The translations under genes and the position numbers were made by a program. Under the pieces are notes generated by a model, which worked only from the letters and a program-made list of their open reading frames with translations, was not told the origin of the DNA and ran no database searches. A stretch of DNA of 58,615 nt, from positions 1 to 58,615 of the IMG/VR virus record IMGVR_UViG_3300043015_001060. One strand, given 5' to 3'. Every line of letters begins with the position of its first letter. Positions within the stretch are counted from its first letter, which is position 1. This DNA is from a virus. Of this stretch, positions 1 through 58,615 are shown one piece after another.

Positions 1-2
1 AA

Positions 3-1931
3 AGTGATGACGTTGTACTAATTAATATTGGCGAAAAAAGTTTAGCAAAATACGGACAATATCCTTTTCCTAGACAATACTATGCTCAAATGGTAGTAGA
101 CGTTGCTATAAAGAATGGTGGTGTTTTAGGTTGGACAATTATGTTTCCTGAAAAAGATAGATTTCAAGGAGATGAAAGTTTTGCAGGTATGATGAGTCAG
201 AACGTAATGAACGTTCCAGGTGCTAGAAAAAATCCTGTAAACTATAATGTACTAAGTCAAACTCCAAGTGTAAAAGGAACAAAAAGTACAGGTCCGCATA
301 TAGGCACAGGCACAATTGGTCCAGTTCCTGCAAAAGACTATTTGCTTACTTGGCCCAACTTGGTTACTAATGTTCCAATGCTAGAAGTTACAAGTAATGG
401 TAAAGGTGTAAATGCATCAGCACCACAACCAGATAATCAAACAAGAACATATCCATTAGCAATTACTGTGGGAGATAAAATATATCCCTCTTTTGCTGTG
501 GAAATGTTAAGAGTCAAAACAGGTAAACCTAGTTACATAATTAAGACAAGTGAGATAGGAATACAAGAAGTTGCTGTTCCACCATTTGACCCAATAGTAA
601 CACAACCAAACGGAACTGCATACATACGTTTTAATAATACATTTACTGAAATAGAATACGAAGGTGCAGAAAGCATACCAGATTTAGCAGGCAAATTTGT
701 TATAGTAGGTGTTACAGCAGAAGGCATTGCAAACCCTGTGCCTACACCAAGAGGAAATCTATATCCACAGCATATACAAGCACACATGCTACAAAATTTT
801 ATTGATGGTTCAAATATACAGCGGAGCCAGTTTGCGTCGCTTGTAGAGGTTCTTATAGCATCTGTGACTATGTTATTAATTGCATTAGCAGTATATAAAC
901 TTCCTTTACTATGGACAGCACCAATAAGTTTAAGTATTTTAATAGGTATTGTATATTTAAGTATAAAACAATATACTGGTAATCTAGTTTTATTAGACGC
1001 AACATTTCCTGTATTGAGTGGTTTCCTTGTATTCACACAGGCGGCATTTAATAACTTTTACAAACAGTTTAAATTACGTGAACAAATCAAGAAACAGTTT
1101 GAACACTACCTTGCTCCAGCAATGGTTAAAAAGTTACAAAAAGATCCAAGTCTATTACGTTTAGGTGGTGACACAAGAACAATGACATACTTGTTCTCAG
1201 ACATTCGTGGATTTACTCCTATATCGGAACAATTTAAAACAGACCCACAAGGTTTAGGTAAACTCATAAACAGATATATGACACCAATGACTGATTTAGT
1301 TATGCGTAAAGAAGGAACAATAGACAAGTATATAGGTGATGCCTTAATGGCTATATGGAATGCTCCACTTGATGTAGATAATCATGCTCAGTTGGCAATA
1401 GAGACAGCACAGGAAATGGAAGTAGAACTTAAAAATCTTAATAAAGACCTTAAAGAAGACGGACTTATGGAGTTAGGTGTCGGTATAGGTATTAATACAG
1501 GCGATGCAGTAGTAGGTAATATGGGCAGTAACCAACGATTTGATTACACAGTATTAGGTGATAGTGTAAACTTAGCGGCAAGACTAGAAGCACAAACAAA
1601 AGAGTATGGTGTCTTCTTTATGTTTACAGAGCATACATTAAACCAAATCACAACTCCAGAAAACTTAACAATGCTAGACAAAATTGCAGTCAAAGGTCAA
1701 ACAGCACCTGTAACAATTTACACTATATTAAAAGACCATAAGTATGCAAGAGTTGTAAATAGGATGGTTGATAGTTATCAAAACAGAGCATGGGCCGAAT
1801 GTGCAAATCAAATAGAAATTATTAAAGAGCACAACTGGAATAATACATTAGCAGAACTTTATGCAGACAGGATAAAACAACCTATGCCTAAAGGTGAATG
1901 GGACGGAGTAGAACGAAAGACTAGTAAGTGA
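3..1931 (+). CDS. CHASE2-domain class III adenylate cyclase (5' end outside window)
   Basis: The reading frame is open from base 3, so the start lies upstream; an internal ATG at 90 is not the true start. The first visible residues (DDVVLINIG, then YGQYPFPR) look like the core of a CHASE2 extracellular sensor domain. Three hydrophobic segments follow at about nt 840-1060. The C-terminal part (about nt 1185-1735) is a class III nucleotide cyclase domain. It has the two metal aspartates (FSDIRGFT and IGDALMAIW), the adenine-selecting Lys and Asp (DKYIGD, DYTVLGD), and the transition-state Asn/Arg (VNLAARLE), so it should make cAMP. The expected topology is an inner-membrane protein with a periplasmic sensor. 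Such regulators are normal in bacteria but unusual in a lytic phage. Family assignment is firm; role in infection is unknown. Confidence 0.9.
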   Translation, partial: SDDVVLINIGEKSLAKYGQYPFPRQYYAQMVVDVAIKNGGVLGWTIMFPEKDRFQGDESFAGMMSQNVMNVPGARKNPVNYNVLSQTPSVKGTKSTGPHIGTGTIGPVPAKDYLLTWPNLVTNVPMLEVTSNGKGVNASAPQPDNQTRTYPLAITVGDKIYPSFAVEMLRVKTGKPSYIIKTSEIGIQEVAVPPFDPIVTQPNGTAYIRFNNTFTEIEYEGAESIPDLAGKFVIVGVTAEGIANPVPTPRGNLYPQHIQAHMLQNFIDGSNIQRSQFASLVEVLIASVTMLLIALAVYKLPLLWTAPISLSILIGIVYLSIKQYTGNLVLLDATFPVLSGFLVFTQAAFNNFYKQFKLREQIKKQFEHYLAPAMVKKLQKDPSLLRLGGDTRTMTYLFSDIRGFTPISEQFKTDPQGLGKLINRYMTPMTDLVMRKEGTIDKYIGDALMAIWNAPLDVDNHAQLAIETAQEMEVELKNLNKDLKEDGLMELGVGIGINTGDAVVGNMGSNQRFDYTVLGDSVNLAARLEAQTKEYGVFFMFTEHTLNQITTPENLTMLDKIAVKGQTAPVTIYTILKDHKYARVVNRMVDSYQNRAWAECANQIEIIKEHNWNNTLAELYADRIKQPMPKGEWDGVERKTSK

Positions 1932-1937
1932 TAAATA
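1930..1937 (+). promoter_or_regulatory. T4-type late promoter (GATAAATA) for 1943 gene
   Basis: GATAAATA ends 5 nt before the ATG, placing it at the expected +1. Confidence 0.8.
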
Positions 1938-1942
1938 CTACT

Positions 1943-2248
1943 ATGGCACAGAACAAAATACAGCAAAAAGAAGAAGAAGTTTTAATAAAGGTCAGTATTT
2001 GGTCTAAGATTAAACATTGGTGGCGCACACTTATTAGAGAAGAATGGGAAATAACCATTTTCTTCCCTGGCGAAACTAGAATGCTGGAAGATGGGACCAC
2101 AATACAAAACGATGCTCCTAAAACTTATCGTGCTAAAAAAATAAAGAAACTCACAACTAAGCATATAATTTTTACAGACTTATTAGGTGTTAAACACGAA
2201 ATACGAGTTGTAAATCCTGTTGGGTATGACGTAAGAAAAATATACTAA
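1943..2248 (+). CDS. Small conserved-looking protein of unknown function
   Basis: A 101-residue protein starting MAQNKIQQKEEE. The ATG at 1943 is chosen over an in-frame ATT at 1928 because a GATAAATA late promoter ends 5 nt before it, which puts the ATG at the expected transcription start. The middle contains a Trp-rich basic stretch (IWSKIKHWWRTLIREEW), followed by a beta-rich part that would suit a small structural protein. I do not recognise the family. It ends one base before a convergent minus-strand gene. Confidence 0.7.
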   Translation: MAQNKIQQKEEEVLIKVSIWSKIKHWWRTLIREEWEITIFFPGETRMLEDGTTIQNDAPKTYRAKKIKKLTTKHIIFTDLLGVKHEIRVVNPVGYDVRKIY

Positions 2249-2881
2249 TTATTCGTCTGGCTCCCAATCTTTTATACTTCTAAAAAACAAATAATAGTGC
2301 CTAAAATCTTTTAATTGTTGCTTTGCATGAAACAATTCTAATGGCACTCCTTTGCTGTGTTTAATTAACGGAAAATAATATCTTTTTAATATCTTTTCGA
2401 TTTTTTTAACATCAGTTGCTAAAGCATCTAATAAAATATTATTAAATTCTAAATCTGTAACTAAGTCTATTAACCAGTAATGATAAGGATGTTCGGGGTT
2501 ATATCTTCGTACAACATCTCGTGTTTGGTAATATAATGCTCTTACAGGATTTATACCAGGACGGTATGAATTCATAACTTGTTTAAATCTAAAACTATCA
2601 TGTTCTGTGCGAAAATTTTTTATTACACTTGCATAATCGTTTTTCATTGCTTTTTTTACTGAACCAATATTTTCGCCAAGTTTTTGGTCATACTCTTTAT
2701 AGAGTTTATCAAATATTTTTTGATACTTCGAAGATAACTTCTCATAATAGATATCTTTTATTTCGTCTATTTCTATAGCACCTTCTAGTAGTGTATGTGG
2801 AATTGTAGTTGTTCTATCGAACTTGTCTAGTTCAGTGGTTATCCGCAATAGTACAAAATCGATTATTTCGCCTTTGCTCAT
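2249..2881 (-). CDS. Hypothetical protein, 210 aa
   Basis: Last gene, in map order, of the minus-strand block 2249-6914, with its own late promoter (GATAAATA, read on the minus strand at 2894-2887) exactly 5 nt before the ATG. The protein is rich in Lys, Glu, Tyr and Asp with predicted alpha-helical character and no membrane segment. I see no catalytic motif and do not recognise the family. Late expression suggests a virion or assembly role, but that is inference. Confidence 0.7.
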   Translation of the reverse strand: MSKGEIIDFVLLRITTELDKFDRTTTIPHTLLEGAIEIDEIKDIYYEKLSSKYQKIFDKLYKEYDQKLGENIGSVKKAMKNDYASVIKNFRTEHDSFRFKQVMNSYRPGINPVRALYYQTRDVVRRYNPEHPYHYWLIDLVTDLEFNNILLDALATDVKKIEKILKRYYFPLIKHSKGVPLELFHAKQQLKDFRHYYLFFRSIKDWEPDE

Positions 2882-2886
2882 ACTTA

Positions 2887-2894
2887 TATTTATC
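2887..2894 (-). promoter_or_regulatory. Late promoter, minus strand, for 2249-2881 gene
   Basis: GATAAATA on the minus strand, 5 nt before the ATG; lies at the end of the Nudix gene. Confidence 0.8.
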
Positions 2895-3318
2895 GAGAAT
2901 GAATTTCAAGAATAGTGTGTAGTTTTTCTGTTCCACCGTTTTTATTTAGAGTAATATGTGAACCATTATGTAAAGGCCTAGGCCAAACTCCAATATCAAT
3001 CCAGGCATATCCAGCACTTTCACAATTAAGTGAAGGAATAAATTCTTCGTCGACTACATATACAAAACTGTAATAGTAAAAATTTTTATCTTTGCTTTGA
3101 TATACGTCTATGGGATTTAATTTTTGTAGTTCTGGAACGAACCCAATTTCTTCGTCTAGTTCTCTAGTAATACATTGGTAAGGAGTTTCTCCGTCTTCAA
3201 TCATACCTCCCCAAAACCCCCAGGTATTATTAAATCGTTTGTTGCCTTCTCTAAGTTGTAATAAACATCTGCCTGTGTCTTTAGCAAGAAATACAACTCC
3301 TGCCGCCGTAGTAGTCAT
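2890..3318 (-). CDS. Nudix hydrolase
   Basis: A 142-residue protein with a complete Nudix box: G38-x5-E44, then R52-E53-L54-x-E56-E57-x-G59, the divalent-metal site that hydrolyses nucleoside diphosphate-X compounds. The ATG at 3318 overlaps the stop of the upstream gp15 gene as TAATG, which favours translational coupling over an in-frame TTG at 3336. The substrate cannot be read from the sequence; dNTP sanitation, NAD-related compounds and RNA caps are all possible. Its place behind two tail genes gives no functional clue. Confidence 0.9.
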   Translation of the reverse strand: MTTTAAGVVFLAKDTGRCLLQLREGNKRFNNTWGFWGGMIEDGETPYQCITRELDEEIGFVPELQKLNPIDVYQSKDKNFYYYSFVYVVDEEFIPSLNCESAGYAWIDIGVWPRPLHNGSHITLNKNGGTEKLHTILEIHSR

Positions 3319-4667
3319 TAAAGTGTCAATCTCCAAAAGGAAGGATTATATTCTCCTTCATAACTACTTATCCAGTTGTTGTTTATCCACCTATACTGTT
3401 TTGAAGTAAATGTGTTTTTAACATATTGCTCTTCGCTTATTGAACTAGCATCAAATACTACTATCCAGTTACTGCCGTTATATTCTATTATATCGTTTTC
3501 ATCGGCATCAACATTCCAATTTGGGTAGCCTGATGCAGTAATTTGTTGAGTAATTAAATACCTTTGTCCAGTTGCTACAGCATCTAATGTGCCATCACCT
3601 GGATAATTTTCACGAGGATCTATAATTTTATTTACATCATTAATAGTATTTGTAGGTAATGTGTCTACATCTAAATTAAATATTAATGTTGTAGGAGATG
3701 TAGGATGCGATGTAACTGTGCCGACTAATAATCCTAGATCGTTATCACTATCGTTACCTATGTTTAACTTTAGCAAACTTGTTGCTGATAATTTTCCTTG
3801 CTGATCTATTATATTAGACCAAGCAATTGGTTGTTCATTTTCATCTATTAGGATTGCACTATTACCTGTGACTTGAACCTTATAATCTCCAGCAGTAACA
3901 ATTATTTCGAATGTATCAGGAATATTACCAAAGAAATCTGCATAATCTTCGCTGTAGCCTAAATCTGCAATACTACTTGTTGAATGCACATCTGCTATTA
4001 TCTGCTGTATAATGCTTTGACGTTTAACTTTTGCTGGTGGACTTATCCAAATGGGTGAATTGAATGTTAATGATGAAATGTCTAAACTTTCGTCAACTCC
4101 TGCAGGAACACTTCTACTACTCCAAGATATATCAGATAACTCAACTTCAAATACACTTGTCCAATCTAGCGGATTGCTATTAGACTGTAATTGTATGCTT
4201 GGATTAAATAGAACAAAAATTTGTTCTAAAATTTGTAATTTTGTATCTGTGTTAGTTGTCCATATATCAACATTAAAGGTTAAGTTATATGGTACCGGCA
4301 TATATCTTTGTGTAGTATATAAGTTACCTTGAGTATTACTATAAGTATTAGTATCAGCATCATATTCCCTTTCTGCAACCTGTGTTGTGTCTACTAAAAA
4401 AGGTTCATGTGTTCTATCTCTTGCTGGCTGAATGCTTTGTATTGTAACTGCAATAAATGGTGCACTATTAATAACGTTTTCAGAATTATTACGCAATATA
4501 CTTGCAACCATTCTACTACTATCGCCATACCTTGCTGGTACACGATTATAATTTATTCCGTCTTTTGTAAATTCTCTAACTTTAAAATTAGAAAATACTC
4601 TTACAAGTTGTATCAGATATCTTTTAATCTGTTCGTCGTACCAATAATCTAAATTCTTGCCTGCCAT
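3318..4667 (-). CDS. gp15: Tail sheath stabilizer/completion protein, T4 gp15-like
   Basis: The N-terminal part shows the gp15 pattern: an aromatic start (YWYDEQIKRYLIQLVRVFSN), the RVPARYGDSSRM segment and, around residues 120-215, the VPYNLTFNVDIWT...EQIFVLFNP core. gp15 caps the tail tube and sheath and joins the tail to the neck. At 449 aa it is much longer than T4 gp15 (about 270 aa). The extra C-terminal part holds short W/Y/N-rich segments (YNGSNWIVV, YRWINNNWISS) like those in gp14 and gp18 here. It starts immediately after gp14 (shared base at 4667). Confidence 0.75.
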   Translation of the reverse strand: MAGKNLDYWYDEQIKRYLIQLVRVFSNFKVREFTKDGINYNRVPARYGDSSRMVASILRNNSENVINSAPFIAVTIQSIQPARDRTHEPFLVDTTQVAEREYDADTNTYSNTQGNLYTTQRYMPVPYNLTFNVDIWTTNTDTKLQILEQIFVLFNPSIQLQSNSNPLDWTSVFEVELSDISWSSRSVPAGVDESLDISSLTFNSPIWISPPAKVKRQSIIQQIIADVHSTSSIADLGYSEDYADFFGNIPDTFEIIVTAGDYKVQVTGNSAILIDENEQPIAWSNIIDQQGKLSATSLLKLNIGNDSDNDLGLLVGTVTSHPTSPTTLIFNLDVDTLPTNTINDVNKIIDPRENYPGDGTLDAVATGQRYLITQQITASGYPNWNVDADENDIIEYNGSNWIVVFDASSISEEQYVKNTFTSKQYRWINNNWISSYEGEYNPSFWRLTL

Positions 4668-5734
4668 TAGTTATCCGTTTTTGGTTTTACAACTTTGCTT
4701 AAATTTACTCTTTCTGGTTCTGTAGCCCCATTAACCGAAGTAATATTATCGTTGTTTATAAATGTACTTAAAATTCTATTTGCCGCAGACCAAACACCAG
4801 TATTATCAGTGCTGACATTAAGCCAACGTGTTCCTGATTTTTTGAATAATCTATTTGGACTAAAGTCTGTTCTTAAAAAGTAATCGCCGTCACTGGTACC
4901 GCTTGTAGGAAATGTAGACCCACTGCCTACAATATTTAATCCATTTATAGGTAATCCATCTGCTCCTCCGAAATCTAATCCAGGTCCAGGTTTGTCAGGC
5001 ACAGAGTCATCAAAATATAGATGTGCTGTATCTCTGTACTGAGGATCATATGGCACATCTTTTTCTGCTTGTTCTAGTAATTTATTACTAATATTAATTT
5101 CGTTAGCATAGGTACTAATTAAGTTACGCAAGTCGCCTTCTTCTTTGCCAGTGCCAAGTATATCTCTGTATTCTTGACTGTCTGTTATAGGACCTAGTTT
5201 TACTCTCCACAAGTGTGACCACCAACGTGGATCATATCCTTCTGCTGGTCTGCTACCATCTGTAACAACATAAAATCTGTTTATGGCTTCATCACTGCCT
5301 AGTAATAAATCATCACGCAAGTGCGGCAGTTCTAAAACATCACCGGGCATAAGTCTACGGCCTATTGCTTCTACCATACTTTCTGTATGAAAGTTCATAA
5401 ACAAAGTATCATTTGCTAAAAACATACCAAATTGTGTTAAATCGTATGCATCGTTTTCTGCAATATTATATTGACCTCTTAATTCATAGATATCTTTATC
5501 GTATTTTCTATCTCTGTTTTCTAGAAATAATAAGTCTTGAATAAAAACTTCATTGTTAGTGCCTGCTTCTGCAGAAGGTCTAGTAGGATCAGAGCCATCG
5601 TCTGCTACATTTACGCCTATGTATTTGTGTACATTTACACCAGTACCGCCCGCATAGATATGCTCGCCTACAATTCTATCTGTGAACTTGTAGTCATTCG
5701 TTTTTATCGGGTTCCATAAACTGATTCTTGGCAT
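4667..5734 (-). CDS. gp14: Neck protein, T4 gp14-like
   Basis: A 355-residue protein whose residues about 60-185 resemble the gp14 neck family: a long helix-rich start, then GMFLANDTLFMNFH, a PGDVLELPHLRDD strand and a WWSHLWRVKLGPI segment. gp14 works with gp13 to close the filled head and receive the tail. The last 80 or so residues carry a DGDYFLRTD...GTRWLNV repeat resembling the insertion in the sheath protein. A GATAAATA late promoter lies 7 nt upstream of the ATG, so any leader is at most a couple of bases. gp13 is far away, at 14389, on the other strand. Confidence 0.65.
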   Translation of the reverse strand: MPRISLWNPIKTNDYKFTDRIVGEHIYAGGTGVNVHKYIGVNVADDGSDPTRPSAEAGTNNEVFIQDLLFLENRDRKYDKDIYELRGQYNIAENDAYDLTQFGMFLANDTLFMNFHTESMVEAIGRRLMPGDVLELPHLRDDLLLGSDEAINRFYVVTDGSRPAEGYDPRWWSHLWRVKLGPITDSQEYRDILGTGKEEGDLRNLISTYANEINISNKLLEQAEKDVPYDPQYRDTAHLYFDDSVPDKPGPGLDFGGADGLPINGLNIVGSGSTFPTSGTSDGDYFLRTDFSPNRLFKKSGTRWLNVSTDNTGVWSAANRILSTFINNDNITSVNGATEPERVNLSKVVKPKTDN

Positions 5735-5741
5735 AATGTAC

Positions 5742-5749
5742 TATTTATC
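5742..5749 (-). promoter_or_regulatory. Late promoter, minus strand, for gp14/gp15
   Basis: GATAAATA on the minus strand, 7 nt before the gp14 ATG. Confidence 0.8.
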
Positions 5750-5753
5750 AGAA

Positions 5754-6914
5754 TTAATCAGGTGTAGTACTGCCAACTCCTGTATGAACATCAGGATTGT
5801 CTATAATTGCATTTCTATTCTTACAATGTTGTACACATGTTACACAGTAACCTGCTTTATCATCTAATTTACCTGACATACCATCAGGCATTATTTTTGT
5901 AAACACTTTGTGATTAAGAACATCGTAAATAGAATTATCTTTTGTAACTGTAAGTTCTTTTTCGTATGGACCGTACATTCCTACTAATTGCTCATCTCCC
6001 ATCACATATTTAGAAGCAGTAAAACAGCAAGGTAATATCATACCATTTGAATCCATAAACACTTCGTGCCTATCTTCATTATTAACCATGCAGTCTATAT
6101 TTACATTAGAATTTTTTAAATGTTGCCATTGATCTAAATCGTAGAAACCTGGTTTCCATTTAGACAAACTGTACTTTTCATTATGTTCATTTACTAAATC
6201 TTCTTCTTTAACGCCATATGGCTTAATAGTATACGCAAGATCGCTGTCTAATTTATTATTAACATCTTTAACTTTTTGGTATACTGGCATTGTTTTGTAT
6301 ACAACATTACTTTCAGTATTCACAGACTCAAAACCAAATGGTTCACGTTCAAATAATTCGATTTTGTATTTGTTACAAAAATTTCTTATTAAATGTACAT
6401 CTTGTTGATTATGAGCAAAGTTACTGAATTCCCATTTTGATTGAGCACCAGTTTTTATGTATGCTAAAAGATTAGCATACAACTTATCCCATTTAACATT
6501 TTTTCTATAAACTTCGTTATTATCGCCCCAACCGTCTATGCTCCAAACTACTCGAGCCCTTCCTCTAGTGCCTTTGAATCTATAGCCTACCCTTGACCAA
6601 AATTTTTCGTTTCTTGCACCACCATTAGTTCTAATATCTATTTCTGCATCTGGATTACAGTCTAATATAAAATCTAATATTTCAAAAAGTTCTTGTGCTG
6701 ATGCAGGATCTCCTTTTGTGCCACAAAAGTTCCATTTACTTATTTGGGAAATAAAATCACGACCAAGTATATGAAAGTATTCTAGACCTAATTCTTGGTT
6801 TTTTACATATGGCATAACTTGTCCACCACCATGTGATCTTGGACAAGCAGGGCATTCTGCATTACATCTGTCTGTTACTTCTATATGTACTTGGTTTATG
6901 TGTTTGTAATACAT
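5754..6914 (-). CDS. Radical SAM enzyme with SPASM-like C-terminus
   Basis: Contains the [4Fe-4S] radical-SAM motif C17-x3-C21-x2-C24 (DRCNAECPACPR) near the N-terminus, then a partial TIM-barrel region with DIRTNGG. The C-terminal part has further cysteines (CMVNN, ILPCCF, YCVTCVQHC) in a SPASM/Twitch-like arrangement that would bind auxiliary Fe-S clusters. SPASM enzymes usually modify peptides, sugars or cofactors. It has its own late promoter 5 nt before the ATG. It is divergent to the tRNA/amidinotransferase operon, a possible functional partner. The substrate is unknown. Confidence 0.85.
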   Translation of the reverse strand: MYYKHINQVHIEVTDRCNAECPACPRSHGGGQVMPYVKNQELGLEYFHILGRDFISQISKWNFCGTKGDPASAQELFEILDFILDCNPDAEIDIRTNGGARNEKFWSRVGYRFKGTRGRARVVWSIDGWGDNNEVYRKNVKWDKLYANLLAYIKTGAQSKWEFSNFAHNQQDVHLIRNFCNKYKIELFEREPFGFESVNTESNVVYKTMPVYQKVKDVNNKLDSDLAYTIKPYGVKEEDLVNEHNEKYSLSKWKPGFYDLDQWQHLKNSNVNIDCMVNNEDRHEVFMDSNGMILPCCFTASKYVMGDEQLVGMYGPYEKELTVTKDNSIYDVLNHKVFTKIMPDGMSGKLDDKAGYCVTCVQHCKNRNAIIDNPDVHTGVGSTTPD

Positions 6915-6919
6915 GCTAT

Positions 6920-6927
6920 TATTTATC
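6920..6927 (-). promoter_or_regulatory. Late promoter, minus strand, for radical SAM gene
   Basis: GATAAATA on the minus strand, 5 nt before the ATG; divergent partner of the tRNA promoter at 6957. Confidence 0.8.
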
Positions 6928-6956
6928 GTAAAAAAATTAAATACATATTTAACTCC

Positions 6957-6964
6957 GATAAATA
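6957..6964 (+). promoter_or_regulatory. Late promoter for tRNA-Ser and 7.1-12.9 kb operon
   Basis: GATAAATA ends 8 nt before the tRNA 5' end. It is the only promoter I see before the operon, so the tRNA and the operon would share one transcript. Confidence 0.75.
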
Positions 6965-6972
6965 TTTAGAAC

Positions 6973-7063
<91 letters not shown>

Positions 7064-7071
7064 GAGACAAT

Positions 7072-8406
7072 ATGTTTGATATTTTATATAAATTTGAAGG
7101 TACACAATTTAACGAGTTGACACTAAGTCAACCCCTATTACCCTTAGAAACTATCTGCCAATTAGATACTTGTTGTAAATATGAATTTAATGTAGTTAAT
7201 AATTTTGATATTTCGCAAATTAAAAACAACAATATAATTGTTCCTATAGATTATCAAAGTACACCTTTATCACATGAAGGAAGGAACAAATATTTTGGTC
7301 CTACAGAACTTGGTATTCGAGTAGAAAATTTTTTACAAGAAGTATATAATTTAACCCTTGCAGATAAAAATGTTATAATAATATTATATACTAGTACTGA
7401 ACCATTCTTCCATGACAATCATCTTTTTATAGAAAGTATTTCTAACAAGTTTAATAATTTTAAATTTGTTTGTAGTGGATCAGGCGAAGTTAAAAATTTA
7501 CTTTCAGAAAATAAATTAAGATTTGATAACTGTAAAAATGTTTCGCTTATAAGCAAACTTTGGTATGTAGATAGGGTACAGTATAACACACAATTAATTT
7601 ATCCTGATCAATGGCTTAATAGGCATTTTAATAATTCTGAAAAAGAACCATCTAGTGACATACCCGAATATGCTACAGTTTATAATAAATTTTTATTAAC
7701 CATGCGTAATGCTAGGTCCCATCGTGTATTAATGAGTATGTTATTGGAATCAGATCCGTTTGGATTAGAAAGTGTAAGATATAGTAGATTATGGTCATTA
7801 GATCCTGGCTACTTAAACAGCATATATTTTGATGAAAACACACAAAGTGAACACAGATATCAAGTAGATTTAGTAACTACGGCAATAAAAGAATTAGTAA
7901 AAGAAAAATTGAATGATAGAACATTAGCAGATATACTTAGAGTAACATATAAAACTCCTCATAAATTAGATATGAAAACTATTGCAGAAGTTGGACATCC
8001 ACCTAAATGGCTTTATGACAATATAGATATTGCTATTATTTCAGGCGGCGAAGGCTCTGGCTGGGGCTATGTAGATGAAAAACAACTTATTCCTATGTAT
8101 TACAAAGTACCTTTTATAACATTTGGTTGCAAAGGCATTTACGAAGAAATGGAAAAACTTGGTTTTAAAACATATGGAGATCATTGGGATATATCATTTA
8201 ATACTAAAAATTCGTTGTATGACAGAGTGGTAGGTTGTTACGAACTTATGAATACAATAAAAGAATTACCACACGATGAATATAACACTCTAATAGAAAA
8301 TACCAAAGATGATGTAGAATACAATTACAATCATTTGACTAGTAGCAATTTTAGACATGTAAGTAATAATAACTTTTTTGGAGAAGTAATAAATGCCTGC
8401 TGTTAG
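7072..8406 (+). CDS. Glycosyltransferase-like protein of unknown specificity
   Basis: A 444-residue soluble protein. Its C-terminal third (VPFITFG...GIYEEMEKLGFKTYGDHWD) resembles the corresponding part of the protein at 31225 (LTEKSTRP...IIYSGAGTLEYYKEKGFKTF). This ending is shared by a class of marine-phage proteins that recall nucleotide-sugar-binding C-terminal domains of fucosyltransferase-like enzymes. No catalytic residue can be fixed by eye. It opens the operon that continues to the epimerase at 12910, and its ATG is 8 nt behind the tRNA 3' end with no Shine-Dalgarno. Function is tentative. Confidence 0.6.
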   Translation: MFDILYKFEGTQFNELTLSQPLLPLETICQLDTCCKYEFNVVNNFDISQIKNNNIIVPIDYQSTPLSHEGRNKYFGPTELGIRVENFLQEVYNLTLADKNVIIILYTSTEPFFHDNHLFIESISNKFNNFKFVCSGSGEVKNLLSENKLRFDNCKNVSLISKLWYVDRVQYNTQLIYPDQWLNRHFNNSEKEPSSDIPEYATVYNKFLLTMRNARSHRVLMSMLLESDPFGLESVRYSRLWSLDPGYLNSIYFDENTQSEHRYQVDLVTTAIKELVKEKLNDRTLADILRVTYKTPHKLDMKTIAEVGHPPKWLYDNIDIAIISGGEGSGWGYVDEKQLIPMYYKVPFITFGCKGIYEEMEKLGFKTYGDHWDISFNTKNSLYDRVVGCYELMNTIKELPHDEYNTLIENTKDDVEYNYNHLTSSNFRHVSNNNFFGEVINACC

Positions 8407-9265
8407 AGGTGCTAGACCTATAAGAAATAAAGAAGTTTCTACATTTCACAAAAATTTAAAAGATTTAAAGATACCGTCTATAGAAGAATATGCACACATT
8501 TGGAGAGAGTGGCTTAATTATTCTAACACAAAAAGCCTTGAAGGTCTAGATCAATTTAAACATGCAGACTACACGCAAGGTACAAGTCAAACGTTTGATC
8601 AGTTTATTTTAAAACATAGTAAAGACAGACAAATTCTAGTACTAGAAGGTGATTTTCAATACCACGCATGTTTAGGAAAACACGTTGATTTTAAATATAT
8701 AAATCACCCACATCATTTAGAATCTCATTTATTAGGATCAGGATTACATGCTTTATTAATAAGTGCGCCGTTTAGTGATTTTGGTTGTATACACCCTGAG
8801 TTTGAGCATCTTATGAATATATGTGAGGTACATGATATTCCTGTATGCTTAGATTTAGCCTATTGGGGTATAGCAAAACACATACATATCAATCTTAATG
8901 ATTACCCTGCAATAAAAGAAGTCACATGCAGTCTTAGTAAGCCTTTCTTTACATTAGAGAATCACAGAGTAGGTATACGTTTTACAAGGGAATATGTCGA
9001 CGATGGTATTAGTATGCTAAATGAAGTAAAAATGGCAAATAATTATTCTATGGCATTAGGTGTAGAGTACATGAAAAACTTTAGTCCTGATTATAATTGG
9101 GAAAAATACGAAAACCAATACATAAAGATTTGTGAAGAACAAGATTTAGTCTGGTGTGATACAGTAATATTTGGTCTAGGTGATGATGTTAGGCATGCAG
9201 AATTTAATAGGGGAGTGTCGGGTAATTATCGAGTTTGTGTTTCTGAATGGTTAGCAGATGATTAA
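8393..9265 (+). CDS. PLP-dependent aminotransferase-like protein (fold type I), short
   Basis: At 290 aa this is shorter than usual aminotransferases (about 400 aa). The middle shows a fold-type-I pattern: a D154-L-A-Y157 segment like the PLP-pyridine Asp region, then SLSKPF with K183 as candidate Schiff-base lysine, followed by NHRVGIRF. It could transaminate a keto-sugar or amino acid in the pathway of the downstream amidinotransferase. The N-terminal cofactor-phosphate region is not obvious, so it may be degenerate or partner-dependent. Its start overlaps the preceding gene by 14 nt. Confidence 0.55.
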   Translation: MPAVRGARPIRNKEVSTFHKNLKDLKIPSIEEYAHIWREWLNYSNTKSLEGLDQFKHADYTQGTSQTFDQFILKHSKDRQILVLEGDFQYHACLGKHVDFKYINHPHHLESHLLGSGLHALLISAPFSDFGCIHPEFEHLMNICEVHDIPVCLDLAYWGIAKHIHINLNDYPAIKEVTCSLSKPFFTLENHRVGIRFTREYVDDGISMLNEVKMANNYSMALGVEYMKNFSPDYNWEKYENQYIKICEEQDLVWCDTVIFGLGDDVRHAEFNRGVSGNYRVCVSEWLADD

Positions 9266-9854
9266 TATAGATACCTTAATACTTATAGATTTATATAATT
9301 CGTATACCTTACCTAAAGTAAAAGATGAGAATCAACATAGAGAAATATATCATAATCTTGCTAGAGACTTAGAACAGATAATTTTAAAAACTGGATGTAC
9401 TGATGTAGTGTATGCCGCATATGGTTCACAGTGTGAACTTTCACCTGATAACACAGATAATATTTTTAGAGATAAAACAATATTTCCTTTAGACAAAATA
9501 AAAAGGCATGTGTTTTACAACATAGATGACAATACAGATCTATTTAAAGATAAAAATATATTACTTGCAGGTACATCTTTTTATACATGTATTAGATCAC
9601 GGCCATTAGGTATTAGGGCATTACTTGACTCGGAGTTGCCTAAAGGAGTTTGGTCGTCTCCTAACATCACATGCTATTACGGTAAACCTAGAGAATCGTT
9701 AGATCAAGTAGTCGAAAGTAGTAAAGGTCCTGTACATCTAAAAAGAACATCTGAAAAAGATTATAGGCAAGACGAAAACTTTAAATGGCGTAAAGCAGAA
9801 CTTACTGATTTTCACAATATCTTTAGATGTAATCATATAAATAGTACAAAATAA
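9258..9854 (+). CDS. Unknown protein, weakly isochorismatase/cysteine-hydrolase-like
   Basis: A 198-residue protein beginning INIDTLILIDLYN, where Asp after a hydrophobic strand recalls the catalytic Asp of isochorismatase-like hydrolases. A later strand-turn-helix, LLAGTSFYTCIRSRPLG, puts a cysteine where those enzymes have their nucleophile. The third residue (Lys) cannot be placed with certainty. Overlap with the preceding gene and co-direction with the amidinotransferase suggest a step in the same pathway. This is a pattern-level guess. Confidence 0.5.
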   Translation: MINIDTLILIDLYNSYTLPKVKDENQHREIYHNLARDLEQIILKTGCTDVVYAAYGSQCELSPDNTDNIFRDKTIFPLDKIKRHVFYNIDDNTDLFKDKNILLAGTSFYTCIRSRPLGIRALLDSELPKGVWSSPNITCYYGKPRESLDQVVESSKGPVHLKRTSEKDYRQDENFKWRKAELTDFHNIFRCNHINSTK

Positions 9855-9873
9855 CAGCACAGGAGACACACAA

Positions 9874-10935
9874 ATGATAGTAAATTCTCACAACGATTGG
9901 GATCCTTTAGAGGAAATAATCGTTGGTCATGCCCACCATTCAAGAATAGCAACTGATATTTCAGCAAGAAGTTTCAGTTACGCAAATTTCCCAAAAGAAG
10001 ATGTAGAAAAATTAGAAGGCACTTATCCACAATGGGTAATTGATGAAGCCAACGAAGATGCAGACGGACTTGCAGATACATTAAGTAAAATGGGTGTAAA
10101 AGTACATCGCCCAAAAATTATTGATTGGGACAATGTGAATTATGACATTGGACAAGGTTGGAACACTAAAGGCTGGTACAGTTGGTGCCCCAGAGACTTA
10201 ATATTACCATTAGGTGATATGCTTATTGAAACTCCTACTCCTGTAAGAGCAAGATATTTTGAAACAAGATTATACGAAGACATTATGTATGAAGCATTTG
10301 AAGACGGTGCTTTATGGATGTCAGCACCTAAGCCAAAGTTACATGATGACATGTATACGTTTGAAGACATTGAAGACAAGCCAACGTTGTTAAACCATGA
10401 AATTTGTTTTGATGCTCCAAACATAGTAAGAGTTGGAAGAGACTTATTATACCAAGTTAGTAATAGTGGTAACATGAAAGGCTACCAGTGGTTAAAAAGA
10501 TTAGTTGAACCTATGGGTTACAAAATGCATTATAGTGAACTTTATAGTTTTGCACATTTTGATAGCACTATTGTTCCACTGAGACCTGGACTAGTGCTAA
10601 TGAATAGTTCAAGAGTAACACCAGACAACTGTCCTGAAATGTTTAAAAAGTGGGATAAGATTTGGTTTGATGATTGTGTTGTGCAGGGTAGTAAATTGGC
10701 AGACGAAGGTTACATGCCACCATGTTCACCATACATTGGAATGAATCTATTGAGTGTAGACGAGAATACAGTAGTCTTAGACTCAGCACAAGAACCTCTA
10801 ATGCGTGAACTAGACAAGTATGGTATCAATAGTGTACCTGTGCAATTCCGCCACAGTATGACGCTCTCAGGCGGCATTCATTGTGCAACACTAGACTTAA
10901 GAAGAAGAGGCACATTAGAGAGTTATTGTGATTAA
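9874..10935 (+). CDS. Amidinotransferase (glycine/inosamine amidinotransferase family)
   Basis: A 353-residue member of the arginine:x amidinotransferase family with an apparently intact catalytic triad: D180 (FDAPN), H228 and D230 (HFDST), and nucleophile C337 in GGIHCATLDLRRRG. These enzymes move the amidino group of arginine to an amine, making guanidino compounds and ornithine; family members act on glycine (creatine route), inosamines or toxin precursors. The acceptor here is unknown. A clear Shine-Dalgarno (CAGGAG) precedes the ATG. The gene sits between a PLP-enzyme-like gene and two oxygenases, a context typical of small-molecule or glycan biosynthesis. Confidence 0.93.
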   Translation: MIVNSHNDWDPLEEIIVGHAHHSRIATDISARSFSYANFPKEDVEKLEGTYPQWVIDEANEDADGLADTLSKMGVKVHRPKIIDWDNVNYDIGQGWNTKGWYSWCPRDLILPLGDMLIETPTPVRARYFETRLYEDIMYEAFEDGALWMSAPKPKLHDDMYTFEDIEDKPTLLNHEICFDAPNIVRVGRDLLYQVSNSGNMKGYQWLKRLVEPMGYKMHYSELYSFAHFDSTIVPLRPGLVLMNSSRVTPDNCPEMFKKWDKIWFDDCVVQGSKLADEGYMPPCSPYIGMNLLSVDENTVVLDSAQEPLMRELDKYGINSVPVQFRHSMTLSGGIHCATLDLRRRGTLESYCD

Positions 10936-11419
10936 ATACGGAAATATAAAACTCGACATTCCACTTGCTCAATTAGAGAACTTGAGATTCGAAGATTATT
11001 TTCAGTGCTATCAACAATATGATGCAATAAAAAAATATTACACAAAACATAATAGCAGTATATGGCAAATGTTTGAGACAGCACCACAATGGGTGCATGA
11101 CCTAGCATTAAAGATTCCACAAAATTACGATCATCATGTTGTGAGTGTGATTAACATAGAACCAGGACAAACAATTCCACATCATGTTGACAAACATTTT
11201 AAACTTAAACAGGAACATGGCGAAGGCGAAAGTTATCGTTACTTAATATTTTTAGAAGATTGGAAACGTGGGCACTATTATGAAGTGCATGATCAACCTT
11301 TTACAAAATGGCGTAAAGGTGATTGGGTAAAGTTTGGCATAGATGATTGGCACATAGCAGGCAATATGGGAGATGCACCATTTTATTCTGCACAGATTAC
11401 AGTACTTAAAAATGCATAA
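10928..11419 (+). CDS. Fe(II)/2-oxoglutarate oxygenase-like protein 1
   Basis: A 163-residue protein with the jelly-roll iron ligands H86-x-D88 (HHVDKHF) and distal H142 (WHIAGN), resembling compact aspartyl/asparaginyl beta-hydroxylase-like enzymes. Starts at GTG 10928, overlapping the amidinotransferase stop by 8 nt. A paralogue follows immediately. A role hydroxylating the product of the upstream enzymes or a protein side chain is inferred. Confidence 0.7.
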   Translation: MIKYGNIKLDIPLAQLENLRFEDYFQCYQQYDAIKKYYTKHNSSIWQMFETAPQWVHDLALKIPQNYDHHVVSVINIEPGQTIPHHVDKHFKLKQEHGEGESYRYLIFLEDWKRGHYYEVHDQPFTKWRKGDWVKFGIDDWHIAGNMGDAPFYSAQITVLKNA

Positions 11420-11957
11420 AGGCCATGTAGATATAGAACATATAACAGATGAAATGTTATATAGGCTCAAATTCACAGAACATACTAATACTGTTTACAG
11501 TGGAGGTTACTGGAAAAGTTTAGGAGTAGCAGTTCCTGACTATCCACATGATGCTCCTTGGGTATGGCAAGTATTTGAAGATGACTGCCCTAGTTGGGTA
11601 CATAGTGTGTACGATAATTTTAGTGACTGGTTACACTATGGTATAGTTACAATTAATAAATTAATGCCAGGAAGATTTATTGCTCCTCATGTCGATACTT
11701 TATACAAAATGCGTAAGAAAGTAGAACGTGAAAACATGAATACAAAAGGTATGGAACCTGTTAGAGTAAATCTATTTTTACAAGATAGGCTAATGGGACA
11801 CTACATTGAAATAGAAAACGAATCTTGGTTAGATTATAAGAAAGGTGATTATACTATTATAACACCTAATACTGTTCATTCAGTTGCTAACTTAGGATAT
11901 GAGCCGAGATTTACGATGCAAATTACAGGTTATACAAAAACTGAGGATATACAATGA
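11412..11957 (+). CDS. Fe(II)/2-oxoglutarate oxygenase-like protein 2
   Basis: A 181-residue paralogue of the preceding gene: H93-x-D95 (APHVDTLYK), distal H156 and R166 (RFTMQITG), a plausible 2-oxoglutarate-binding Arg. The ATG at 11412 overlaps the previous stop by 8 nt, matching the overlap one gene earlier and favouring it over an upstream in-frame ATG at 11373. Two adjacent paralogous oxygenases suggest successive oxidations or two related substrates. Confidence 0.7.
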   Translation: MHKGHVDIEHITDEMLYRLKFTEHTNTVYSGGYWKSLGVAVPDYPHDAPWVWQVFEDDCPSWVHSVYDNFSDWLHYGIVTINKLMPGRFIAPHVDTLYKMRKKVERENMNTKGMEPVRVNLFLQDRLMGHYIEIENESWLDYKKGDYTIITPNTVHSVANLGYEPRFTMQITGYTKTEDIQ

Positions 11958-12910
11958 GAATCTTTATAACAGGCGCAGACGGATTTATCGGTCAGCATAT
12001 GGTACAACGGCTTAAAGACAACCACGAATTAGAGTTTTTAAAAGAAGATCTAAGAGATCATGCTAAAGTAGGATTTCAAATTAAACAATTTGATCCAGAA
12101 GTAATTGTGCATTTAGCCGCAAGAACAGAAGTACAAGAAAGTTTCTATGAGCAAATAACTTTTAGCGAAGTAAATTACGTTGGTACTGTAAATTTAATTG
12201 AAATTGCGGCAACACTACCTAATTTGAAAAATTTTGTATTTGCAAGTACAATGGAAGTATATGGTTGGCAACCTATAAGTGATTTGATTAGAGACGGAAA
12301 AGAAGAAGGCATTATTGCATTCAATGAAGCAACGCCTCCAAATCCTAATGCCCCCTACGCCGTTGCAAAGTATGGCTGTGAAAAATACTTAGAGTATGCT
12401 CACAGAAGTTATGGATTGCCTTTTACTGCTATTAGGCAAACAAATGCATACGGTAGAAAAGACAATGACTTTTTTGTAACAGAGCAAATTATTACACAAA
12501 TGTTAAAAAATCCCAAAGAGATTAACTTAGGATATGGTGAGCCATACAGAAACTTTATTTACATTGATGATTTATTAGATGCCTGGCAGGCAGTGATTGA
12601 GAATCCTGATAAATGCCAAGGAGAAATATTTTGCATAGGACCTGATAATGCAATCAAGATCAAAGACTATGTAAAATTAATTGCTGATAAATTAGATTGG
12701 AACGGACATGTAAATTGGAATACTAAACCTCCTAGACCAGGAGAAATTTATCTACTTAACAGCACGAATCACAAAATCACAACTAGGTTAGGCTGGTTTC
12801 CTAAAGTAGAATTAAGTGACGGTTTAGATAAAACTATTGCAGTTTGGAAAGATATAATAGAAAACGATAAACCTCACAATCAAAGAAAAAACTTCAGCAG
12901 AGGAAAATAG
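11954..12910 (+). CDS. NAD-dependent epimerase/dehydratase (extended SDR)
   Basis: A 318-residue extended short-chain dehydrogenase. It has the NAD-binding G7-x2-G10-x2-G13 motif, an STMEVYG segment and catalytic Y135-x3-K139 (PYAVAKYG), then NAYGRKDNDF and an RNFIYIDDLLDA nucleotide-sugar region typical of UDP/GDP-sugar 4-epimerases or 4,6-dehydratases. It overlaps the previous gene as ATGA and closes the operon started at the tRNA. Likely substrate is a nucleotide sugar. With the transferase-like, PLP-like and amidinotransferase genes it suggests a modified (perhaps guanidino-) sugar. Confidence 0.9.
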   Translation: MRIFITGADGFIGQHMVQRLKDNHELEFLKEDLRDHAKVGFQIKQFDPEVIVHLAARTEVQESFYEQITFSEVNYVGTVNLIEIAATLPNLKNFVFASTMEVYGWQPISDLIRDGKEEGIIAFNEATPPNPNAPYAVAKYGCEKYLEYAHRSYGLPFTAIRQTNAYGRKDNDFFVTEQIITQMLKNPKEINLGYGEPYRNFIYIDDLLDAWQAVIENPDKCQGEIFCIGPDNAIKIKDYVKLIADKLDWNGHVNWNTKPPRPGEIYLLNSTNHKITTRLGWFPKVELSDGLDKTIAVWKDIIENDKPHNQRKNFSRGK

Positions 12911-12917
12911 ATAAGAC

Positions 12918-12945
12918 TTGACAAATAACTAAGTAGTGCTATACT
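12918..12945 (+). promoter_or_regulatory. Sigma70-like early promoter
   Basis: TTGACA, 16-nt spacer, TATACT with TGC extension; drives the 12966 membrane-protein gene. Confidence 0.75.
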
Positions 12946-12965
12946 AACTTTTTATTGGAGTATCT

Positions 12966-13202
12966 ATGGACTTTTTTCAGATTACTATTTTTATGATTTT
13001 TATTCTATTGAATTCATATTTCTCATATTCTGCTGGTAAAAAAGAGGGTATGTACCAAGGAATGATAAGTATTACTCAGTTTTTTAAGACAAAGAACGCA
13101 TTTGTTGATAAAAACAAAATAACAGGATATAAAAATTGGCCTACACCAATTAGACACATTTTTCAATCTTCTATACATATTATTGAAGATATGAAAAAAT
13201 AA
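12966..13202 (+). CDS. Small membrane protein
   Basis: A 78-residue protein with one N-terminal transmembrane helix (about residues 3-22) and a basic soluble tail. A sigma70-like promoter (12918-12945) and a Shine-Dalgarno (TTGGAG) precede it, so it is probably an early gene. It is unrelated in sequence to the epimerase operon upstream. Function unknown; a host-membrane target is possible. Confidence 0.6.
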   Translation: MDFFQITIFMIFILLNSYFSYSAGKKEGMYQGMISITQFFKTKNAFVDKNKITGYKNWPTPIRHIFQSSIHIIEDMKK

Positions 13203-13219
13203 ATGAAACAATATTTACT

Positions 13220-14365
13220 ATGCCTAGAAGAAAGAAAACAAAATCGCTTTACTTGTTAAAGGAACCTGATTGGAAACAATTATCATTACTTACGGAACTT
13301 GCAGATCAAAAAAAAGCATTAGCACATTGCGAGTATTTTGTACATTATGAAATACACACAAAGAAAAAACAAGAAGCACTTATTAATTGGATAAAAAAAC
13401 AAAGTGGTTGGAGTAAACAAGATATAAAATATATTTTAAGTATTGACAAAGGGTATTTTTCATCGATGGGCAAAACGGCCTGGACTGCTGAAAAATTAGG
13501 TTATTGGCCTGAAGGTACAATTGAACACATACATGAAAAATGTAAACCTCATTGGTTACAACTTGGAAAAAAAGCATTTGCAGAAAAAGTTGACAAACAA
13601 GACAAGAAAAAAGATGTTAAAGTAATTAGTATACAAGATCGTATGAGAGAACAGGTTTCTACACTATGTGGCAAATGGGAAGCAGTATTAGATCAATTCT
13701 TAGAATCAGATGACTTTGATTTAAAGGCATTTGACCCTTACAACGATATGAGGGCTCACACTCCTGCTATAAAACCAGCACATGCTAAAATTATTAAAGA
13801 ATTATTTGATTGCGAATATCAAGAAGCATTAGAAGTGTTTGCTTGGAAGGATGAAGATATAAAAGAAGCATATAGTCATTTTGATAAAAAGATGAGAAAG
13901 AACTTTCTAGCATTTTTTGAAAAAATTAATAGTGCAACAGACACATTGATTCAAACTGGCAAAGCACAACGCAAGCCGCGTAAACCTAAAGCAATTAATA
14001 AAGACAAACTAATTAGTAAACTTAAATTTAAAATTAATGATAGTGATTTAGGCATAGCAAGTATTCACCCAATAGATATTTTAGATGCATCAGAAGTTTG
14101 GGTTTATAATACTAAAAATAGAAAATTAGGTGTGTATAAAAAATCAATAACATCAATTGGCTTAACTGTAAAAGGTACCTCTATAAGAGATTTTTCAGAG
14201 ACTAGTAGTTGGCAAAAAACATTGCGTAAACCAGCGGAACAATTAAAGTTGTTTACTGGTAATGCAAAAACAAAGTATCAATCTGCATTTGATGATATAA
14301 ATGCTACTGAAATAAAACTTAATGGTAGACTTAACGAGCATATCATTATACTTAAAGCATTTTAG
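13220..14365 (+). CDS. Hypothetical protein, 381 aa
   Basis: A Lys-rich protein (MPRRKKTKSLYLLKEPDW...). A helical N-terminal half holds several Trp residues. A likely folded C-terminal part has SEVWVYNTKNRKLGVY, VKGTSIRDF and TLRKPAEQLKLF segments that I associate with a conserved but uncharacterised protein of marine T4-like phages. There is no signal or membrane segment. It lies just upstream of gp13, which has its own late promoter. Confidence 0.65.
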   Translation: MPRRKKTKSLYLLKEPDWKQLSLLTELADQKKALAHCEYFVHYEIHTKKKQEALINWIKKQSGWSKQDIKYILSIDKGYFSSMGKTAWTAEKLGYWPEGTIEHIHEKCKPHWLQLGKKAFAEKVDKQDKKKDVKVISIQDRMREQVSTLCGKWEAVLDQFLESDDFDLKAFDPYNDMRAHTPAIKPAHAKIIKELFDCEYQEALEVFAWKDEDIKEAYSHFDKKMRKNFLAFFEKINSATDTLIQTGKAQRKPRKPKAINKDKLISKLKFKINDSDLGIASIHPIDILDASEVWVYNTKNRKLGVYKKSITSIGLTVKGTSIRDFSETSSWQKTLRKPAEQLKLFTGNAKTKYQSAFDDINATEIKLNGRLNEHIIILKAF

Positions 14366-14375
14366 TATGAATTCT

Positions 14376-14383
14376 GATAAATA
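14376..14383 (+). promoter_or_regulatory. Late promoter for gp13/gp1
   Basis: GATAAATA, 5 nt before the gp13 ATG. Confidence 0.85.
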
Positions 14384-14388
14384 GTACT

Positions 14389-15150
14389 ATGCCGCAAGAT
14401 CAAATAGGATATAAAAGTAGAGAAGACCTTATAAAAGAGTTGCAATTACGATTGGCTGACGGAATGGTAGATGTCGAATTAGACAGAGGTCATTACGATG
14501 TTGCAATAGATAAAGCATTAGCAATCTATAGACAGTTAAGTGCAGGCTCAGTAGAAGAAAGTATTATATTTTTAACTACTCAAGATGGTGTTACTGAATA
14601 CACTCTCCCAGATGAAGTTATGGAAGTTAGAAGAATGTATCGTAGAGGTATAGGTACTAACAGCGGTGGCGGTACTAACTTTGATCCATTTGATGTTGCA
14701 TTCAACAATATGTACATGCTACAAGCCGGCCAAATAGGCGGACTTGCAGTATTTGATGCATTTGCACAATATAAAGAAACAATCGGGCGTATTTTTGGAA
14801 GTGAGTATAATTTTCTTTGGAATAGAAATACTAAACAGTTAAAAATTTTAAGAAACATACGTCACGAGGAAGAAATTGCTGTAGGTGTGTATAACTTTAT
14901 TCCAGAAAGTTTATTATTAAAAGACATATACGCAAGTAATTGGCTAGGTACCTACGCATTAGCACAAAGTAAAATGATGCTAGGTGAAGCAAGAAGTAAA
15001 TATCAATCAGGCTTACCAGGCGCCGGCGGAGCAATTCAGTTAAATGGCGAGGCTCTAAAAGCAGAAGCACAGGCAATGATCGATAGTCTCAAAGAAAGCA
15101 TTCATAATATGGAAGAAGGCAATATGCCTTTAAACTTTATAATAGGATAA
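14389..15150 (+). CDS. gp13: Neck protein, T4 gp13-like
   Basis: A 253-residue protein with the connector/neck pattern of T4-like marine phages: a helical N-terminus with DKALAIYRQLSAGSVEE, a strand region (TEYTLPDEVMEVRRMYRRG), then FLWNRNTKQLKILRNIRHEE and a late helix. gp13 and gp14 form the neck that seals the head after packaging. A GATAAATA promoter lies exactly 5 nt before the ATG, so the mRNA is probably leaderless. Assignment rests on pattern and on the neighbouring sheath and tube genes. Confidence 0.65.
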   Translation: MPQDQIGYKSREDLIKELQLRLADGMVDVELDRGHYDVAIDKALAIYRQLSAGSVEESIIFLTTQDGVTEYTLPDEVMEVRRMYRRGIGTNSGGGTNFDPFDVAFNNMYMLQAGQIGGLAVFDAFAQYKETIGRIFGSEYNFLWNRNTKQLKILRNIRHEEEIAVGVYNFIPESLLLKDIYASNWLGTYALAQSKMMLGEARSKYQSGLPGAGGAIQLNGEALKAEAQAMIDSLKESIHNMEEGNMPLNFIIG

Positions 15151-15151
15151 T

Positions 15152-15814
15152 ATGATCATAGGTATTTGTGGATTTATTGGTAGCGGTAAAGATACAGTAG
15201 CAAAAATGATGGTAGACAAAGGCTGTGTTCAAGACAGTTTTGCGGCACCAGTTAAAGATGTTTGCTCTAGTATATTTGGCTGGTCCAGAGAACTATTAGA
15301 AGGCGATACTGTAGAAAGTAGAGACTTTCGAGAAACTCCAGACTTATACTGGACTAGTAAATTAGGCGTACCAAATTTTACTCCCAGACTAGCACTACAA
15401 TTATTAGGAACAGATGTATTAAGAAACCATTTTGACCAAGATATTTGGATTAATAGTTTAGAATATCGTATGCGTAAATTAACAGAACAAGCACCATGCG
15501 TAGTTATAAGCGATGCTAGATTCAGAAATGAACTAGATGTTATAAAAAGAATGGGCGGAGTTGTTGTTTGGGTACAACGCGGAGAGTTACCTGAATGGTT
15601 CGAAACGGCATCTAAGGCACACGACAACGTCGTTGCTAAGAAGATAATGACAACTAAGTACAAAGATGTACATGAAAGCGAATGGAACTGGGCAGGGTAT
15701 CCTGTAGACTATATAATTGATAATAATAGTGATCTAGACCATTTAGCAAAGCAAATAGAAGATATAAGAGACTGGAATACTGGTAAGTTTAGAGAATCTC
15801 TTAAATTAATATAA
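15152..15814 (+). CDS. gp1: Deoxynucleoside monophosphate kinase, T4 gp1-like
   Basis: A 220-residue P-loop kinase: Walker A in GFIGSGKDT (residues 7-15), an FAAPVKDV lid-like segment, RLALQLLGTDVLRNHFDQDIW and SDARFRNELDVIKRMGG, matching the T4 gp1 dNMP-kinase pattern. It phosphorylates dNMPs to feed DNA synthesis. The gene starts 1 nt after gp13, so this metabolic enzyme is probably transcribed late with neck genes. Confidence 0.85.
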   Translation: MIIGICGFIGSGKDTVAKMMVDKGCVQDSFAAPVKDVCSSIFGWSRELLEGDTVESRDFRETPDLYWTSKLGVPNFTPRLALQLLGTDVLRNHFDQDIWINSLEYRMRKLTEQAPCVVISDARFRNELDVIKRMGGVVVWVQRGELPEWFETASKAHDNVVAKKIMTTKYKDVHESEWNWAGYPVDYIIDNNSDLDHLAKQIEDIRDWNTGKFRESLKLI

Positions 15815-15865
15815 TATCGCCTAATATCGAATAATTTCCTTAAATACACAAAAATATCTATTTGT

Positions 15866-15873
15866 GATAAATA
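15866..15873 (+). promoter_or_regulatory. Late promoter for sheath gene
   Basis: GATAAATA followed by a 41-nt leader with a TTAGGAG Shine-Dalgarno. Confidence 0.85.
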
Positions 15874-15914
15874 TATGAATACGAGTAACGTATCTAATAT
15901 ATTAGGAGAACATT

Positions 15915-18668
15915 ATGGCGACATTGACTAGCCCTGGTGTAAGTATAACAACATCCGACGAATCTTTCTATGCTCCTGCAGGAGCCGGTACAGTACCTTT
16001 GATTGTGATCTCAACAGCACAAGATAAATCTGCACCAGACGGAAGTGGAACAGCAAGTTACACTACATCAGCCAATGCAAACAAACTTCAATTGATTACA
16101 AGTCAAAGAGAGTTATTACAAAATTACGGAAATCCAGTATTCAAAACTAGTGGTGGAACAGCACTACATGGTAATGAACAAAATGAATATGGATTATTTG
16201 CCGCATACAGTTTTTTAGGTATTGCTAATCGAGCCTATGTCTTAAGAGCAGACATTGACTTAGAAGAGTTGACACCTAGTACTACATCACCAACTAAGAA
16301 ACCAGCCGATGGTGCTTATTGGTTAGATGCTAGTTCAACTACATGGGGTATCAAAAAATACAACGGCACAGCATGGGAATTACAAACTGTTAAAGTTCCT
16401 AGTGCAAGTGAAATTAATAGTTCAGGAAATCCAAAAACAGCATTTGGTTCTGACAACGATTTTTGTGTAGTATATTATACAGACGCTGGTGCTACTGCAA
16501 GTACTATTAAGTTTTTCCAAAAACTTAGCGGTGCATGGTATCATTTAGGTTCAAGTAATTGGACAAGTGCAGTAAGTGGATCAAACGGTGACTTCCAATT
16601 TGCAAGTCATTTGTTAATACCTACAACTAAAGGTGGAGGCGGATCCTTAACATCAGGTGATGTATTTTTACAAACAACAACATCAAACAATGGTTCTAAT
16701 GTTATTGTTAAAAAATATTCCACATCAAGTGCTCAATTCACAACTGAAAGTATCGTATTAAAAACACTTTCGAATTCAGTTTATGCAAATGATTATCCAA
16801 CTCCAACAGTTGGCGATCTTTGGGCAGATGCAGACGACTCTAACTTAGGAACAATTAATTTAACAAGACATAATGGTGGAACAAGTTTAAGTGCTACATC
16901 AACAACTGCTTTAGCAGACGGAGTTGATCTTAGTGCTCATACAGGAAAAACATCAATTGGTTTTAAAATTAATCATGGTTCACAGGTAAATGTAACATTA
17001 GCAAATGTTGATGGTTCTAATGTTACTTCAGTATCCGTTGACGATATTGCGGCTTCTATTACTAATGCATTAAGTTCTAATGTTGCAACAGCAAGTAATG
17101 TAGAAGGTAAGTTGAGTATTACTGTAAGCAATGGTACTGATTTAGAAGTTATAGACGGTAATGTTGCAGGATTTACAGCATCAAACTTAAATTTAACAGC
17201 ACAGATTTATTCAAACTTTGCAGATTTAAGTTATGAAGCAAGTTCAACAGCAATTACTGGTAACCCAGTAGAAGGCACTTTATGGTATGATAACAATGTT
17301 TCAAATACTAACATTGATATGTTATATCAAAATGCTGGCTCATGGGCAACATATTCAAATGATGTTCAATTTGCCGCAAGTGCACCAACACTACAAAGCG
17401 ATGGTTCAAGTTCATTGGTAACTGGCGATTTATGGATTGACAGCAGTGACTTAGAAAACTTCCCTGTAATTTATAAAAGATCAGCAACTTCAACTTGGGT
17501 ACTAGTAGATAATACAGACCAAGTATCTGAAGATGGTATTTTATTTGCAGATTACAGAGCAAGTTCATCAGGTAGTGCATACTCAGACGCACCAAGTGCC
17601 GCATTATATCCAAGTGGTATGTTGCTATGGAACAAGTCTGCATCAGTTGGTAATATTAAATCATATGATGCAACAAACAGCAGATGGGTTGATTACAGTG
17701 GTAACAAAGAAGACGGTTCACCTTACATGATGCGTAAAGCACAAAGAAAGGCAGTAACTAAAGCATTACAATCAACATTAAACAGCAACGATGCAATAAG
17801 AAATGAATCTAATAGATTTAATATCTTAGCAGTTCCTGGATATGGTGAATGTTTAGATGAAATGTTAGCACTAAGCACATCTAGAAAAGACACAGTATTT
17901 TGTGTAGCAGACGCACCATTTAGATTGGCCGCAGACGCAACAAGCACTCAAAACTGGGCAACTAATTCTAGTATTGCTACTGAGAACGGTGAAGATGGAC
18001 TTGTAAGTAGTTCTTACAACGCCGCAGTATATTATCCACATGGATTAGCAAGTAACCTAGACGGTACTAACGTAATGGTTCCTGCTTCGCACATGGCTTT
18101 GAGAACTATAGCATTTAATGACCAGGTATCATTCCCATGGTTTGCACCAGCAGGCTTCCAAAGAGGTCTTGTTAATAATGCTACAAGCACAGGATACTTA
18201 GATTCAACTACTGGAGAATTCCAATCAGTTAGTTTAAGTGAAGGACAAAGAGACAGTCTTTACCTTAACAAAATTAACCCTGTTGGAAACTTCCCAGGTA
18301 GAGGTATTGCAGTATTTGGACAAAAAACTTTGAATCCAAGTGCAAGTGCATTAGATAGAATTAATGTAGCAAGATTGGTTATTTACATCAGAGAACAACT
18401 TGATGATGCAGTAAAACCGTTCTTGTTCGAACCAAACGACGAAGTAACTAGAGCAAATGCTAAAGTAGTAGTTGATAGATTCTTAGGCCAATTGGTAACA
18501 CAAAGAGGTTTATTTGACTTTATCACAGTTTGCGACACTACTAATAACACTCCAGCAAGGATTGACAGAAATGAATTGCATATTGATATTGCTATTCAAC
18601 CTGTTAAAGCAGTTGAGTTTATTTACATTCCGATCAGAATTCAAAATACTTTGGGTTCAACAGGCTAA
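15915..18668 (+). CDS. gp18: Contractile tail sheath protein, T4 gp18-like, with large insertion
   Basis: At 917 aa it is far longer than T4 gp18 (659 aa). The conserved start (MATLTSPGVSITTSDESF) and C-terminal region (NRFNILAVPGYGE...DQVSFPWFAPAGFQRG...ELHIDIAIQPVKAVEFIYIPI) are typical sheath. Residues about 120-600 are mostly insertion, with several copies of a G-D/T-L/Y-W-x-D ... Y/K ... W pattern, probably beta domains exposed on the tail surface. It has its own GATAAATA promoter with a 41-nt leader, a strong Shine-Dalgarno (TTAGGAG) and an intrinsic terminator, as expected for an abundant late protein. Confidence 0.95.
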   Translation: MATLTSPGVSITTSDESFYAPAGAGTVPLIVISTAQDKSAPDGSGTASYTTSANANKLQLITSQRELLQNYGNPVFKTSGGTALHGNEQNEYGLFAAYSFLGIANRAYVLRADIDLEELTPSTTSPTKKPADGAYWLDASSTTWGIKKYNGTAWELQTVKVPSASEINSSGNPKTAFGSDNDFCVVYYTDAGATASTIKFFQKLSGAWYHLGSSNWTSAVSGSNGDFQFASHLLIPTTKGGGGSLTSGDVFLQTTTSNNGSNVIVKKYSTSSAQFTTESIVLKTLSNSVYANDYPTPTVGDLWADADDSNLGTINLTRHNGGTSLSATSTTALADGVDLSAHTGKTSIGFKINHGSQVNVTLANVDGSNVTSVSVDDIAASITNALSSNVATASNVEGKLSITVSNGTDLEVIDGNVAGFTASNLNLTAQIYSNFADLSYEASSTAITGNPVEGTLWYDNNVSNTNIDMLYQNAGSWATYSNDVQFAASAPTLQSDGSSSLVTGDLWIDSSDLENFPVIYKRSATSTWVLVDNTDQVSEDGILFADYRASSSGSAYSDAPSAALYPSGMLLWNKSASVGNIKSYDATNSRWVDYSGNKEDGSPYMMRKAQRKAVTKALQSTLNSNDAIRNESNRFNILAVPGYGECLDEMLALSTSRKDTVFCVADAPFRLAADATSTQNWATNSSIATENGEDGLVSSSYNAAVYYPHGLASNLDGTNVMVPASHMALRTIAFNDQVSFPWFAPAGFQRGLVNNATSTGYLDSTTGEFQSVSLSEGQRDSLYLNKINPVGNFPGRGIAVFGQKTLNPSASALDRINVARLVIYIREQLDDAVKPFLFEPNDEVTRANAKVVVDRFLGQLVTQRGLFDFITVCDTTNNTPARIDRNELHIDIAIQPVKAVEFIYIPIRIQNTLGSTG

Positions 18669-18687
18669 GTTATACCCTAACTTAGAT

Positions 18688-18717
18688 AAAAGGGCAGTTT
18701 TTACTGCCCTTTTTTTT
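18688..18717 (+). terminator. Intrinsic terminator after sheath gene
   Basis: An 11-bp stem (AAAAGGGCAGT/ACTGCCCTTTT) with a 4-nt loop, followed by a T run. Confidence 0.9.
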
Positions 18718-18760
18718 ATGCCATAATTAAAACTAGAGTTTACTTTTTTCTCCTTATTAT

Positions 18761-18768
18761 GATAAATA
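18761..18768 (+). promoter_or_regulatory. Late promoter for tail tube gene
   Basis: GATAAATA with a 30-nt leader and a TTAGGAG Shine-Dalgarno. Confidence 0.85.
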
Positions 18769-18798
18769 TTAGCATAATATAGCCCTTAGGAGAAAAAT

Positions 18799-19437
18799 AT
18801 GGCAGTATCAAGTGCAACAACAGAAACTAAGAGTAAGTTTGGTGTTCCTGTAACAGGTGCTACCGGTTCTGGCATTTTGATGCCAAAACTAAAGTACAGA
18901 TTTAGAGTCAGTTTCTTAAACAACTTCGGCGGCACGCCAGAAGCAAAAGTTTTGACTCAAAACGTTCAGAATGTTGGTAGACCAAAAATTACTTACGAAG
19001 AAATAATAATTGATAGTTATAACTCAAGAAGTTACCTTCAAGGTAAACATACATGGGATCAAATTACATGTATAATTAGGGATGATATAACTAACCAGGT
19101 CACTAAGCAAATAGGGGCTCAGGTTCAAAGACAACTTAACCATTTTCAACAAACAACACCAGCGGCAGGTTCAGACTACAAATTTGATATGCAAATTGAA
19201 GTACTAGACGGTGTCAACGCAGGTGCTACTGAAGTTTGGTTCTTAGAAGGCTGTTTCTTACAAAACGTTGATTACAGTGAAGGCGACTATTCTGTAAATG
19301 ATGCAGTAACAGTAACAATGACTATCAGATATGATAACGCAACTCACTTTGAAGGTGATAACGATATTAATGGTAGAACAGTAGCAGGAAATCCATTCCC
19401 GGATACAGTACCAACCAATTCAACAATTAGTACTTAA
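18799..19437 (+). CDS. gp19: Tail tube protein, T4 gp19-like
   Basis: A 212-residue protein with tube-like segments (YRFRVSFLNNFGG, NVQNVGRPKITYEEIIIDSYNS, GKHTWDQITCIIRDDITN, FLEGCFLQNVDYSEGDY). It follows the sheath gene with its own late promoter (18761) and Shine-Dalgarno (TTAGGAG). It would form the inner channel of the contractile tail. T4 gp19 is shorter (163 aa). Confidence 0.9.
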   Translation: MAVSSATTETKSKFGVPVTGATGSGILMPKLKYRFRVSFLNNFGGTPEAKVLTQNVQNVGRPKITYEEIIIDSYNSRSYLQGKHTWDQITCIIRDDITNQVTKQIGAQVQRQLNHFQQTTPAAGSDYKFDMQIEVLDGVNAGATEVWFLEGCFLQNVDYSEGDYSVNDAVTVTMTIRYDNATHFEGDNDINGRTVAGNPFPDTVPTNSTIST

Positions 19438-19459
19438 TACTAATTGACGTGTTCAAGTT

Positions 19460-20644
19460 GTGTCTGAATTCCTAAAGTTTACTGGAAAGAACAGTAAGAA
19501 CAAGTTTTACGTCAGGGACTTTCGAAATGCTTATCGCTTTCGACCTGACGTAAATCCACCACGTCAAAAATTTAATGGATACGTTAATTTTATTGTAAAT
19601 AGACAATTACAAGAAACAGTATTCAATAATTTAGCAGGCGCAAGTTTTAGAACTAGTATTAGTAGTTTAGTCAGAAGATCTTCTTTACCAGCCGCTAATT
19701 TTAGAACTGAAGTTAAGAATCAATATAATAAGAAACGTATTGTAACAACCGGTGTAGATTTTGCACCTATAGACTTGACAGTTTTTGATACTATTAATAA
19801 TGAATGGTTAACATTATTGATGAGATACTATGCATACTTATATATGAATCCAAGAAATAAGAATGCAGAAAATGACAGAGATGTTTATCCTTACACAATC
19901 GAAGCATTAGAAAAACAAAAAAACTTTTTTAACAGCAATGAAGCAGGTTTAAATTTGCAAGTTGATAAAAACTTTTTTGAAAGAATAGATATAATTTTAT
20001 ACCATGGCGGACGAGGAGTCCAATATAGTTTAACAAATCCTTTTATAACACAATTTTCTAATTCAGAAATTGATTATGCTAACAGTGAAGCAATGGAATT
20101 CAATATGCAAATTGAATACGAAAACTTTACAACATACGACATTACTAATTTTGAATTATCGAGTGTTGATTTGGATAGATTTGAAAATGTAGCAGGTGTA
20201 AATTTTGCTAATGATGAAGTAATGATTAAACCATTAGCAATTCAGAAAGAAACAGATTTAGAATTTTTAGGCAATAAATCAGGTAATTCGATAAGTGCAA
20301 ATGGTACAAGAGGTCGTACATCACAACCAGGTGTAAGAACAACTCCAAAAGCAGAATTTGAACCGTCTTTATCTGATATAATAAAAGGTTATGCAAAAGA
20401 TTTATTATTTGGTGGATCCAATGGTAGTAGTCCAGGTGTAACTGCCGCTACTCCTACATATGATAGGTTAGATAACCCTATTACTAAAAAGTTAAACGAC
20501 TTTATTCCAGGCCTGGGCGGAATCATAGATACTGCGGCACAATCTTATTCAAGTGGCGGTGATGTAGGTGATGACCTTAAAAACTATGCTATTGATAAAG
20601 GGTTAAGTTATTTAGGCGACCAACTAAATAATGGAGATTCGTAA
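19460..20644 (+). CDS. Tail-tube-fold structural protein (tube/baseplate-tube paralogue)
   Basis: A 394-residue protein starting at GTG 19460. Its first 260 residues resemble tube-fold proteins (SLPAANFRTEVKNQYNKKRIVTTGVDFAPIDLTVFD, LMRYYAYLYMNP, FERIDIILYHGGRGVQYSLTNP). The C-terminal 130 residues are Gly/Ser/Asn-rich. It could be the tube initiator or a baseplate tube protein (T4 gp48/gp54 class). The exact orthologue cannot be decided by eye. Confidence 0.6.
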   Translation: MSEFLKFTGKNSKNKFYVRDFRNAYRFRPDVNPPRQKFNGYVNFIVNRQLQETVFNNLAGASFRTSISSLVRRSSLPAANFRTEVKNQYNKKRIVTTGVDFAPIDLTVFDTINNEWLTLLMRYYAYLYMNPRNKNAENDRDVYPYTIEALEKQKNFFNSNEAGLNLQVDKNFFERIDIILYHGGRGVQYSLTNPFITQFSNSEIDYANSEAMEFNMQIEYENFTTYDITNFELSSVDLDRFENVAGVNFANDEVMIKPLAIQKETDLEFLGNKSGNSISANGTRGRTSQPGVRTTPKAEFEPSLSDIIKGYAKDLLFGGSNGSSPGVTAATPTYDRLDNPITKKLNDFIPGLGGIIDTAAQSYSSGGDVGDDLKNYAIDKGLSYLGDQLNNGDS

Positions 20645-20645
20645 T

Positions 20646-21080
20646 ATGTCATCTGCTATATATAATACATTTGGTTCTGAAATACAATTTAAATATAACC
20701 AGGGAGTTTTAGAAGCATATTTTGAAAATGCATCTGTAAAATTTCCTCTTCCGGAAGCAACGTCTGACATACTATCACAAATTGCTGTACCTCCAGAAAC
20801 ACCAATTGACTCGCAAACATTAGAAGCAGTAAAATCTCGTTTAGAAAGTATTGGGTTTGGAAAATACAATGCTAATGCAATGGCTAAAGTATTAATACAA
20901 GTAGCAAAAGTGCAAAATATAAGTCCAATGGAATATTTTGAAATAAGTGAAAATAGCCTTAAATTAACAGTAGACTCATACAATGCAGTAAATTCATTAA
21001 GACCTAAAGGAAGTAAAATAGATCTTAAGACACCTATACTTAATAACAGAAGTACAGTAAAATCTCTTATTAAGCCGTAA
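20646..21080 (+). CDS. Hypothetical protein, likely structural, 144 aa
   Basis: ATG at 20646 is chosen because a GGAG lies about 8 nt upstream and the previous stop is directly adjacent. The protein (MSSAIYNTFGSEIQFKYNQG...) has a short N-terminal beta segment and a helical rest. It sits between tube-like and head-completion genes and is probably co-transcribed with them. Family not recognised. Confidence 0.65.
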   Translation: MSSAIYNTFGSEIQFKYNQGVLEAYFENASVKFPLPEATSDILSQIAVPPETPIDSQTLEAVKSRLESIGFGKYNANAMAKVLIQVAKVQNISPMEYFEISENSLKLTVDSYNAVNSLRPKGSKIDLKTPILNNRSTVKSLIKP

Positions 21081-21082
21081 CA

Positions 21083-21532
21083 ATGCCTAAGTTTGCAAAA
21101 GGCCAATATACCGTAATAAACGAATCTAAATATGTAGGCAAAAAGGCTCCTACATACAGAAGTAGTTGGGAATTAGCATTTATGCGTATGTGCGATAATC
21201 ATCCTAATATTTTTAAATGGGCAAGTGAAAACATAAAAATACCTTACCAAAGTCCTTTAGATGGCAAGTACCATAATTATGTTCCTGACTTTATGATACA
21301 ATATCAAGACAAAAATGGCAAAGGCCATGTTGAAGTAATTGAAATAAAACCTCGTAATCAGACCACAATGGAAAGTGCTAGAACACAAGGACAAAAAGTT
21401 CAAACAGCCTTAAATGCCGCTAAATGGGTTGCGGCACAAGAATGGTGTAAACGCAAAGGTATACGTTTTAAAGTTATCAACGAAGATCAAATATTTCAAA
21501 ACAACAAACCTCGAAAACAGAAAAGAAAATGA
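21083..21532 (+). CDS. gp4: Head completion protein, T4 gp4-like (nuclease fold)
   Basis: A 149-residue protein matching gp4 of T4-like phages: YRSSWELAFMRMCDNHPNIFKWASENIKIPY, then VPDFMIQY and EVIEIKPR, which recalls the PD-(D/E)xK core (D, ExK). gp4 acts late in head maturation before tail joining. It starts 2 nt after the preceding stop. Confidence 0.8.
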   Translation: MPKFAKGQYTVINESKYVGKKAPTYRSSWELAFMRMCDNHPNIFKWASENIKIPYQSPLDGKYHNYVPDFMIQYQDKNGKGHVEVIEIKPRNQTTMESARTQGQKVQTALNAAKWVAAQEWCKRKGIRFKVINEDQIFQNNKPRKQKRK

Positions 21533-22020
21533 AGATATTTGAAATAACAAATTCGATTGATCATAGATATATCATAAGAAAAATAATGATAGATAAAAAA
21601 TGGCCAGCAGGACTTATTAAGGAAATTGAAGATGAATGGATAATGAAAGACCCCACAGCAGGTAAAGATGCTGTAGAATATATAAACAATTTAACATTAG
21701 TTAAACCAACACCAGTAAAAATGCCTGTAGAAAAACTATTACAACATAAAGATAATATACTTCAAATGAAAAATTTACCCCAGGACATACTATATAAAAT
21801 AAAACAAAATCATCCAAATAGTCCCATACCAAATAATATTAACAAAAACTTTGAAAAGAATCCTAACAGATATGATCAATATTCTAAAATGGACCCTTCT
21901 ACAGCAAGACCCAGTGTAATGGTAGATGGCGCAATAGATTTTGGTGTAGGCAGATTCACAGCCGCATTAGTAAGAGGCGACCAGCACTTGAACGTTTGGC
22001 AATTACAAGCAAATAAATAA
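21529..22020 (+). CDS. Hypothetical protein, 163 aa
   Basis: Overlaps gp4 by 4 nt (ATGA). It begins MKIFEITNS, resembling the MK-x-x-E starts of the candidate internal head proteins downstream, but I see no prohead-protease site after it. In T4, gene 53 (baseplate) follows gene 4, but I see no clear gp53 similarity. Function unknown. Confidence 0.6.
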   Translation: MKIFEITNSIDHRYIIRKIMIDKKWPAGLIKEIEDEWIMKDPTAGKDAVEYINNLTLVKPTPVKMPVEKLLQHKDNILQMKNLPQDILYKIKQNHPNSPIPNNINKNFEKNPNRYDQYSKMDPSTARPSVMVDGAIDFGVGRFTAALVRGDQHLNVWQLQANK

Positions 22021-22028
22021 ATGTATAT

Positions 22029-22769
22029 ATGAAGTTATTAGTAGCAGGTGACAGTTTTGCACAATTTCCTAATGGTGAATGGTATAAAAGTTTTGCTGAA
22101 TCACATATAACAGATAAGCATTGGTGTCAACTAATCGATAAAAATGCTGTTTCGATTGGTTATGGAGCAGGAGATATGTACACAACTTCTTTTGTCACAA
22201 TACAACGTATTCTGCAAGACACTAGTTTTACTCATTGCATATTTTTTATTACATCTGTTGATCGAGATATTATACAAACAAATAGTAGAAGGCATACAGA
22301 TATTGCAGTAAGCACTACTCATAACAATTTTATAGATAATTATGAAAACAATTTTGCGGATTCAGGCGTAGCAAAAACAGATACAGAATATAGTGATTAT
22401 AAATTTGTAAACTTTGAAAATATTTTTAAAAATGAAGAAAATGATATTGTAAAAGGATACTTTCATACAAGTGCTGAATTTAAAAATTTACATACTAAAT
22501 TAAGTTGTTTGTCTTTAATTAAAACTTTTTGCGATAGAAATAATATTAAATTATTATTTGTTGCACCATTTGACGATGCAAATATACAAGAGCAATATAA
22601 TTTTTTTACAAATACTCCTATGTTTGATTTTAGACATGCTGATATAAATTGGTTTGAATTTTTTGAATCAAAAGAATGTAACAATTATATTTCTCACTTA
22701 ACGAATGATATGCACTTAACAGTTGCAAATCATTTCCACAAAATCTATCCTAATTGGCTCGATAAATAG
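22029..22769 (+). CDS. SGNH-hydrolase-like protein 1
   Basis: A 246-residue protein starting MKLLVAGDSFAQF, which fits the GDS(x) nucleophile block of SGNH/GDSL hydrolases. A C-terminal NDMHLTVANH supplies a D-x-H-like block V. The family includes esterases and acetyl-transfer enzymes for glycans and lipids. There is no signal peptide. A second, diverged copy occurs at 47185. No convincing Shine-Dalgarno is visible; an AATAAATA at 22012-22019 could be a weak late promoter. Confidence 0.65.
   Translation: MKLLVAGDSFAQFPNGEWYKSFAESHITDKHWCQLIDKNAVSIGYGAGDMYTTSFVTIQRILQDTSFTHCIFFITSVDRDIIQTNSRRHTDIAVSTTHNNFIDNYENNFADSGVAKTDTEYSDYKFVNFENIFKNEENDIVKGYFHTSAEFKNLHTKLSCLSLIKTFCDRNNIKLLFVAPFDDANIQEQYNFFTNTPMFDFRHADINWFEFFESKECNNYISHLTNDMHLTVANHFHKIYPNWLDK
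22761..22768 (+). promoter_or_regulatory. Late promoter for gp16-like gene
   Basis: GATAAATA overlapping the end of the upstream SGNH gene, 5 nt before the ATG. Confidence 0.85.
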
Positions 22770-22773
22770 AAGT

Positions 22774-23253
22774 ATGACTAAAAAATTAGAAGAAGAGTTT
22801 AATTTACCTCCTATAGAAGAAGTTACTAAAACTGAAGAAGAAGTTATACCCACGGTTGAAGAAACTACAGAAGTCATACAAGAAACACAAGGTGCTCTTA
22901 GTGTTAGTGAAAAGATCAATGCGGCATTCAAAGAAATTAAAGGTTTAGAAGATCATGAAACTGAAATGTCAGACATTGGCAAAAAAGCATTAGAAAGTTA
23001 TGAAACATTAATGCAATTAGGAATGAATGTAAGTGATATGGCGGCTGGTAAAGTATTTGCAGAAGCAAGTAATATGTTAAAAATTGCACTTGAGGCCAGT
23101 GATGCTAAAACAAAAGCAAAACTACAACAAATAGATTTAATGCTAAAAAAAGCCAGAATTGATAAATTTGATAATAAAGGTGCAGAAACAGAATCAGTAC
23201 AAGCAACAGTATTTGATAGAAACGATCTTTTAAAAATTATAAAAGGTAATTAG
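22774..23253 (+). CDS. gp16: Terminase small subunit, T4 gp16-like (probable)
   Basis: A 159-residue acidic, helical protein. The segment MSDIGKKALESYETLMQLGMNVSDMAAGKVFAEASNML resembles small terminase subunits of marine T4-like phages, and its size is like T4 gp16 (164 aa). The large subunit lies 2.2 kb downstream. The ATG is 5 nt behind a GATAAATA promoter (22761-22768), which decides the start and predicts a leaderless mRNA. Confidence 0.65.
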   Translation: MTKKLEEEFNLPPIEEVTKTEEEVIPTVEETTEVIQETQGALSVSEKINAAFKEIKGLEDHETEMSDIGKKALESYETLMQLGMNVSDMAAGKVFAEASNMLKIALEASDAKTKAKLQQIDLMLKKARIDKFDNKGAETESVQATVFDRNDLLKIIKGN

Positions 23254-23882
23254 ACCCAAGTAACTAGTTTAAATCTTTCTTTGGGTAAGTTTAATTGTTC
23301 TGTAGTCCATTTACTTTGTCCAACAAAATCTAAGTCTTTCCAACTTTCTTTATTTTCTAATTTGTAGTTAGCAAATTCTTGCCAATCCATACTAAAAATT
23401 AATTTTTCAATTTCCTCTTTTTTGACTAATACTTCATCTAAGTCGTTGCTATCCCATTCATAATGAAACAATTCCATAGTGTTGTATCTATTGCTATCAA
23501 CATAATCTAAACTGATATCTATGCCCCACTTAGATTTAAGTTGAGTCATTTTGTGTATAAGATGATTGCCTTCTGCCCAATGCCCTAACTGTTCTAGAGC
23601 ATATCCGTGATAACCTTTGCGTTCAAATAAGTAAGAATGATTGATGTGTGGTCCTGTTTTATTAGTCTCACTGAGTATCCAAGGTTTAGCAATAGCACGT
23701 CTATAACGTATGTACTCTGCTTCTCCTATATTTGCTTTGGCGTATTCTTGCTCTAGTGGACATAAGTCATACCCTGATTGATCAAACAAGTGTAACATAT
23801 CTGCATTAGGGCAATGCATTTGTTCTATTGCAGTACCCCAGGTAACTCTATTTGAAAATTCTTCTTGTGATAGTTTAAACAT
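23250..23882 (-). CDS. Hypothetical minus-strand protein, 210 aa
   Basis: A single minus-strand gene inserted between terminase subunit genes, overlapping the gp16-like stop by 4 nt. An AATAAATA late-type promoter lies exactly 5 nt before its ATG. Rich in Trp, His and Tyr (GYHGYALEQLGHWAEGNHLIHKM). I see no known motif. Its island position suggests a late-acquired accessory gene. Confidence 0.65.
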   Translation of the reverse strand: MFKLSQEEFSNRVTWGTAIEQMHCPNADMLHLFDQSGYDLCPLEQEYAKANIGEAEYIRYRRAIAKPWILSETNKTGPHINHSYLFERKGYHGYALEQLGHWAEGNHLIHKMTQLKSKWGIDISLDYVDSNRYNTMELFHYEWDSNDLDEVLVKKEEIEKLIFSMDWQEFANYKLENKESWKDLDFVGQSKWTTEQLNLPKERFKLVTWV

Positions 23883-23887
23883 AGTAT

Positions 23888-23895
23888 TATTTATT
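23888..23895 (-). promoter_or_regulatory. Late-type promoter (AATAAATA), minus strand
   Basis: Variant first base; 5 nt before the ATG of the 23250-23882 gene and back-to-back with the promoter at 23917. Confidence 0.65.
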
Positions 23896-23916
23896 TGATT
23901 TAAATTTTAGTTAGAT

Positions 23917-23924
23917 GATAAATA
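23917..23924 (+). promoter_or_regulatory. Late promoter for internal head protein gene 23949
   Basis: GATAAATA with a 24-nt leader carrying TTGGAG. Confidence 0.8.
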
Positions 23925-23948
23925 AGTACTATAATTGGAGTTAAGTAA

Positions 23949-24644
23949 ATGGAACTAAAAACTTATATAGCAGAAGCATTCAAAAAAGAGTATGGCTTTA
24001 GAGTAAAAATAGCCGCAGATTGTGGTTCTGACCATATGGACATATTAGAAAAATGTCTAGCAAAATATAATGTAACAAGTATTGCACCGTTCAATAGAAC
24101 ACCAATACAAGAAAATCCACAGGAATTTCAGAGAGCCAAAGGTGCTACATTTACAAGTGAAGTATGCAGTACAGATATATCATTGAAATATCCAGTTAAC
24201 GAAAGAATTTTAGAAGTATGGTTAGCAGTAAATTTAGGTTTAGATCATGAAAGAGTATTATGCTACAATGTGAAAGAACCTAGAAAACTTGAATCAGACT
24301 TATCTGCAGAAAGATTAGTAAATGATGTAGATAGAACTGTAACTGGTGAAGATGCAGAACTGGCCAAAGAAGAAATGGCACATTACGAAAACGAAAATGC
24401 AGAAATAGATTTAAAAGATGCGTTCTTTGGCGAAGAGTATAATAAAAAATTCCTAGAAGAATTAGCAAAAATTAAAGCAGAAAAAGGTGCTGACTATTTT
24501 AGCAACTACCCAACTAAAGACGAATTAATGGGCGATAACTTAAAACCAACTTACGATGATCTCACAGGAAGACCTAATATGGGTAAAGGTGCTGAATCAA
24601 CTAAGCAAGTTACTAACATTTTTCAAAGCGGCGGTAATTTATAA
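23949..24644 (+). CDS. Probable internal head protein with capsid-targeting N-terminus
   Basis: The N-terminus MELKTYIAEA closely parallels the T4 capsid-targeting sequence MKTYQEFIAEA of internal protein III. The prohead protease gp21 would cut after E9 (I-A-E|A). The rest (231 aa in all) is mixed alpha/beta with an acidic helical second half and a Gly/Asn-rich end. It has its own late promoter (23917-23924) and a Shine-Dalgarno (TTGGAG). Packaging into the head is inferred. Confidence 0.65.
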   Translation: MELKTYIAEAFKKEYGFRVKIAADCGSDHMDILEKCLAKYNVTSIAPFNRTPIQENPQEFQRAKGATFTSEVCSTDISLKYPVNERILEVWLAVNLGLDHERVLCYNVKEPRKLESDLSAERLVNDVDRTVTGEDAELAKEEMAHYENENAEIDLKDAFFGEEYNKKFLEELAKIKAEKGADYFSNYPTKDELMGDNLKPTYDDLTGRPNMGKGAESTKQVTNIFQSGGNL

Positions 24645-25405
24645 TGAAAAAAGATATATTTGAAAGATACACCAACATGGTGCCAGATGACCTCGGGCGT
24701 GATCCAGAGTTTGTAAAACGCATTAATCAGCCTCAAGGAACAGCATCAGGATTTAATATGGGCAAAAAGGATGTCGGTGGACGTCATTCAGGTCAGATAG
24801 TTGCTAAAGGTTTAGATAACATTTCTCAAGGTAAGCAAGTTTCAGGTGAAGTACTAAAATCATTAGAACCGTATGCAAATATACTTAATGACATATTTTC
24901 TAATACAAAATATAGACAACGATTCTTACAATTAGTAAGACAAATGCATCAAGAGATGAAACCACAAGCAGAATCAGTTAACGAAGCAATGAGCGATGCT
25001 TATGGTGTTGTAAATGCAGAACCTGAAGTTGAAAGTTCAGTAGAATTCAAACAACATAAAAACACTGACAAAGGTTCAGTAAGTATAGAAGCAAGTGGTG
25101 AAGACATGCAAGAACTTGCAAGAGTTTTAAAACTTGCAGGACTTACACTACCAAAAGGTATGAATCCGGAAGAACCAGAAGCAGAAGAAGTATGTGATGA
25201 TTGTGGCAAGCCTGGATCAGAATGTGACTGTCCAGGACATGATCATGGTGATGAAGAATGCGATACATGTGCTGATGACAAACCTGAAGTTAAGGTATTA
25301 ACACCTAATGCACAACCAATATCAGATTTAGATGCCGCATATACTACTGACAAAGAAACATTAGTTAATGTACTCAAAGACAAACTTAAAAAGTCTCTTT
25401 CTTAA
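24644..25405 (+). CDS. Hypothetical late protein with Cys/His metal-binding-like cluster
   Basis: A 253-residue protein coupled to the previous gene by TAATG. The middle has a possible protease site (VNE|A at residues 112-115). Residues about 183-210 pack seven Cys and two His (CDDCGK...CDC...HDH...CDTC), resembling a zinc-ribbon-like structural site in a very acidic context. I do not recognise the family. Location before the large terminase suggests a head or packaging role. Confidence 0.6.
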   Translation: MKKDIFERYTNMVPDDLGRDPEFVKRINQPQGTASGFNMGKKDVGGRHSGQIVAKGLDNISQGKQVSGEVLKSLEPYANILNDIFSNTKYRQRFLQLVRQMHQEMKPQAESVNEAMSDAYGVVNAEPEVESSVEFKQHKNTDKGSVSIEASGEDMQELARVLKLAGLTLPKGMNPEEPEAEEVCDDCGKPGSECDCPGHDHGDEECDTCADDKPEVKVLTPNAQPISDLDAAYTTDKETLVNVLKDKLKKSLS

Positions 25406-25415
25406 ACTAAATCTT

Positions 25416-25423
25416 TATAAATA
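25416..25423 (+). promoter_or_regulatory. Late promoter (TATAAATA) for large terminase
   Basis: Exact T4 consensus, 6 nt before the ATG. Confidence 0.85.
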
Positions 25424-25429
25424 ACTATT

Positions 25430-27016
25430 ATGGCAAGAGGAACTGCGGATACCAGTCTGGTCAAACAAGGCTATAGTAGAATTGCCTATACACCAGAAAC
25501 ATTAGAAGATTTTAAAAAGTGTGCTGATCTAGAATCAGGACCATTGCACTTTATGACAAATCATGTCAAAATTCAACATCCTACAAAGGGAGGCATGGAT
25601 TTTGATCCATTTAGTTATCAATTAGATCTAATAGAAAACTACAATAATTACAGATACAGTATCAACATGCTGGGTAGACAGATGGGTAAAACCACTGTAG
25701 CGGCAGGATACTTGCTGTGGTATGCTATGTTTAGACCCGACAGTACAATATTAGTTGCGGCTCACAAACAAGCAGGTGCTCAGGAAATTATGCAACGTAT
25801 TAGGTATGCTTACGAAAGTGTACCAGATTACATTAGAGCAGGTGTAACAGAATATAATAAAGGTAGTATAAGTTTTGATAACGGTAGTAGAATTGTAGCA
25901 AGTACAACAACCGAAAACACTGGTAGGGGTATGTCGCTTACATTAGTATACTTAGACGAGTTTGCTTTTGTGCCTCCTAGAATAGCCAGCGAGTTTTGGA
26001 CATCACTATCACCCACACTAGCAACAGGTGGTAAGTGTATTATTACAAGCACACCAAATAGTGATGAAGATACCTTTGCTATGATTTGGAATCAGGCAAA
26101 CAAGTTGTTTGATGAGTTTGGAAATGAACAGGACGTAGGTGTAAACGGATTCAAGCCATTACTTGCAAAATGGGAAGAACACCCAGACAGAGATTCAATT
26201 TGGGCAACAGAAGAACGTGGTAGAATTGGAGAAGAACGTTTTAGACGTGAACACGAATGCGAATTTATTATATATGACGAAACACTTATAGATCCACTTG
26301 TATTAATAGAATTAAAAGGTGTCGACCCTCAAATTAAAATGGGGCAAGTTCGTTGGTACAGTCAACCTAATCAAGATAGCATTTACATAGTAACTTTAGA
26401 TCCAAGTACAGGAACAGGCGGAGATAATGCCGCTATACAAGTATTAGAATTACCTAGCATGAAACAGGTTGCAGAATGGAATCATAACAAAACGCCTATA
26501 GAAGGCCAAGTAAAAGTTATGATGGAAATTATGTATTACATAAAAGAAACATGTAAATCTTCTATATACTGGACTGTAGAAAATAATGCCATAGGTGAAG
26601 CGGCCTTAGTAGTTATAAGAGATACTGGAGAAGATCAGTTCCCAGGAGACTTTTTACACGAACCAAAAAAGATACAAGGTAAGAAAGGACGTAAAGGATT
26701 TCACACTACACACAAAAATAAAATGGAAGCCTGTTTGCAATTAAAAAGATTAGTAGAAAGCAATAAAATTTTTATTAAAAGTAAAGCACTAGTAAGTGAA
26801 CTAAAGAATTTTGTTGCAACACATAATACATTTAGATCTAAGCCAGGACAAACAGATGATTTAGTAATGGCATTAGTTGTTGCAATTAGAATGATAGAAT
26901 ATGTAAGTACTTTTGAAGATGATGTTTATAATGCTGTAAATAGTAGTTTAACATACAATCCACAAGACGATGATGACGATCCTGCTAACAGTCCGCTACC
27001 AATTGGTATCTTATGA
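25430..27016 (+). CDS. gp17: Terminase large subunit, T4 gp17-like
   Basis: A 528-residue packaging motor: ATPase Walker A-like GRQMGKTT (about residues 82-90), Walker B LVYLDEFAF (about 172-180), and motif III-like ITSTPNS. The C-terminal RNase H-like nuclease has acidic residues in VTLDPSTG (about 322) and DDLVMAL (about 477). It translocates DNA into the prohead and cuts concatemers. A TATAAATA promoter lies 6 nt before the ATG, so the message is probably leaderless. Confidence 0.97.
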   Translation: MARGTADTSLVKQGYSRIAYTPETLEDFKKCADLESGPLHFMTNHVKIQHPTKGGMDFDPFSYQLDLIENYNNYRYSINMLGRQMGKTTVAAGYLLWYAMFRPDSTILVAAHKQAGAQEIMQRIRYAYESVPDYIRAGVTEYNKGSISFDNGSRIVASTTTENTGRGMSLTLVYLDEFAFVPPRIASEFWTSLSPTLATGGKCIITSTPNSDEDTFAMIWNQANKLFDEFGNEQDVGVNGFKPLLAKWEEHPDRDSIWATEERGRIGEERFRREHECEFIIYDETLIDPLVLIELKGVDPQIKMGQVRWYSQPNQDSIYIVTLDPSTGTGGDNAAIQVLELPSMKQVAEWNHNKTPIEGQVKVMMEIMYYIKETCKSSIYWTVENNAIGEAALVVIRDTGEDQFPGDFLHEPKKIQGKKGRKGFHTTHKNKMEACLQLKRLVESNKIFIKSKALVSELKNFVATHNTFRSKPGQTDDLVMALVVAIRMIEYVSTFEDDVYNAVNSSLTYNPQDDDDDPANSPLPIGIL

Positions 27017-27022
27017 TAAATA
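27015..27022 (+). promoter_or_regulatory. Late promoter for 27042 gene
   Basis: GATAAATA overlapping the terminase stop, with a 19-nt leader and AAGGAG. Confidence 0.85.
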
Positions 27023-27041
27023 GTAGTAAGGAGAAATCATA

Positions 27042-28298
27042 ATGCCAATTAGTTATAGTACAGTAGCAGAAAAAATTTATAATTCTTTAAAAGGTTTTGG
27101 GTACTCAGTACAATCTTTTAATGAAGATGGTGAATTAGTAATAGATCCTAGTCAAGGTTCTAGATTTGCTGTTGATTCGCCTAACATCATAGTTAGAGTT
27201 AATAAAGATAAAGACGAAGTATATATGGCTACTAGTGAAGATATTAATGCAGATGAGATAAGAATACGTCTTAAAGAACTAGCACAAGATTACTTACTAG
27301 ATTTTGATTATAAGGTATTTGATAAAAAATTAAAACCAAAAGGTGAGCAAATCGATATTAAGAGGAATGCGGAGAGAGACATGGCAGAAGTAATGGAAGC
27401 CAACTACGGAAAAATGACAGGTAGCACCAAATCTAGTTACCAAGCATTAGAAAACATCAAACTAATAGTACGACATAAAAAAGCAGTAAACGAAGAAGTA
27501 CGCGGTGCTAGAAGTAGAAATATACATAGTATACTAATACAACGTGGTGAAGAAAAGTTTAAAATGGCAGAAAATAACTTACAAGCCGCAAGAGCAATGG
27601 CAAGACATTTATATAATGGCGGTGAAGTTTACGATCAACAAGGCACAACAATTTCTAAAATGGCAGAAGATTATCGTCAATTAAGAGAATTTGTACGTTA
27701 TGTAAAAAACTCTAAATTAGTTAACGAAAGCAATCAAGAATATGTAGATCTTGCTATTGAAAATATAAATGATATTAGAACTACATTTAAAAAATTGAGT
27801 GGTGTAAAAACTTATGCAAGTACCATTGAAAGTATATCAGATTATAATAATGTAGAAATTTTAGAAGATGATATAGATTTAGAAAGTAAATTTACTGAAA
27901 CACATTTCGATAATAAAGTTTCAGATGTAATGGACAATTTAAAAACATTAGTAAACAAAAAGAAAAGTTTTGAAAGTAAAATTGTGTCAGCAATAGAATC
28001 TGAATCATTTGCAACATTAAAAGATAAATTACAAGAGTCTGATTTAGTTGACTTTGCTTCACCACATGCAAGGCTTGGACATCAAGTAAGTCAATTAGGT
28101 TATTCTGCAAGTGATCCTGTATTGTCTAACTATTTACAAAGCATTAGTAGTAAACTTTCATCAGGCGGTAACTTAAATCAATTTGAATATGGCACTATTA
28201 AAAGTTGTTTATTAAGTGCTAATTCTAACAGTAAAAATGCATCACCTGTAGATGTTGCAGAAACATACGAAGCATTTTTGAACCAGTTTACAGACTAA
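27042..28298 (+). CDS. Hypothetical virion protein, 418 aa
   Basis: A mostly helical protein with a small N-terminal alpha/beta part (MPISYSTVAEKIYNSLKGFGYSVQSF) and long coiled-coil-like central helices. It has a late promoter (27015-27022) and a strong Shine-Dalgarno (AAGGAG). It lies directly behind terminase, where marine T4-like phages often have an uncharacterised virion gene. Confidence 0.65.
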   Translation: MPISYSTVAEKIYNSLKGFGYSVQSFNEDGELVIDPSQGSRFAVDSPNIIVRVNKDKDEVYMATSEDINADEIRIRLKELAQDYLLDFDYKVFDKKLKPKGEQIDIKRNAERDMAEVMEANYGKMTGSTKSSYQALENIKLIVRHKKAVNEEVRGARSRNIHSILIQRGEEKFKMAENNLQAARAMARHLYNGGEVYDQQGTTISKMAEDYRQLREFVRYVKNSKLVNESNQEYVDLAIENINDIRTTFKKLSGVKTYASTIESISDYNNVEILEDDIDLESKFTETHFDNKVSDVMDNLKTLVNKKKSFESKIVSAIESESFATLKDKLQESDLVDFASPHARLGHQVSQLGYSASDPVLSNYLQSISSKLSSGGNLNQFEYGTIKSCLLSANSNSKNASPVDVAETYEAFLNQFTD

Positions 28299-28312
28299 AA
28301 ACACACTAACCA

Positions 28313-28320
28313 GATAAATA
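28313..28320 (+). promoter_or_regulatory. Possible late promoter upstream of gp32
   Basis: GATAAATA in the 157-nt intergenic region, 134 nt before the gp32 ATG; would add late transcription. Confidence 0.5.
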
Positions 28321-28361
28321 AATTTGTTAATAGAAAATCTATTAATAGTTGTAAAAAGGTG

Positions 28362-28390
28362 TTGACTTTTTTACATCTTGGCTTTATAAT
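28362..28390 (+). promoter_or_regulatory. Sigma70-like promoter for gp32-uvsX operon
   Basis: TTGACT, 17-nt spacer, TATAAT. Confidence 0.8.
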
Positions 28391-28454
28391 AAAAAACAAG
28401 TGATACCCTAAACACAGAAGGTATTACGAACATGGCAAATATAGGAGAAATATC

Positions 28455-29483
28455 ATGGCCTCATTAGCAGAAATAAGAGCAAAGTTACAATCAATGGAAA
28501 ACAATTCCAAAGGTAACAACACCGGCTCAAGCGATAACGCAATATACCCATTTTGGAACATAGACGAAGGAAGTAGTACAGTACTACGATTCCTACCTGA
28601 CAATGATCCAAACAACACGTTCTTTTGGGTTGAACGACAAATGATCAGACTTACATTCCCAGGAGTAGTAGGCGGCGATCAAAAACCAACAACTGTACAA
28701 GTTCCTTGTATGGAAATGTTTGGTGAAACATGTCCAGTATTAACTGAGGTAAGACCTTGGTTTAAAGATCCTTCACTAGAAGATATGGGCAGAAAGTATT
28801 GGAAGAAAAGAAGTTATATTTTCCAAGGCTTTGTAAATGAAAATCCACTTAACGAGGAATCACCAGAGAATCCAATTAGACGATTTGTTATTGGACCTCA
28901 AATCTTTAACATTATTAAATCAGCATTGATGGACCCAGAAATGGAAAACCTTCCAACTGATTATGTTGCAGGTACAGATTTCCGTTTATCAAAAACAACC
29001 AAAGGTCAATACGCAGACTATTCTACAAGTAAGTGGGCAAGAAAAGAAAGTGCTCTTACTGAAGAAAACTTAGCGGCAATTGATACACATGGTTTATTTG
29101 ATCTCAATGACTTCCTTCCTGCTAAACCAACAGCAGAAGGCGTACAAGCAATAGCAGAAATGTTCCAAGCATCAGTAGATGGGGAGTTATATGACCCTGC
29201 AAAATGGGGTAACTTTTTCAAACCCTATGGACTCGATGTTGGTACAAAAACACAGGCAACAGTTGCACCAGCACAAACTACTCCAGCAGTATCACAACCT
29301 GCAACAGAGAGTGTGGCTCCTGTAACAGCACCTGCACCAGCAGTAGCAGAAACAACTGCACCAGCAGTAGAAACTCCTGCTCCAGCACCAGCGGCTGAGC
29401 CAGTTGCAAGTACTCCAGCAGAAGATACTGGTAAGAAATCAGCAGATGATATTCTTAACATGATCAGAAACAGACAGTCGTAA
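28455..29483 (+). CDS. gp32: Single-stranded DNA-binding protein, T4 gp32-like
   Basis: A 342-residue gp32: basic N-terminus (MASLAEIRAKLQSM) for cooperativity, an OB-fold core with cysteines of the zinc site (PCMEMFGETCP), then EVRPWFKDPSLEDMGRKYWKKRSYIFQGFV. A long Ala/Pro-rich linker (about residues 262-325) precedes the C-terminal peptide that in T4 recruits replication partners. It coats ssDNA during replication and recombination. A sigma70-like promoter (28362-28390) and GGAG Shine-Dalgarno precede it; a GATAAATA at 28313-28320 may add late expression. Confidence 0.93.
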   Translation: MASLAEIRAKLQSMENNSKGNNTGSSDNAIYPFWNIDEGSSTVLRFLPDNDPNNTFFWVERQMIRLTFPGVVGGDQKPTTVQVPCMEMFGETCPVLTEVRPWFKDPSLEDMGRKYWKKRSYIFQGFVNENPLNEESPENPIRRFVIGPQIFNIIKSALMDPEMENLPTDYVAGTDFRLSKTTKGQYADYSTSKWARKESALTEENLAAIDTHGLFDLNDFLPAKPTAEGVQAIAEMFQASVDGELYDPAKWGNFFKPYGLDVGTKTQATVAPAQTTPAVSQPATESVAPVTAPAPAVAETTAPAVETPAPAPAAEPVASTPAEDTGKKSADDILNMIRNRQS

Positions 29484-29492
29484 GGAGAAATC

Positions 29493-30599
29493 ATGCAAAA
29501 ACCATTTGACTTAACAAAGTTTAGAACTGGATTGACTAAAAGCATATCTGGTATTAGTGCTGGTTTCCATGACCCAAAGGATTGGATCAGTACTGGTAAC
29601 AAAACATTAGACTACTTAATAAGTGGAGACTTCAATGGAGGTATACCACTAGGTAAAGTTAGTGTGTTTGCAGGTGAATCAGGTTCTGGTAAATCGTTTA
29701 TATGTTCTGGAAACATTGTTAAAAATGCACAAGATCAAGGATGCCAAGTAGTATTATTTGACTCTGAAAACGCATTAGATGAACAATGGTTGCAGGCATT
29801 AGATGTTGATACATCACCGGAAAAACTATTAAAAATTAGTGTTTCAATGATTGACGATGTTGCTAAAGCAATAAGTGAATTTATGAAAGACTATAAAAAT
29901 AATTACGGTGATATGGAATATGAAGATATGCCAAAACTATTATTTGTTATAGATAGTTTAGGAATGTTATTAACCCCTACTGATGTAACACAATTTGAAA
30001 AAGGTGACATGAAAGGTGACATGGGTAGAAAACCAAAGGCATTGGCGTCTTTAGTTAGAAACACAGTTAACCAAATTGCACCTTTTCCAATTGGAATTGT
30101 TGCAACTAACCATACATATGCATCACAAGATATGTTTGACCCAGATGACAAGATCTCAGGTGGTCAAGGCTTTATCTATGCAAGTAGTATTGTAGTTGCA
30201 ATTAAAAAACTAAAACTAAAAGAAGATGCAGACGGAAACAAAGTATCTTCTGTGCAAGGCATCAGAGCCGCCTGTAAAGTTATGAAGTCTAGATATAGTA
30301 AACCTTTTGAAGGTGTACAGATTAAGATTCCATATGAAACAGGAATGGACCCTTATAGCGGAATGGTAGAAATGCTAGAAGCAAAAGAAATACTTACTAA
30401 AGTAGGTAACAAACTTTCTTATGTTTCTCCTGTTACAGGTGAAGAGATCAAAGAGTTCAGAAAAGGTTGGACAGATGATAAACTTCAAGTAATTCTAGAT
30501 GAATGGGGTCAAAATCCACTAGCACAAGGTGACATAGTAGAAGATTTAGACCCAGAGGTATTAGAACCAGAAATGGAGGATTATACAGATGAGTCCTGA
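29493..30599 (+). CDS. uvsX: UvsX RecA-like recombinase
   Basis: A 368-residue recombinase with Walker A GESGSGKS (about residues 61-68), LFDSENALDEQWL, a Walker B-like LLFVIDSLGML and a GGQGFIYASS region. It forms filaments on ssDNA for strand exchange and recombination-dependent replication. The gene follows gp32 by 9 nt with AAGGAG, so it is probably in the same operon; UvsY is two genes downstream. Confidence 0.96.
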   Translation: MQKPFDLTKFRTGLTKSISGISAGFHDPKDWISTGNKTLDYLISGDFNGGIPLGKVSVFAGESGSGKSFICSGNIVKNAQDQGCQVVLFDSENALDEQWLQALDVDTSPEKLLKISVSMIDDVAKAISEFMKDYKNNYGDMEYEDMPKLLFVIDSLGMLLTPTDVTQFEKGDMKGDMGRKPKALASLVRNTVNQIAPFPIGIVATNHTYASQDMFDPDDKISGGQGFIYASSIVVAIKKLKLKEDADGNKVSSVQGIRAACKVMKSRYSKPFEGVQIKIPYETGMDPYSGMVEMLEAKEILTKVGNKLSYVSPVTGEEIKEFRKGWTDDKLQVILDEWGQNPLAQGDIVEDLDPEVLEPEMEDYTDES

Positions 30600-30822
30600 A
30601 GTAGCACTACTATTAGACGCATGGGATACGGTTAAATCGTTTATCCCTGCAAAAGAACGACTACATGTAGCAGAAGAATTACTTAGGTCTTTTGAAGATC
30701 ATGTAGATATTTCAGATGCAGAAGATAATGCTAACGAATTTGATTCTGTTATGAAAGCCGCATTAATCAGTCACTTTGACATCGGATTAAACGATGATGA
30801 TGACGAAGAAGATTGGGATTAA
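30589..30822 (+). CDS. Small acidic protein between uvsX and uvsY
   Basis: A 77-residue protein overlapping the end of uvsX by 11 nt and ending 4 nt before uvsY. Strongly acidic C-terminus (LNDDDDEEDWD). The operon position suggests a recombination or replication accessory; no motif is recognised. Confidence 0.7.
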   Translation: MSPEVALLLDAWDTVKSFIPAKERLHVAEELLRSFEDHVDISDAEDNANEFDSVMKAALISHFDIGLNDDDDEEDWD

Positions 30823-30826
30823 TTAA

Positions 30827-31288
30827 ATGGCTACCCATTACAATAAAATTGTTCAAGACTTAGGTAATATAGTTCCGGCGATCGAGTATTACGAAAAAGA
30901 ACTTGATGATGCTAGATGGGAAGTCAAAATTAAAGGGAGTTTAGAAAAGGCCTCTTCTTCACTACCCGGATTGACCGAGTATCGCTTTAATCAACTACAA
31001 GAGATTGAAGCGATACTTGAGCATTTAAATATTGAACTTAGGCGAGAACGTAGTAAAGTATTTAGAAAATATTTAGAAAGTTACAATAGAACACTTAGTA
31101 GTAGAGATGCAGATAAATTTGTAGACGGTGAAGATAGTGTTATTGATCTAACTCACCTTGTAAACCAATTTAGCCTTTTACGAAATAAATATCTAGGCAT
31201 AATGAAAGGATTGGATACTAAACAATGGCAGATAGGACACATAACGAGATTGAGAACAGCGGGAATGGAAGACATAGTGATCGACTAG
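30827..31288 (+). CDS. uvsY: UvsY recombination mediator
   Basis: A 153-residue helical protein resembling UvsY of T4-like phages. It keeps helix segments such as YEKELDDARWEVKIKGSLEKASSSLPGLTEY broken by short loops, a basic central helix (RRERSKVFRKYLESY) and a terminal GLDTKQWQIGHITRLRTAGMEDI. It loads UvsX onto gp32-covered ssDNA. Directly downstream of uvsX. Confidence 0.8.
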   Translation: MATHYNKIVQDLGNIVPAIEYYEKELDDARWEVKIKGSLEKASSSLPGLTEYRFNQLQEIEAILEHLNIELRRERSKVFRKYLESYNRTLSSRDADKFVDGEDSVIDLTHLVNQFSLLRNKYLGIMKGLDTKQWQIGHITRLRTAGMEDIVID

Positions 31289-32427
31289 ATTCTCCTAAAC
31301 GTCATTTTGTAAATTATGATATTATAAATTGTCAAGAGCGAGTATGGGACAATTTTGAAGATTTTACAAAAACTTTTCGTAAAGACATAGATCAAAAATT
31401 AAGCGAGTTAGAGTCTCCTGAATATCTTTTTATAAAATTTTTATATTCTTGTGAAGCATCTAAATTTCTAATTAACGGCGAATGGTTTCCTAGAGCAATA
31501 CACAATTTTTCAAACGACACAGGCATACCATTAGAAAATATTACATTCACTTCAGGTAATTTAAAATTCAAAGAATCATATGATAGATGGCATTCACTTT
31601 ATGTGCCTAATGACAAAAAGTTTAATTGTGAATACTATAATTTTGGTATTTGGTTATATTCAAAAGGCCATGTTCATCATGATAAACTTGTTTATAGTTC
31701 TGACCCAATAGATATCAAACGAAGTTTTAGATTTAATTGCTTAAATGCAAATATGTTAAAACATAGACAAGTGTTTATGTTAAAACTTTTTGAAAGTGGT
31801 ATTTTAACCCAAACATTTTTAAATAACAATATTACAAGTTTTCATTATTGGCATGATGTAGATAATATGTTTCCATTACCAGAAAAGTTATTAGAAATGT
31901 TGCCTATACAGTATGATTTAAAAGGAGATTGGCAACAAGTGTTCGATCAAATTTTTCATATAGAAACTGATATGAATGGCACTGATTTTAATAAAACTGG
32001 TGATTATAGATACATATATGATAGGTCATATATAACTATTACCACTGAAAGTGGTGAATGCCATGGGAATCTTGATGTTTGTAATGATGAAAAACTAGAT
32101 AACTATTTTAGGCCTTTTCATAGAGAAACATTTTTAACTGAAAAAAGTACACGACCAATGTTAAATTTACATCCTCAAATAATTTATTCTGGTGCAGGTA
32201 CATTAGAATATTATAAAGAAAAAGGGTTTAAAACATTTAGTAATTATTGGAACGAAGACTACGATAATGAAGAAAACGGTGAACGTAAATTACAAATGAT
32301 AATTGATCTCATCAATGAATTAAACAACAAACATATAGATGAGATACACGAAATGTATTGGGACATGATGCCTATATTAAAACATAACCAAAAACATTTA
32401 ATTAATATGGATTTAAAGTATCAATGA
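31225..32427 (+). CDS. Glycosyltransferase-like protein, relative of the 7072 gene
   Basis: A 400-residue protein whose C-terminal part (FLTEKSTRPMLNLHPQIIYSG, then LEYYKEKGFKTFSNYWNEDYD) looks like a nucleotide-sugar-binding C-terminal region, similar to the protein at 7072. The ATG at 31225 lies 64 nt inside uvsY behind an AAAGGA; no later ATG gives a better start near the uvsY stop. Modification of a glycan or of DNA is possible; unproved. Confidence 0.55.
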   Translation: MADRTHNEIENSGNGRHSDRLDSPKRHFVNYDIINCQERVWDNFEDFTKTFRKDIDQKLSELESPEYLFIKFLYSCEASKFLINGEWFPRAIHNFSNDTGIPLENITFTSGNLKFKESYDRWHSLYVPNDKKFNCEYYNFGIWLYSKGHVHHDKLVYSSDPIDIKRSFRFNCLNANMLKHRQVFMLKLFESGILTQTFLNNNITSFHYWHDVDNMFPLPEKLLEMLPIQYDLKGDWQQVFDQIFHIETDMNGTDFNKTGDYRYIYDRSYITITTESGECHGNLDVCNDEKLDNYFRPFHRETFLTEKSTRPMLNLHPQIIYSGAGTLEYYKEKGFKTFSNYWNEDYDNEENGERKLQMIIDLINELNNKHIDEIHEMYWDMMPILKHNQKHLINMDLKYQ

Positions 32428-32633
32428 AATTAGATTTACATGGCGTAAGGCACCACGAAGTTGATTTAAAGGTAGAAAATTTTATACTAATGAATCAATC
32501 TCAAATACCCTTAACAATTATTTGTGGTAACAGCCAACGTATGATAGATTTAGTATTTGATGTTATAAGTAGAATAGGTTGTGAAACAGTTGTAATGGAT
32601 AGTTATGGCATCATAGTTATTAGAAATGTTTAG
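32424..32633 (+). CDS. Small Smr-domain-like protein
   Basis: A 69-residue protein with LDLHGVRHHE near the N-terminus and LTIICGNSQRM further on, matching the LDLHG and GxG-like blocks of Smr domains (MutS2 C-terminal nuclease type). The domain is trimmed to its core. Overlaps the preceding gene by 4 nt. A nicking or RNA-cleaving role is family inference. Confidence 0.6.
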   Translation: MKLDLHGVRHHEVDLKVENFILMNQSQIPLTIICGNSQRMIDLVFDVISRIGCETVVMDSYGIIVIRNV

Positions 32634-32745
32634 AATTATAGGAAACATATATCATCAATTAACACTTCGATTTTATCTATATCGAGCAAAACGTATCTGC
32701 AGGAAAGCAGATTCTCTTTTAATAAAGCATATTAAAAACTCTTGA
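32626..32745 (+). CDS. Possible 39-aa basic peptide
   Basis: A short frame beginning 8 nt inside the preceding stop, coding a basic peptide rich in Arg, Lys, Tyr and His (MFRIIGNIYHQL...). Its stop overlaps the -35 box of the next promoter. Operon spacing fits a coupled gene, but with no homology it may be spurious. Confidence 0.35.
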   Translation: MFRIIGNIYHQLTLRFYLYRAKRICRKADSLLIKHIKNS

Positions 32746-32769
32746 CAATTACAGTATTTTTGCTATAAT
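32742..32769 (+). promoter_or_regulatory. Sigma70-like promoter for 32776 membrane-protein gene
   Basis: TTGACA, 16-nt spacer, TATAAT with TGC extension. The ATG is 6 nt after the -10 box, at the expected +1. Confidence 0.85.
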
Positions 32770-32775
32770 AATACT

Positions 32776-32988
32776 ATGTTAATTAATACAGTCTTTTTAA
32801 TAGGTTTCATACTTCTAGCAGGTGTGATTATCGAAGGTGCCTGGAAGAACTTTAATATCGATCTTTCTGGTACTCCTATTTGGTTTCAACTTATTATGCC
32901 CTTTGTAGCGGTCGGATTGTATTTTTGGATTATATATTTAATCTTTTCTGGTATTGGTAATTTTTTATATAATTTTACTTATGGTTGA
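32776..32988 (+). CDS. Small membrane protein with two TM helices
   Basis: A 70-residue protein with hydrophobic segments at about residues 2-22 and 36-58. A strong sigma70-like promoter with TATAAT at 32764-32769 places the ATG exactly at the expected +1, so the mRNA is predicted leaderless and early. Function unknown; the second early promoter begins at its stop codon. Confidence 0.65.
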   Translation: MLINTVFLIGFILLAGVIIEGAWKNFNIDLSGTPIWFQLIMPFVAVGLYFWIIYLIFSGIGNFLYNFTYG

Positions 32989-33012
32989 CAATATCAAAAA
33001 CGATAGTATAAT
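32985..33012 (+). promoter_or_regulatory. Sigma70-like promoter for AAA+ ATPase gene
   Basis: TTGACA, 16-nt spacer, TATAAT; a leader with GGGAGG follows. Confidence 0.85.
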
Positions 33013-33052
33013 ATAACTATATTTTAAATTAATGCTGTGGGAGGCAATCAAT

Positions 33053-34072
33053 ATGAAATCATTTGTTAAAATTAAAAAAGGTACTTACCGTAATGCACCT
33101 ATTAAAGATGCGGTTTTTCCAGTAGTTAAGCCACTTTCATTTGGTAAGAAAGGACCGTTTGTAACGGTTGATGGTTCTGCTTTAATGGGCAGTACTGCTA
33201 AAAAAATTAGAGTGTTAGTAGCATCACCATTAGATGTAACACCTAGTTCACAGGAAGAATACAAATCCTTGATGCCAGTTAAGGAAACTACTAAGAAAAA
33301 AGAAACTCCAGAACAGGCTATGGATAGAATCAAAGGTCGTTTTGAAGTATTAGATAAGATGACCGATGCAGTTGCTAATGGTAATGTAAGAGGACTTATT
33401 GTTAGTGGTCCTCCAGGAGTTGGTAAAAGTTTTGGTGTAGAAACTATACTTGATGAGTATGAAGCAATGGCTAAATTATCAGGTCAGTCTAGAACTGAAA
33501 TGGTAAAAGGTGCAATGACACCGATTGGGTTATTTCAAACATTATTTAATAATTCGAATGCAGGAGACATTCTTGTATTTGATGACTGCGATAGTATTTT
33601 ATTTGATGAAGTTTGTTTAAACATGCTTAAGGCTGTTTTAGATTCTGGTAAAAAGAGAACTATTACTTGGAAAGCAGAGTCTAACGTTTTAAGAAGAGAA
33701 GGTATACCTGAAAGATTTGATTTTAAGGGTGGTTGTATTTTTATTACTAATGTCAACTTTGAAAATGTTAGAAGTAAAAAGATCAAAGATCACTTAGACG
33801 CACTTATGTCAAGGTGCCATTATTTAGATTTAGGTATGGACTCTACAAGTGATAAGTTCTTAAGAATTAACCAAATCGTTAGAGATGGTATGCTTAAAGA
33901 ATACGGATTCAGCAAAGAGTTCGAAAAAGAAATCATAGACTTTATGGTTTTGAAAAGTGCTAGACTTAGAGAGATAAGTTTAAGAATGGTACTAAAAATT
34001 GCTGACTTGGCTAAGATGGATTTCGATAATTGGAAATCAATTGCTGAGTCAACATGTATGAGACGTTCATAG
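33053..34072 (+). CDS. AAA+ ATPase of unknown role
   Basis: A 339-residue protein with Walker A GPPGVGKS, Walker B ILVFDDCDSILF, a sensor-1-like CIFITNVNF and an Arg-rich C-terminal helix. ATG 33053 is chosen for its GGGAGG Shine-Dalgarno; an in-frame TTG at 33032 is less likely. It has its own sigma70-like promoter and ends in an intrinsic terminator, making it a single early transcription unit. It is not the clamp-loader gp44 by pattern; a chaperone-like remodeller is possible. Confidence 0.85.
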   Translation: MKSFVKIKKGTYRNAPIKDAVFPVVKPLSFGKKGPFVTVDGSALMGSTAKKIRVLVASPLDVTPSSQEEYKSLMPVKETTKKKETPEQAMDRIKGRFEVLDKMTDAVANGNVRGLIVSGPPGVGKSFGVETILDEYEAMAKLSGQSRTEMVKGAMTPIGLFQTLFNNSNAGDILVFDDCDSILFDEVCLNMLKAVLDSGKKRTITWKAESNVLRREGIPERFDFKGGCIFITNVNFENVRSKKIKDHLDALMSRCHYLDLGMDSTSDKFLRINQIVRDGMLKEYGFSKEFEKEIIDFMVLKSARLREISLRMVLKIADLAKMDFDNWKSIAESTCMRRS

Positions 34073-34119
34073 TTTCATACTCCCCCTAGTGTTCAAAACC
34101 CTCCCACTTTGAGCACTTT

Positions 34120-34153
34120 GAAACCCTCAAATTTATTTGGGGGTTTCTTTTTA
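34120..34153 (+). terminator. Intrinsic terminator after AAA+ ATPase gene
   Basis: A 13-bp stem (GAAACCCTCAAAT/ATTTGGGGGTTTC, one G-T pair) with a 2-nt loop and a T run. Confidence 0.9.
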
Positions 34154-34161
34154 TAAAACTC

Positions 34162-34189
34162 TTGACAATACTTAAAAGTCATGTATAAT
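34162..34189 (+). promoter_or_regulatory. Sigma70-like promoter for TonB-dependent receptor
   Basis: TTGACA, 16-nt spacer, TATAAT, directly behind the terminator. Confidence 0.85.
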
Positions 34190-34225
34190 TAGTACTTAAT
34201 GAACTATATCTTTTTTTGGAGAAAT

Positions 34226-35965
34226 ATGAATAAATTAGATAAGAACTTTCATATCAATATGTCTCCTTTATATTTAACATTTGTTTTCATGATTTTTATG
34301 TTATGGGCAAGTGAAGTAAAAGGCGATGAGATAGAAGAAATTATTGTAACTGCTCAACAAGAGGAAACTGTGGTAGCAAATCCTGTTACATCAAGTAGCC
34401 TTATTAGTGCAATACAAGAAGACTTTACATACTCACAAGGTGGATATGGTGGTTTTGTAGGCTACAATGAGCGAGGTGCTCAAACAATACATACATCAGT
34501 TTATGTAAATGGTATACCAGCAAATGGCACAGGCAGTGGTTGGTATGATTTTGGACACGATTTTGCAAGTGGACAAACTGTAAAGGTTATTTCAGGTGCA
34601 AACGGAGTGTTATATGGCTCAGGTAGTATTGCTGGTGCAATACTTATTACTGATACAATTGATAGCGGTTTAACAGTACGGCTCGAAGACGATATAAAAT
34701 TTGCCAGAGTTGCACCTACTGATTCAATTGAATTTAGTATGATAAACGATGGCATGGATAGTGTTCGCAACGACAATGATGAAGAAGACAGTTACAAAAA
34801 TAAAACTGCAAGGTTTGATGTTGATGCTGGAGACTTTAATCTAGTAGGCAAATATACAGATTACGAATATGATTATGACAACTGTTATACTTCAAGTTTC
34901 TCTCAAAGCAATGACTGTTTACAAGACGGCGAACGTTACAATGTTGCTATTAGAAACAACATACTAACATTAGGTAGAGCATACGAAAAATCAGAATACT
35001 TTACTGAAGGTGATTCAACATACGTGAATGAAAACTATAGAGACTTTCTTAGAGTTGGTAAGCAAATGATTCTAAGTAACAAACTAAATGTTACATACGG
35101 TCTAGATGCAGAACAGCAACACTATAAAACATCATCTCCTTATAGTTCAAACATATATGAAGATGAGAACTTTGCTGTATTCATGTCTGCTAATGCTGAC
35201 TTTGTAATGAGTTACAACTTTGGATTTAGACTAGGTAACGATGATCAAAATGCTCTTAGACTTGGTATTGAAAATGGACCATGGTATTTTAACATTGGTG
35301 ACAGTTTTAGAAAACCTAACTTGTATGAAAAGTTTGGTGATGCCTATGTCGATGGCGACGAAGATCTAAAGCCTGAAGAAGGTATTGGATATGAATTAGG
35401 CTTTGGCGTTATGAGTTTATTTAGATATGAGTTCGATGAAACAATTGAGTATGTAGCAGGATATTCTACTACTGTAGTTGTAGAACCAGAAGTAAGTGTA
35501 ACAGATCCTGACACAGGTGAAGTTACTGTAACACCTGCTGTAACAGAAGATGTGTACACAAATGCCACGTACGCAAATGGTGGTGATTACATCACACAAG
35601 GTTTTAGATTTGCTAATAACTTTGGACCAGTGTATTTAAGTTTAAAGTATACAGATACTGAACAACCTAGAGTACCAAAAATATCAGGTGCTGTACAATA
35701 CAGTAAAGATGTTTATGGTGTAAATCTTAGAATTAAGTATGCAGTACAACTAGATAGAGAACCTAGTCAATATGATGTACTACCAGAAGGACAAACAAAG
35801 TTAGATGATCTTAAGAAGTTAAATTTTTATGCTACTAAAGATTTCAATAACGGATTTGTTTTATCGTTTAAGGTAGAAAATATCACAGACGAAGATGTTG
35901 AAGTAGTTCCTTTCTATGGAGTTGAAGGTACTGAATATTATTTGACATTAGGCTATAAGTGGTAG
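34226..35965 (+). CDS. TonB-dependent outer-membrane receptor encoded by the phage
   Basis: A 579-residue protein. A hydrophobic signal-like segment (PLYLTFVFMIFMLWASEVKG) is followed by a TonB-box-like EEIIVTAQ. A plug domain follows with VKVISGANGVLYGSGSIAGAILI, then a beta-barrel with PNLYEKFGDAYVDGDEDLKPEEGIGYELGFG. It ends with ENITDED...YYLTLGYKW, terminating in the aromatic residue used by barrel-assembly machinery. It would sit in the host outer membrane. ATG 34226 is chosen for its TTGGAG; an upstream in-frame ATG at 34199 has none. A sigma70-type promoter (34162-34189) suggests early expression. Highly unusual in a phage. Confidence 0.88.
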   Translation: MNKLDKNFHINMSPLYLTFVFMIFMLWASEVKGDEIEEIIVTAQQEETVVANPVTSSSLISAIQEDFTYSQGGYGGFVGYNERGAQTIHTSVYVNGIPANGTGSGWYDFGHDFASGQTVKVISGANGVLYGSGSIAGAILITDTIDSGLTVRLEDDIKFARVAPTDSIEFSMINDGMDSVRNDNDEEDSYKNKTARFDVDAGDFNLVGKYTDYEYDYDNCYTSSFSQSNDCLQDGERYNVAIRNNILTLGRAYEKSEYFTEGDSTYVNENYRDFLRVGKQMILSNKLNVTYGLDAEQQHYKTSSPYSSNIYEDENFAVFMSANADFVMSYNFGFRLGNDDQNALRLGIENGPWYFNIGDSFRKPNLYEKFGDAYVDGDEDLKPEEGIGYELGFGVMSLFRYEFDETIEYVAGYSTTVVVEPEVSVTDPDTGEVTVTPAVTEDVYTNATYANGGDYITQGFRFANNFGPVYLSLKYTDTEQPRVPKISGAVQYSKDVYGVNLRIKYAVQLDREPSQYDVLPEGQTKLDDLKKLNFYATKDFNNGFVLSFKVENITDEDVEVVPFYGVEGTEYYLTLGYKW

Positions 35966-35971
35966 TATAAT
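35942..35971 (+). promoter_or_regulatory. Sigma70-like promoter for uvsW
   Basis: TTGACA, 18-nt spacer, TATAAT inside the end of the receptor gene; uvsW ATG is 5 nt downstream. Confidence 0.75.
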
Positions 35972-35976
35972 AAATT

Positions 35977-37434
35977 ATGGGTAAATGTGTTTTAGAAATT
36001 AGAGACGAAGTAAATGTTCGTTTCACAGGACTTGATGTTAAAACAAGGCGTAAAATTTCAGATGAAGTAAAATACTTTTTACCTTATGCCTATCATATGC
36101 CTGCTTATAAATTGGGCAGATGGGACGGCTGTATTAGATATTGTGATATAGGCGGTAGAACATATTTTCATTTATTAGAAAGATTACTGCCTATTGTTAC
36201 TGGTGACGGATACGAAATAGAAGTAGTTGACAACAGAACAAAATGGGATTTCAGTTTTACTTCTGTAAAACAAGATAGTTATAGTCACGTAACTTGGCCT
36301 AAAGGTCATACTGTAGCAGGAACACCAATTCAGTTAAGAGATTATCAAGTAGATATTGTAAATAAATTTTTAGAAAATCCACAATGTTTACAAGAAATTG
36401 CCACAGGTGCAGGTAAAACTCTTGTTACAGCAGTACTTAGTGAAAAATGTGAGGAGTACGGCAGAACAGTAGTTATTGTACCTAACAAAGATCTTGTTGT
36501 GCAAACAGAAAAAGATTACAAAAACTTAGGACTTGACGTAGGTGTCCTTTATGGCGACAGGAAAGAGTATGACAAAACACATACAATTTGTACATGGCAA
36601 AGTTTAGCAGTATTAGAAAAGAAAACTAAGTCATATGAAGCAGAAGTAGACATTGATGTATTCTTAGATAACGTTGTTTGTGTAATGGTCGACGAAGTTC
36701 ATAAGGCAAAAGCAGATGTATTACAAAAACTTCTTAGCGGAGTGTTTGCCAATGTCCCTATTAGATGGGGACTAACTGGCACTATACCAAAAGACGAACA
36801 TGAAGCAATTGGTTGTTTGGTGAGTTTAGGCCCAGTTGAAGGTAAGATGAGCAGTAAAGAATTACAGGATATGGGTGTACTAGCAGATTTAGATATTACT
36901 ATTCTACAACTACAAGATGGAATGATGGGATTCAGCACATACGCACAAGAACTTAAATGGTTAGTTACAGACCCAAAAAGAATAGATCAGTTAAGTAACA
37001 TTATCTCAGGCTATGCTAATAACGGTAATACACTAGTTCTTATAGATAGAATTGCTACAGGAGAAATGTTAGCAGAAAGAAATAAAGATTGGGTTTTTGT
37101 AAGTGGGTCTATGAAGACTCAAGATAGACAAGATGAATATGCAGAAATCAGCGAAATGGATAATAAAGTCATTGTTGCTACATACGGTGTAGCGGCAGTA
37201 GGTATCAACATACCAAGAATATTTAATCTTATAATGTTGGAACCAGGTAAGAGTTTTGTGAGAGTAATACAAAGCATTGGAAGAGGTATTAGAAAAGCAC
37301 AGGATAAAGATTATGTCAATGTGGTTGACATAACGAGTAATTTAAAGTATAGTAAGAGACACTTGACTAAAAGGAAAGCCTTTTACCGAGAGCAGAATTT
37401 TAGACATACAGTAACTAAAGTGGAGTATAAATGA
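35977..37434 (+). CDS. uvsW: UvsW helicase
   Basis: A 485-residue superfamily 2 helicase: N-terminal domain, then Walker A ATGAGKT (about residues 142-148), DEVH box (CVMVDEVHKAK), GLTGT, and C-terminal motif VI (QSIGRGIRKA). It unwinds branched DNA and R-loops and switches origin to recombination replication. A TTGACA/TATAAT promoter overlaps the end of the TonB-receptor gene, with the ATG 5 nt after the -10 box. Confidence 0.93.
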   Translation: MGKCVLEIRDEVNVRFTGLDVKTRRKISDEVKYFLPYAYHMPAYKLGRWDGCIRYCDIGGRTYFHLLERLLPIVTGDGYEIEVVDNRTKWDFSFTSVKQDSYSHVTWPKGHTVAGTPIQLRDYQVDIVNKFLENPQCLQEIATGAGKTLVTAVLSEKCEEYGRTVVIVPNKDLVVQTEKDYKNLGLDVGVLYGDRKEYDKTHTICTWQSLAVLEKKTKSYEAEVDIDVFLDNVVCVMVDEVHKAKADVLQKLLSGVFANVPIRWGLTGTIPKDEHEAIGCLVSLGPVEGKMSSKELQDMGVLADLDITILQLQDGMMGFSTYAQELKWLVTDPKRIDQLSNIISGYANNGNTLVLIDRIATGEMLAERNKDWVFVSGSMKTQDRQDEYAEISEMDNKVIVATYGVAAVGINIPRIFNLIMLEPGKSFVRVIQSIGRGIRKAQDKDYVNVVDITSNLKYSKRHLTKRKAFYREQNFRHTVTKVEYK

Positions 37435-37928
37435 AAATATTAACAATAGAAAATGATACATACGATATAGATTGTGTACCAGATGAGATAGATGACATAC
37501 GATATTGTGTTCTTGATGGCGGCGATCCAGAGTGGGTAGACTTTTTCTTCTTACCATTAATATTTTTAGAAAGTTTCTATGCACCTGCAATTTGTTTGCA
37601 GATAGGAGAATATAAAATTCAAATGCCTATGGATTGGAGTGTATTGTTATGTGACGAAGAATTAGATGGTATAGAGGTAATTCCTTTAGCAAGTTTAAAT
37701 AATCGAGGTTTTAGGGTTTTAGCAATGAATCCATTTACATCAAAAATACCTGGTAGTGAAGAAGTTAGTATTACAAACGTATATCAAGATGTAAAATGGT
37801 TTTTTCCAAAACTTAAAAATGGACATTTATTAGCAATACCTCTTGAAGATGGCCCTAACCCTAAATGTGCATACTTTGTAAAAGATGCAAATAAAGTTAA
37901 AGATTTTGAAATAGGCGATTTAATGTAA
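37431..37928 (+). CDS. Hypothetical protein, 165 aa
   Basis: Overlaps uvsW by 4 nt. Acidic, beta-rich protein (DGGDPEWVDFFFLPLIF, WSVLLCDEELDGIEVIPLASLNNRGF) that resembles a conserved unknown of marine T4-like phages. Function unknown; operon partner of uvsW. Confidence 0.7.
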   Translation: MKILTIENDTYDIDCVPDEIDDIRYCVLDGGDPEWVDFFFLPLIFLESFYAPAICLQIGEYKIQMPMDWSVLLCDEELDGIEVIPLASLNNRGFRVLAMNPFTSKIPGSEEVSITNVYQDVKWFFPKLKNGHLLAIPLEDGPNPKCAYFVKDANKVKDFEIGDLM

Positions 37929-38023
37929 TGTTTGAAATATTATTTTGGAGTTTAATTGTAATTACATGGGCGTCAGTAGGCTTACATGTAATAAAAGAGT
38001 TTGTGAGAAATCACATAGAATAG
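37928..38023 (+). CDS. 31-aa single-TM peptide
   Basis: Starts as TAATG on the previous stop. MFEILFWSLIVITWASVGLH is one hydrophobic helix followed by a basic end. It precedes two more membrane proteins with Shine-Dalgarno spacing, so it is likely real although very short. Confidence 0.5.
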   Translation: MFEILFWSLIVITWASVGLHVIKEFVRNHIE

Positions 38024-38032
38024 GAGAATAAA

Positions 38033-38443
38033 ATGATAGAACCAAGTATTAACAAACCTAGTCTATTTAGAAGAACTGTAATGGGACTTGTAAATGGCTG
38101 GAGACGTGTAATGGATGTGAGATTTAATCCATTAAGAGTAATCAAAGACCCAAGTTTACAAACATACTTTATGCTAGTACTGTTTACTGTATGGAGTGTG
38201 TTCTTTGGCTTCTTAGCGGCAAACTATCTAGGGTTCTTTAACTACAATACAGTTATAAGTATCTTTATTCATGTTGCTGTATTGTTACCACTAGCATTCA
38301 CCAATGCAATCTTTGTTGATGCAGAACGTGATGGGCATAAATGGTTAAAAGAATGGAAAGCAGAGCAGAATAGATATACTATTATAACAAACAGACTGAG
38401 AAAGAAAAACTTAGTTATGTGGGATCCAAACAAGGAGGCATGA
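38033..38443 (+). CDS. Membrane protein, two TM helices
   Basis: A 136-residue protein with a basic N-terminus and two hydrophobic stretches (about residues 45-66 and 73-95), then a charged helical tail. AGGAGAATAAA precedes the ATG. Part of a run of small membrane or acidic genes between 37928 and 39589. Function unknown. Confidence 0.7.
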   Translation: MIEPSINKPSLFRRTVMGLVNGWRRVMDVRFNPLRVIKDPSLQTYFMLVLFTVWSVFFGFLAANYLGFFNYNTVISIFIHVAVLLPLAFTNAIFVDAERDGHKWLKEWKAEQNRYTIITNRLRKKNLVMWDPNKEA

Positions 38444-38631
38444 TGAGAAGTATATGGGATTTTATTGTGAAACACGAGTTTTGGTTTACCATACTACCAG
38501 TGATTGGTTTATATATTGGTGAATACCTAACTCGCACAGATTGGATGGGTGGTCTCGGATTTTTGTTATTTTTAATTGCAATAACACGATTAGCATCACA
38601 TCCAATGTGGAAAAAGGATAAGGAGGCGTAA
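38443..38631 (+). CDS. Small membrane protein, 62 aa
   Basis: Two TM-like segments. The second of two consecutive ATG codons (38443) is chosen because AAGGAGG lies about 6 nt upstream. It overlaps the neighbouring stop and is followed by a TAATG start. Function unknown. Confidence 0.6.
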   Translation: MRSIWDFIVKHEFWFTILPVIGLYIGEYLTRTDWMGGLGFLLFLIAITRLASHPMWKKDKEA

Positions 38632-38813
38632 TGGCAATATCAGATGAAATGAGAGAACAACTTGAAATGGTTGTTCAGTATGGTGACCAAATAAAAGCAA
38701 TGTTCAAAGAACAAGATGACGTTGACTATGAGATTGGTGACTACGATGAACCTATCACACAACTGTTAGGTCATATGAATGAAGTAATGGAAACAATTGA
38801 CGGAGGTTGGTAA
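38631..38813 (+). CDS. Small acidic protein, 60 aa
   Basis: ATG overlaps the previous stop (TAATG) with AAGGAGG upstream. Sequence is acidic and helical (MAISDEMREQLEMVVQYGDQ). No motif recognised. Confidence 0.6.
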   Translation: MAISDEMREQLEMVVQYGDQIKAMFKEQDDVDYEIGDYDEPITQLLGHMNEVMETIDGGW

Positions 38814-38815
38814 AA

Positions 38816-39589
38816 ATGTCAAAAAGAAAATTTAGAATAGAAGGCGGAAGATACGGAGGAGAACTTGTTTTAGGAGAAGTTAATCCAATATTTGCAAGTT
38901 ATTATGCAGAACTAGATGATACTAGTGAACTTATAGATGCAGTATTAGAATCAGAAGATTGGGAAGAAGGAGATGATAATTCAGATGCATTATTAGATCC
39001 TGAAGGTCCACCTCATCCTGCACTACCAGGTGAAGATTTTTATATGTGGGAAAACGATGAATTTGAACACATTAATAGTGCCTACGCAGATGGAGGCTTT
39101 ACAGTATATGAAGTTCCGGCAGATGGTTCCGATGATTGGGACTACGAAAATGAAGTATATGAAGGAGAAGCAATTCATGTTTATGGCAGAGAAGGCGGCC
39201 TCTTTAATACCGATGAAGAACCGGAAGTAATCAATGAAGAAGATGAAGACGGCAACAAATATGTGCCTGTTTTAATGTTCCACAGTTGTGAGAAAGGTTC
39301 TTTTGGTGCTTGGTTTGTAGAAACAGATGGCGAAGATTTTGATGAGTTTAAATTAGGTATGGGTGTAGTAGAAACAAATTTAGGTGAATTTGTTGATGCT
39401 GTATTTTACAATAAAGTAGAATTAGACTGTGATTACGATTACAATGACACTACCGGTAAAAGTTATGATGCACAAGTAGGTTGGTTAAATACTAAGTGGC
39501 ATGACAGTCAAGATCTTATTCATGAAAACTTAGATGAATACCTTGCAGAGTTTGACGATAATGCAGAATGGGAAAGAGAAAATAGATGA
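38816..39589 (+). CDS. Very acidic protein, 257 aa
   Basis: Except for a basic first ten residues, the protein is packed with Asp and Glu (for example EDWEEGDDNSD, INEEDEDG) through most of its length and has many Tyr and Trp. ATG 38816 is chosen for the CGGAGG upstream. Such charge can mimic DNA and inhibit DNA-binding host enzymes, but no known anti-restriction family is recognised. A structural or calcium-binding role is equally possible. Confidence 0.7.
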   Translation: MSKRKFRIEGGRYGGELVLGEVNPIFASYYAELDDTSELIDAVLESEDWEEGDDNSDALLDPEGPPHPALPGEDFYMWENDEFEHINSAYADGGFTVYEVPADGSDDWDYENEVYEGEAIHVYGREGGLFNTDEEPEVINEEDEDGNKYVPVLMFHSCEKGSFGAWFVETDGEDFDEFKLGMGVVETNLGEFVDAVFYNKVELDCDYDYNDTTGKSYDAQVGWLNTKWHDSQDLIHENLDEYLAEFDDNAEWERENR

Positions 39590-40386
39590 AAAGAATTTTA
39601 ATTTGTGGTTTACCTGGTTCAGGTAAATCTACTCTAGCAAAACGTCTTGTTGAAACATTAGGTAATGCAATGTGGCATAATGCTGATGATATCAGGGAAC
39701 TTTTTAATGATTGGGATTTTTCGCCGCAAGGTAGAGAAAGACAAATGAAAAGAATGACCGATTATTGTTTGAAAACTGTAGGTAATGGTAATTATGCTGT
39801 TGCTGATTTTGTTTGCCCTACTAATGAATTAAGAAGAAAATTTAATCCTGAGTATGTAATATGGATGGATACTATTGAAGAAGGTAGATTTGAAGATACA
39901 AATAAAATTTTTGAAAAACCAGATGCAACTATTAATGTAGATGTTGTAATTAGAAAAGAAGATTGGTGGACTCAAGAAGCAGTAGAAAAAATAGCAAGGC
40001 TAATTGCTGTAGATATAAAAGACCCTAATTTTCATCCTAAGAAACCTACTACCCAAATGCTAGGGCGATTTCAACCATTTCATGAAGGTCATAAAAAGTT
40101 ATTTGAAAGAGCATTAGCAAAACATGGCCAAGTGGCAATACTGGTCAGAGACATGCCTTTAAGTGATAGTAATCCCTGGACCCCTGAAGATATTTGTGAA
40201 AATATAGAACAAGAACTCTATGAACATGCAGGTAAATTTAGGTGCTATCCTGTGCCAAATATTATGAATATTACTTACGGCAGAGGCGTAGGTTATAAGA
40301 TTGAAGAGGAAGTTCTCGATGAGGAAACACAACAAATTAGTGCAACTAAGATTCGAGAGCAGATGAGAAAGGATGGAGAACTATAA
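39586..40386 (+). CDS. Kinase-nucleotidyltransferase fusion (APS-kinase-like N-terminus)
   Basis: A 266-residue bifunctional-looking protein. Residues 1-140 are a P-loop kinase (GLPGSGKS at 7-14) with NADDIRELFNDWDFSPQGRERQ, ADFVCPT and IWMDTIEEGRFEDTN, matching the APS-kinase-like family. From about residue 158, GRFQPFHEGH is a nucleotidyltransferase HxGH motif, closed by ISATKIR (the ISxTxxR lysine/arginine loop). Either PAPS-related or NAD-related chemistry is possible. A sulfotransferase-like protein is encoded nearby at 42259, which favours PAPS supply. Confidence 0.85.
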   Translation: MKRILICGLPGSGKSTLAKRLVETLGNAMWHNADDIRELFNDWDFSPQGRERQMKRMTDYCLKTVGNGNYAVADFVCPTNELRRKFNPEYVIWMDTIEEGRFEDTNKIFEKPDATINVDVVIRKEDWWTQEAVEKIARLIAVDIKDPNFHPKKPTTQMLGRFQPFHEGHKKLFERALAKHGQVAILVRDMPLSDSNPWTPEDICENIEQELYEHAGKFRCYPVPNIMNITYGRGVGYKIEEEVLDEETQQISATKIREQMRKDGEL

Positions 40387-40630
40387 CCATCCTGCTTATA
40401 CAAGGTATCCACATTTGAAACCATTACCCACTGAAGCAGAATATACAGATTGGGTTAAATGGTTTGCTTGGAAACCTGTAACTTTGCTTTCTGGAAAGAA
40501 AGTATGGCTACAAAAAATATATAAAAGAGAAAGGACGGTACAATGGGTACCTCCTACTTTCCCTGAAGGATCGTTTGATCGTATTGAATATTCTACTTGG
40601 GAAGACATAATGGAAAACAAATTTAAATAA
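40373..40630 (+). CDS. Hypothetical protein, 85 aa
   Basis: Overlaps the fusion gene by 14 nt and ends 12 nt before metK. Rich in Trp, Tyr and Pro (WVKWFAWKPVTLLSGKKVWLQKIYKR), with a folded-domain look reminiscent of a short conserved phage protein. Function unknown. Confidence 0.65.
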   Translation: MENYNHPAYTRYPHLKPLPTEAEYTDWVKWFAWKPVTLLSGKKVWLQKIYKRERTVQWVPPTFPEGSFDRIEYSTWEDIMENKFK

Positions 40631-40642
40631 GGAAAACAAAAT

Positions 40643-41740
40643 ATGTATCAATTTACAAGTGAAAGTGTCAGTGAAGGGCATCCAGATAAAATAGCAGACT
40701 TGATATCCGATAAAGTAGCAACATACTTGCTGAATAATGAAATTAATAATAGGACAGCAATTGAAACGTTAGTTACAACCAATATGGTTACATTGGCAGG
40801 AGAATATAAAACTAATATAGAAGTTGATAATAACTACATAGACGAAATCGTTAGACAAACAGTTAAAGAAATAGGTTACGAACAAACAGGGTTTCATTGG
40901 AAGAATTTAAAAATCTATAATGAACTACATGGCCAAAGCGAAGACATTGCATTAGGTACAGACTCATTTGGGGCAGGCGATCAAGGAATAATGTTTGGAT
41001 ATGCATGTAATGAAAATGAACATTACATGCCATCACCACTAATATACTGTCATAAAATTTTAGAATCTTTAAGTGATAGTAGAAAAAATGATTCTGAATA
41101 TAGCATTATTAGACCAGACAGCAAAGCACAGATAACATTTAACTATGCAAATACAGGCGAACCTATCGACATTGATAAAGTATTAGTTAGTACTCAACAC
41201 AGCGAAGATAGTACACAGGATCAAGTAAAAGAACTAGTTCACAAAACAATTAGTAAAGTAGTACCAAATGAATTACTAAAAAATGCTGAGTACTTAATAA
41301 ATCCAACTGGTAGATTTGTTATCGGTGGACCAGATGGAGATACTGGACTTACTGGAAGAAAAATTATTGTTGATACTTATGGAGGAGCCGCACCTCATGG
41401 TGGCGGAGCATTTAGTGGTAAAGATCCTTCTAAAGTTGATAGAAGTGCGGCTTATATGGCTAGATGGATAGCAAAAAATATTGTTAAACGATATAATTTT
41501 AAGAATGTATTAGTTCAAATAAGTTATGCTATAGGAGTTGTGCAACCAACATCATTAGTAATCTTTACTGATGGTAAGATAAATGAAAATATAATCCAAC
41601 AGGTAAAAGATCAAGTAGATTTATCTCCGTTAGGTATTATACAAAGATTTGGATTAGGTTGTCCTACACCACTAGACATTAGTACTAACTATGGACATTT
41701 TGGTAAAGATCATTTACCATGGGAAAGAGATGATTTATAA
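40643..41740 (+). CDS. metK: S-adenosylmethionine synthetase
   Basis: A 365-residue MetK with all three family blocks: SESVSEGHPDKIAD (ATP site), GAGDQGIMFGYA (methionine-binding loop region), and GGPDGDTGLTGRKIIVDTYGG with GGGAFSGKDPSKVDRSAAY near the active site. It makes SAM from methionine and ATP in the cytoplasm. In this phage SAM could serve the radical SAM enzyme at 5754 or unseen methyltransferases. It overlaps an APRT gene downstream, which can salvage adenine. Confidence 0.97.
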   Translation: MYQFTSESVSEGHPDKIADLISDKVATYLLNNEINNRTAIETLVTTNMVTLAGEYKTNIEVDNNYIDEIVRQTVKEIGYEQTGFHWKNLKIYNELHGQSEDIALGTDSFGAGDQGIMFGYACNENEHYMPSPLIYCHKILESLSDSRKNDSEYSIIRPDSKAQITFNYANTGEPIDIDKVLVSTQHSEDSTQDQVKELVHKTISKVVPNELLKNAEYLINPTGRFVIGGPDGDTGLTGRKIIVDTYGGAAPHGGGAFSGKDPSKVDRSAAYMARWIAKNIVKRYNFKNVLVQISYAIGVVQPTSLVIFTDGKINENIIQQVKDQVDLSPLGIIQRFGLGCPTPLDISTNYGHFGKDHLPWERDDL

Positions 41741-42269
41741 TTTAAAAGATATTATACGCACAGTACCTGACTATCCTATACCAGGAATACAGTTTAGAGA
41801 TATTACAAGTATTACAGATAATGCCGACGCATTTAGTAGTACAATTATACAATTATCAGTTGCTACAGCAAAATTTAATGCTAACACTATAATTGGTATT
41901 GAAAGTAGAGGATTTGTTTTTGGAGCACCAGTTGCCGCAAAATTTCATTTACCGCATATACTTGCTAGAAAACCTAGCAAATTGCCTAACGAAACATTTA
42001 GTAAACCCTTTAAATTAGAATATGGAGAAACAGAAATACATATACAAAAAATTTCTCCTATAAAAGGTAATGTTGTAATTATAGATGACTTGATTGCAAC
42101 AGGTGGTACTGCTATTGCAACAGCAGACTTAGTTCATGAAAATTGGGGTATACCAAAAGAACATATTCTAATACTTGCAGTAATAGATCTACCAGACCTT
42201 AAAGGAAGTACTATTATTAAAGATCAAGGATACAATGTCGAAACACTTATAGAATTTGATGGAGAATAA
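41730..42269 (+). CDS. apt: Adenine phosphoribosyltransferase
   Basis: A 179-residue APRT: IIGIESRGFVFGAPVA, ARKPSKLP flexible loop and the PRPP-binding VVIIDDLIATGGTA. ATG 41730 (preceded by GGGAAAGA) overlaps metK by 11 nt and is preferred to an ATG at 41691 deeper inside metK. The protein converts adenine and PRPP to AMP. Coupling with metK suggests recycling of adenine released during SAM consumption. Confidence 0.92.
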   Translation: MIYNLKDIIRTVPDYPIPGIQFRDITSITDNADAFSSTIIQLSVATAKFNANTIIGIESRGFVFGAPVAAKFHLPHILARKPSKLPNETFSKPFKLEYGETEIHIQKISPIKGNVVIIDDLIATGGTAIATADLVHENWGIPKEHILILAVIDLPDLKGSTIIKDQGYNVETLIEFDGE

Positions 42270-42840
42270 AATATTGCTAATAGGTTCTCCTAGAACGGGA
42301 GGACATAGTGTATTAGAAAACTTAACAAGCAATGAACATAGAAACTTTGGCGAAATTTTATTTTGTAAAGAACAAGAAGATTGTAAAAGTATTATCGAAA
42401 GTAGAATACAAGAATATAATTTAAGCAAAAAATGTATAGCAAAAGTTATACCCGGCCAAACACCATTTGATAGAAAATTTATTAAACGACAATGTTTTAA
42501 ATTATGTGAAATGGCAGATACACTATATTATACTCAACGAGAGTCGATAACAGATCAAGTAATTAGTTATGCAGTAGCATGTAAACAATTTGATATCAAT
42601 GATGTTAGTCCATGGAGATCTAATAGAAAGTTGTATAGCGAACAGTTATCGAATAATGATTTAGATAAAGCATTTGACAATTTAAGTTTTTATAGTAAAC
42701 TAGTATTAGAGATATATAAAGAATATCCTGGTCAAGTTTTTACATTAGAAGATGATTTAGAATATAACCCGTACCCAAATAGGTACACATATAATGGAGA
42801 CTGGCAACCTCCGTATAATTTTAGGATGTTAGATGGCTAA
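42259..42840 (+). CDS. Sulfotransferase-like protein
   Basis: A 193-residue protein starting MENKILLIGSPRTGGHSVLENL, a P-loop-like 5'-phosphosulfate-binding pattern (PRTGG/S), then KVIPGQ and YYTQRESITDQVISYAVA, where Arg and Ser would hold the 3'-phosphate of PAPS as in Stf0-like sulfotransferases. The acceptor could be a glycan, lipid or small molecule. Overlap with apt suggests co-expression with MetK, APRT and the APS-kinase-like fusion. Confidence 0.7.
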   Translation: MENKILLIGSPRTGGHSVLENLTSNEHRNFGEILFCKEQEDCKSIIESRIQEYNLSKKCIAKVIPGQTPFDRKFIKRQCFKLCEMADTLYYTQRESITDQVISYAVACKQFDINDVSPWRSNRKLYSEQLSNNDLDKAFDNLSFYSKLVLEIYKEYPGQVFTLEDDLEYNPYPNRYTYNGDWQPPYNFRMLDG

Positions 42841-43300
42841 GAAACCACAACTACCGCTAAAAGATGTAATGGCGGCAATAGATAAAAAAAATAAAAGTTT
42901 TTACACAAATCTTAGTGATGAACAAAAGAAAGCCTTTAGTGCCTGGATGATGATGAGATACTGTAGTAGTGTACAAGGTAAACATGCGGCCAATTACATT
43001 TATATGACAAATGAATTAGTTAATTTACAATTTAGTGAAGTTAGCAAACATCCAGAATTGCAGTGGTTATTATTAAGTGCATGTGGTAGCGGAAAAGTTG
43101 AATTTCACCCTTATATAAAACCTCCACATTCAAAAAAGAAAAAGAACAAAGTATTTAATTTTATGAAAGAACTATTACCAGATGTAAAAGATGATGACTT
43201 AGAAGTTCTTATCAGTATCAATGTAAAAGATGATTTAAAAGAATTTGCTAAAAGAAATGGCTGTGATGATAAAACAATAAAAGATGTCTTTGGAAAGTAA
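42833..43300 (+). CDS. gp62: Clamp-loader small subunit, T4 gp62-like
   Basis: A 155-residue protein with the pattern PLKDVMAAIDKKNKSFYTNLSDEQKKAFSAWMMMRYCSS, then TNELVNLQF and HPELQWLLLSACG, which I associate with gp62 of marine T4-like phages. With gp44 (not in window) it loads the sliding clamp gp45. Overlaps the preceding gene by 8 nt. Confidence 0.7.
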   Translation: MAKKPQLPLKDVMAAIDKKNKSFYTNLSDEQKKAFSAWMMMRYCSSVQGKHAANYIYMTNELVNLQFSEVSKHPELQWLLLSACGSGKVEFHPYIKPPHSKKKKNKVFNFMKELLPDVKDDDLEVLISINVKDDLKEFAKRNGCDDKTIKDVFGK

Positions 43301-43967
43301 TAAATGTAAATGGTGCAGTAAGTCGTTTATGAACGAACGCACTCTATCGGCTCATATGTGCGTCAAAAAAAGACGTTGGGCAGATAAAGATCTTACACAT
43401 ACAAGATTAGCATTTAGGGTATTTCAAATGTTTTATGATTTAAATACATCAGCAACAAAAATAAAAACACAGGAAGAGTTCATACAGAGTCAGTACTATG
43501 AAGGTTTTGTAAAATTTGGTAGAAGTTGTGTTACAAATGAATATTTAAATCCAGAGCAGTTTGCAGAATGGTTAATAAAAAATGGTAAGAAATTAGCAGA
43601 CTGGAGCAAAGACAAACTATATGATGAATATCTATTAGCATACATTAAAAAAGAGCCAGGCATGAAAGCATTAGAACGAACAATTATGTATTTGGCAAAA
43701 TGGAGTGAAGAAAATAATTTAGATTGGACTGAATATTTTAAAGAAGTGTCTACACCTAGAGCAGTCTATGATATTAGAAGTGCAAAAGTATCTCCTTGGA
43801 TGTTATACTTATGTGACACCGGTGATGAATTACTTACAAGATTTAGTGACGAGCAAGTAAAAATAATAGAGGATATAATTAGTGCGCCGTTTTGGATGAA
43901 ACTCTTTACACAAAATAAAGAAGAAGTTTCAGAAGTAAAACAAGCATGTTCAATAGCAGGTATATAA
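43284..43967 (+). CDS. Zinc-finger-containing protein of unknown function
   Basis: A 227-residue protein opening with a C2H2/C2HC-like finger (CKWCSKSFMNERTLSAHMC, followed by VKKRRW). The remainder is helical and Trp-rich and resembles a conserved unknown next to gp62 in T4-like marine phages. Nucleic-acid binding is likely from the finger; role unknown. Confidence 0.7.
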   Translation: MSLESNKCKWCSKSFMNERTLSAHMCVKKRRWADKDLTHTRLAFRVFQMFYDLNTSATKIKTQEEFIQSQYYEGFVKFGRSCVTNEYLNPEQFAEWLIKNGKKLADWSKDKLYDEYLLAYIKKEPGMKALERTIMYLAKWSEENNLDWTEYFKEVSTPRAVYDIRSAKVSPWMLYLCDTGDELLTRFSDEQVKIIEDIISAPFWMKLFTQNKEEVSEVKQACSIAGI

Positions 43968-44219
43968 ATGAAAAAACGAGAAGAAATGTTAGTAATCACA
44001 ATGGAAGAATGTGGAGAACTCATTCAAGCATGTAGCAAAATGATAAGATTTGACGAACCATGTGATTATAAACAATTACAAGATGAAATCGGTGATGTCA
44101 TGTGTATGATAGATATACTTAAAAATGGCGGCCTTGTTACTGATGAGCAAATACAAAAACGTATGGCAGTTAAAAAAGAAAAACTAATGAAGTGGAGTTT
44201 ATTGTTCAGTGAAGATTGA
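43968..44219 (+). CDS. MazG-like nucleotide pyrophosphohydrolase, short
   Basis: An 83-residue all-alpha protein with the EExGE...DE-x2-D core: EECGELIQACSKMIRF, then LQDEIGDVMCMIDIL and RMAVKKEKLMKW. These acidic residues bind Mg in MazG/dUTPase-like enzymes that hydrolyse (d)NTPs or ppGpp-like substrates. It starts immediately after the preceding stop. Confidence 0.85.
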   Translation: MKKREEMLVITMEECGELIQACSKMIRFDEPCDYKQLQDEIGDVMCMIDILKNGGLVTDEQIQKRMAVKKEKLMKWSLLFSED

Positions 44220-44793
44220 TTTTGATGTAGATATCGATATGGCTAACAGAGATGACTTTCTCAAGTTAGTTAATGTCACACCTGCAAGTATTGAAAAGGA
44301 TGGTAAGTTTACCAAGCACAATACTGGTGTCTACTTTCAAAATATTCCAAAGTTTCCACTAGAAGGCTATAGTACAATAGATCATAAACAAGCAGAACAA
44401 GACGGCTGGTTTAAATTAGATGTACTTAATAACCATGTTTATAAAGAAATAGAGAATGAGCAACACTTAGATAAACTGATAGAAACAGAACCTATGTGGG
44501 AATTATTCCAGCATAAGGAAATAGTTGACCAACTGTTCCATATAAACAAACATTTTGATATTATACAACAACATTTACCTAACAGCATAGAGCAACTAGC
44601 AATGATACTTGCTATGATAAGACCAGGTAAACGTCATTTGGTTGGAAAGGATTGGAAGGATATTGAAAAAGATGTTTGGGTCAAACCAGCAGATGATAGT
44701 TACTTTTTTAAGAAAAGTCATAGTTATGGATATGCTTTAGCAATAATAGTACAATTAAATTTGATTGTTGAGACTGCTAGTCAATCTTCCTAA
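44209..44793 (+). CDS. Hypothetical protein, 194 aa
   Basis: Starts at GTG 44209, overlapping the MazG-like gene by 11 nt. Contains AMIRPGKRHLVGKDWKDIEKDVWVK and YFFKKSHSYGYALAIIV segments typical of a conserved uncharacterised protein of marine T4-like phages. Ends overlap a convergent minus-strand gene by 17 nt. Confidence 0.65.
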   Translation: MKIDFDVDIDMANRDDFLKLVNVTPASIEKDGKFTKHNTGVYFQNIPKFPLEGYSTIDHKQAEQDGWFKLDVLNNHVYKEIENEQHLDKLIETEPMWELFQHKEIVDQLFHINKHFDIIQQHLPNSIEQLAMILAMIRPGKRHLVGKDWKDIEKDVWVKPADDSYFFKKSHSYGYALAIIVQLNLIVETASQSS

Positions 44794-45157
44794 TTAGTTG
44801 AATACCTCTTCGCTTTATTCTTTTTCTAATTAAATTTTGTAGGCTTGTAGTTGGACCAAAGATAATTTCTATATCTTTCATTATAAATGTTCGCAAGTAC
44901 TTTTTAAATGGTTGCATCTCATGATGTAAAAAAACATCAATAGGTAACTGTCTATTAGACTCCCACCACCATACTTCACCTAACTCTAAAAAAAGTTTTT
45001 TAATTTCTTTATCTTGTATTCGATCTAGATCATAAAATGTCATAATAGAATTATCATGATTAATTACTATGCCTATGAATTCTTGGTCACTATATGTAAT
45101 ACCGGTTAGGAAAGGATATCGTTCTTGCGTTTCTTTTATTAAAGTCTCTTTATCCAC
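44777..45157 (-). CDS. Hypothetical minus-strand protein, 126 aa
   Basis: Starts at GTG 45157, exactly 5 nt after a TATAAATA late promoter on the minus strand (45170-45163). No other start is better, which argues for a leaderless GTG mRNA. Basic C-terminus (LIRKRIKRRGIQLIRK). Unknown function; a single-gene island opposite to its neighbours. Confidence 0.65.
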   Translation of the reverse strand: MDKETLIKETQERYPFLTGITYSDQEFIGIVINHDNSIMTFYDLDRIQDKEIKKLFLELGEVWWWESNRQLPIDVFLHHEMQPFKKYLRTFIMKDIEIIFGPTTSLQNLIRKRIKRRGIQLIRKID

Positions 45158-45162
45158 AAAAG

Positions 45163-45170
45163 TATTTATA
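45163..45170 (-). promoter_or_regulatory. Late promoter (TATAAATA), minus strand
   Basis: Exact T4 consensus, 5 nt before the GTG of the 44777-45157 gene; back-to-back with 45180. Confidence 0.8.
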
Positions 45171-45179
45171 ATCTAGAAT

Positions 45180-45187
45180 GATAAATA
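45180..45187 (+). promoter_or_regulatory. Late promoter for 45212 structural gene
   Basis: GATAAATA with a 24-nt leader and weak Shine-Dalgarno. Confidence 0.8.
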
Positions 45188-45211
45188 CTGTAATATAAAG
45201 AGTTTAAATTT

Positions 45212-46015
45212 ATGAGTTTTAGCGATAATAGATTATATCTTTACGAAGATTACATTGATTTGGTTATCGATACCAACGGATTATATGTGGATAATAGGCC
45301 TATGAACAATAGAAAATTAATTGCCCATAAGGGATTAAGCAACGAAATATTTTTTAATATTAGAAATAGAGATAGAAAGTTACAAAATGTGTTTAGCGAC
45401 ATATTAACTGCAACACTAATAAATCCTACAACTAAAAGAAGATTTTTTTATAAAACATTAGAACATACAAGTGATGTAGGTATATCAAAATTAGTTTTAG
45501 ACGAAGGAGATCTCAGAGATATTGATGCAGGGTTATACACAATTTACATTGCTAGAAGGCAATCTGATAGTTCAGATTATCCTGTATACTCTGATCAAAA
45601 CAGCAATTTAGTATTTAATATAGAAATATCAGAACAAATAGATCAAAGTCCAGTTGAAACACAAATAGGGAATACTTTTTTACAAACATCGAGTACATCG
45701 GCAGGCGACGCCGCTAATGTATTTGTGAGTTCTGCATTTAAAGGCAACCAAGATCGAAACTTTTCACATGCATTACATTCTATAGCAATATATCCAGATA
45801 CTTATACTGGTAAATTTGACGTTCAGGCAAGTTGCATAGAAAATGCACCAAGTAGCGATGAAACAAGTAGTGATTGGTTTAATATAGAAAGTAATATAAG
45901 TATATCCGCTTCTAGTGATATCTACCATAAAACATTTACTATAAATGCAAATTGGATTAGAATTAAACATACACCAACCTCTGGTAATATCTCCCAAGTA
46001 CAAGTTAGAAACTAG
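45212..46015 (+). CDS. Virion structural protein, unknown position
   Basis: A 267-residue beta-rich protein (MSFSDNRLYLYEDYIDLVIDTNG...). The C-terminal half (HALHSIAIYPDTYTGKFDVQASC...) looks like a jelly-roll-type surface domain. A late promoter (45180-45187) precedes it, with only a weak AAGAG before the ATG. Likely a tail or fibre-associated protein by composition. Confidence 0.6.
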   Translation: MSFSDNRLYLYEDYIDLVIDTNGLYVDNRPMNNRKLIAHKGLSNEIFFNIRNRDRKLQNVFSDILTATLINPTTKRRFFYKTLEHTSDVGISKLVLDEGDLRDIDAGLYTIYIARRQSDSSDYPVYSDQNSNLVFNIEISEQIDQSPVETQIGNTFLQTSSTSAGDAANVFVSSAFKGNQDRNFSHALHSIAIYPDTYTGKFDVQASCIENAPSSDETSSDWFNIESNISISASSDIYHKTFTINANWIRIKHTPTSGNISQVQVRN

Positions 46016-46044
46016 TTGACTTTTCTCTAATATTCCTGTATAAT
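46016..46044 (+). promoter_or_regulatory. Sigma70-like promoter for primase
   Basis: TTGACT, 17-nt spacer, TATAAT; the ATG is at the expected +1. Confidence 0.8.
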
Positions 46045-46050
46045 ACACTT

Positions 46051-47028
46051 ATGGATATAGACTTTCTCGTAGAACGAGTACATCGCCTTCTTTTAGATAA
46101 CTTGCCTGTAAAAACAAGCAGAACGCCTAGTGGATGGATGACAATGAACTGTCCTATGTGTAATGATAAAAGAAAAAGAGGCGGCATAATTACTAGTGGT
46201 GCGAGAATAAGTTATAACTGTTTTAATTGTAATTTCTCTACTGGATGGGCACCTGGGCCAAGTTTAGGTAAAAAATATAAAGATCTTGCAGGACAATTAG
46301 GTGTAACAACAGATGAAATACATAAAGTTACAATTGAACTGCTTAAACACAGCGAACTTTTAGAAACAGAAGAAACCACAGATTATATCTACAATTTACA
46401 AAAGTTTAAAACAGAAGACTTACCAGCAAATGCTATGGCAGTTGATGATTTAGAAGACAATCATCCTGTTAAAATGTATGCGGTAAAAAGGGGACTACTA
46501 GGACTATATCCACTTTTATATTTTAATGAAAATTTATATAAAAAAAGACTAGTAGTGCCCTTTACTTATAATAACGAATTAGTAGGCTGGACTGCAAGGC
46601 ATATAAGTCCGCCAGACAAAAGTACACCTAAATACTTACATAAAATACAGCCTGGATATGTTTTTAATATTGATAGATTTGCTGACAGCAAAAGAGAAAT
46701 AGTTGTTGTAACAGAAGGTGTGTTTGATGCTATACAATTAGATGGTGTAAGTATACAAGGCAATAGTGTAACACCAGAACAAGCACACTTAATTGACAAA
46801 CTAGGTAAACGTGTTATACTTTGTCCGGATAGAGATAATGCAGGTAAAGAATTAATTAATCAAGCATTAGAACTAGGTTGGGAAGTTAGTTTTCCGCCAT
46901 GGCATGCCGATATAAAAGATGCCGATGAAGCAGTAACAATGTATGGTAGATTATTAACATTATCTAGTATTATAAAACATGCTACAGATAATAAATTAAA
47001 AGTTCAAGTAAAGGCAAAAATGTTATGA
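46051..47028 (+). CDS. gp61: DNA primase, T4 gp61-like
   Basis: A 325-residue primase: N-terminal zinc ribbon (CPMCNDKR ... YNCFNCNF), then a TOPRIM catalytic core with EGVFDAIQLDG and the LCPDRDNAGK acidic motif. It makes RNA primers for lagging-strand synthesis with the gp41 helicase encoded two genes downstream. A TTGACT/TATAAT promoter puts the ATG exactly at the expected +1. Confidence 0.93.
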   Translation: MDIDFLVERVHRLLLDNLPVKTSRTPSGWMTMNCPMCNDKRKRGGIITSGARISYNCFNCNFSTGWAPGPSLGKKYKDLAGQLGVTTDEIHKVTIELLKHSELLETEETTDYIYNLQKFKTEDLPANAMAVDDLEDNHPVKMYAVKRGLLGLYPLLYFNENLYKKRLVVPFTYNNELVGWTARHISPPDKSTPKYLHKIQPGYVFNIDRFADSKREIVVVTEGVFDAIQLDGVSIQGNSVTPEQAHLIDKLGKRVILCPDRDNAGKELINQALELGWEVSFPPWHADIKDADEAVTMYGRLLTLSSIIKHATDNKLKVQVKAKML

Positions 47029-47183
47029 GAGAAAAAATTAAAAATTGGGCAAATGTTTGTAAATTACATTGGAAAGAAATAGTAACACTATCTATTGCAT
47101 TACATTGGATAGTAGATCTATTAATTCTAGGTCCAATAGTTTTCTTTTTAGGATATATGTTTGGATTGTATACAGGACATTAA
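47025..47183 (+). CDS. 52-aa membrane protein
   Basis: Starts within the primase stop (ATGA overlap). A basic N-terminus is followed by a long hydrophobic region (IVTLSIALHWIV, then LLILGPIVFFLGYMFGLY). Placed between the primase and the SGNH-like gene with 1-nt spacing, so probably real. Function unknown. Confidence 0.6.
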   Translation: MREKIKNWANVCKLHWKEIVTLSIALHWIVDLLILGPIVFFLGYMFGLYTGH

Positions 47184-47184
47184 T

Positions 47185-47832
47185 ATGAAGTTATATGTAA
47201 ACGGTTGTAGTTTTAGTTACGGTAATACTTTAGAAAACAAATCTGCTTGGCCAGATTTTATGGAAGGTTATGAAGTTATTAATGAAAGTTGGATAGGTAG
47301 CAGTAATAAAAGGATACTTAGACGAACAAAAGAATATATAAAAACTCATGCAGTAAATGATACTATGTTTGTAATACAATTATCAGATTGGTTTAGAGAT
47401 GAATGGTATGATTCAGAATTTGATACTTGGATAGGTATGTGTAAAAATGATGTTGTATTAGATGATTTATCTTATAATAGAAGTGATATTGATATAGATG
47501 AACTTAATAAAAAAGTTACAAGTTTTGTACATCATTCTCTACTACATAGAAGTATTAAGACTGTAGAAGAAGAAACATATAACCTTATTAATTCAATGGT
47601 AGCATTCTTCAATCAACATGAGATACCTTACATGTTTACAGGAATGAGTTCACGTTGTATGCCTGCAGAAAATAATGTAGACATAATTGTACCTACGCAT
47701 TTTGTAAAACCTATAAGTATAATAGCAGGTAATAATGTAATAAGCACCAGCGATAGCCATCCAGACGATGCAGGACATAAACTATTTGCTAGATATATAA
47801 CTAATGAGATAAAGAATTATGAGCGATATTAA
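47185..47832 (+). CDS. SGNH-hydrolase-like protein 2
   Basis: A 215-residue protein starting MKLYVNGCSFSYG (nucleophile Ser in G-C-S) and ending with DSHPDDAGHKLF, a D-x-x-H block V. Diverged relative of the protein at 22029. ATG 47185 directly follows the previous stop. Esterase or deacylase activity is inferred; substrate unknown. Confidence 0.65.
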   Translation: MKLYVNGCSFSYGNTLENKSAWPDFMEGYEVINESWIGSSNKRILRRTKEYIKTHAVNDTMFVIQLSDWFRDEWYDSEFDTWIGMCKNDVVLDDLSYNRSDIDIDELNKKVTSFVHHSLLHRSIKTVEEETYNLINSMVAFFNQHEIPYMFTGMSSRCMPAENNVDIIVPTHFVKPISIIAGNNVISTSDSHPDDAGHKLFARYITNEIKNYERY

Positions 47833-49201
47833 AGAGTACAACGAAGAAACACAGGAACTATTTTTAAGATTTTTACTTAGCGACAATGACTTGTTTGCTA
47901 GATGTCAAAACATAGTTAAGCCTGAGTTTTTTAATTTAAAATATAGAAAAGCAGTAGATCTTTTTATTAGCCATAGTGTAAGCCATAATGCTATCCCTAC
48001 GCCTGAACAAGTTAGTGCAGTAGCAGGTATAAAACTAGAACCTATTCCAAATGTAACACCCGATCATCACAACTGGTTTATGAATGAGTTCGAGACATTC
48101 TGCAGACACAAAGCATTAGAAAAAGCAATTATTGAAAGCACAGACTTGTTAGAAAAACAAGACTATGGTACTGTGGAAAATAAAATTAAAGAAGCAAGCC
48201 AGGTAGGCTTAGTAAAAGATTTAGGTTTAGATTATTTTGAAAATCCGAAAGAAAGACTTGAATGGATCAAAGCACAGGCTGGTGCTATTAGCACAGGCTG
48301 GAAAGCAATAGATCAAAAACTATATGGTGGCGTTAATAGAGGAGAAATGTCAATATTTGCAGGAGGGTCAGGAGCGGGTAAAAGTTTATTCTTACAGAAT
48401 TTTGCTGTTAATTGGGTACTTGCAGGATATAATGTAGTTTATATTAGTTTAGAACTTAGTGAGCAACTTATTAGTATGAGACTAGACAGTATGGTTTCCG
48501 GCTATGGCGTGAAAGAAGTTATGAAAAACATCAGTGATGTAGATCTAAAAGTTCGTATGAAAGCCAAAGGTGCAGGTAGACTTAGAGTAAAACAGATGCC
48601 TAATGGTGTTACATCAAATGATCTCAGAACATTTTTACGTGAATATGAAATATCCTGTGGTGAAAAAGTAGATTGTTTACTTGTAGATTATCTAGATTTG
48701 ATGATGCCTATAAGTACAAAAGTAAGTGGCAGTGATTTGTTTATCAAAGACAAATATGTATCTGAAGAATTACGTAATTTAGCAGTAGAAAGAGACTTAT
48801 TATTTGTTACAGCATCGCAGTTAAATAGAGGTGCAGTAGAAGAAATAGAATTTGATCATCACCACATAGCAGGTGGTATCAGTAAAGTACAAACAGCAGA
48901 CAATGTTGTAGGTATATTTACTTCAAATGCTATGCGAGAAAAAGGCAGATATCAAATACAGTTTATGAAAACACGTTCTAGTAGTGGTGTTGGCACTAAA
49001 GTAGATTTAAGATTTGATCCTGACACACTAAGAATAGAAGACTTACAAGATGGTGACGAAGATGCAATGACTATTACTACAGGTTCACTAGTAGATCAAC
49101 TTAAACGTAATAATAGTATCAAAGCAGACGAACCTGAAGCACAAGACACAGTTAGCCAAGCAATGAATATGCGTGAGTTCTTGAAAAAGAATGACTTATA
49201 A
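47819..49201 (+). CDS. gp41: Replicative DNA helicase, T4 gp41-like (DnaB family)
   Basis: A 460-residue DnaB-type helicase: N-terminal helical domain, Walker A GGSGAGKS (about residues 182-189), VVYISLELSE, a Walker B-like VDCLLVDYLDLM, and a late QFMKTRSSSGVG Arg-finger region. Works with gp61 and gp32. Overlaps the SGNH-like gene by 14 nt. Confidence 0.94.
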   Translation: MSDIKEYNEETQELFLRFLLSDNDLFARCQNIVKPEFFNLKYRKAVDLFISHSVSHNAIPTPEQVSAVAGIKLEPIPNVTPDHHNWFMNEFETFCRHKALEKAIIESTDLLEKQDYGTVENKIKEASQVGLVKDLGLDYFENPKERLEWIKAQAGAISTGWKAIDQKLYGGVNRGEMSIFAGGSGAGKSLFLQNFAVNWVLAGYNVVYISLELSEQLISMRLDSMVSGYGVKEVMKNISDVDLKVRMKAKGAGRLRVKQMPNGVTSNDLRTFLREYEISCGEKVDCLLVDYLDLMMPISTKVSGSDLFIKDKYVSEELRNLAVERDLLFVTASQLNRGAVEEIEFDHHHIAGGISKVQTADNVVGIFTSNAMREKGRYQIQFMKTRSSSGVGTKVDLRFDPDTLRIEDLQDGDEDAMTITTGSLVDQLKRNNSIKADEPEAQDTVSQAMNMREFLKKNDL

Positions 49202-49202
49202 T

Positions 49203-49210
49203 GATAAATA
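49203..49210 (+). promoter_or_regulatory. Late promoter for the internal head protein operon
   Basis: GATAAATA with a 28-nt leader and TTGGAG before GTG 49239. It probably serves the run of overlapping genes to 53019. Confidence 0.8.
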
Positions 49211-49238
49211 GCATTATACGTTTTTATTTGGAGAAGCG

Positions 49239-49505
49239 GTGAGAAGAAGTATATTAGAAGAACTTAATCAGATATCTGTAGATAGAGATAGAGATCATGT
49301 TGTTTCTAATAGAGGAGAGCATGTAATTAATAGTGCAATTAATCTTATCGAGCAAATAGAAGAATATTATGATGAATCAACTGCTAAAGATCTAACAAAC
49401 AGAATTATCAATAGTATTAAAGGCCGAGACGGCAAAAAATTCTCCAGAGGTATTACAAAGATTATAAAAGAATCTCAACGAGAAAAAGAAAATGCTGATA
49501 AATGA
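49239..49505 (+). CDS. Small helical protein, 88 aa
   Basis: Starts at GTG 49239 behind TTGGAGAAG and a late promoter at 49203-49210. Helical with RGEHVINSAINLIEQIEEYYDE and NRIINSIKGRDGKKF. It is the first gene of the late internal-protein region. Resembles a conserved small protein of marine T4-like phages; function unknown. Confidence 0.65.
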   Translation: MRRSILEELNQISVDRDRDHVVSNRGEHVINSAINLIEQIEEYYDESTAKDLTNRIINSIKGRDGKKFSRGITKIIKESQREKENADK

Positions 49506-50112
49506 AATTATTGAAGGTATTGTAGAAGCACCACAAGGAAATACTGCCTCCCCTTTGGATGCTAAAACACGTGACGACATTGCTGACAGAAAAACATACA
49601 GTATTAATGGTAGAAAATACATTTGGGTTAAAGAAGTTAGTGCCTGGTACAGTCAAAATGATAGAGCATACGTTAGACCCGGGTCAGAATCTGATTATGT
49701 TCTAACTACTTCAGTACTTAACATAATGAATCCAAGGAAAAAAATTACATTAAATCCTTTTAAATTAGCAAATGATTTAATAGCAAAACCAATTGCAAAA
49801 AGACTTGGATTAAGAGGTATAGGCAAAGCAACTAGAACTGATCCAAACGCAAGTATTATGAAAAAAACAGGCACAATGATAGGTGGAGCAATTGGAAGAG
49901 GTTTAGATAAAATGACAGGCGACGGTGGTTATAAATTTAATAGACGTGGAAAACTAGACGATCCAGAACTATCAAATACTCCTGATACTCCTAATACTTT
50001 CGACGAACCTAAGACTAAAAAACCGAATATTATAAATTTAGATAAAAAACGTAAAAAATCAAATAAAAAATCAAGTATCTTAATGCCAGGTGATCCTGAC
50101 TTTAGAAAATAG
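49492..50112 (+). CDS. Probable internal head protein 1
   Basis: A 206-residue protein starting MLINEIIEGIVEAPQG, with a gp21-like cut site after E12 (I-V-E|A). The mature part is basic with Lys-rich C-terminal stretches (KKRKKSNKKSS) and a Gly-rich hydrophobic patch (GTMIGGAIGRG). Overlaps the preceding gene by 14 nt. A DNA-associated role in the head is inferred. Confidence 0.6.
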   Translation: MLINEIIEGIVEAPQGNTASPLDAKTRDDIADRKTYSINGRKYIWVKEVSAWYSQNDRAYVRPGSESDYVLTTSVLNIMNPRKKITLNPFKLANDLIAKPIAKRLGLRGIGKATRTDPNASIMKKTGTMIGGAIGRGLDKMTGDGGYKFNRRGKLDDPELSNTPDTPNTFDEPKTKKPNIINLDKKRKKSNKKSSILMPGDPDFRK

Positions 50113-50117
50113 TACAA

Positions 50118-51377
50118 ATGAAATTCAACGAAATTTCACAAGGATATGTTACTGAACTTATACTTGAAGCAGTAGGCAAAAACACTCATCTCGAGCATCT
50201 CGAAGATCATATTTTTAATAAAGGCTTTGAAGGAGCCAAAGAAGCAATAAATTATCTATCTAGTCTACACGAAATGCTAGAAGGAAATTCTAAAACTCCT
50301 ATCAGCATGACAACAAAATGGGATGGTGCTCCGGCAATCATTGCAGGCAGAGATCCAGAAACTGGTAAATTTTTTGTAGGCACCAAGGGAGTGTTTGCTA
50401 CTAGAAAGCCTAAAATAAACTTTACAGAAAAAGACATAGATGAAAATCATCCTGCAGAAGGCTTACGAGACAAATTAAAACTTGCATTAAGGACTTTGAG
50501 CAAATTGAATTGGAACACAGTTGCACAGGGTGATATGTTATTTTCTAAAGAAGATTTACAAAAAACAAATATAGACGGTGAAGAAGTTCTACTATTTAAA
50601 CCCAACACAATAGTTTATGCAGTCCCTACTAATAGTGATTTAGCAAAAGAAATTGCTAGTGCAGATATAGGCATTGTATGGCACACAGAGTATGTAGGTG
50701 GACCTACACTTGCAGATACACGAGCCAAGTTTGGTTTTAATGCTGATGTATTAGGTAATAGTAAAAGTGTATGGCATAGAGATGCTATAATAAAAAATTT
50801 AAGCGGCATAGTTACATTCACAAAAGAAGAAAGTATTGATGTACTAAATGCAATTAATTCTGCAACAGCATATATGAAAAGTATAGACTCTAGTACATTT
50901 AATTGGTTAGAACAAGGAAATGAATTAATAGGTAAAGATTTTTTACAACAATTAAAGGCTCATGTAAATAACAATATTAGAGCAGGAGCATTTGATAAGC
51001 CTACTAAATTTGCACAAGGATTTATTCAAAAGTACATAGCCTTTATGACAAAGGAAATAGACAAAGTTAAACAACAATCTACTAAAGATGCTAAATTACA
51101 AAAACAGGTAGCAGGTGTTAAATTTATAAGAAAAAATTTAAAAAGTATTGTAGCAGTATATGATTTGTATTTAAAAATCATAGAAGCAAAAATTAAGATT
51201 ATTAGGAAATTAGAAATAATTAGACAAATGCCTACATTTAAAGAAACAGAAAATGGGTATGAAGTAACAGGCGAAGAAGGATTTGTTGCAGTTGATAGAA
51301 AGGGTAATGCTTTGAAACTAGTTGATAGATTAGAGTTTAGTAAATTAAACTTTGGTTCAGGGAGGCCTGGAGCATAA
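50118..51377 (+). CDS. Nucleotidyltransferase/ligase-like protein with capsid-targeting N-terminus
   Basis: A 419-residue protein. MKFNEISQGYVTELILEA carries a gp21-type site after E17 (L-I-L-E|A). Residues 67-70 form KWDG in STxK-like context (ISMTTKWDGAP), similar to motif I of RNA/DNA ligases where Lys takes the AMP; QGDMLF at 137-142 could be motif III. I associate the family with an uncharacterised protein group of marine T4-like phages. If both readings are right, the virion delivers an enzyme that joins or caps nucleic acid. Confidence 0.65.
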   Translation: MKFNEISQGYVTELILEAVGKNTHLEHLEDHIFNKGFEGAKEAINYLSSLHEMLEGNSKTPISMTTKWDGAPAIIAGRDPETGKFFVGTKGVFATRKPKINFTEKDIDENHPAEGLRDKLKLALRTLSKLNWNTVAQGDMLFSKEDLQKTNIDGEEVLLFKPNTIVYAVPTNSDLAKEIASADIGIVWHTEYVGGPTLADTRAKFGFNADVLGNSKSVWHRDAIIKNLSGIVTFTKEESIDVLNAINSATAYMKSIDSSTFNWLEQGNELIGKDFLQQLKAHVNNNIRAGAFDKPTKFAQGFIQKYIAFMTKEIDKVKQQSTKDAKLQKQVAGVKFIRKNLKSIVAVYDLYLKIIEAKIKIIRKLEIIRQMPTFKETENGYEVTGEEGFVAVDRKGNALKLVDRLEFSKLNFGSGRPGA

Positions 51378-52513
51378 TGGATACTATGACATTAGATCAG
51401 ATGTTATCAAAGTTACAAAAAGATATGAAAGAAAGGCATCATCCAGATTGGCTTGGCTGGGTAAGTCAAAATAAAGTTTTTAAATTAAAAAATATTGATA
51501 TAGACTCTGTATCTCCTGCAGATGGTTGGCAAGGAAATAAAGATAACATAGATAACATGTTTAAGAGTAATTTAAGTGATGCTCCTATCATTGTAGTTCA
51601 TAAAAATGGCGGCATTATTGATGGCAATCATAGACATCAAGCATTAAAGAAACAAGGTGCTAAAACAATACAAGCCTATGTGGGCGAAGATAAAATGGAA
51701 TTTAAATTAATAGATAAAGAAATATCAGAAGCAAGACTATGGCGTCAAAGTAGACAATTTGGCGAGATGGATGGACGAGGTATTGCCGATTTATTATATC
51801 TAAGTTTTTTATCGTTGCTTACATTTGCAAAAGATGATTATAAATCCGATTATGCTAAAGCATATGCAAGACAAACTTCGCAGTATGGTACTTTTACTAT
51901 GTTTAGGAGCCATGCTACAGACATTTATCTTTTAGCATATCAAGTAAAAAATCCAAAGAACAAACATATAAGTTTAAAAAATAACATAGAAAGCACTAGG
52001 TTTTTAAAAAGTTTATCTTTCGATTCTAGAAAATTTTATTTCATACTATCTAAAATTGCAAGAGGCAATCTCAATAAAAGCGAAATATCTACATACCTTT
52101 TTAGATTAGAAGCACAACTTAAGATATCAAATGCAAACTTTAAGCAATATAGACGTTACATCAATGATTGGGAAAATTTAAAATTTGCACAAAGGCAATA
52201 TGTTACCAGCAAACTTATTCAAGACTTTAGACGATTAGGTCGAGGAAGTGAAATGGTTTCATCTTTGAGTGATATGGCAAAGTATAAAAAATACAGAATA
52301 TCAGATGAAGTTAAGAGTAGAAGTTATAAAAAACCAAAACCTTCAGCAACTTCAAGAGTAGTTGGTACAGCCGCAGGTGCAATAGCAGGTAGGTATGTTG
52401 GTAAAAAGGTTGCAAAGAAGTTGGGCAAAGATATTGATAAATATAAGAAGTACGGCACAGGTATAGGCGCAATAGCAGGTTATTGGGCAAGTGGCCGGAA
52501 GAAACAACAATGA
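51377..52513 (+). CDS. ParB/sulfiredoxin-like protein with glycine-zipper C-terminus
   Basis: A 378-residue protein. Residues about 69-105 hold the ParB-like IIVVHKNGGIIDGNHRHQAL signature (a nuclease or NTPase fold). ISE|A at 116-119 is a possible prohead-protease site. The middle is helical. The last 60 residues have Gly-zipper repeats (GTAAGAIAGRYVGKK, GTGIGAIAGYWASG) typical of membrane insertion. Overlaps the previous gene as TAATG. Likely co-packaged, by context only. Confidence 0.65.
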   Translation: MDTMTLDQMLSKLQKDMKERHHPDWLGWVSQNKVFKLKNIDIDSVSPADGWQGNKDNIDNMFKSNLSDAPIIVVHKNGGIIDGNHRHQALKKQGAKTIQAYVGEDKMEFKLIDKEISEARLWRQSRQFGEMDGRGIADLLYLSFLSLLTFAKDDYKSDYAKAYARQTSQYGTFTMFRSHATDIYLLAYQVKNPKNKHISLKNNIESTRFLKSLSFDSRKFYFILSKIARGNLNKSEISTYLFRLEAQLKISNANFKQYRRYINDWENLKFAQRQYVTSKLIQDFRRLGRGSEMVSSLSDMAKYKKYRISDEVKSRSYKKPKPSATSRVVGTAAGAIAGRYVGKKVAKKLGKDIDKYKKYGTGIGAIAGYWASGRKKQQ

Positions 52514-53019
52514 AAATAAACGAGATAATTTTAAAAGAAGAAGCATTTAGTCCCCAAGAGTTAACGGCTTATGCATCATCTCTTTATCAATTGGGTAGAA
52601 GTAGAGAAGCAGTTTTGACTTTACAAATTGCTTCTGATCCTAAATATAATAACTCGATTGATGCTATTCAAGGTGAAGTTGCACGTCGAATTTCTAAAAT
52701 GACTGGTGGCGATAACGAAGCATCTAAACAAGAATTTGATTCAGCAAAAAATAATTATGTCAAAGCATTTGGTGGTGCTCCTAAATCTAGTCCTAAATCT
52801 AGTGAAGAACCTAGATCACGAGGTGCCCAAGTAGGTAATACAAATGCTCAAAAGTATGATAAAAGACGAGCGTCTAGTTATAGACAAAAAGCCAAAGATT
52901 TTTATCATGACAATAAAATTGATACAACAAGTCTAGGATCAACAGTAGATACATCATTGAATTTAGGTCGAAAAATAAATTCAAAATTAGGTCAGTATTC
53001 ACCTAGATCATCTAAATAA
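52510..53019 (+). CDS. Probable internal head protein 2
   Basis: ATG 52510 overlaps the previous stop as ATGA. The 169-residue protein begins MKINEIILKEEAF, with a weaker possible cut L-K-E|E. The rest is Ser/Lys-rich with a helical N-terminal domain (LTAYASSLYQLGRSREAVLTL). Function unknown. Confidence 0.6.
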   Translation: MKINEIILKEEAFSPQELTAYASSLYQLGRSREAVLTLQIASDPKYNNSIDAIQGEVARRISKMTGGDNEASKQEFDSAKNNYVKAFGGAPKSSPKSSEEPRSRGAQVGNTNAQKYDKRRASSYRQKAKDFYHDNKIDTTSLGSTVDTSLNLGRKINSKLGQYSPRSSK

Positions 53020-53033
53020 AAACCTTTAAATTT

Positions 53034-53041
53034 GATAAATA
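53034..53041 (+). promoter_or_regulatory. Late promoter for MAQS-1
   Basis: GATAAATA; 46-nt leader with AAGGAG. Confidence 0.85.
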
Positions 53042-53087
53042 AGTGCATATGATACTTTTATAGTATCTGTGTTTAAGGAGAATTAAA

Positions 53088-53348
53088 ATGGCACAATCAG
53101 ATAGAAGAGCGGCGGCGGCTGGTGAGTTTATTGGTAAAGATGTATTCTTAAAAAGTTTTCAACAACAATCAGGAAACATTTCAGCAACTCAATTAACAGC
53201 ACTAGTTAGTTCAGTCCAAAACTTGAACCTTTCAGTATTAAAACTTGGCGCAGTTAGTGGCGACACAGTTAATATGATTCTAGAAGGTGCAGACAACTTA
53301 GCAAACGGTGACCTAGCAGGACACGTTATTGCAGACGTCTCATTCTAA
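53088..53348 (+). CDS. Short late protein MAQS-1 (86 aa)
   Basis: A single-gene late unit with GATAAATA promoter (53034-53041), AAGGAG Shine-Dalgarno and intrinsic terminator. Ala-rich start (MAQSDRRAAAAGEFIG) and helical middle. The next gene has the same MAQS start and the same monocistronic layout. Strong single-gene expression suggests an abundant virion component such as a decoration protein; unproved. Confidence 0.7.
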   Translation: MAQSDRRAAAAGEFIGKDVFLKSFQQQSGNISATQLTALVSSVQNLNLSVLKLGAVSGDTVNMILEGADNLANGDLAGHVIADVSF

Positions 53349-53364
53349 GTTAAACTAAACTTAA

Positions 53365-53392
53365 TAAAAAGGCAGTTATACTGCCTTTTTTT
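53365..53392 (+). terminator. Intrinsic terminator after MAQS-1
   Basis: Stem AAAAAGGCAG/CTGCCTTTTT with a TTATA loop and T run. Confidence 0.9.
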
Positions 53393-53404
53393 ATGGCTAA
53401 AAGT

Positions 53405-53412
53405 GATAAATA
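53405..53412 (+). promoter_or_regulatory. Late promoter for MAQS-2
   Basis: GATAAATA; 50-nt leader with TAGGAG. Confidence 0.85.
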
Positions 53413-53462
53413 AAAGCAAAGGATACAGTAAAACAAGTATCCAGTAACATAGGAGAATTATA

Positions 53463-53711
53463 ATGGCACAATCAAACCCAAACGCGGCAGTTAGAGCGGC
53501 AAACGGATTCGTAGGAACTACTCACATTATGTCAGTTACAGACGTATCTGTAGTTTCAGTTGAAGCAGTATGTACAGAAGCACAAAACGAAGGTTTTGTT
53601 GTTGTAGCAGTTGAAAATGACGTAGCAAGTGACGGATGTCACATTGCGGTACAAGGCGCAGGCGCAACACCTTCATTCACAGGTGCAACATTAGTAGTAA
53701 CATTTAGTTAA
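53463..53711 (+). CDS. Short late protein MAQS-2 (82 aa)
   Basis: Own promoter (53405-53412), TAGGAG Shine-Dalgarno and terminator. MAQSNPNAAVRAANGF then an alternating small-hydrophobic pattern (VTDVSVVSVEAVC, GFVVVAVENDVASDGCHIAVQG) that reads like a beta-sandwich. Likely a high-copy virion protein. Confidence 0.7.
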   Translation: MAQSNPNAAVRAANGFVGTTHIMSVTDVSVVSVEAVCTEAQNEGFVVVAVENDVASDGCHIAVQGAGATPSFTGATLVVTFS

Positions 53712-53732
53712 GACTTAGTTTTTACACAAAAG

Positions 53733-53760
53733 AATCCTCGTTTATACGGGGATTTTTTTT
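53733..53760 (+). terminator. Intrinsic terminator after MAQS-2
   Basis: An 8-bp stem (AATCCTCG/CGGGGATT, one G-T pair), loop TTTATA, followed by a T run. Confidence 0.9.
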
Positions 53761-53781
53761 GACTAGCAAAAAGTATAAACT

Positions 53782-53789
53782 GATAAATA
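53782..53789 (+). promoter_or_regulatory. Late promoter for 53810 gene and giant-protein operon
   Basis: GATAAATA with a 20-nt leader and ACGGAG. No other promoter is visible before the giant gene at 54733. Confidence 0.8.
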
Positions 53790-53809
53790 GTACAAAGACG
53801 GAGACACAC

Positions 53810-54214
53810 ATGGTTGGACAAAGAAGCGGTGCGATGGGCAGTAGTGAGGTATTATCGAGTAATATAGAATATTACACACTATTCACTACAATTGATATCA
53901 CACAAACAGGCGATTTTTCTGATAACACACAAAAAGATTTTGAAAGTGTTGTACAAGTAATAGGTTTAAGAGCACAACCAATTATTATGAATACACCGGT
54001 AGCACTTAATGGTGTAGGCCAAAATCTTTTAGAAAATTATGGTGCACCAAGCATTACTGGAGCAGGTTGGATTTTTAAATTTGCTTTTGAAAGAGAAGGT
54101 GTACACACATTAGACACGTTAAAAGATGAATTAAACGGTATTGTTTTAAACGGCGGTACTATAGATACAAAGAGTTCTATCAATATGGAATTCACTAAAC
54201 AAGATTTATTATAA
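53810..54214 (+). CDS. Hypothetical structural protein, 134 aa
   Basis: Starts at ATG 53810, behind GATAAATA (53782-53789) and ACGGAG. Sequence (MVGQRSGAMGSSEVLSSNIEYYTLFTTIDIT...) suggests a beta-rich virion protein. It ends 1 nt before a small coiled-coil/TM gene. Confidence 0.65.
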   Translation: MVGQRSGAMGSSEVLSSNIEYYTLFTTIDITQTGDFSDNTQKDFESVVQVIGLRAQPIIMNTPVALNGVGQNLLENYGAPSITGAGWIFKFAFEREGVHTLDTLKDELNGIVLNGGTIDTKSSINMEFTKQDLL

Positions 54215-54215
54215 T

Positions 54216-54458
54216 ATGCCAAAAAAGCCTACAATTAAAAAAGAAACTAAGCCTTATAATCAAGACGGAAACCTAGAAGCACACATAATTGCTGACATGC
54301 TACGAATAGAAAGCATTACTACTGAGTTACGTGAATTTAAGGATGATACAAAAATGCGATTTAACAAATTAGAAAGTTGGATTGTAGCCATTGTAGGCAT
54401 AACAGTAACATCTTTACTTGCTATTATTGGTATCTTCATAGAGAGTTTACTTGGATGA
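54216..54458 (+). CDS. Coiled-coil protein with C-terminal TM helix
   Basis: An 80-residue protein: Lys-rich start, helix (LEAHIIADMLRIESITTELREF) and a hydrophobic end (WIVAIVGITVTSLLAIIGIFIESLL). Spacing to both neighbours is minimal. The design resembles a small tail-anchored membrane protein; function unknown. Confidence 0.65.
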   Translation: MPKKPTIKKETKPYNQDGNLEAHIIADMLRIESITTELREFKDDTKMRFNKLESWIVAIVGITVTSLLAIIGIFIESLLG

Positions 54459-54733
54459 AATTACAAGAATTCAGCAGTATACTTGAAGCCAGAATGGTAT
54501 GGCGTAAACAAGGTAATAAGATTAAACGTGCAGTTCGTTGTACTAGTGGTCCTAGAAAAGGTAGAGTGGTTGCAACATCATCACAATGTTCTAAACCTAT
54601 CAACATAGCAAAAAGATTAAATCTCAAACGAACTAAAGCCAAACTAGGTGGCAGGATGAGGTTCAAAGCAAAAAGAACAAAGAGAATGAATCCTTTGAGC
54701 AGAAGATTAAGAACACTTAATAAGAGAAGGTAA
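54455..54733 (+). CDS. Very basic internal head protein
   Basis: ATGA overlap with the preceding gene. The 92-residue protein begins MKLQEFSSILEARMV with a gp21-type site after E11 (I-L-E|A). The mature part is extremely Arg/Lys-rich (KRAVRC, RLNLKRTKAKLGGRMRFKAKRTKRM), so it should bind DNA in the capsid. An alternative start at 54377 in the same frame lies inside the upstream gene and lacks a CTS-like beginning. Confidence 0.7.
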   Translation: MKLQEFSSILEARMVWRKQGNKIKRAVRCTSGPRKGRVVATSSQCSKPINIAKRLNLKRTKAKLGGRMRFKAKRTKRMNPLSRRLRTLNKRR

Positions 54734-57700
54734 TGAAGTTTAAAGACTTACGAACTATTCAAACATTATTAAAAGAATATGGCATGACACCAGGCGCTCC
54801 TACGAGCAGTGGTAATCAACGTACAGGTTCTATTGTAAATAAAGTATCAAGTTCTCCTACTATTAATGGCACAAAGCAAAAAGAAAAACCAAAAACAGTT
54901 TCAGCAAACACAGTAAAAGTTAATTCTAGAATAACATCACCAGATGGTAAGAAATCAGGCAAAGTTGTATCACCAGTAAATAAGAATCCAGCATTTGGTG
55001 GCGTAGTAGTTCAAAGCGACGACGGTGAATATTTTATTATTAAAGGTAAAGATCGTGTACAAATGCAACCAGAAGAAGTAACTGAAGATCTAAAAGATTA
55101 TGCATCAACACCAGAAATACATAACAGAGCATTACAAATTGCCAAAGATGCATATAAAAAATCTAATAAGCAAGTATCCTTTACTAAATTATATGATAAA
55201 GCCTTAGAAAAAATAGACCCAATGTATGGTAATATTGAAGAAGGAAAATTAGGAAAGTTAGCAAGAAAAAATAATAGAAAATTAAAAATAAAAGATCTAA
55301 AAGGAAAGATTAAAAAACTTTCTAGAAAAAGGTTAAAAGAAGCAGACCCAAAACTTTTTGAAATAAACTTTAACAAAAAAGAAATAGCACAACAAGGATT
55401 AGATGCACCTGTAAAATGTGGATTTGAAGCAGAAACATTTTTCTATAGTGTAGAGGGCGGTAGATCCAATGACGTAGATGATATGAGCATCAGTGATATC
55501 GAATACGAATACGGTGATATGCCAGATCAAGTTTGGGAAGATTTTGAAGACTGGTTGTATGATAAAGGACAAGACGAATACTTAGATGACCTCATATATG
55601 ATAAAGTAGAAGAAGTCAGAGAAGATGAAGAATATTTAAATGACTTTATAGATAGTGGTTCAGGTCCAAGTTCAGAAGCAATAGAAAGATACAAAAAAGA
55701 TTTTGAGGAAGAAGACCCCAAAGAATACGAAAACCGTGAGGAAGACGGTTGGGAATATATGAACTGGGTCAGAGAATATGTTGAAGAAGAATACGAAGAA
55801 GCATACCTAGAATGGTTAAGAAATAATGTACAAGAAGATAATGATCTAGGCAATGATGCCAGAGAGGCCGCAAGACAAGACTATAATGTAGAAGATTGGA
55901 TATATCGCAACTACGATTATATGAGCAGTTTCCTTAATGATTATGGCTATGAGTATGGTGGTGGTAGTGGCGATGTTGAAGGTGTTGCAGATGAATTATG
56001 GAACTGGATAAAGGATAACAGTAAATTTGATAGTTATCCAGAAACAGGAGATTACGATGATACTTACACTACAACTAGTTGGGCAGTAGAAAAAGACAGC
56101 AGTATTGAACCTGATGAAGGTACAGGAGCAGAACTAATATCACCTGTGTTTGACAGTCCTAGAAAAATGCTTGAAGAAATGAGAAGTTTATTTCAATGGA
56201 GCGAAGAAAACTTTGGCACTAATAATTCTACAGGACTTCACGTCACAATGAGTTGGCAAGGTAAAAAAGCAGAACAAAATAAATTAAAAATGGCACTACT
56301 GTTAGGTGATGAATACTTACTTGCAGAGTTTGGCAGACTTAAAAACAGTTACACAAAAAGCCAATATCGAAATATTTTAAAATATGCTGAAGGCATGAAA
56401 CGTGGAGATGCAAAGAGTTTTAAACAGTTTGAAGAAATGCTCACAAAAGGTATAGATACTGGTAAGTTTAATAGTATACATTTCAAAGGCGAAAAAGACA
56501 ATGACTCAGAAAACAATCTTGTAGAGTTTAGAATAGCCGGTGGTACAGATTATAACACAATGTATGAAAAAGTTGTAAAAGCCTGTGTGAGATATGCTAC
56601 CATAATGAAAGCAGGTTATGAAGAAGATGCATTTAGAAAAGATTATGTAAATGCTGTATTTAGATTATTGCGTAAGGCACAGGAAATAGATCCTAACAAA
56701 TTAAAAGATTTAGAAGTAGTTAATCACGAAGTAATAGACTCTGCAAAAAGTATTGTGGGCAAAAAAGATTACTTTGATGTTATTAAATTATTAAGTACCA
56801 GTGTTGAATATTTACAAGCCTATAAAGAACTGAGTGATCCTGATGCAGATAAACAATGGAAACAGAGTATAAAGGATTACGAAAAAGGTACTGGTGACAA
56901 AGTAGAGATAGAAGAAGTAGAAGAAAAAGAGCCAATGACAGGATATATTATGCCTTCAGCCCTAGCACCTAGCAGAAGAGCACCTGGCGAATTAGACAAA
57001 GCACAAGACAGATTTGGGTCAGCAATAACATTGTTGGCAAGAGACATAGCAGATGGCAATAACAGAGCACCTGTTAGTGCTAAACACATTGGTGCATTTA
57101 GAAAGTTTGCCAAAGAATTAAAACTAGATATAAAACAAATAGAAAAACTGGCCTTGTCAGGAATGAATAATTATAATTTTGATGGAACTGACAAAGAAAA
57201 AATAGCAAGATTACAAAAAGGTATAAATTCTTTATTCAAGCAAGACATAATTAAGAAACCAGAATATCTGTCAATCAAAGACGTTGATGTTATCGGTAGT
57301 AAAATGTGGCAGTTCTATCAGTCAGATGATGCCAAAGATAATGGCAAAATGGATAAACTTGCAGACTTACTGGTTAACCTAAATCCCTCAAATAACAAAA
57401 TAGATGTTGAAGAAATATTAAGAGAATTACCACAAGAAAGAAGTGAAAATGGATTTTATGCTAAACTGAAAGGCTCCGGCTGGAATACAAGAGTATCATT
57501 ATTAAAGAACAACGGTATAACAAGTAAAGGCTCAGCACAAGAATTATTAAAATTCTTAGAACCATATGGTGGTTACAAACACCCAACAAGTCCAGACCAT
57601 CACGTTAATATAAAGAGTGATGATCCATATACAGACGTATTTCTAATGAGGCTCACACAGAGATTAAGAGCCAGGTTGGACCATTTAAAAGACCTGGAAA

Positions 57701-58615
57701 GGGAAGACAAAGAAAAATATGTAAGTATTGCTAAACAAGTAAGCAAACTAGGAATAGAATTACTAGAGGCATTGAAGCCTAAAAAACTTGATCCATATGA
57801 CGGCCCAAATTATCTGGCTTCGCACAATGAACTAGATCGATGGAATGATGTAATGGACAGGCTTGTAAAAGCAGACAGTGAAATAGGAACAGATGAACAA
57901 ACATTCAATTTACCTGCTCTTATTGATGATTATGTATTAGCATCTATCAATTTAAATAATTATTATAGAGAAAAAGAATTAGGTACAACAATTAGTTCAG
58001 AAATAAAGTCATTAATTAAAGAACGATTTGCGGCAATAAAAAAATTCTTATCAGCATTTGATAAAATATTCCAGAAAGAAGGATTTGTAAATCTTAAACA
58101 AGAAATAAAAGCCAAAAATACTTTGGATAAACGCAACAAAGACTTTGAAAAGAATGTCAGAGACAACGCAAAAGCAAAACTAAACATACCAAGTCACAGT
58201 TGGGTGTACATAGACAAAGACTTTTTTGACACTATTACTGATGACAACTACGAAGACAGAGCGGCATATTTAGATAATCATATAGAACATTTTAATGACA
58301 AAGTAAACCAATCTAAAGTTTATGTCATACCTTCCAGTCATTTTAGCGATGCCGAGGACGCCACTAATGGCTTAGAACTCATAGACACTTTTGAAAAAAA
58401 CAAAAACTATTATCACACCTGGCGTAAAAAGGGTTATAAAAAAATAGTAAATAGATTCAACAACAAATATGGTTATAGTTGGAAGGACTTAATCGACCCA
58501 GATAAGTTTATTCAAGGCGATGGTGATGTATATCAAAAATTACAAAGACTTGGTATTGAAGTCACTCACAAAGGCGACAGCAGAAAAGGTGCACCTGGAC
58601 AAGAAGATTTATTTC
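54733..58615 (+). CDS. Giant late protein with amidoligase domain (3' end outside window)
   Basis: An open frame of at least 1294 codons from the TAATG at 54733 to the window end. MKFKDLRTIQTLLKEYG resembles the preceding internal-protein starts. An Amidoligase_2-like domain is visible: CGFEAET near residue 230, W-A-V-x-K-D-S-S at 450-457, ELISP at about 467, GLHVTM at about 501 and VEFRIAGGT near 597. Such enzymes form amide bonds with ATP. Residues about 245-445 are an acidic, Asp/Glu/Tyr/Trp-rich insertion. Beyond residue 700 it is helical and unrecognised. Location implies a virion protein, perhaps ejected. Confidence 0.8.
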   Translation, partial: MKFKDLRTIQTLLKEYGMTPGAPTSSGNQRTGSIVNKVSSSPTINGTKQKEKPKTVSANTVKVNSRITSPDGKKSGKVVSPVNKNPAFGGVVVQSDDGEYFIIKGKDRVQMQPEEVTEDLKDYASTPEIHNRALQIAKDAYKKSNKQVSFTKLYDKALEKIDPMYGNIEEGKLGKLARKNNRKLKIKDLKGKIKKLSRKRLKEADPKLFEINFNKKEIAQQGLDAPVKCGFEAETFFYSVEGGRSNDVDDMSISDIEYEYGDMPDQVWEDFEDWLYDKGQDEYLDDLIYDKVEEVREDEEYLNDFIDSGSGPSSEAIERYKKDFEEEDPKEYENREEDGWEYMNWVREYVEEEYEEAYLEWLRNNVQEDNDLGNDAREAARQDYNVEDWIYRNYDYMSSFLNDYGYEYGGGSGDVEGVADELWNWIKDNSKFDSYPETGDYDDTYTTTSWAVEKDSSIEPDEGTGAELISPVFDSPRKMLEEMRSLFQWSEENFGTNNSTGLHVTMSWQGKKAEQNKLKMALLLGDEYLLAEFGRLKNSYTKSQYRNILKYAEGMKRGDAKSFKQFEEMLTKGIDTGKFNSIHFKGEKDNDSENNLVEFRIAGGTDYNTMYEKVVKACVRYATIMKAGYEEDAFRKDYVNAVFRLLRKAQEIDPNKLKDLEVVNHEVIDSAKSIVGKKDYFDVIKLLSTSVEYLQAYKELSDPDADKQWKQSIKDYEKGTGDKVEIEEVEEKEPMTGYIMPSALAPSRRAPGELDKAQDRFGSAITLLARDIADGNNRAPVSAKHIGAFRKFAKELKLDIKQIEKLALSGMNNYNFDGTDKEKIARLQKGINSLFKQDIIKKPEYLSIKDVDVIGSKMWQFYQSDDAKDNGKMDKLADLLVNLNPSNNKIDVEEILRELPQERSENGFYAKLKGSGWNTRVSLLKNNGITSKGSAQELLKFLEPYGGYKHPTSPDHHVNIKSDDPYTDVFLMRLTQRLRARLDHLKDLEREDKEKYVSIAKQVSKLGIELLEALKPKKLDPYDGPNYLASHNELDRWNDVMDRLVKADSEIGTDEQTFNLPALIDDYVLASINLNNYYREKELGTTISSEIKSLIKERFAAIKKFLSAFDKIFQKEGFVNLKQEIKAKNTLDKRNKDFEKNVRDNAKAKLNIPSHSWVYIDKDFFDTITDDNYEDRAAYLDNHIEHFNDKVNQSKVYVIPSSHFSDAEDATNGLELIDTFEKNKNYYHTWRKKGYKKIVNRFNNKYGYSWKDLIDPDKFIQGDGDVYQKLQRLGIEVTHKGDSRKGAPGQEDLF

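What the first reader, a model, noticed from the sequence alone, without database searches (positions are those of the whole stretch)
1..58615. AGCT appears to be absent from the whole window
By eye on the single given strand (the motif is palindromic, so both strands are covered) I find no AGCT. Every other palindromic tetramer I looked for (GATC, CATG, GTAC, CTAG, GGCC, CCGG, GCGC, CGCG, ACGT, TGCA) does occur. With this base composition I would roughly expect on the order of a hundred or more. Codon choice shows the avoidance: Ala after an A-ending codon is GCA, GCC or GCG but not GCT, for example CCA-GCC-GCT. This fits selection against an AluI-type restriction enzyme, or another process acting on AGCT.
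Basis: seen in the sequence. Interest (0 to 1): 0.88.

Follow-up and report, generated by a model that had tools for sequence, protein, structure and literature searches.

The report
Jumbo phage purged of AGCT sites
A 58.6-kb piece of a large T4-like phage from environmental (mostly coastal) samples holds not one copy of the four-letter word AGCT where more than a hundred are expected, most likely because its lineage has edited out the cutting sites of restriction-type enzymes; that strategy is known, but AGCT is only one of several purged words here, and the pattern of what is spared in its relatives is new and unexplained.

Summary
Confirmed: AGCT occurs 0 times in 58,615 bp (expected 115 by second-order Markov, 124 ± 9 by codon shuffling). 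The record is a fragment of a T4-like, probably jumbo-size, phage. It is not an assembly fluke: 15 near-identical loci from other records (136.5 kb) also hold none, and of 483 AGCT sites in aligned relatives none is kept in the window, against 32-45% for other palindromes. Best reading: purifying selection against Type II-like restriction, a known anti-restriction strategy. (1) GCWGC is equally absent (0 of 43-49) and is purged across a wider clade; HGCGCD and GCNNGC lacking GGC are absent too. (2) In most relatives AGCT is not avoided as such: HAGCTD is gone (8 of ~5,700) while GAGCT/AGCTC survives. The same 5'-G tolerance holds for GCGC, GCNNGC and AGCGT. Only the window's lineage and a few others also lost GAGCT. 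No methyltransferase or restriction gene was found in the window, the host is unknown and no cognate enzyme was identified, so the agent is inferred. The flank rule is the genuinely unexplained part.

The parts
1..58615 (.). Whole record: no AGCT, no GCWGC, no HGCGCD, no GCNNGC without GGC/GCC, no H-flanked AGCGT/ACGCT
25430..27016 (+). Terminase large subunit (T4 gp17-like); marker for the tree of avoiders and non-avoiders
   Evidence: Pfam PF03237/PF17289; relatives; tree
47819..49201 (+). DnaB-like helicase; second marker
   Evidence: Pfam PF03796; relatives
3318..4667 (-). T4 gp15-like tail sheath stabiliser; third marker
   Evidence: Pfam PF16724; relatives
15915..18668 (+). Tail sheath protein
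   Evidence: Pfam PF17482
28455..29483 (+). gp32-like single-strand binding protein
   Evidence: Pfam PF08804
29493..30599 (+). RecA-family (UvsX-like) recombinase
   Evidence: Pfam PF00154
35977..37434 (+). UvsW-type helicase; the ResIII hit is its helicase domain, not a restriction enzyme
   Evidence: Pfam PF04851, PF00271; UvsW reading is inference
40643..41740 (+). S-adenosylmethionine synthetase (metK)
   Evidence: Pfam PF00438/PF02772/PF02773
90..1931 (+). CHASE2-guanylate/adenylate cyclase-like protein; among isolate phages near full-length relatives only in Pelagibacter phage HTVC008M and Methylophilales Melnitz phages
   Evidence: Pfam; tblastn
2021..2028 (.). First of 12 GCGC sites, each with a 5' G on one strand (TGGCGCAC); the others start (8-base context) at 8763, 11971, 15018, 19636, 21927, 43882, 52465, 53246, 53654, 53660, 54792

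Best explanation
The window is a fragment of a T4-like phage whose lineage has been purged of AGCT, mostly by synonymous change, by selection against a nuclease of the orthodox Type II restriction kind that cuts unmodified double-stranded AGCT in its hosts. AGCT is one of several layers: GCWGC is purged over a wider set of phages, HAGCTD across the whole clade A, and the remaining G-flanked AGCT only on the window's own branch and a few others. Shown: the absence, its strength, its double-strand symmetry, its distribution on the tree. Inferred: that the agent is a host restriction enzyme, and the order of the layers.
For: AGCT 0 of 115-124 expected, with other palindromes normal. 0 of 483 aligned AGCT sites of relatives conserved, against 32-45% for GATC, TGCA, CATG, ACGT. 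Same-species loci all zero: 136.5 kb. Nearly all purged words are self-complementary, degenerate ones included (AGCT, GCWGC, GCGC, GCNNGC; lineage-specific GCAN5TGC in L288-L293; RCATGY in the MED657 phage), the form of orthodox Type II sites. Counts in relatives are equal on sense and antisense strands (GAGCTD 283, HAGCTC 264), so the target is duplex DNA. No overall gain of AACT/AGTT (O/E 1.04), so deamination is not the driver. GCWGC loss maps to two strongly supported clades in the terminase tree; words differ by lineage, as changing host repertoires predict. No DNA methyltransferase was seen in the window, nor, for PF00145, PF01555 and PF02086, on the phage contigs of a more distant zero-AGCT phage. 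Literature: about one tenth of prokaryotic virus genomes show complete or nearly complete loss of sites, mainly orthodox Type II sites (PMC6286503).
Against: No host and no cognate enzyme identified. A host repertoire constant enough to keep GCWGC and HAGCTD at zero over relatives as far as 68% terminase identity is unusual, since restriction systems change quickly. The tolerance of 5'-G-flanked sites is not a property of AluI as known to me. Sampled stretches of isolate phages of Methylophilales (MEP301, Melnitz) and Pelagibacter (HTVC008M, HTVC010P) do not purge GCWGC. One purged word, AGCGT, and AGCCC in the MED657 phage, are not palindromic.
Confidence: 0.75

Rival explanations
1. The phage itself encodes a nuclease that cuts AGCT (and GCWGC) to shred host DNA, and spares itself by lacking the sites.
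For: Absolute and clade-wide purging that follows phage phylogeny is what a resident enzyme would cause. Only a fragment of the genome is at hand.
Against: No endonuclease candidate recognised in the window by Pfam, PHROGs or PADLOC (only the first 25 of 35 PHROG families were printed). Purged words differ between lineages, which would need a changing set of phage enzymes.
Confidence: 0.1
2. A DNA modification carried by the phages (for example at GGC and GA) protects G-flanked sites, so only unprotected restriction sites were purged; the window's branch met an AGCT enzyme that this does not stop. This is an addition to host restriction rather than a replacement for it.
For: One rule covers several words: residual AGCT 758 G-flanked to 8, GCGC 371 to 2, AGCGT 96 to 14, GCATGC 61 to 10, against 31% expected; TACGTA, where the flank gives GT, is not spared. 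GCNNGC is spared when GGC lies inside. Phage 7-deazaguanine protects DNA from restriction (PMC6884629); that its motifs in phage CAjan are GA and GGC is from my memory, not checked.
Against: GGCWGC is not spared (6 of 540). GAGCT is lost in the window and other lineages while GGCGC stays normal there. No TGT-family (DpdA-type) gene in 48 phage fragments, no QueC in 17 fragments; on the MED657 phage contigs no TGT hit and only a weak partial QueC-domain match.
Confidence: 0.12
3. A mutational process (methylation of AGCT followed by deamination, or a biased polymerase) removed the word.
For: AACT and AGTT are the commonest words at lost sites (82 and 74 of 483).
Against: AGCA (72) and AGGT (35) are also common there, AACT/AGTT are not enriched overall, and mutation pressure alone does not hold a word at exactly zero.
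Confidence: 0.03

Closest known systems
Restriction-site avoidance in prokaryotic viruses (survey PMC6286503)
   Same: Complete loss of a short palindromic word of orthodox Type II kind in a dsDNA phage
   Different: Here several words are purged at once and spared only in a set flank context; host and enzyme unknown
HF1-group haloviruses (HRTV-7 lacks AGCT; the isolates lack GATC and CTAG; PMC7230728)
   Same: AGCT count of zero ascribed to host restriction-modification
   Different: Archaeal viruses; no flank rule mentioned in the passages read
Pseudomonas phage PA5oct group (Wroclawvirus, Arenbergviridae)
   Same: Closest isolates by terminase (59%), DnaB (55%), gp15 (39%)
   Different: AGCT and GCWGC not purged in the PA5oct stretch
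AGCT-centred m4C motifs in Ca. Methylopumilus (GMAGCTKC, HCAGCTKC, BGMAGCTGD; PMC6329791)
   Same: AGCT core with a non-G base before it, like HAGCTD
   Different: Narrower motifs, methylation only, no enzyme found there; link to this phage's host is only suggestive

Membership tests
Type II restriction-site avoidance | Word absent or nearly so against Markov and codon-shuffled expectation | tested here: met
   0 vs 115 and 124 +/- 9
Type II restriction-site avoidance | Word is palindromic and avoided on both strands alike | tested here: met
   AGCT is palindromic; strand symmetry in relatives
Type II restriction-site avoidance | Other palindromes are not avoided in the same way | tested here: met
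   GATC, TGCA, CATG near the codon-shuffled expectation; GCGC and CGCG are low and GCWGC is a further avoided word
Type II restriction-site avoidance | Host encodes a nuclease of that specificity | not testable with these tools
   Host unknown. The MAG holding a more distant zero-AGCT phage carries C5 methyltransferases flanking a 464-aa ORF, specificity unknown
T4-like myovirus | gp17, gp15, gp18, gp32, UvsX and gp41-like genes | tested here: met
Arenbergviridae (PA5oct relatives) | Close protein identity and shared gene set | tested here: inconclusive
   Best isolate hits but only 39-59% identity; branching support 82/78 with long branches
7-deazaguanine-modified phages | DpdA/TGT-like gene and preQ0 pathway | tested here: inconclusive
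   No PF01702 in 48 phage fragments, no PF06508 in 17, but fragments cover only part of the genome
Phage with own protective methyltransferase | DNA methyltransferase gene | tested here: inconclusive
   None seen in window ORFs; no PF00145 or PF01555 in 33 virus records, no PF02086 in 17; genomes incomplete

The most novel reading that the evidence does not exclude
The flank-dependent sparing (sites with a 5' G or an inner GGC survive, all others are purged, for AGCT, GCGC, GCNNGC and AGCGT alike) is the footprint of an undescribed agent: either a sequence-specific protective DNA modification in these phages or a family of host nucleases that all reject G-flanked sites.
Probability: 0.3. Interest if true: 0.72.

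Novelty: new variant of a known kind. Interest (0 to 1): 0.5.

Why it matters
Word absence this clean reads out the restriction environment of uncultured hosts from phage DNA alone: it gives testable specificities (AGCT, GCWGC, HAGCTD, HGCGCD) without host or enzyme in hand, and it sorts phage contigs out of a mixed MAG. The flank rule, if caused by a protective modification or by nucleases that reject G-flanked sites, would be new biology of widespread aquatic phages.

Tried and rejected
Host from MAG bins: ten terminase hits lie in bins named Cloacimonadota, Neomarinimicrobiota, Betaproteobacteria, Rickettsiales, Euryarchaeota, Pelagibacter, Methylophilaceae and Gammaproteobacteria, so bin names are not trusted. 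Host from shared genes: the cyclase is shared with Pelagibacter and Methylophilales phages, but sampled phages of both hosts lack the word signature. Type I or III bipartite motifs: none convincing in the window. Deazaguanine as sole cause of the flank rule: does not explain GGCWGC or lost GAGCT. Gene association between avoiders and non-avoiders: fragments cover too little. N6/N4 methyltransferase survey of Methylophilaceae gave no specificity; the weak 295-aa hits in small genomes are probably PrmC, by memory. Structure of the 464-aa ORF between two C5 methyltransferases: mean pLDDT 31, unusable. The genome search refuses patterns as short as these words.

Full report
WHAT THE WINDOW IS. The record is a whole IMG/VR entry of 58,615 bp, GC 33.4%. 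Its genes are those of a T4-like myovirus: terminase, gp15, tail sheath, gp32, UvsX, a UvsW-type helicase, DnaB-like helicase. The nearest isolates are the PA5oct group (terminase 59%, DnaB 55%, gp15 39%), whose genomes are about 287 kb, so the window is probably a fragment of a jumbo-size genome (inference). Relatives come from many metagenome records; that most are coastal or estuarine is my reading of the IMG sample numbers, from memory.

THE OBSERVATION. AGCT count is zero, against 115 (second-order Markov) and 176 (composition), and 124.3 +/- 8.7 with codons shuffled inside genes. GATC, TGCA and CATG behave normally in the same control. Fifteen loci of the same species, 136.5 kb, also hold none. 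Aligned to relatives, 483 AGCT occurrences at 137 window positions have no AGCT counterpart in the window, while 32-45% of GATC, TGCA, CATG and ACGT sites are kept; of the classified changes 309 are synonymous and 163 not.

IT IS NOT ONLY AGCT. GCWGC is also zero (expected 43-49), with GCSGC raised about four- to fivefold instead (67 vs 12 by dinucleotide model, 59 vs 16 by codon shuffle). All 12 GCGC sites have a 5' G on one strand, all 30 GCNNGC sites contain GGC or GCC, and no H-flanked AGCGT/ACGCT exists.

RELATIVES. In the terminase tree GCWGC is zero in two well-supported clades: A (39 rows, with the window) and B (26 rows), and present in all other rows; two changes of state are needed. 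In clade A, HAGCTD is zero in every terminase locus; over about 1.9 Mb it is 8 of about 5,700 expected, whereas G-flanked AGCT is 749 of 2,228 (0.34, against 0.64 in non-avoiders). In the window's species, and in the set L025, L027, L036 with L277, L279 and L288-L293, the G-flanked form is gone too (0 of 117 and 0 of 203). In clade B the state of AGCT varies (0 to 0.8 of expectation). Stretches of the isolates PA5oct, Phosso, Atu_ph07, Vibrio 2.275.O and SCTP-2 hold both words.

THE FLANK RULE. In clade A the survivors of purged words are almost all 5'-G-flanked: AGCT 758:8, GCGC 371:2, AGCGT 96:14, GCATGC 61:10, GCTAGC 8:2, GCAAGC 70:28, against an expected G share of 31%. TACGTA (4:16) and CGCG (10:207) do not follow it, and common palindromes show shares nearer to expectation (27-44%). 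GCNNGC is also spared when GGC lies inside the spacer (GCAGGC, GCCGGC), but G-flanked GCWGC is not spared (6 of 540). I know of no single cause. The rule is the same on both strands (GAGCTD 283, HAGCTC 264), so it acts on duplex DNA.

ANOTHER CASE. The MAG MED657 (named Rickettsiales) holds contigs of a more distant relative (terminase 54%) recognisable by the words alone: 442 kb with AGCT 0 of 1,363 and GCWGC 0 of 394, while 240 kb of other contigs in the bin are normal. These contigs were chosen by the missing words in their first 3 kb, so the zero over their whole length is the test, and T4-type Gp23 and portal genes are among their ORFs; one chosen contig (C3, L488) held 7 AGCT and was left out. 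AGCCC (5 of 325) and RCATGY are purged there as well. Other contigs of that bin carry C5 methyltransferases, two of them flanking a 464-aa ORF; their specificity is unknown and the bin is not proof of host. The structure prediction of that ORF failed.

MECHANISM. The best reading is purging by host Type II-like restriction: mostly palindromic words, lineage-specific sets, duplex-level symmetry, no deamination footprint, and no own methyltransferase found. The step that is not shown is the enzyme. A survey of almost 4,000 virus genomes found complete or near-complete elimination in about a tenth, mainly for orthodox Type II sites (PMC6286503); HRTV-7 lacks AGCT for the same supposed reason (PMC7230728). 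In an arbitrary sample of IMG/VR loci, 3 of 57 with enough expectation also lacked AGCT. So the bare finding is ordinary in kind; its strength, the number of words and the flank rule are not.

HOST. Unknown. Hints toward Methylophilales (AGCT-centred m4C motifs with non-G flanks in Ca. Methylopumilus, PMC6329791; a related phage in a Methylophilaceae bin; a shared cyclase gene) are weak, and the sampled phages isolated on Methylophilales lack the signature.

LIMITS. All IMG/VR phage records are fragments, so absence of a gene is weak evidence. Loci overlap and are related, so pooled counts are not independent events. Expectations are model-based; the non-avoider group is the empirical control. 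The flank rule was found by looking at the same data that show it, but it recurs in the window, in the zero-AGCT set and in clade B for GCGC.

Noticed in passing
window 1-58615: GCWGC is completely absent and GCSGC is in excess; this purge is found over a wider set of phages than that of AGCT.
   Followed up: yes
L303 (Puniceispirillum phage HMO-2011, 1-25000): Opposite pattern to clade A: G-flanked AGCT 0 of 49 while HAGCTD is normal (126); GATC, CCAGG and GAGCG are also absent.
   Followed up: partly
L304 (HTVC010P), L301 (HTVC008M), L302 (S-PM2): Stretches of other marine phages have their own fully absent words: HTVC010P lacks GGCC, GCCC, ACGG, CTAAG, CTCAG; HTVC008M lacks TCGA; S-PM2 lacks CCGG. 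PMC9516812 reports no restriction-modification genes in its Pelagibacterales genomes, so the pelagiphage cases lack an agent.
   Followed up: no
L288-L293: This clade A lineage also lacks GCAN5TGC (BstAPI-like word), 0 of about 20 for each of three overlapping variants.
   Followed up: no
window 40643-41740: Phage-borne S-adenosylmethionine synthetase, at most about 50% identical to any in the phage collection.
   Followed up: partly
window 90-1931: CHASE2 plus cyclase domain protein shared with Pelagibacter and Methylophilales T4-like phages.
   Followed up: partly
window 6973-7063: tRNA-Ser with anticodon GCT.
   Followed up: no
window 34199-35965: Protein with a TonB-dependent receptor plug domain, no match in the phage collection.
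   Followed up: no
clade A and B contigs (alignment A3): Single ORFs match RuBisCO large-chain catalytic domain, Cu/Zn superoxide dismutase and CsgG; not traced to individual loci.
   Followed up: no
MAG MED657 (G029), contigs C1, C2, C5, C6, C10, C12, C13, C19, C21-C24, C26, C29: Phage contigs mixed into a bacterial MAG can be told apart by the missing words alone.
   Followed up: yes
L247, L253, L254: Related phage contigs outside the two clades of the tree with partial or complete GCWGC loss (2 of 30, 3 of 21, 0 of 18) while AGCT is normal or only moderately low.
   Followed up: no

Follow-up and report, generated by a model that had tools for sequence, protein, structure and literature searches.

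It is close to certain that the product of the gene at positions 34226–35965 of the window, by which we mean the whole 58.6-kb virus record analysed here, with its T4-like genes, is a phage-encoded TonB-dependent receptor. The family to which it belongs is BtuB-like, which is new in the present analysis. The best reading of its function, to which we assign a probability of roughly 0.55, is that of a deregulated corrinoid (B12) importer working with the TonB of the host; this reading is drawn from homology, and the ligand is inferred.

The receptor gene and its predicted product

The features of the locus used below are as follows (window positions, strand):

33032–34072, +: AAA ATPase gene (phrog_1250), conserved left neighbour, adjoining the receptor gene in 83 + 14 of 159 fetched relatives
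34120–34147, +: intrinsic terminator (12-pair stem, then a T-run) separating the AAA gene from the receptor unit
34162–34189, +: sigma70-type promoter TTGACA-16-TATAAT, 12/12 match
34218–34221, +: Shine–Dalgarno GGAG for the ATG at 34226, read directly in the sequence
34226–35965, +: BtuB-like TonB-dependent receptor gene, 579 aa, ATG start, no internal stops
34226–34324, +: putative signal peptide, residues 1–33 (helix 3–30 in the AlphaFold2 model; AxA-type junction in relatives)
34331–34357, +: Ton box IEEIIVTAQ, residues 36–44, conserved in a 37-sequence alignment
34394–34639, +: Plug domain match (PF07715), residues 57–138
34667–35956, +: predicted 22-strand beta-barrel, residues 148–577 (AlphaFold2; Foldseek BtuB)
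34760–34783, +: predicted extracellular loop L2, acidic cluster SVRNDNDE, mean column identity 0.87
34877–34918, +: predicted extracellular loop L3, invariant DNC...C with two invariant cysteines (residues 220 and 231)
35942–35971, +: perfect promoter for uvsW by sequence match, overlapping the 3' end of the receptor gene
35977–37434, +: UvsW-type helicase gene, conserved right neighbour (phrog_16, E=2e-74)
40643–41740, +: S-adenosylmethionine synthetase (MetK) gene, relatives found mostly alphaproteobacterial

The only Pfam match in the receptor is the Plug domain (E=4.5e-7; 30.8 bits, passing the cut-off of 23.9), and its PHROGs match, phrog_5687, is of unknown function. The plug is also the most conserved region of the protein, with 25 invariant residues between positions 63 and 147; the segment GANGVLYGSGSIAGAI corresponds to residues 124–139. 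At the N-terminus, a hydrophobic segment and an A-x-A before D/S are conserved in the alignment; no signal-peptide predictor was run. The Ton-box-like EEIIVTAQ occupies residues 37–44, and across the 37 sequences the Ton box has a mean column identity of 0.77 with three invariant residues (E37, E38 and V41), compared with 0.56 for the adjacent linker. The protein ends in ...YKW, with the aromatic W579 as its last residue. Using the family alignment (37 rows, 37 members) as input, AlphaFold2 returned a model in which a helix at the N-terminus and a plug are followed by 22 consecutive barrel strands (pLDDT 79.9, pTM 0.76), a number that we counted ourselves from the listed elements after merging two split strands. 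The sequence-only reading had proposed a complete phage-encoded TonB-dependent receptor and had named a structure prediction without a 22-strand barrel and plug as grounds for refutation. As the model contains both, the proposal survives, and domain content, fold, synteny and purifying selection all agree with it. Insertion of the receptor into the outer membrane and TonB-energised transport are inferred.

Kinship with BtuB

A Foldseek search of the PDB with the receptor model placed E. coli BtuB first (E=1.3e-18, 17% identity), with TM scores of ~0.6–0.7 over the BtuB entries. Among viral predicted structures, the sole strong full-length match, at 11% identity, was an 805-aa BFVD entry, a SusC-type receptor from a marine phage that is uncultured. 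The profile of the 37 phage members likewise matched BtuB over its full length in the PDB (E=4.5e-10), followed by haem receptors at 0.007. The NCBIfam TonB-B12 model was matched by 26 of the 37 members (best 2e-13), and haem models were the next family matches, with TIGR01786 matched by 23 of the 37. Against the same TonB-B12 model, which is the BtuB equivalog, the receptor itself scores 26.9 bits, far under the cut-off of 599.7; the riboswitch-linked bacterial BtuBs described below, at 121–327 bits, also remain under it.

Across 399 genomes, a cobalamin or AdoCbl-II riboswitch lies just upstream of 15 of the 19 nearest bacterial receptors, versus 4 among 32 further receptors of these genomes (Fisher p=3e-6), and these four control receptors are BtuB-like themselves. 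Profile–profile comparison of the phage family with the riboswitch-linked bacterial BtuBs gave E=1.9e-41 (1.7e-32 and 1.8e-22 with five-sequence subsets), whereas five control receptor groups reached 2.8e-15 at best. Every riboswitch-linked receptor, also the four that were not picked by similarity, scores above every non-linked control. A phylogenetic tree splits the phage receptors together with the BtuBs from 28 controls (SH-aLRT 99). The tree first suggested that the phage clade is nested inside bacterial BtuB, but this was not upheld by an AU test, which did not reject a placement of the phage receptors outside it (p=0.79 for bacterial BtuB alone). The phage clade may thus be sister to bacterial BtuB rather than a part of it, so a drift of ligand is possible. 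Taken together, the BtuB-like ancestry of the phage receptor is well supported.

In its general build, the phage receptor shares with BtuB (E. coli 1NQE/1UJW; TIGR01779), its best match by both profile and fold, the plug and 22-strand barrel, the type of Ton box, the acidic loops L2 and L3 and a similar length (579 aa against 594–614 aa). The acidic cluster of L2 aligns near an Asp-rich loop of E. coli BtuB, and the acidic clusters in L2 and L3 lie at places matching the Asp-rich loops of BtuB, while the exact residues differ. In BtuB, Asp residues of L2/L3 bind Ca2+. The phage receptor differs from BtuB in its low identity, its score under the equivalog cut-off, its location in a phage, its sigma70 promoter, the absence of a cobalamin riboswitch and the two invariant cysteines around L3, and its relatives carry an optional ~80-aa L5 and long L8 inserts.

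Two observations bear on the host. In one 1.2-Mb genome, in which the GC content of the locus is 27%, a BtuB-like gene stands behind an AdoCbl-II riboswitch; it is the genome's only Plug match and the nearest row to the phage clade in the tree (with a support of only 91 and a long branch), making this genome a possible lead to the host lineage without any host assignment. The phage MetK is nearest to those of alphaproteobacteria at ~47–53% (SAR116, 53%; Sphingomonadales; Pelagibacteraceae), and this kinship is again a lead to the host, not an assignment.

Residence in a phage lineage and expression control

The nearest isolates of the window phage are PA5oct-like jumbo phages (terminase 59%, tail sheath 47%), T4-like phages represented by Pseudomonas phage PA5oct (286 kb), yet these have no receptor match. 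One viral contig of 339,794 bp runs broadly collinear with the window and carries a receptor of 43% identity at the same place. Relatives are encoded on at least 263 viral contigs, with two scans giving 128 and 263 encoding stretches, and the family is phage-specific as far as searched. We fetched 159 loci, which by our own count come from 113 distinct contigs, and a phage neighbour stands beside the receptor in 159/159. The order AAA–receptor–UvsW is found in 83 loci and in further, truncated ones, UvsY–receptor–AAA in 8 and UvsY–receptor–UvsW in 5; in another 35 loci the receptor follows an MTA/SAH-nucleosidase-like gene at a baseplate site far away. Looking from the uvsW side, 78 related uvsW loci extend far enough upstream to be judged; 68 of them carry the receptor, and the remaining 10 are empty sites with AAA and UvsW only ~110 bp apart.

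Several minor observations concern these neighbourhoods. A 400-aa gene of no known family (window 31225–32427, +) lies between UvsY and AAA in some relatives only and is matched weakly and in part elsewhere in related genomes, at unlinked positions. At the alternative baseplate site of one relative, the nucleosidase-like gene (L012, 7453–7998, +) immediately precedes the receptor, and the 339-kb contig has a similar gene ~4 kb away from its receptor. We also considered whether the adjoining AAA gene is a CobS, which would give a B12 gene pair; this was rejected, as only weak RFC matches were found in NCBIfam.

Outside the phage contigs, no relative turned up in a pattern scan covering 84,980 species of bacteria and archaea. 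Nor did the family profile find one, at E≤1e-20 and 1e-15, in 399 Pseudomonadota and in 385 genomes belonging to a single class (784 in total); in comparable searches, phage members score between 1e-220 and 1e-304. The cut-offs of 1e-20 and 1e-15 are too strict for the nearest bacterial receptors, and the phylum search was repeated at 1e-8, which yielded the 19 receptors described above. Among 50,697 phage records, the window protein as query had no match at E≤0.01, and a distant family member brought up nothing beyond remote BtuB-like or partial matches, of which the best two came from records titled as Salmonella genomes. The sequence-only reading had remarked that phages rarely encode such receptors, which is true of isolates, with no match in these records, and untrue of this lineage, in which most related uvsW loci are occupied. 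Since the family is absent from the phage isolates searched, standard annotation misses it.

TonB-dependent receptors are abundant bacterial genes, and the locus could in principle be a recent bacterial gene or an assembly chimera with no function in the phage. We regard this as next to impossible, as relatives occur on so many viral contigs, always beside phage neighbours and at a few fixed positions (113/113 inspected contigs), as close bacterial relatives are missing from the searches above, strict as the profile thresholds were, and as 14/14 phage rows fall in one clade of the tree. Contig chimerism around 34–36 kb, which had been named as a further ground for refutation, is excluded in particular by a gene order shared by dozens of independent contigs and the 339,794-bp contig.

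The receptor gene had also been credited with its own early promoter and with insulation by a terminator. The perfect sigma70 promoter bears out the former, and a promoter of at least 11/12 is found in 28 of 43 related loci versus 0.6% of shuffles, but 'early' is only inferred from its host type. As for the latter, the terminator upstream separates the receptor unit from the AAA gene, but none was found in the 11-bp gap between the receptor and uvsW. No cobalamin riboswitch was found in the window or in 13 related phage loci. From the presence of the promoter and the absence of the riboswitch, we infer expression by the host RNA polymerase without repression by B12. Members at the baseplate site are without such a promoter; by inference, they probably share the transcript of the nucleosidase gene.

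Proposed function and rival explanations

In the proposed mechanism, the host RNA polymerase would transcribe the receptor gene of this jumbo T4-like phage early after entry from its strong sigma70 promoter, the phage copy being without the cobalamin riboswitch by which bacterial btuB genes are repressed. The receptor would be exported and would fold into the outer membrane of the host, where the plug apex and loops L2, L3, L7, L9 and L10 may form a pocket that binds a corrinoid (cobalamin, that is B12, or a close relative). The TonB of the host would energise the receptor through the Ton box; no tonB was found in the related phage records, so the host's protein would be needed. The supply of the cofactor in the infected cell would then go up, serving corrinoid or SAM metabolism of host and phage. 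The ligand, the pocket, the timing and the benefit are all inferred, and the evidence for the ligand is entirely by homology, at ~17% identity to BtuB. Regarding a use of the vitamin by the phage, a radical SAM protein that includes a B12-binding domain is encoded in one related phage genome, a weaker match occurs in another, and the window itself encodes MetK. A B12-dependent class II ribonucleotide reductase was considered and rejected, as only the class I (diiron) NrdA/NrdB was found; B12 would thus not serve dNTP synthesis of the phage.

Purifying selection (dN/dS 0.08–0.37 in 13 receptor pairs) and the conserved Ton box argue for working transport. The predicted extracellular loops are about as conserved as the strands (0.68 versus 0.63), and only L5 and L8 are hypervariable, with strong length and sequence differences between members. 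In three relatives (L013, L044 and L045), the receptor is 51–59% identical to that of the window, whereas most neighbouring genes are 92–100% identical. L013 is a clean recombinant of a window-like and the L045 allele: its 5' part is mostly 96–100% window-like through the upstream gene, the promoter and the signal/Ton-box end, and from ~100 bp into the receptor gene onward, covering plug and barrel, it is 96–100% L045-like. Such allele swapping fits a pressure on the surface part, be it from the choice of ligand or from rival phages or bacteriocins using such receptors. As a separate observation, the receptor N-termini (alignment columns 1–37) carry either a conserved extended n-region, DKNFHxNFSPLY, or an unrelated-looking MEEFFHKH..., two signal-peptide types that are swapped independently of the mature part.

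The sequence-only reading had listed superinfection exclusion, import of iron or vitamins and replacement of the host receptor as possible functions. Vitamin import is the item we favour, given that the closest bacterial kin of the phage receptor are of BtuB type and controlled by cobalamin riboswitches. The receptor could instead be a working TonB-dependent importer that is BtuB-like by descent only and takes up another scarce ligand, such as a ferric siderophore, haem, another metal complex or an organic nutrient. We consider this unlikely, yet a possibility to be taken seriously: whether the phage clade belongs inside or beside bacterial BtuB is unresolved, the family matches that come next are haem-receptor models, the class I ribonucleotide reductase of the phages is iron-dependent, and L5 and L8 vary strongly. 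Against it, BtuB leads by many orders of magnitude in profile, profile–profile and riboswitch-context comparisons, and the conserved acidic L2 and L3 are similar to the Asp-rich loops of BtuB.

Competition between phages offers another explanation, namely that superinfecting phages or bacteriocins are kept out or misled by an altered or replaced set of host receptors, transport being of lesser importance or lost. The receptor as an outlier amid largely 92–100% identical stretches in the three relatives is in line with this, as is the recombinant, since swapping of this kind is typical of surface targets. The same swapping is also expected for a transporter exploited by rivals, however, and an extra receptor by itself means more attachment sites, not fewer. 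Moreover, conservation extends to the Ton box, the plug and most of the predicted extracellular loops, which match the strands in this respect, and the gene is under purifying selection. We find this explanation doubtful; superinfection exclusion is neither shown nor excluded, and remains possible with less support than corrinoid import. A wider scenario, speculative and on present evidence improbable, is that an uncultured marine jumbo-phage lineage has long kept and diversified a vitamin receptor of its own, importing corrinoids that the riboswitch of an uninfected cell would refuse, and that its surface is reshuffled between phages because rivals exploit the receptor. In that case, the receptor would at once be a vitamin importer of the outer membrane that arose by evolution in phages and an arena of conflict between phages.

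No published phage-encoded BtuB or BtuB-like phage family was found in the literature searched, with most subscription journals outside its scope. The marine megaphage Mar_Mega_1 encodes a TonB-dependent receptor proposed to raise nutrient uptake (PMC9723777), which resembles the present case in occurring in a marine jumbo or mega phage but is of SusC type and belongs to a different family. For the pelagiphage Polarivirus skadi, a TonB-dependent receptor was reported and read by the authors as a hint to the adsorption receptor (PMC10504331); this too is a receptor-like gene in a marine phage, but the phage is podovirus-type and the gene lies among virion genes. Viral auxiliary genes such as cobS and cobT are thought to boost the supply of cobalamin (PMC12965618, PMC13079714) through biosynthesis or conversion, while the BtuB-like receptor would serve uptake at the outer membrane. 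The known viral vitamin genes act intracellularly, whereas the receptor would act at the entry point of scarce cofactors. If import of B12 is true, these viruses override a vitamin-sensing switch and tap a vitamin that limits many ocean microbes; if competition drives the diversity, the family is a testable case of a phage altering the receptor landscape of its own host.

Further genes were noticed beyond the receptor locus. At window 90–1931 (+), a CHASE2 sensor is joined to a class III adenylate/guanylate cyclase (Pfam 1.9e-16 and 1.5e-19), so that a phage gene couples a membrane sensor to a second-messenger cyclase; a homologue of 50% identity is present in the 339-kb contig. The gene at 39586–40386 (+) fuses a P-loop kinase-like with a cytidylyltransferase-like domain and is possibly involved in NAD metabolism. 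Two contigs carry single ORFs of 7,093 aa (G001, 25142–46423) and 7,041 aa (G002, 50105–71230) beside the baseplate gene gp6.
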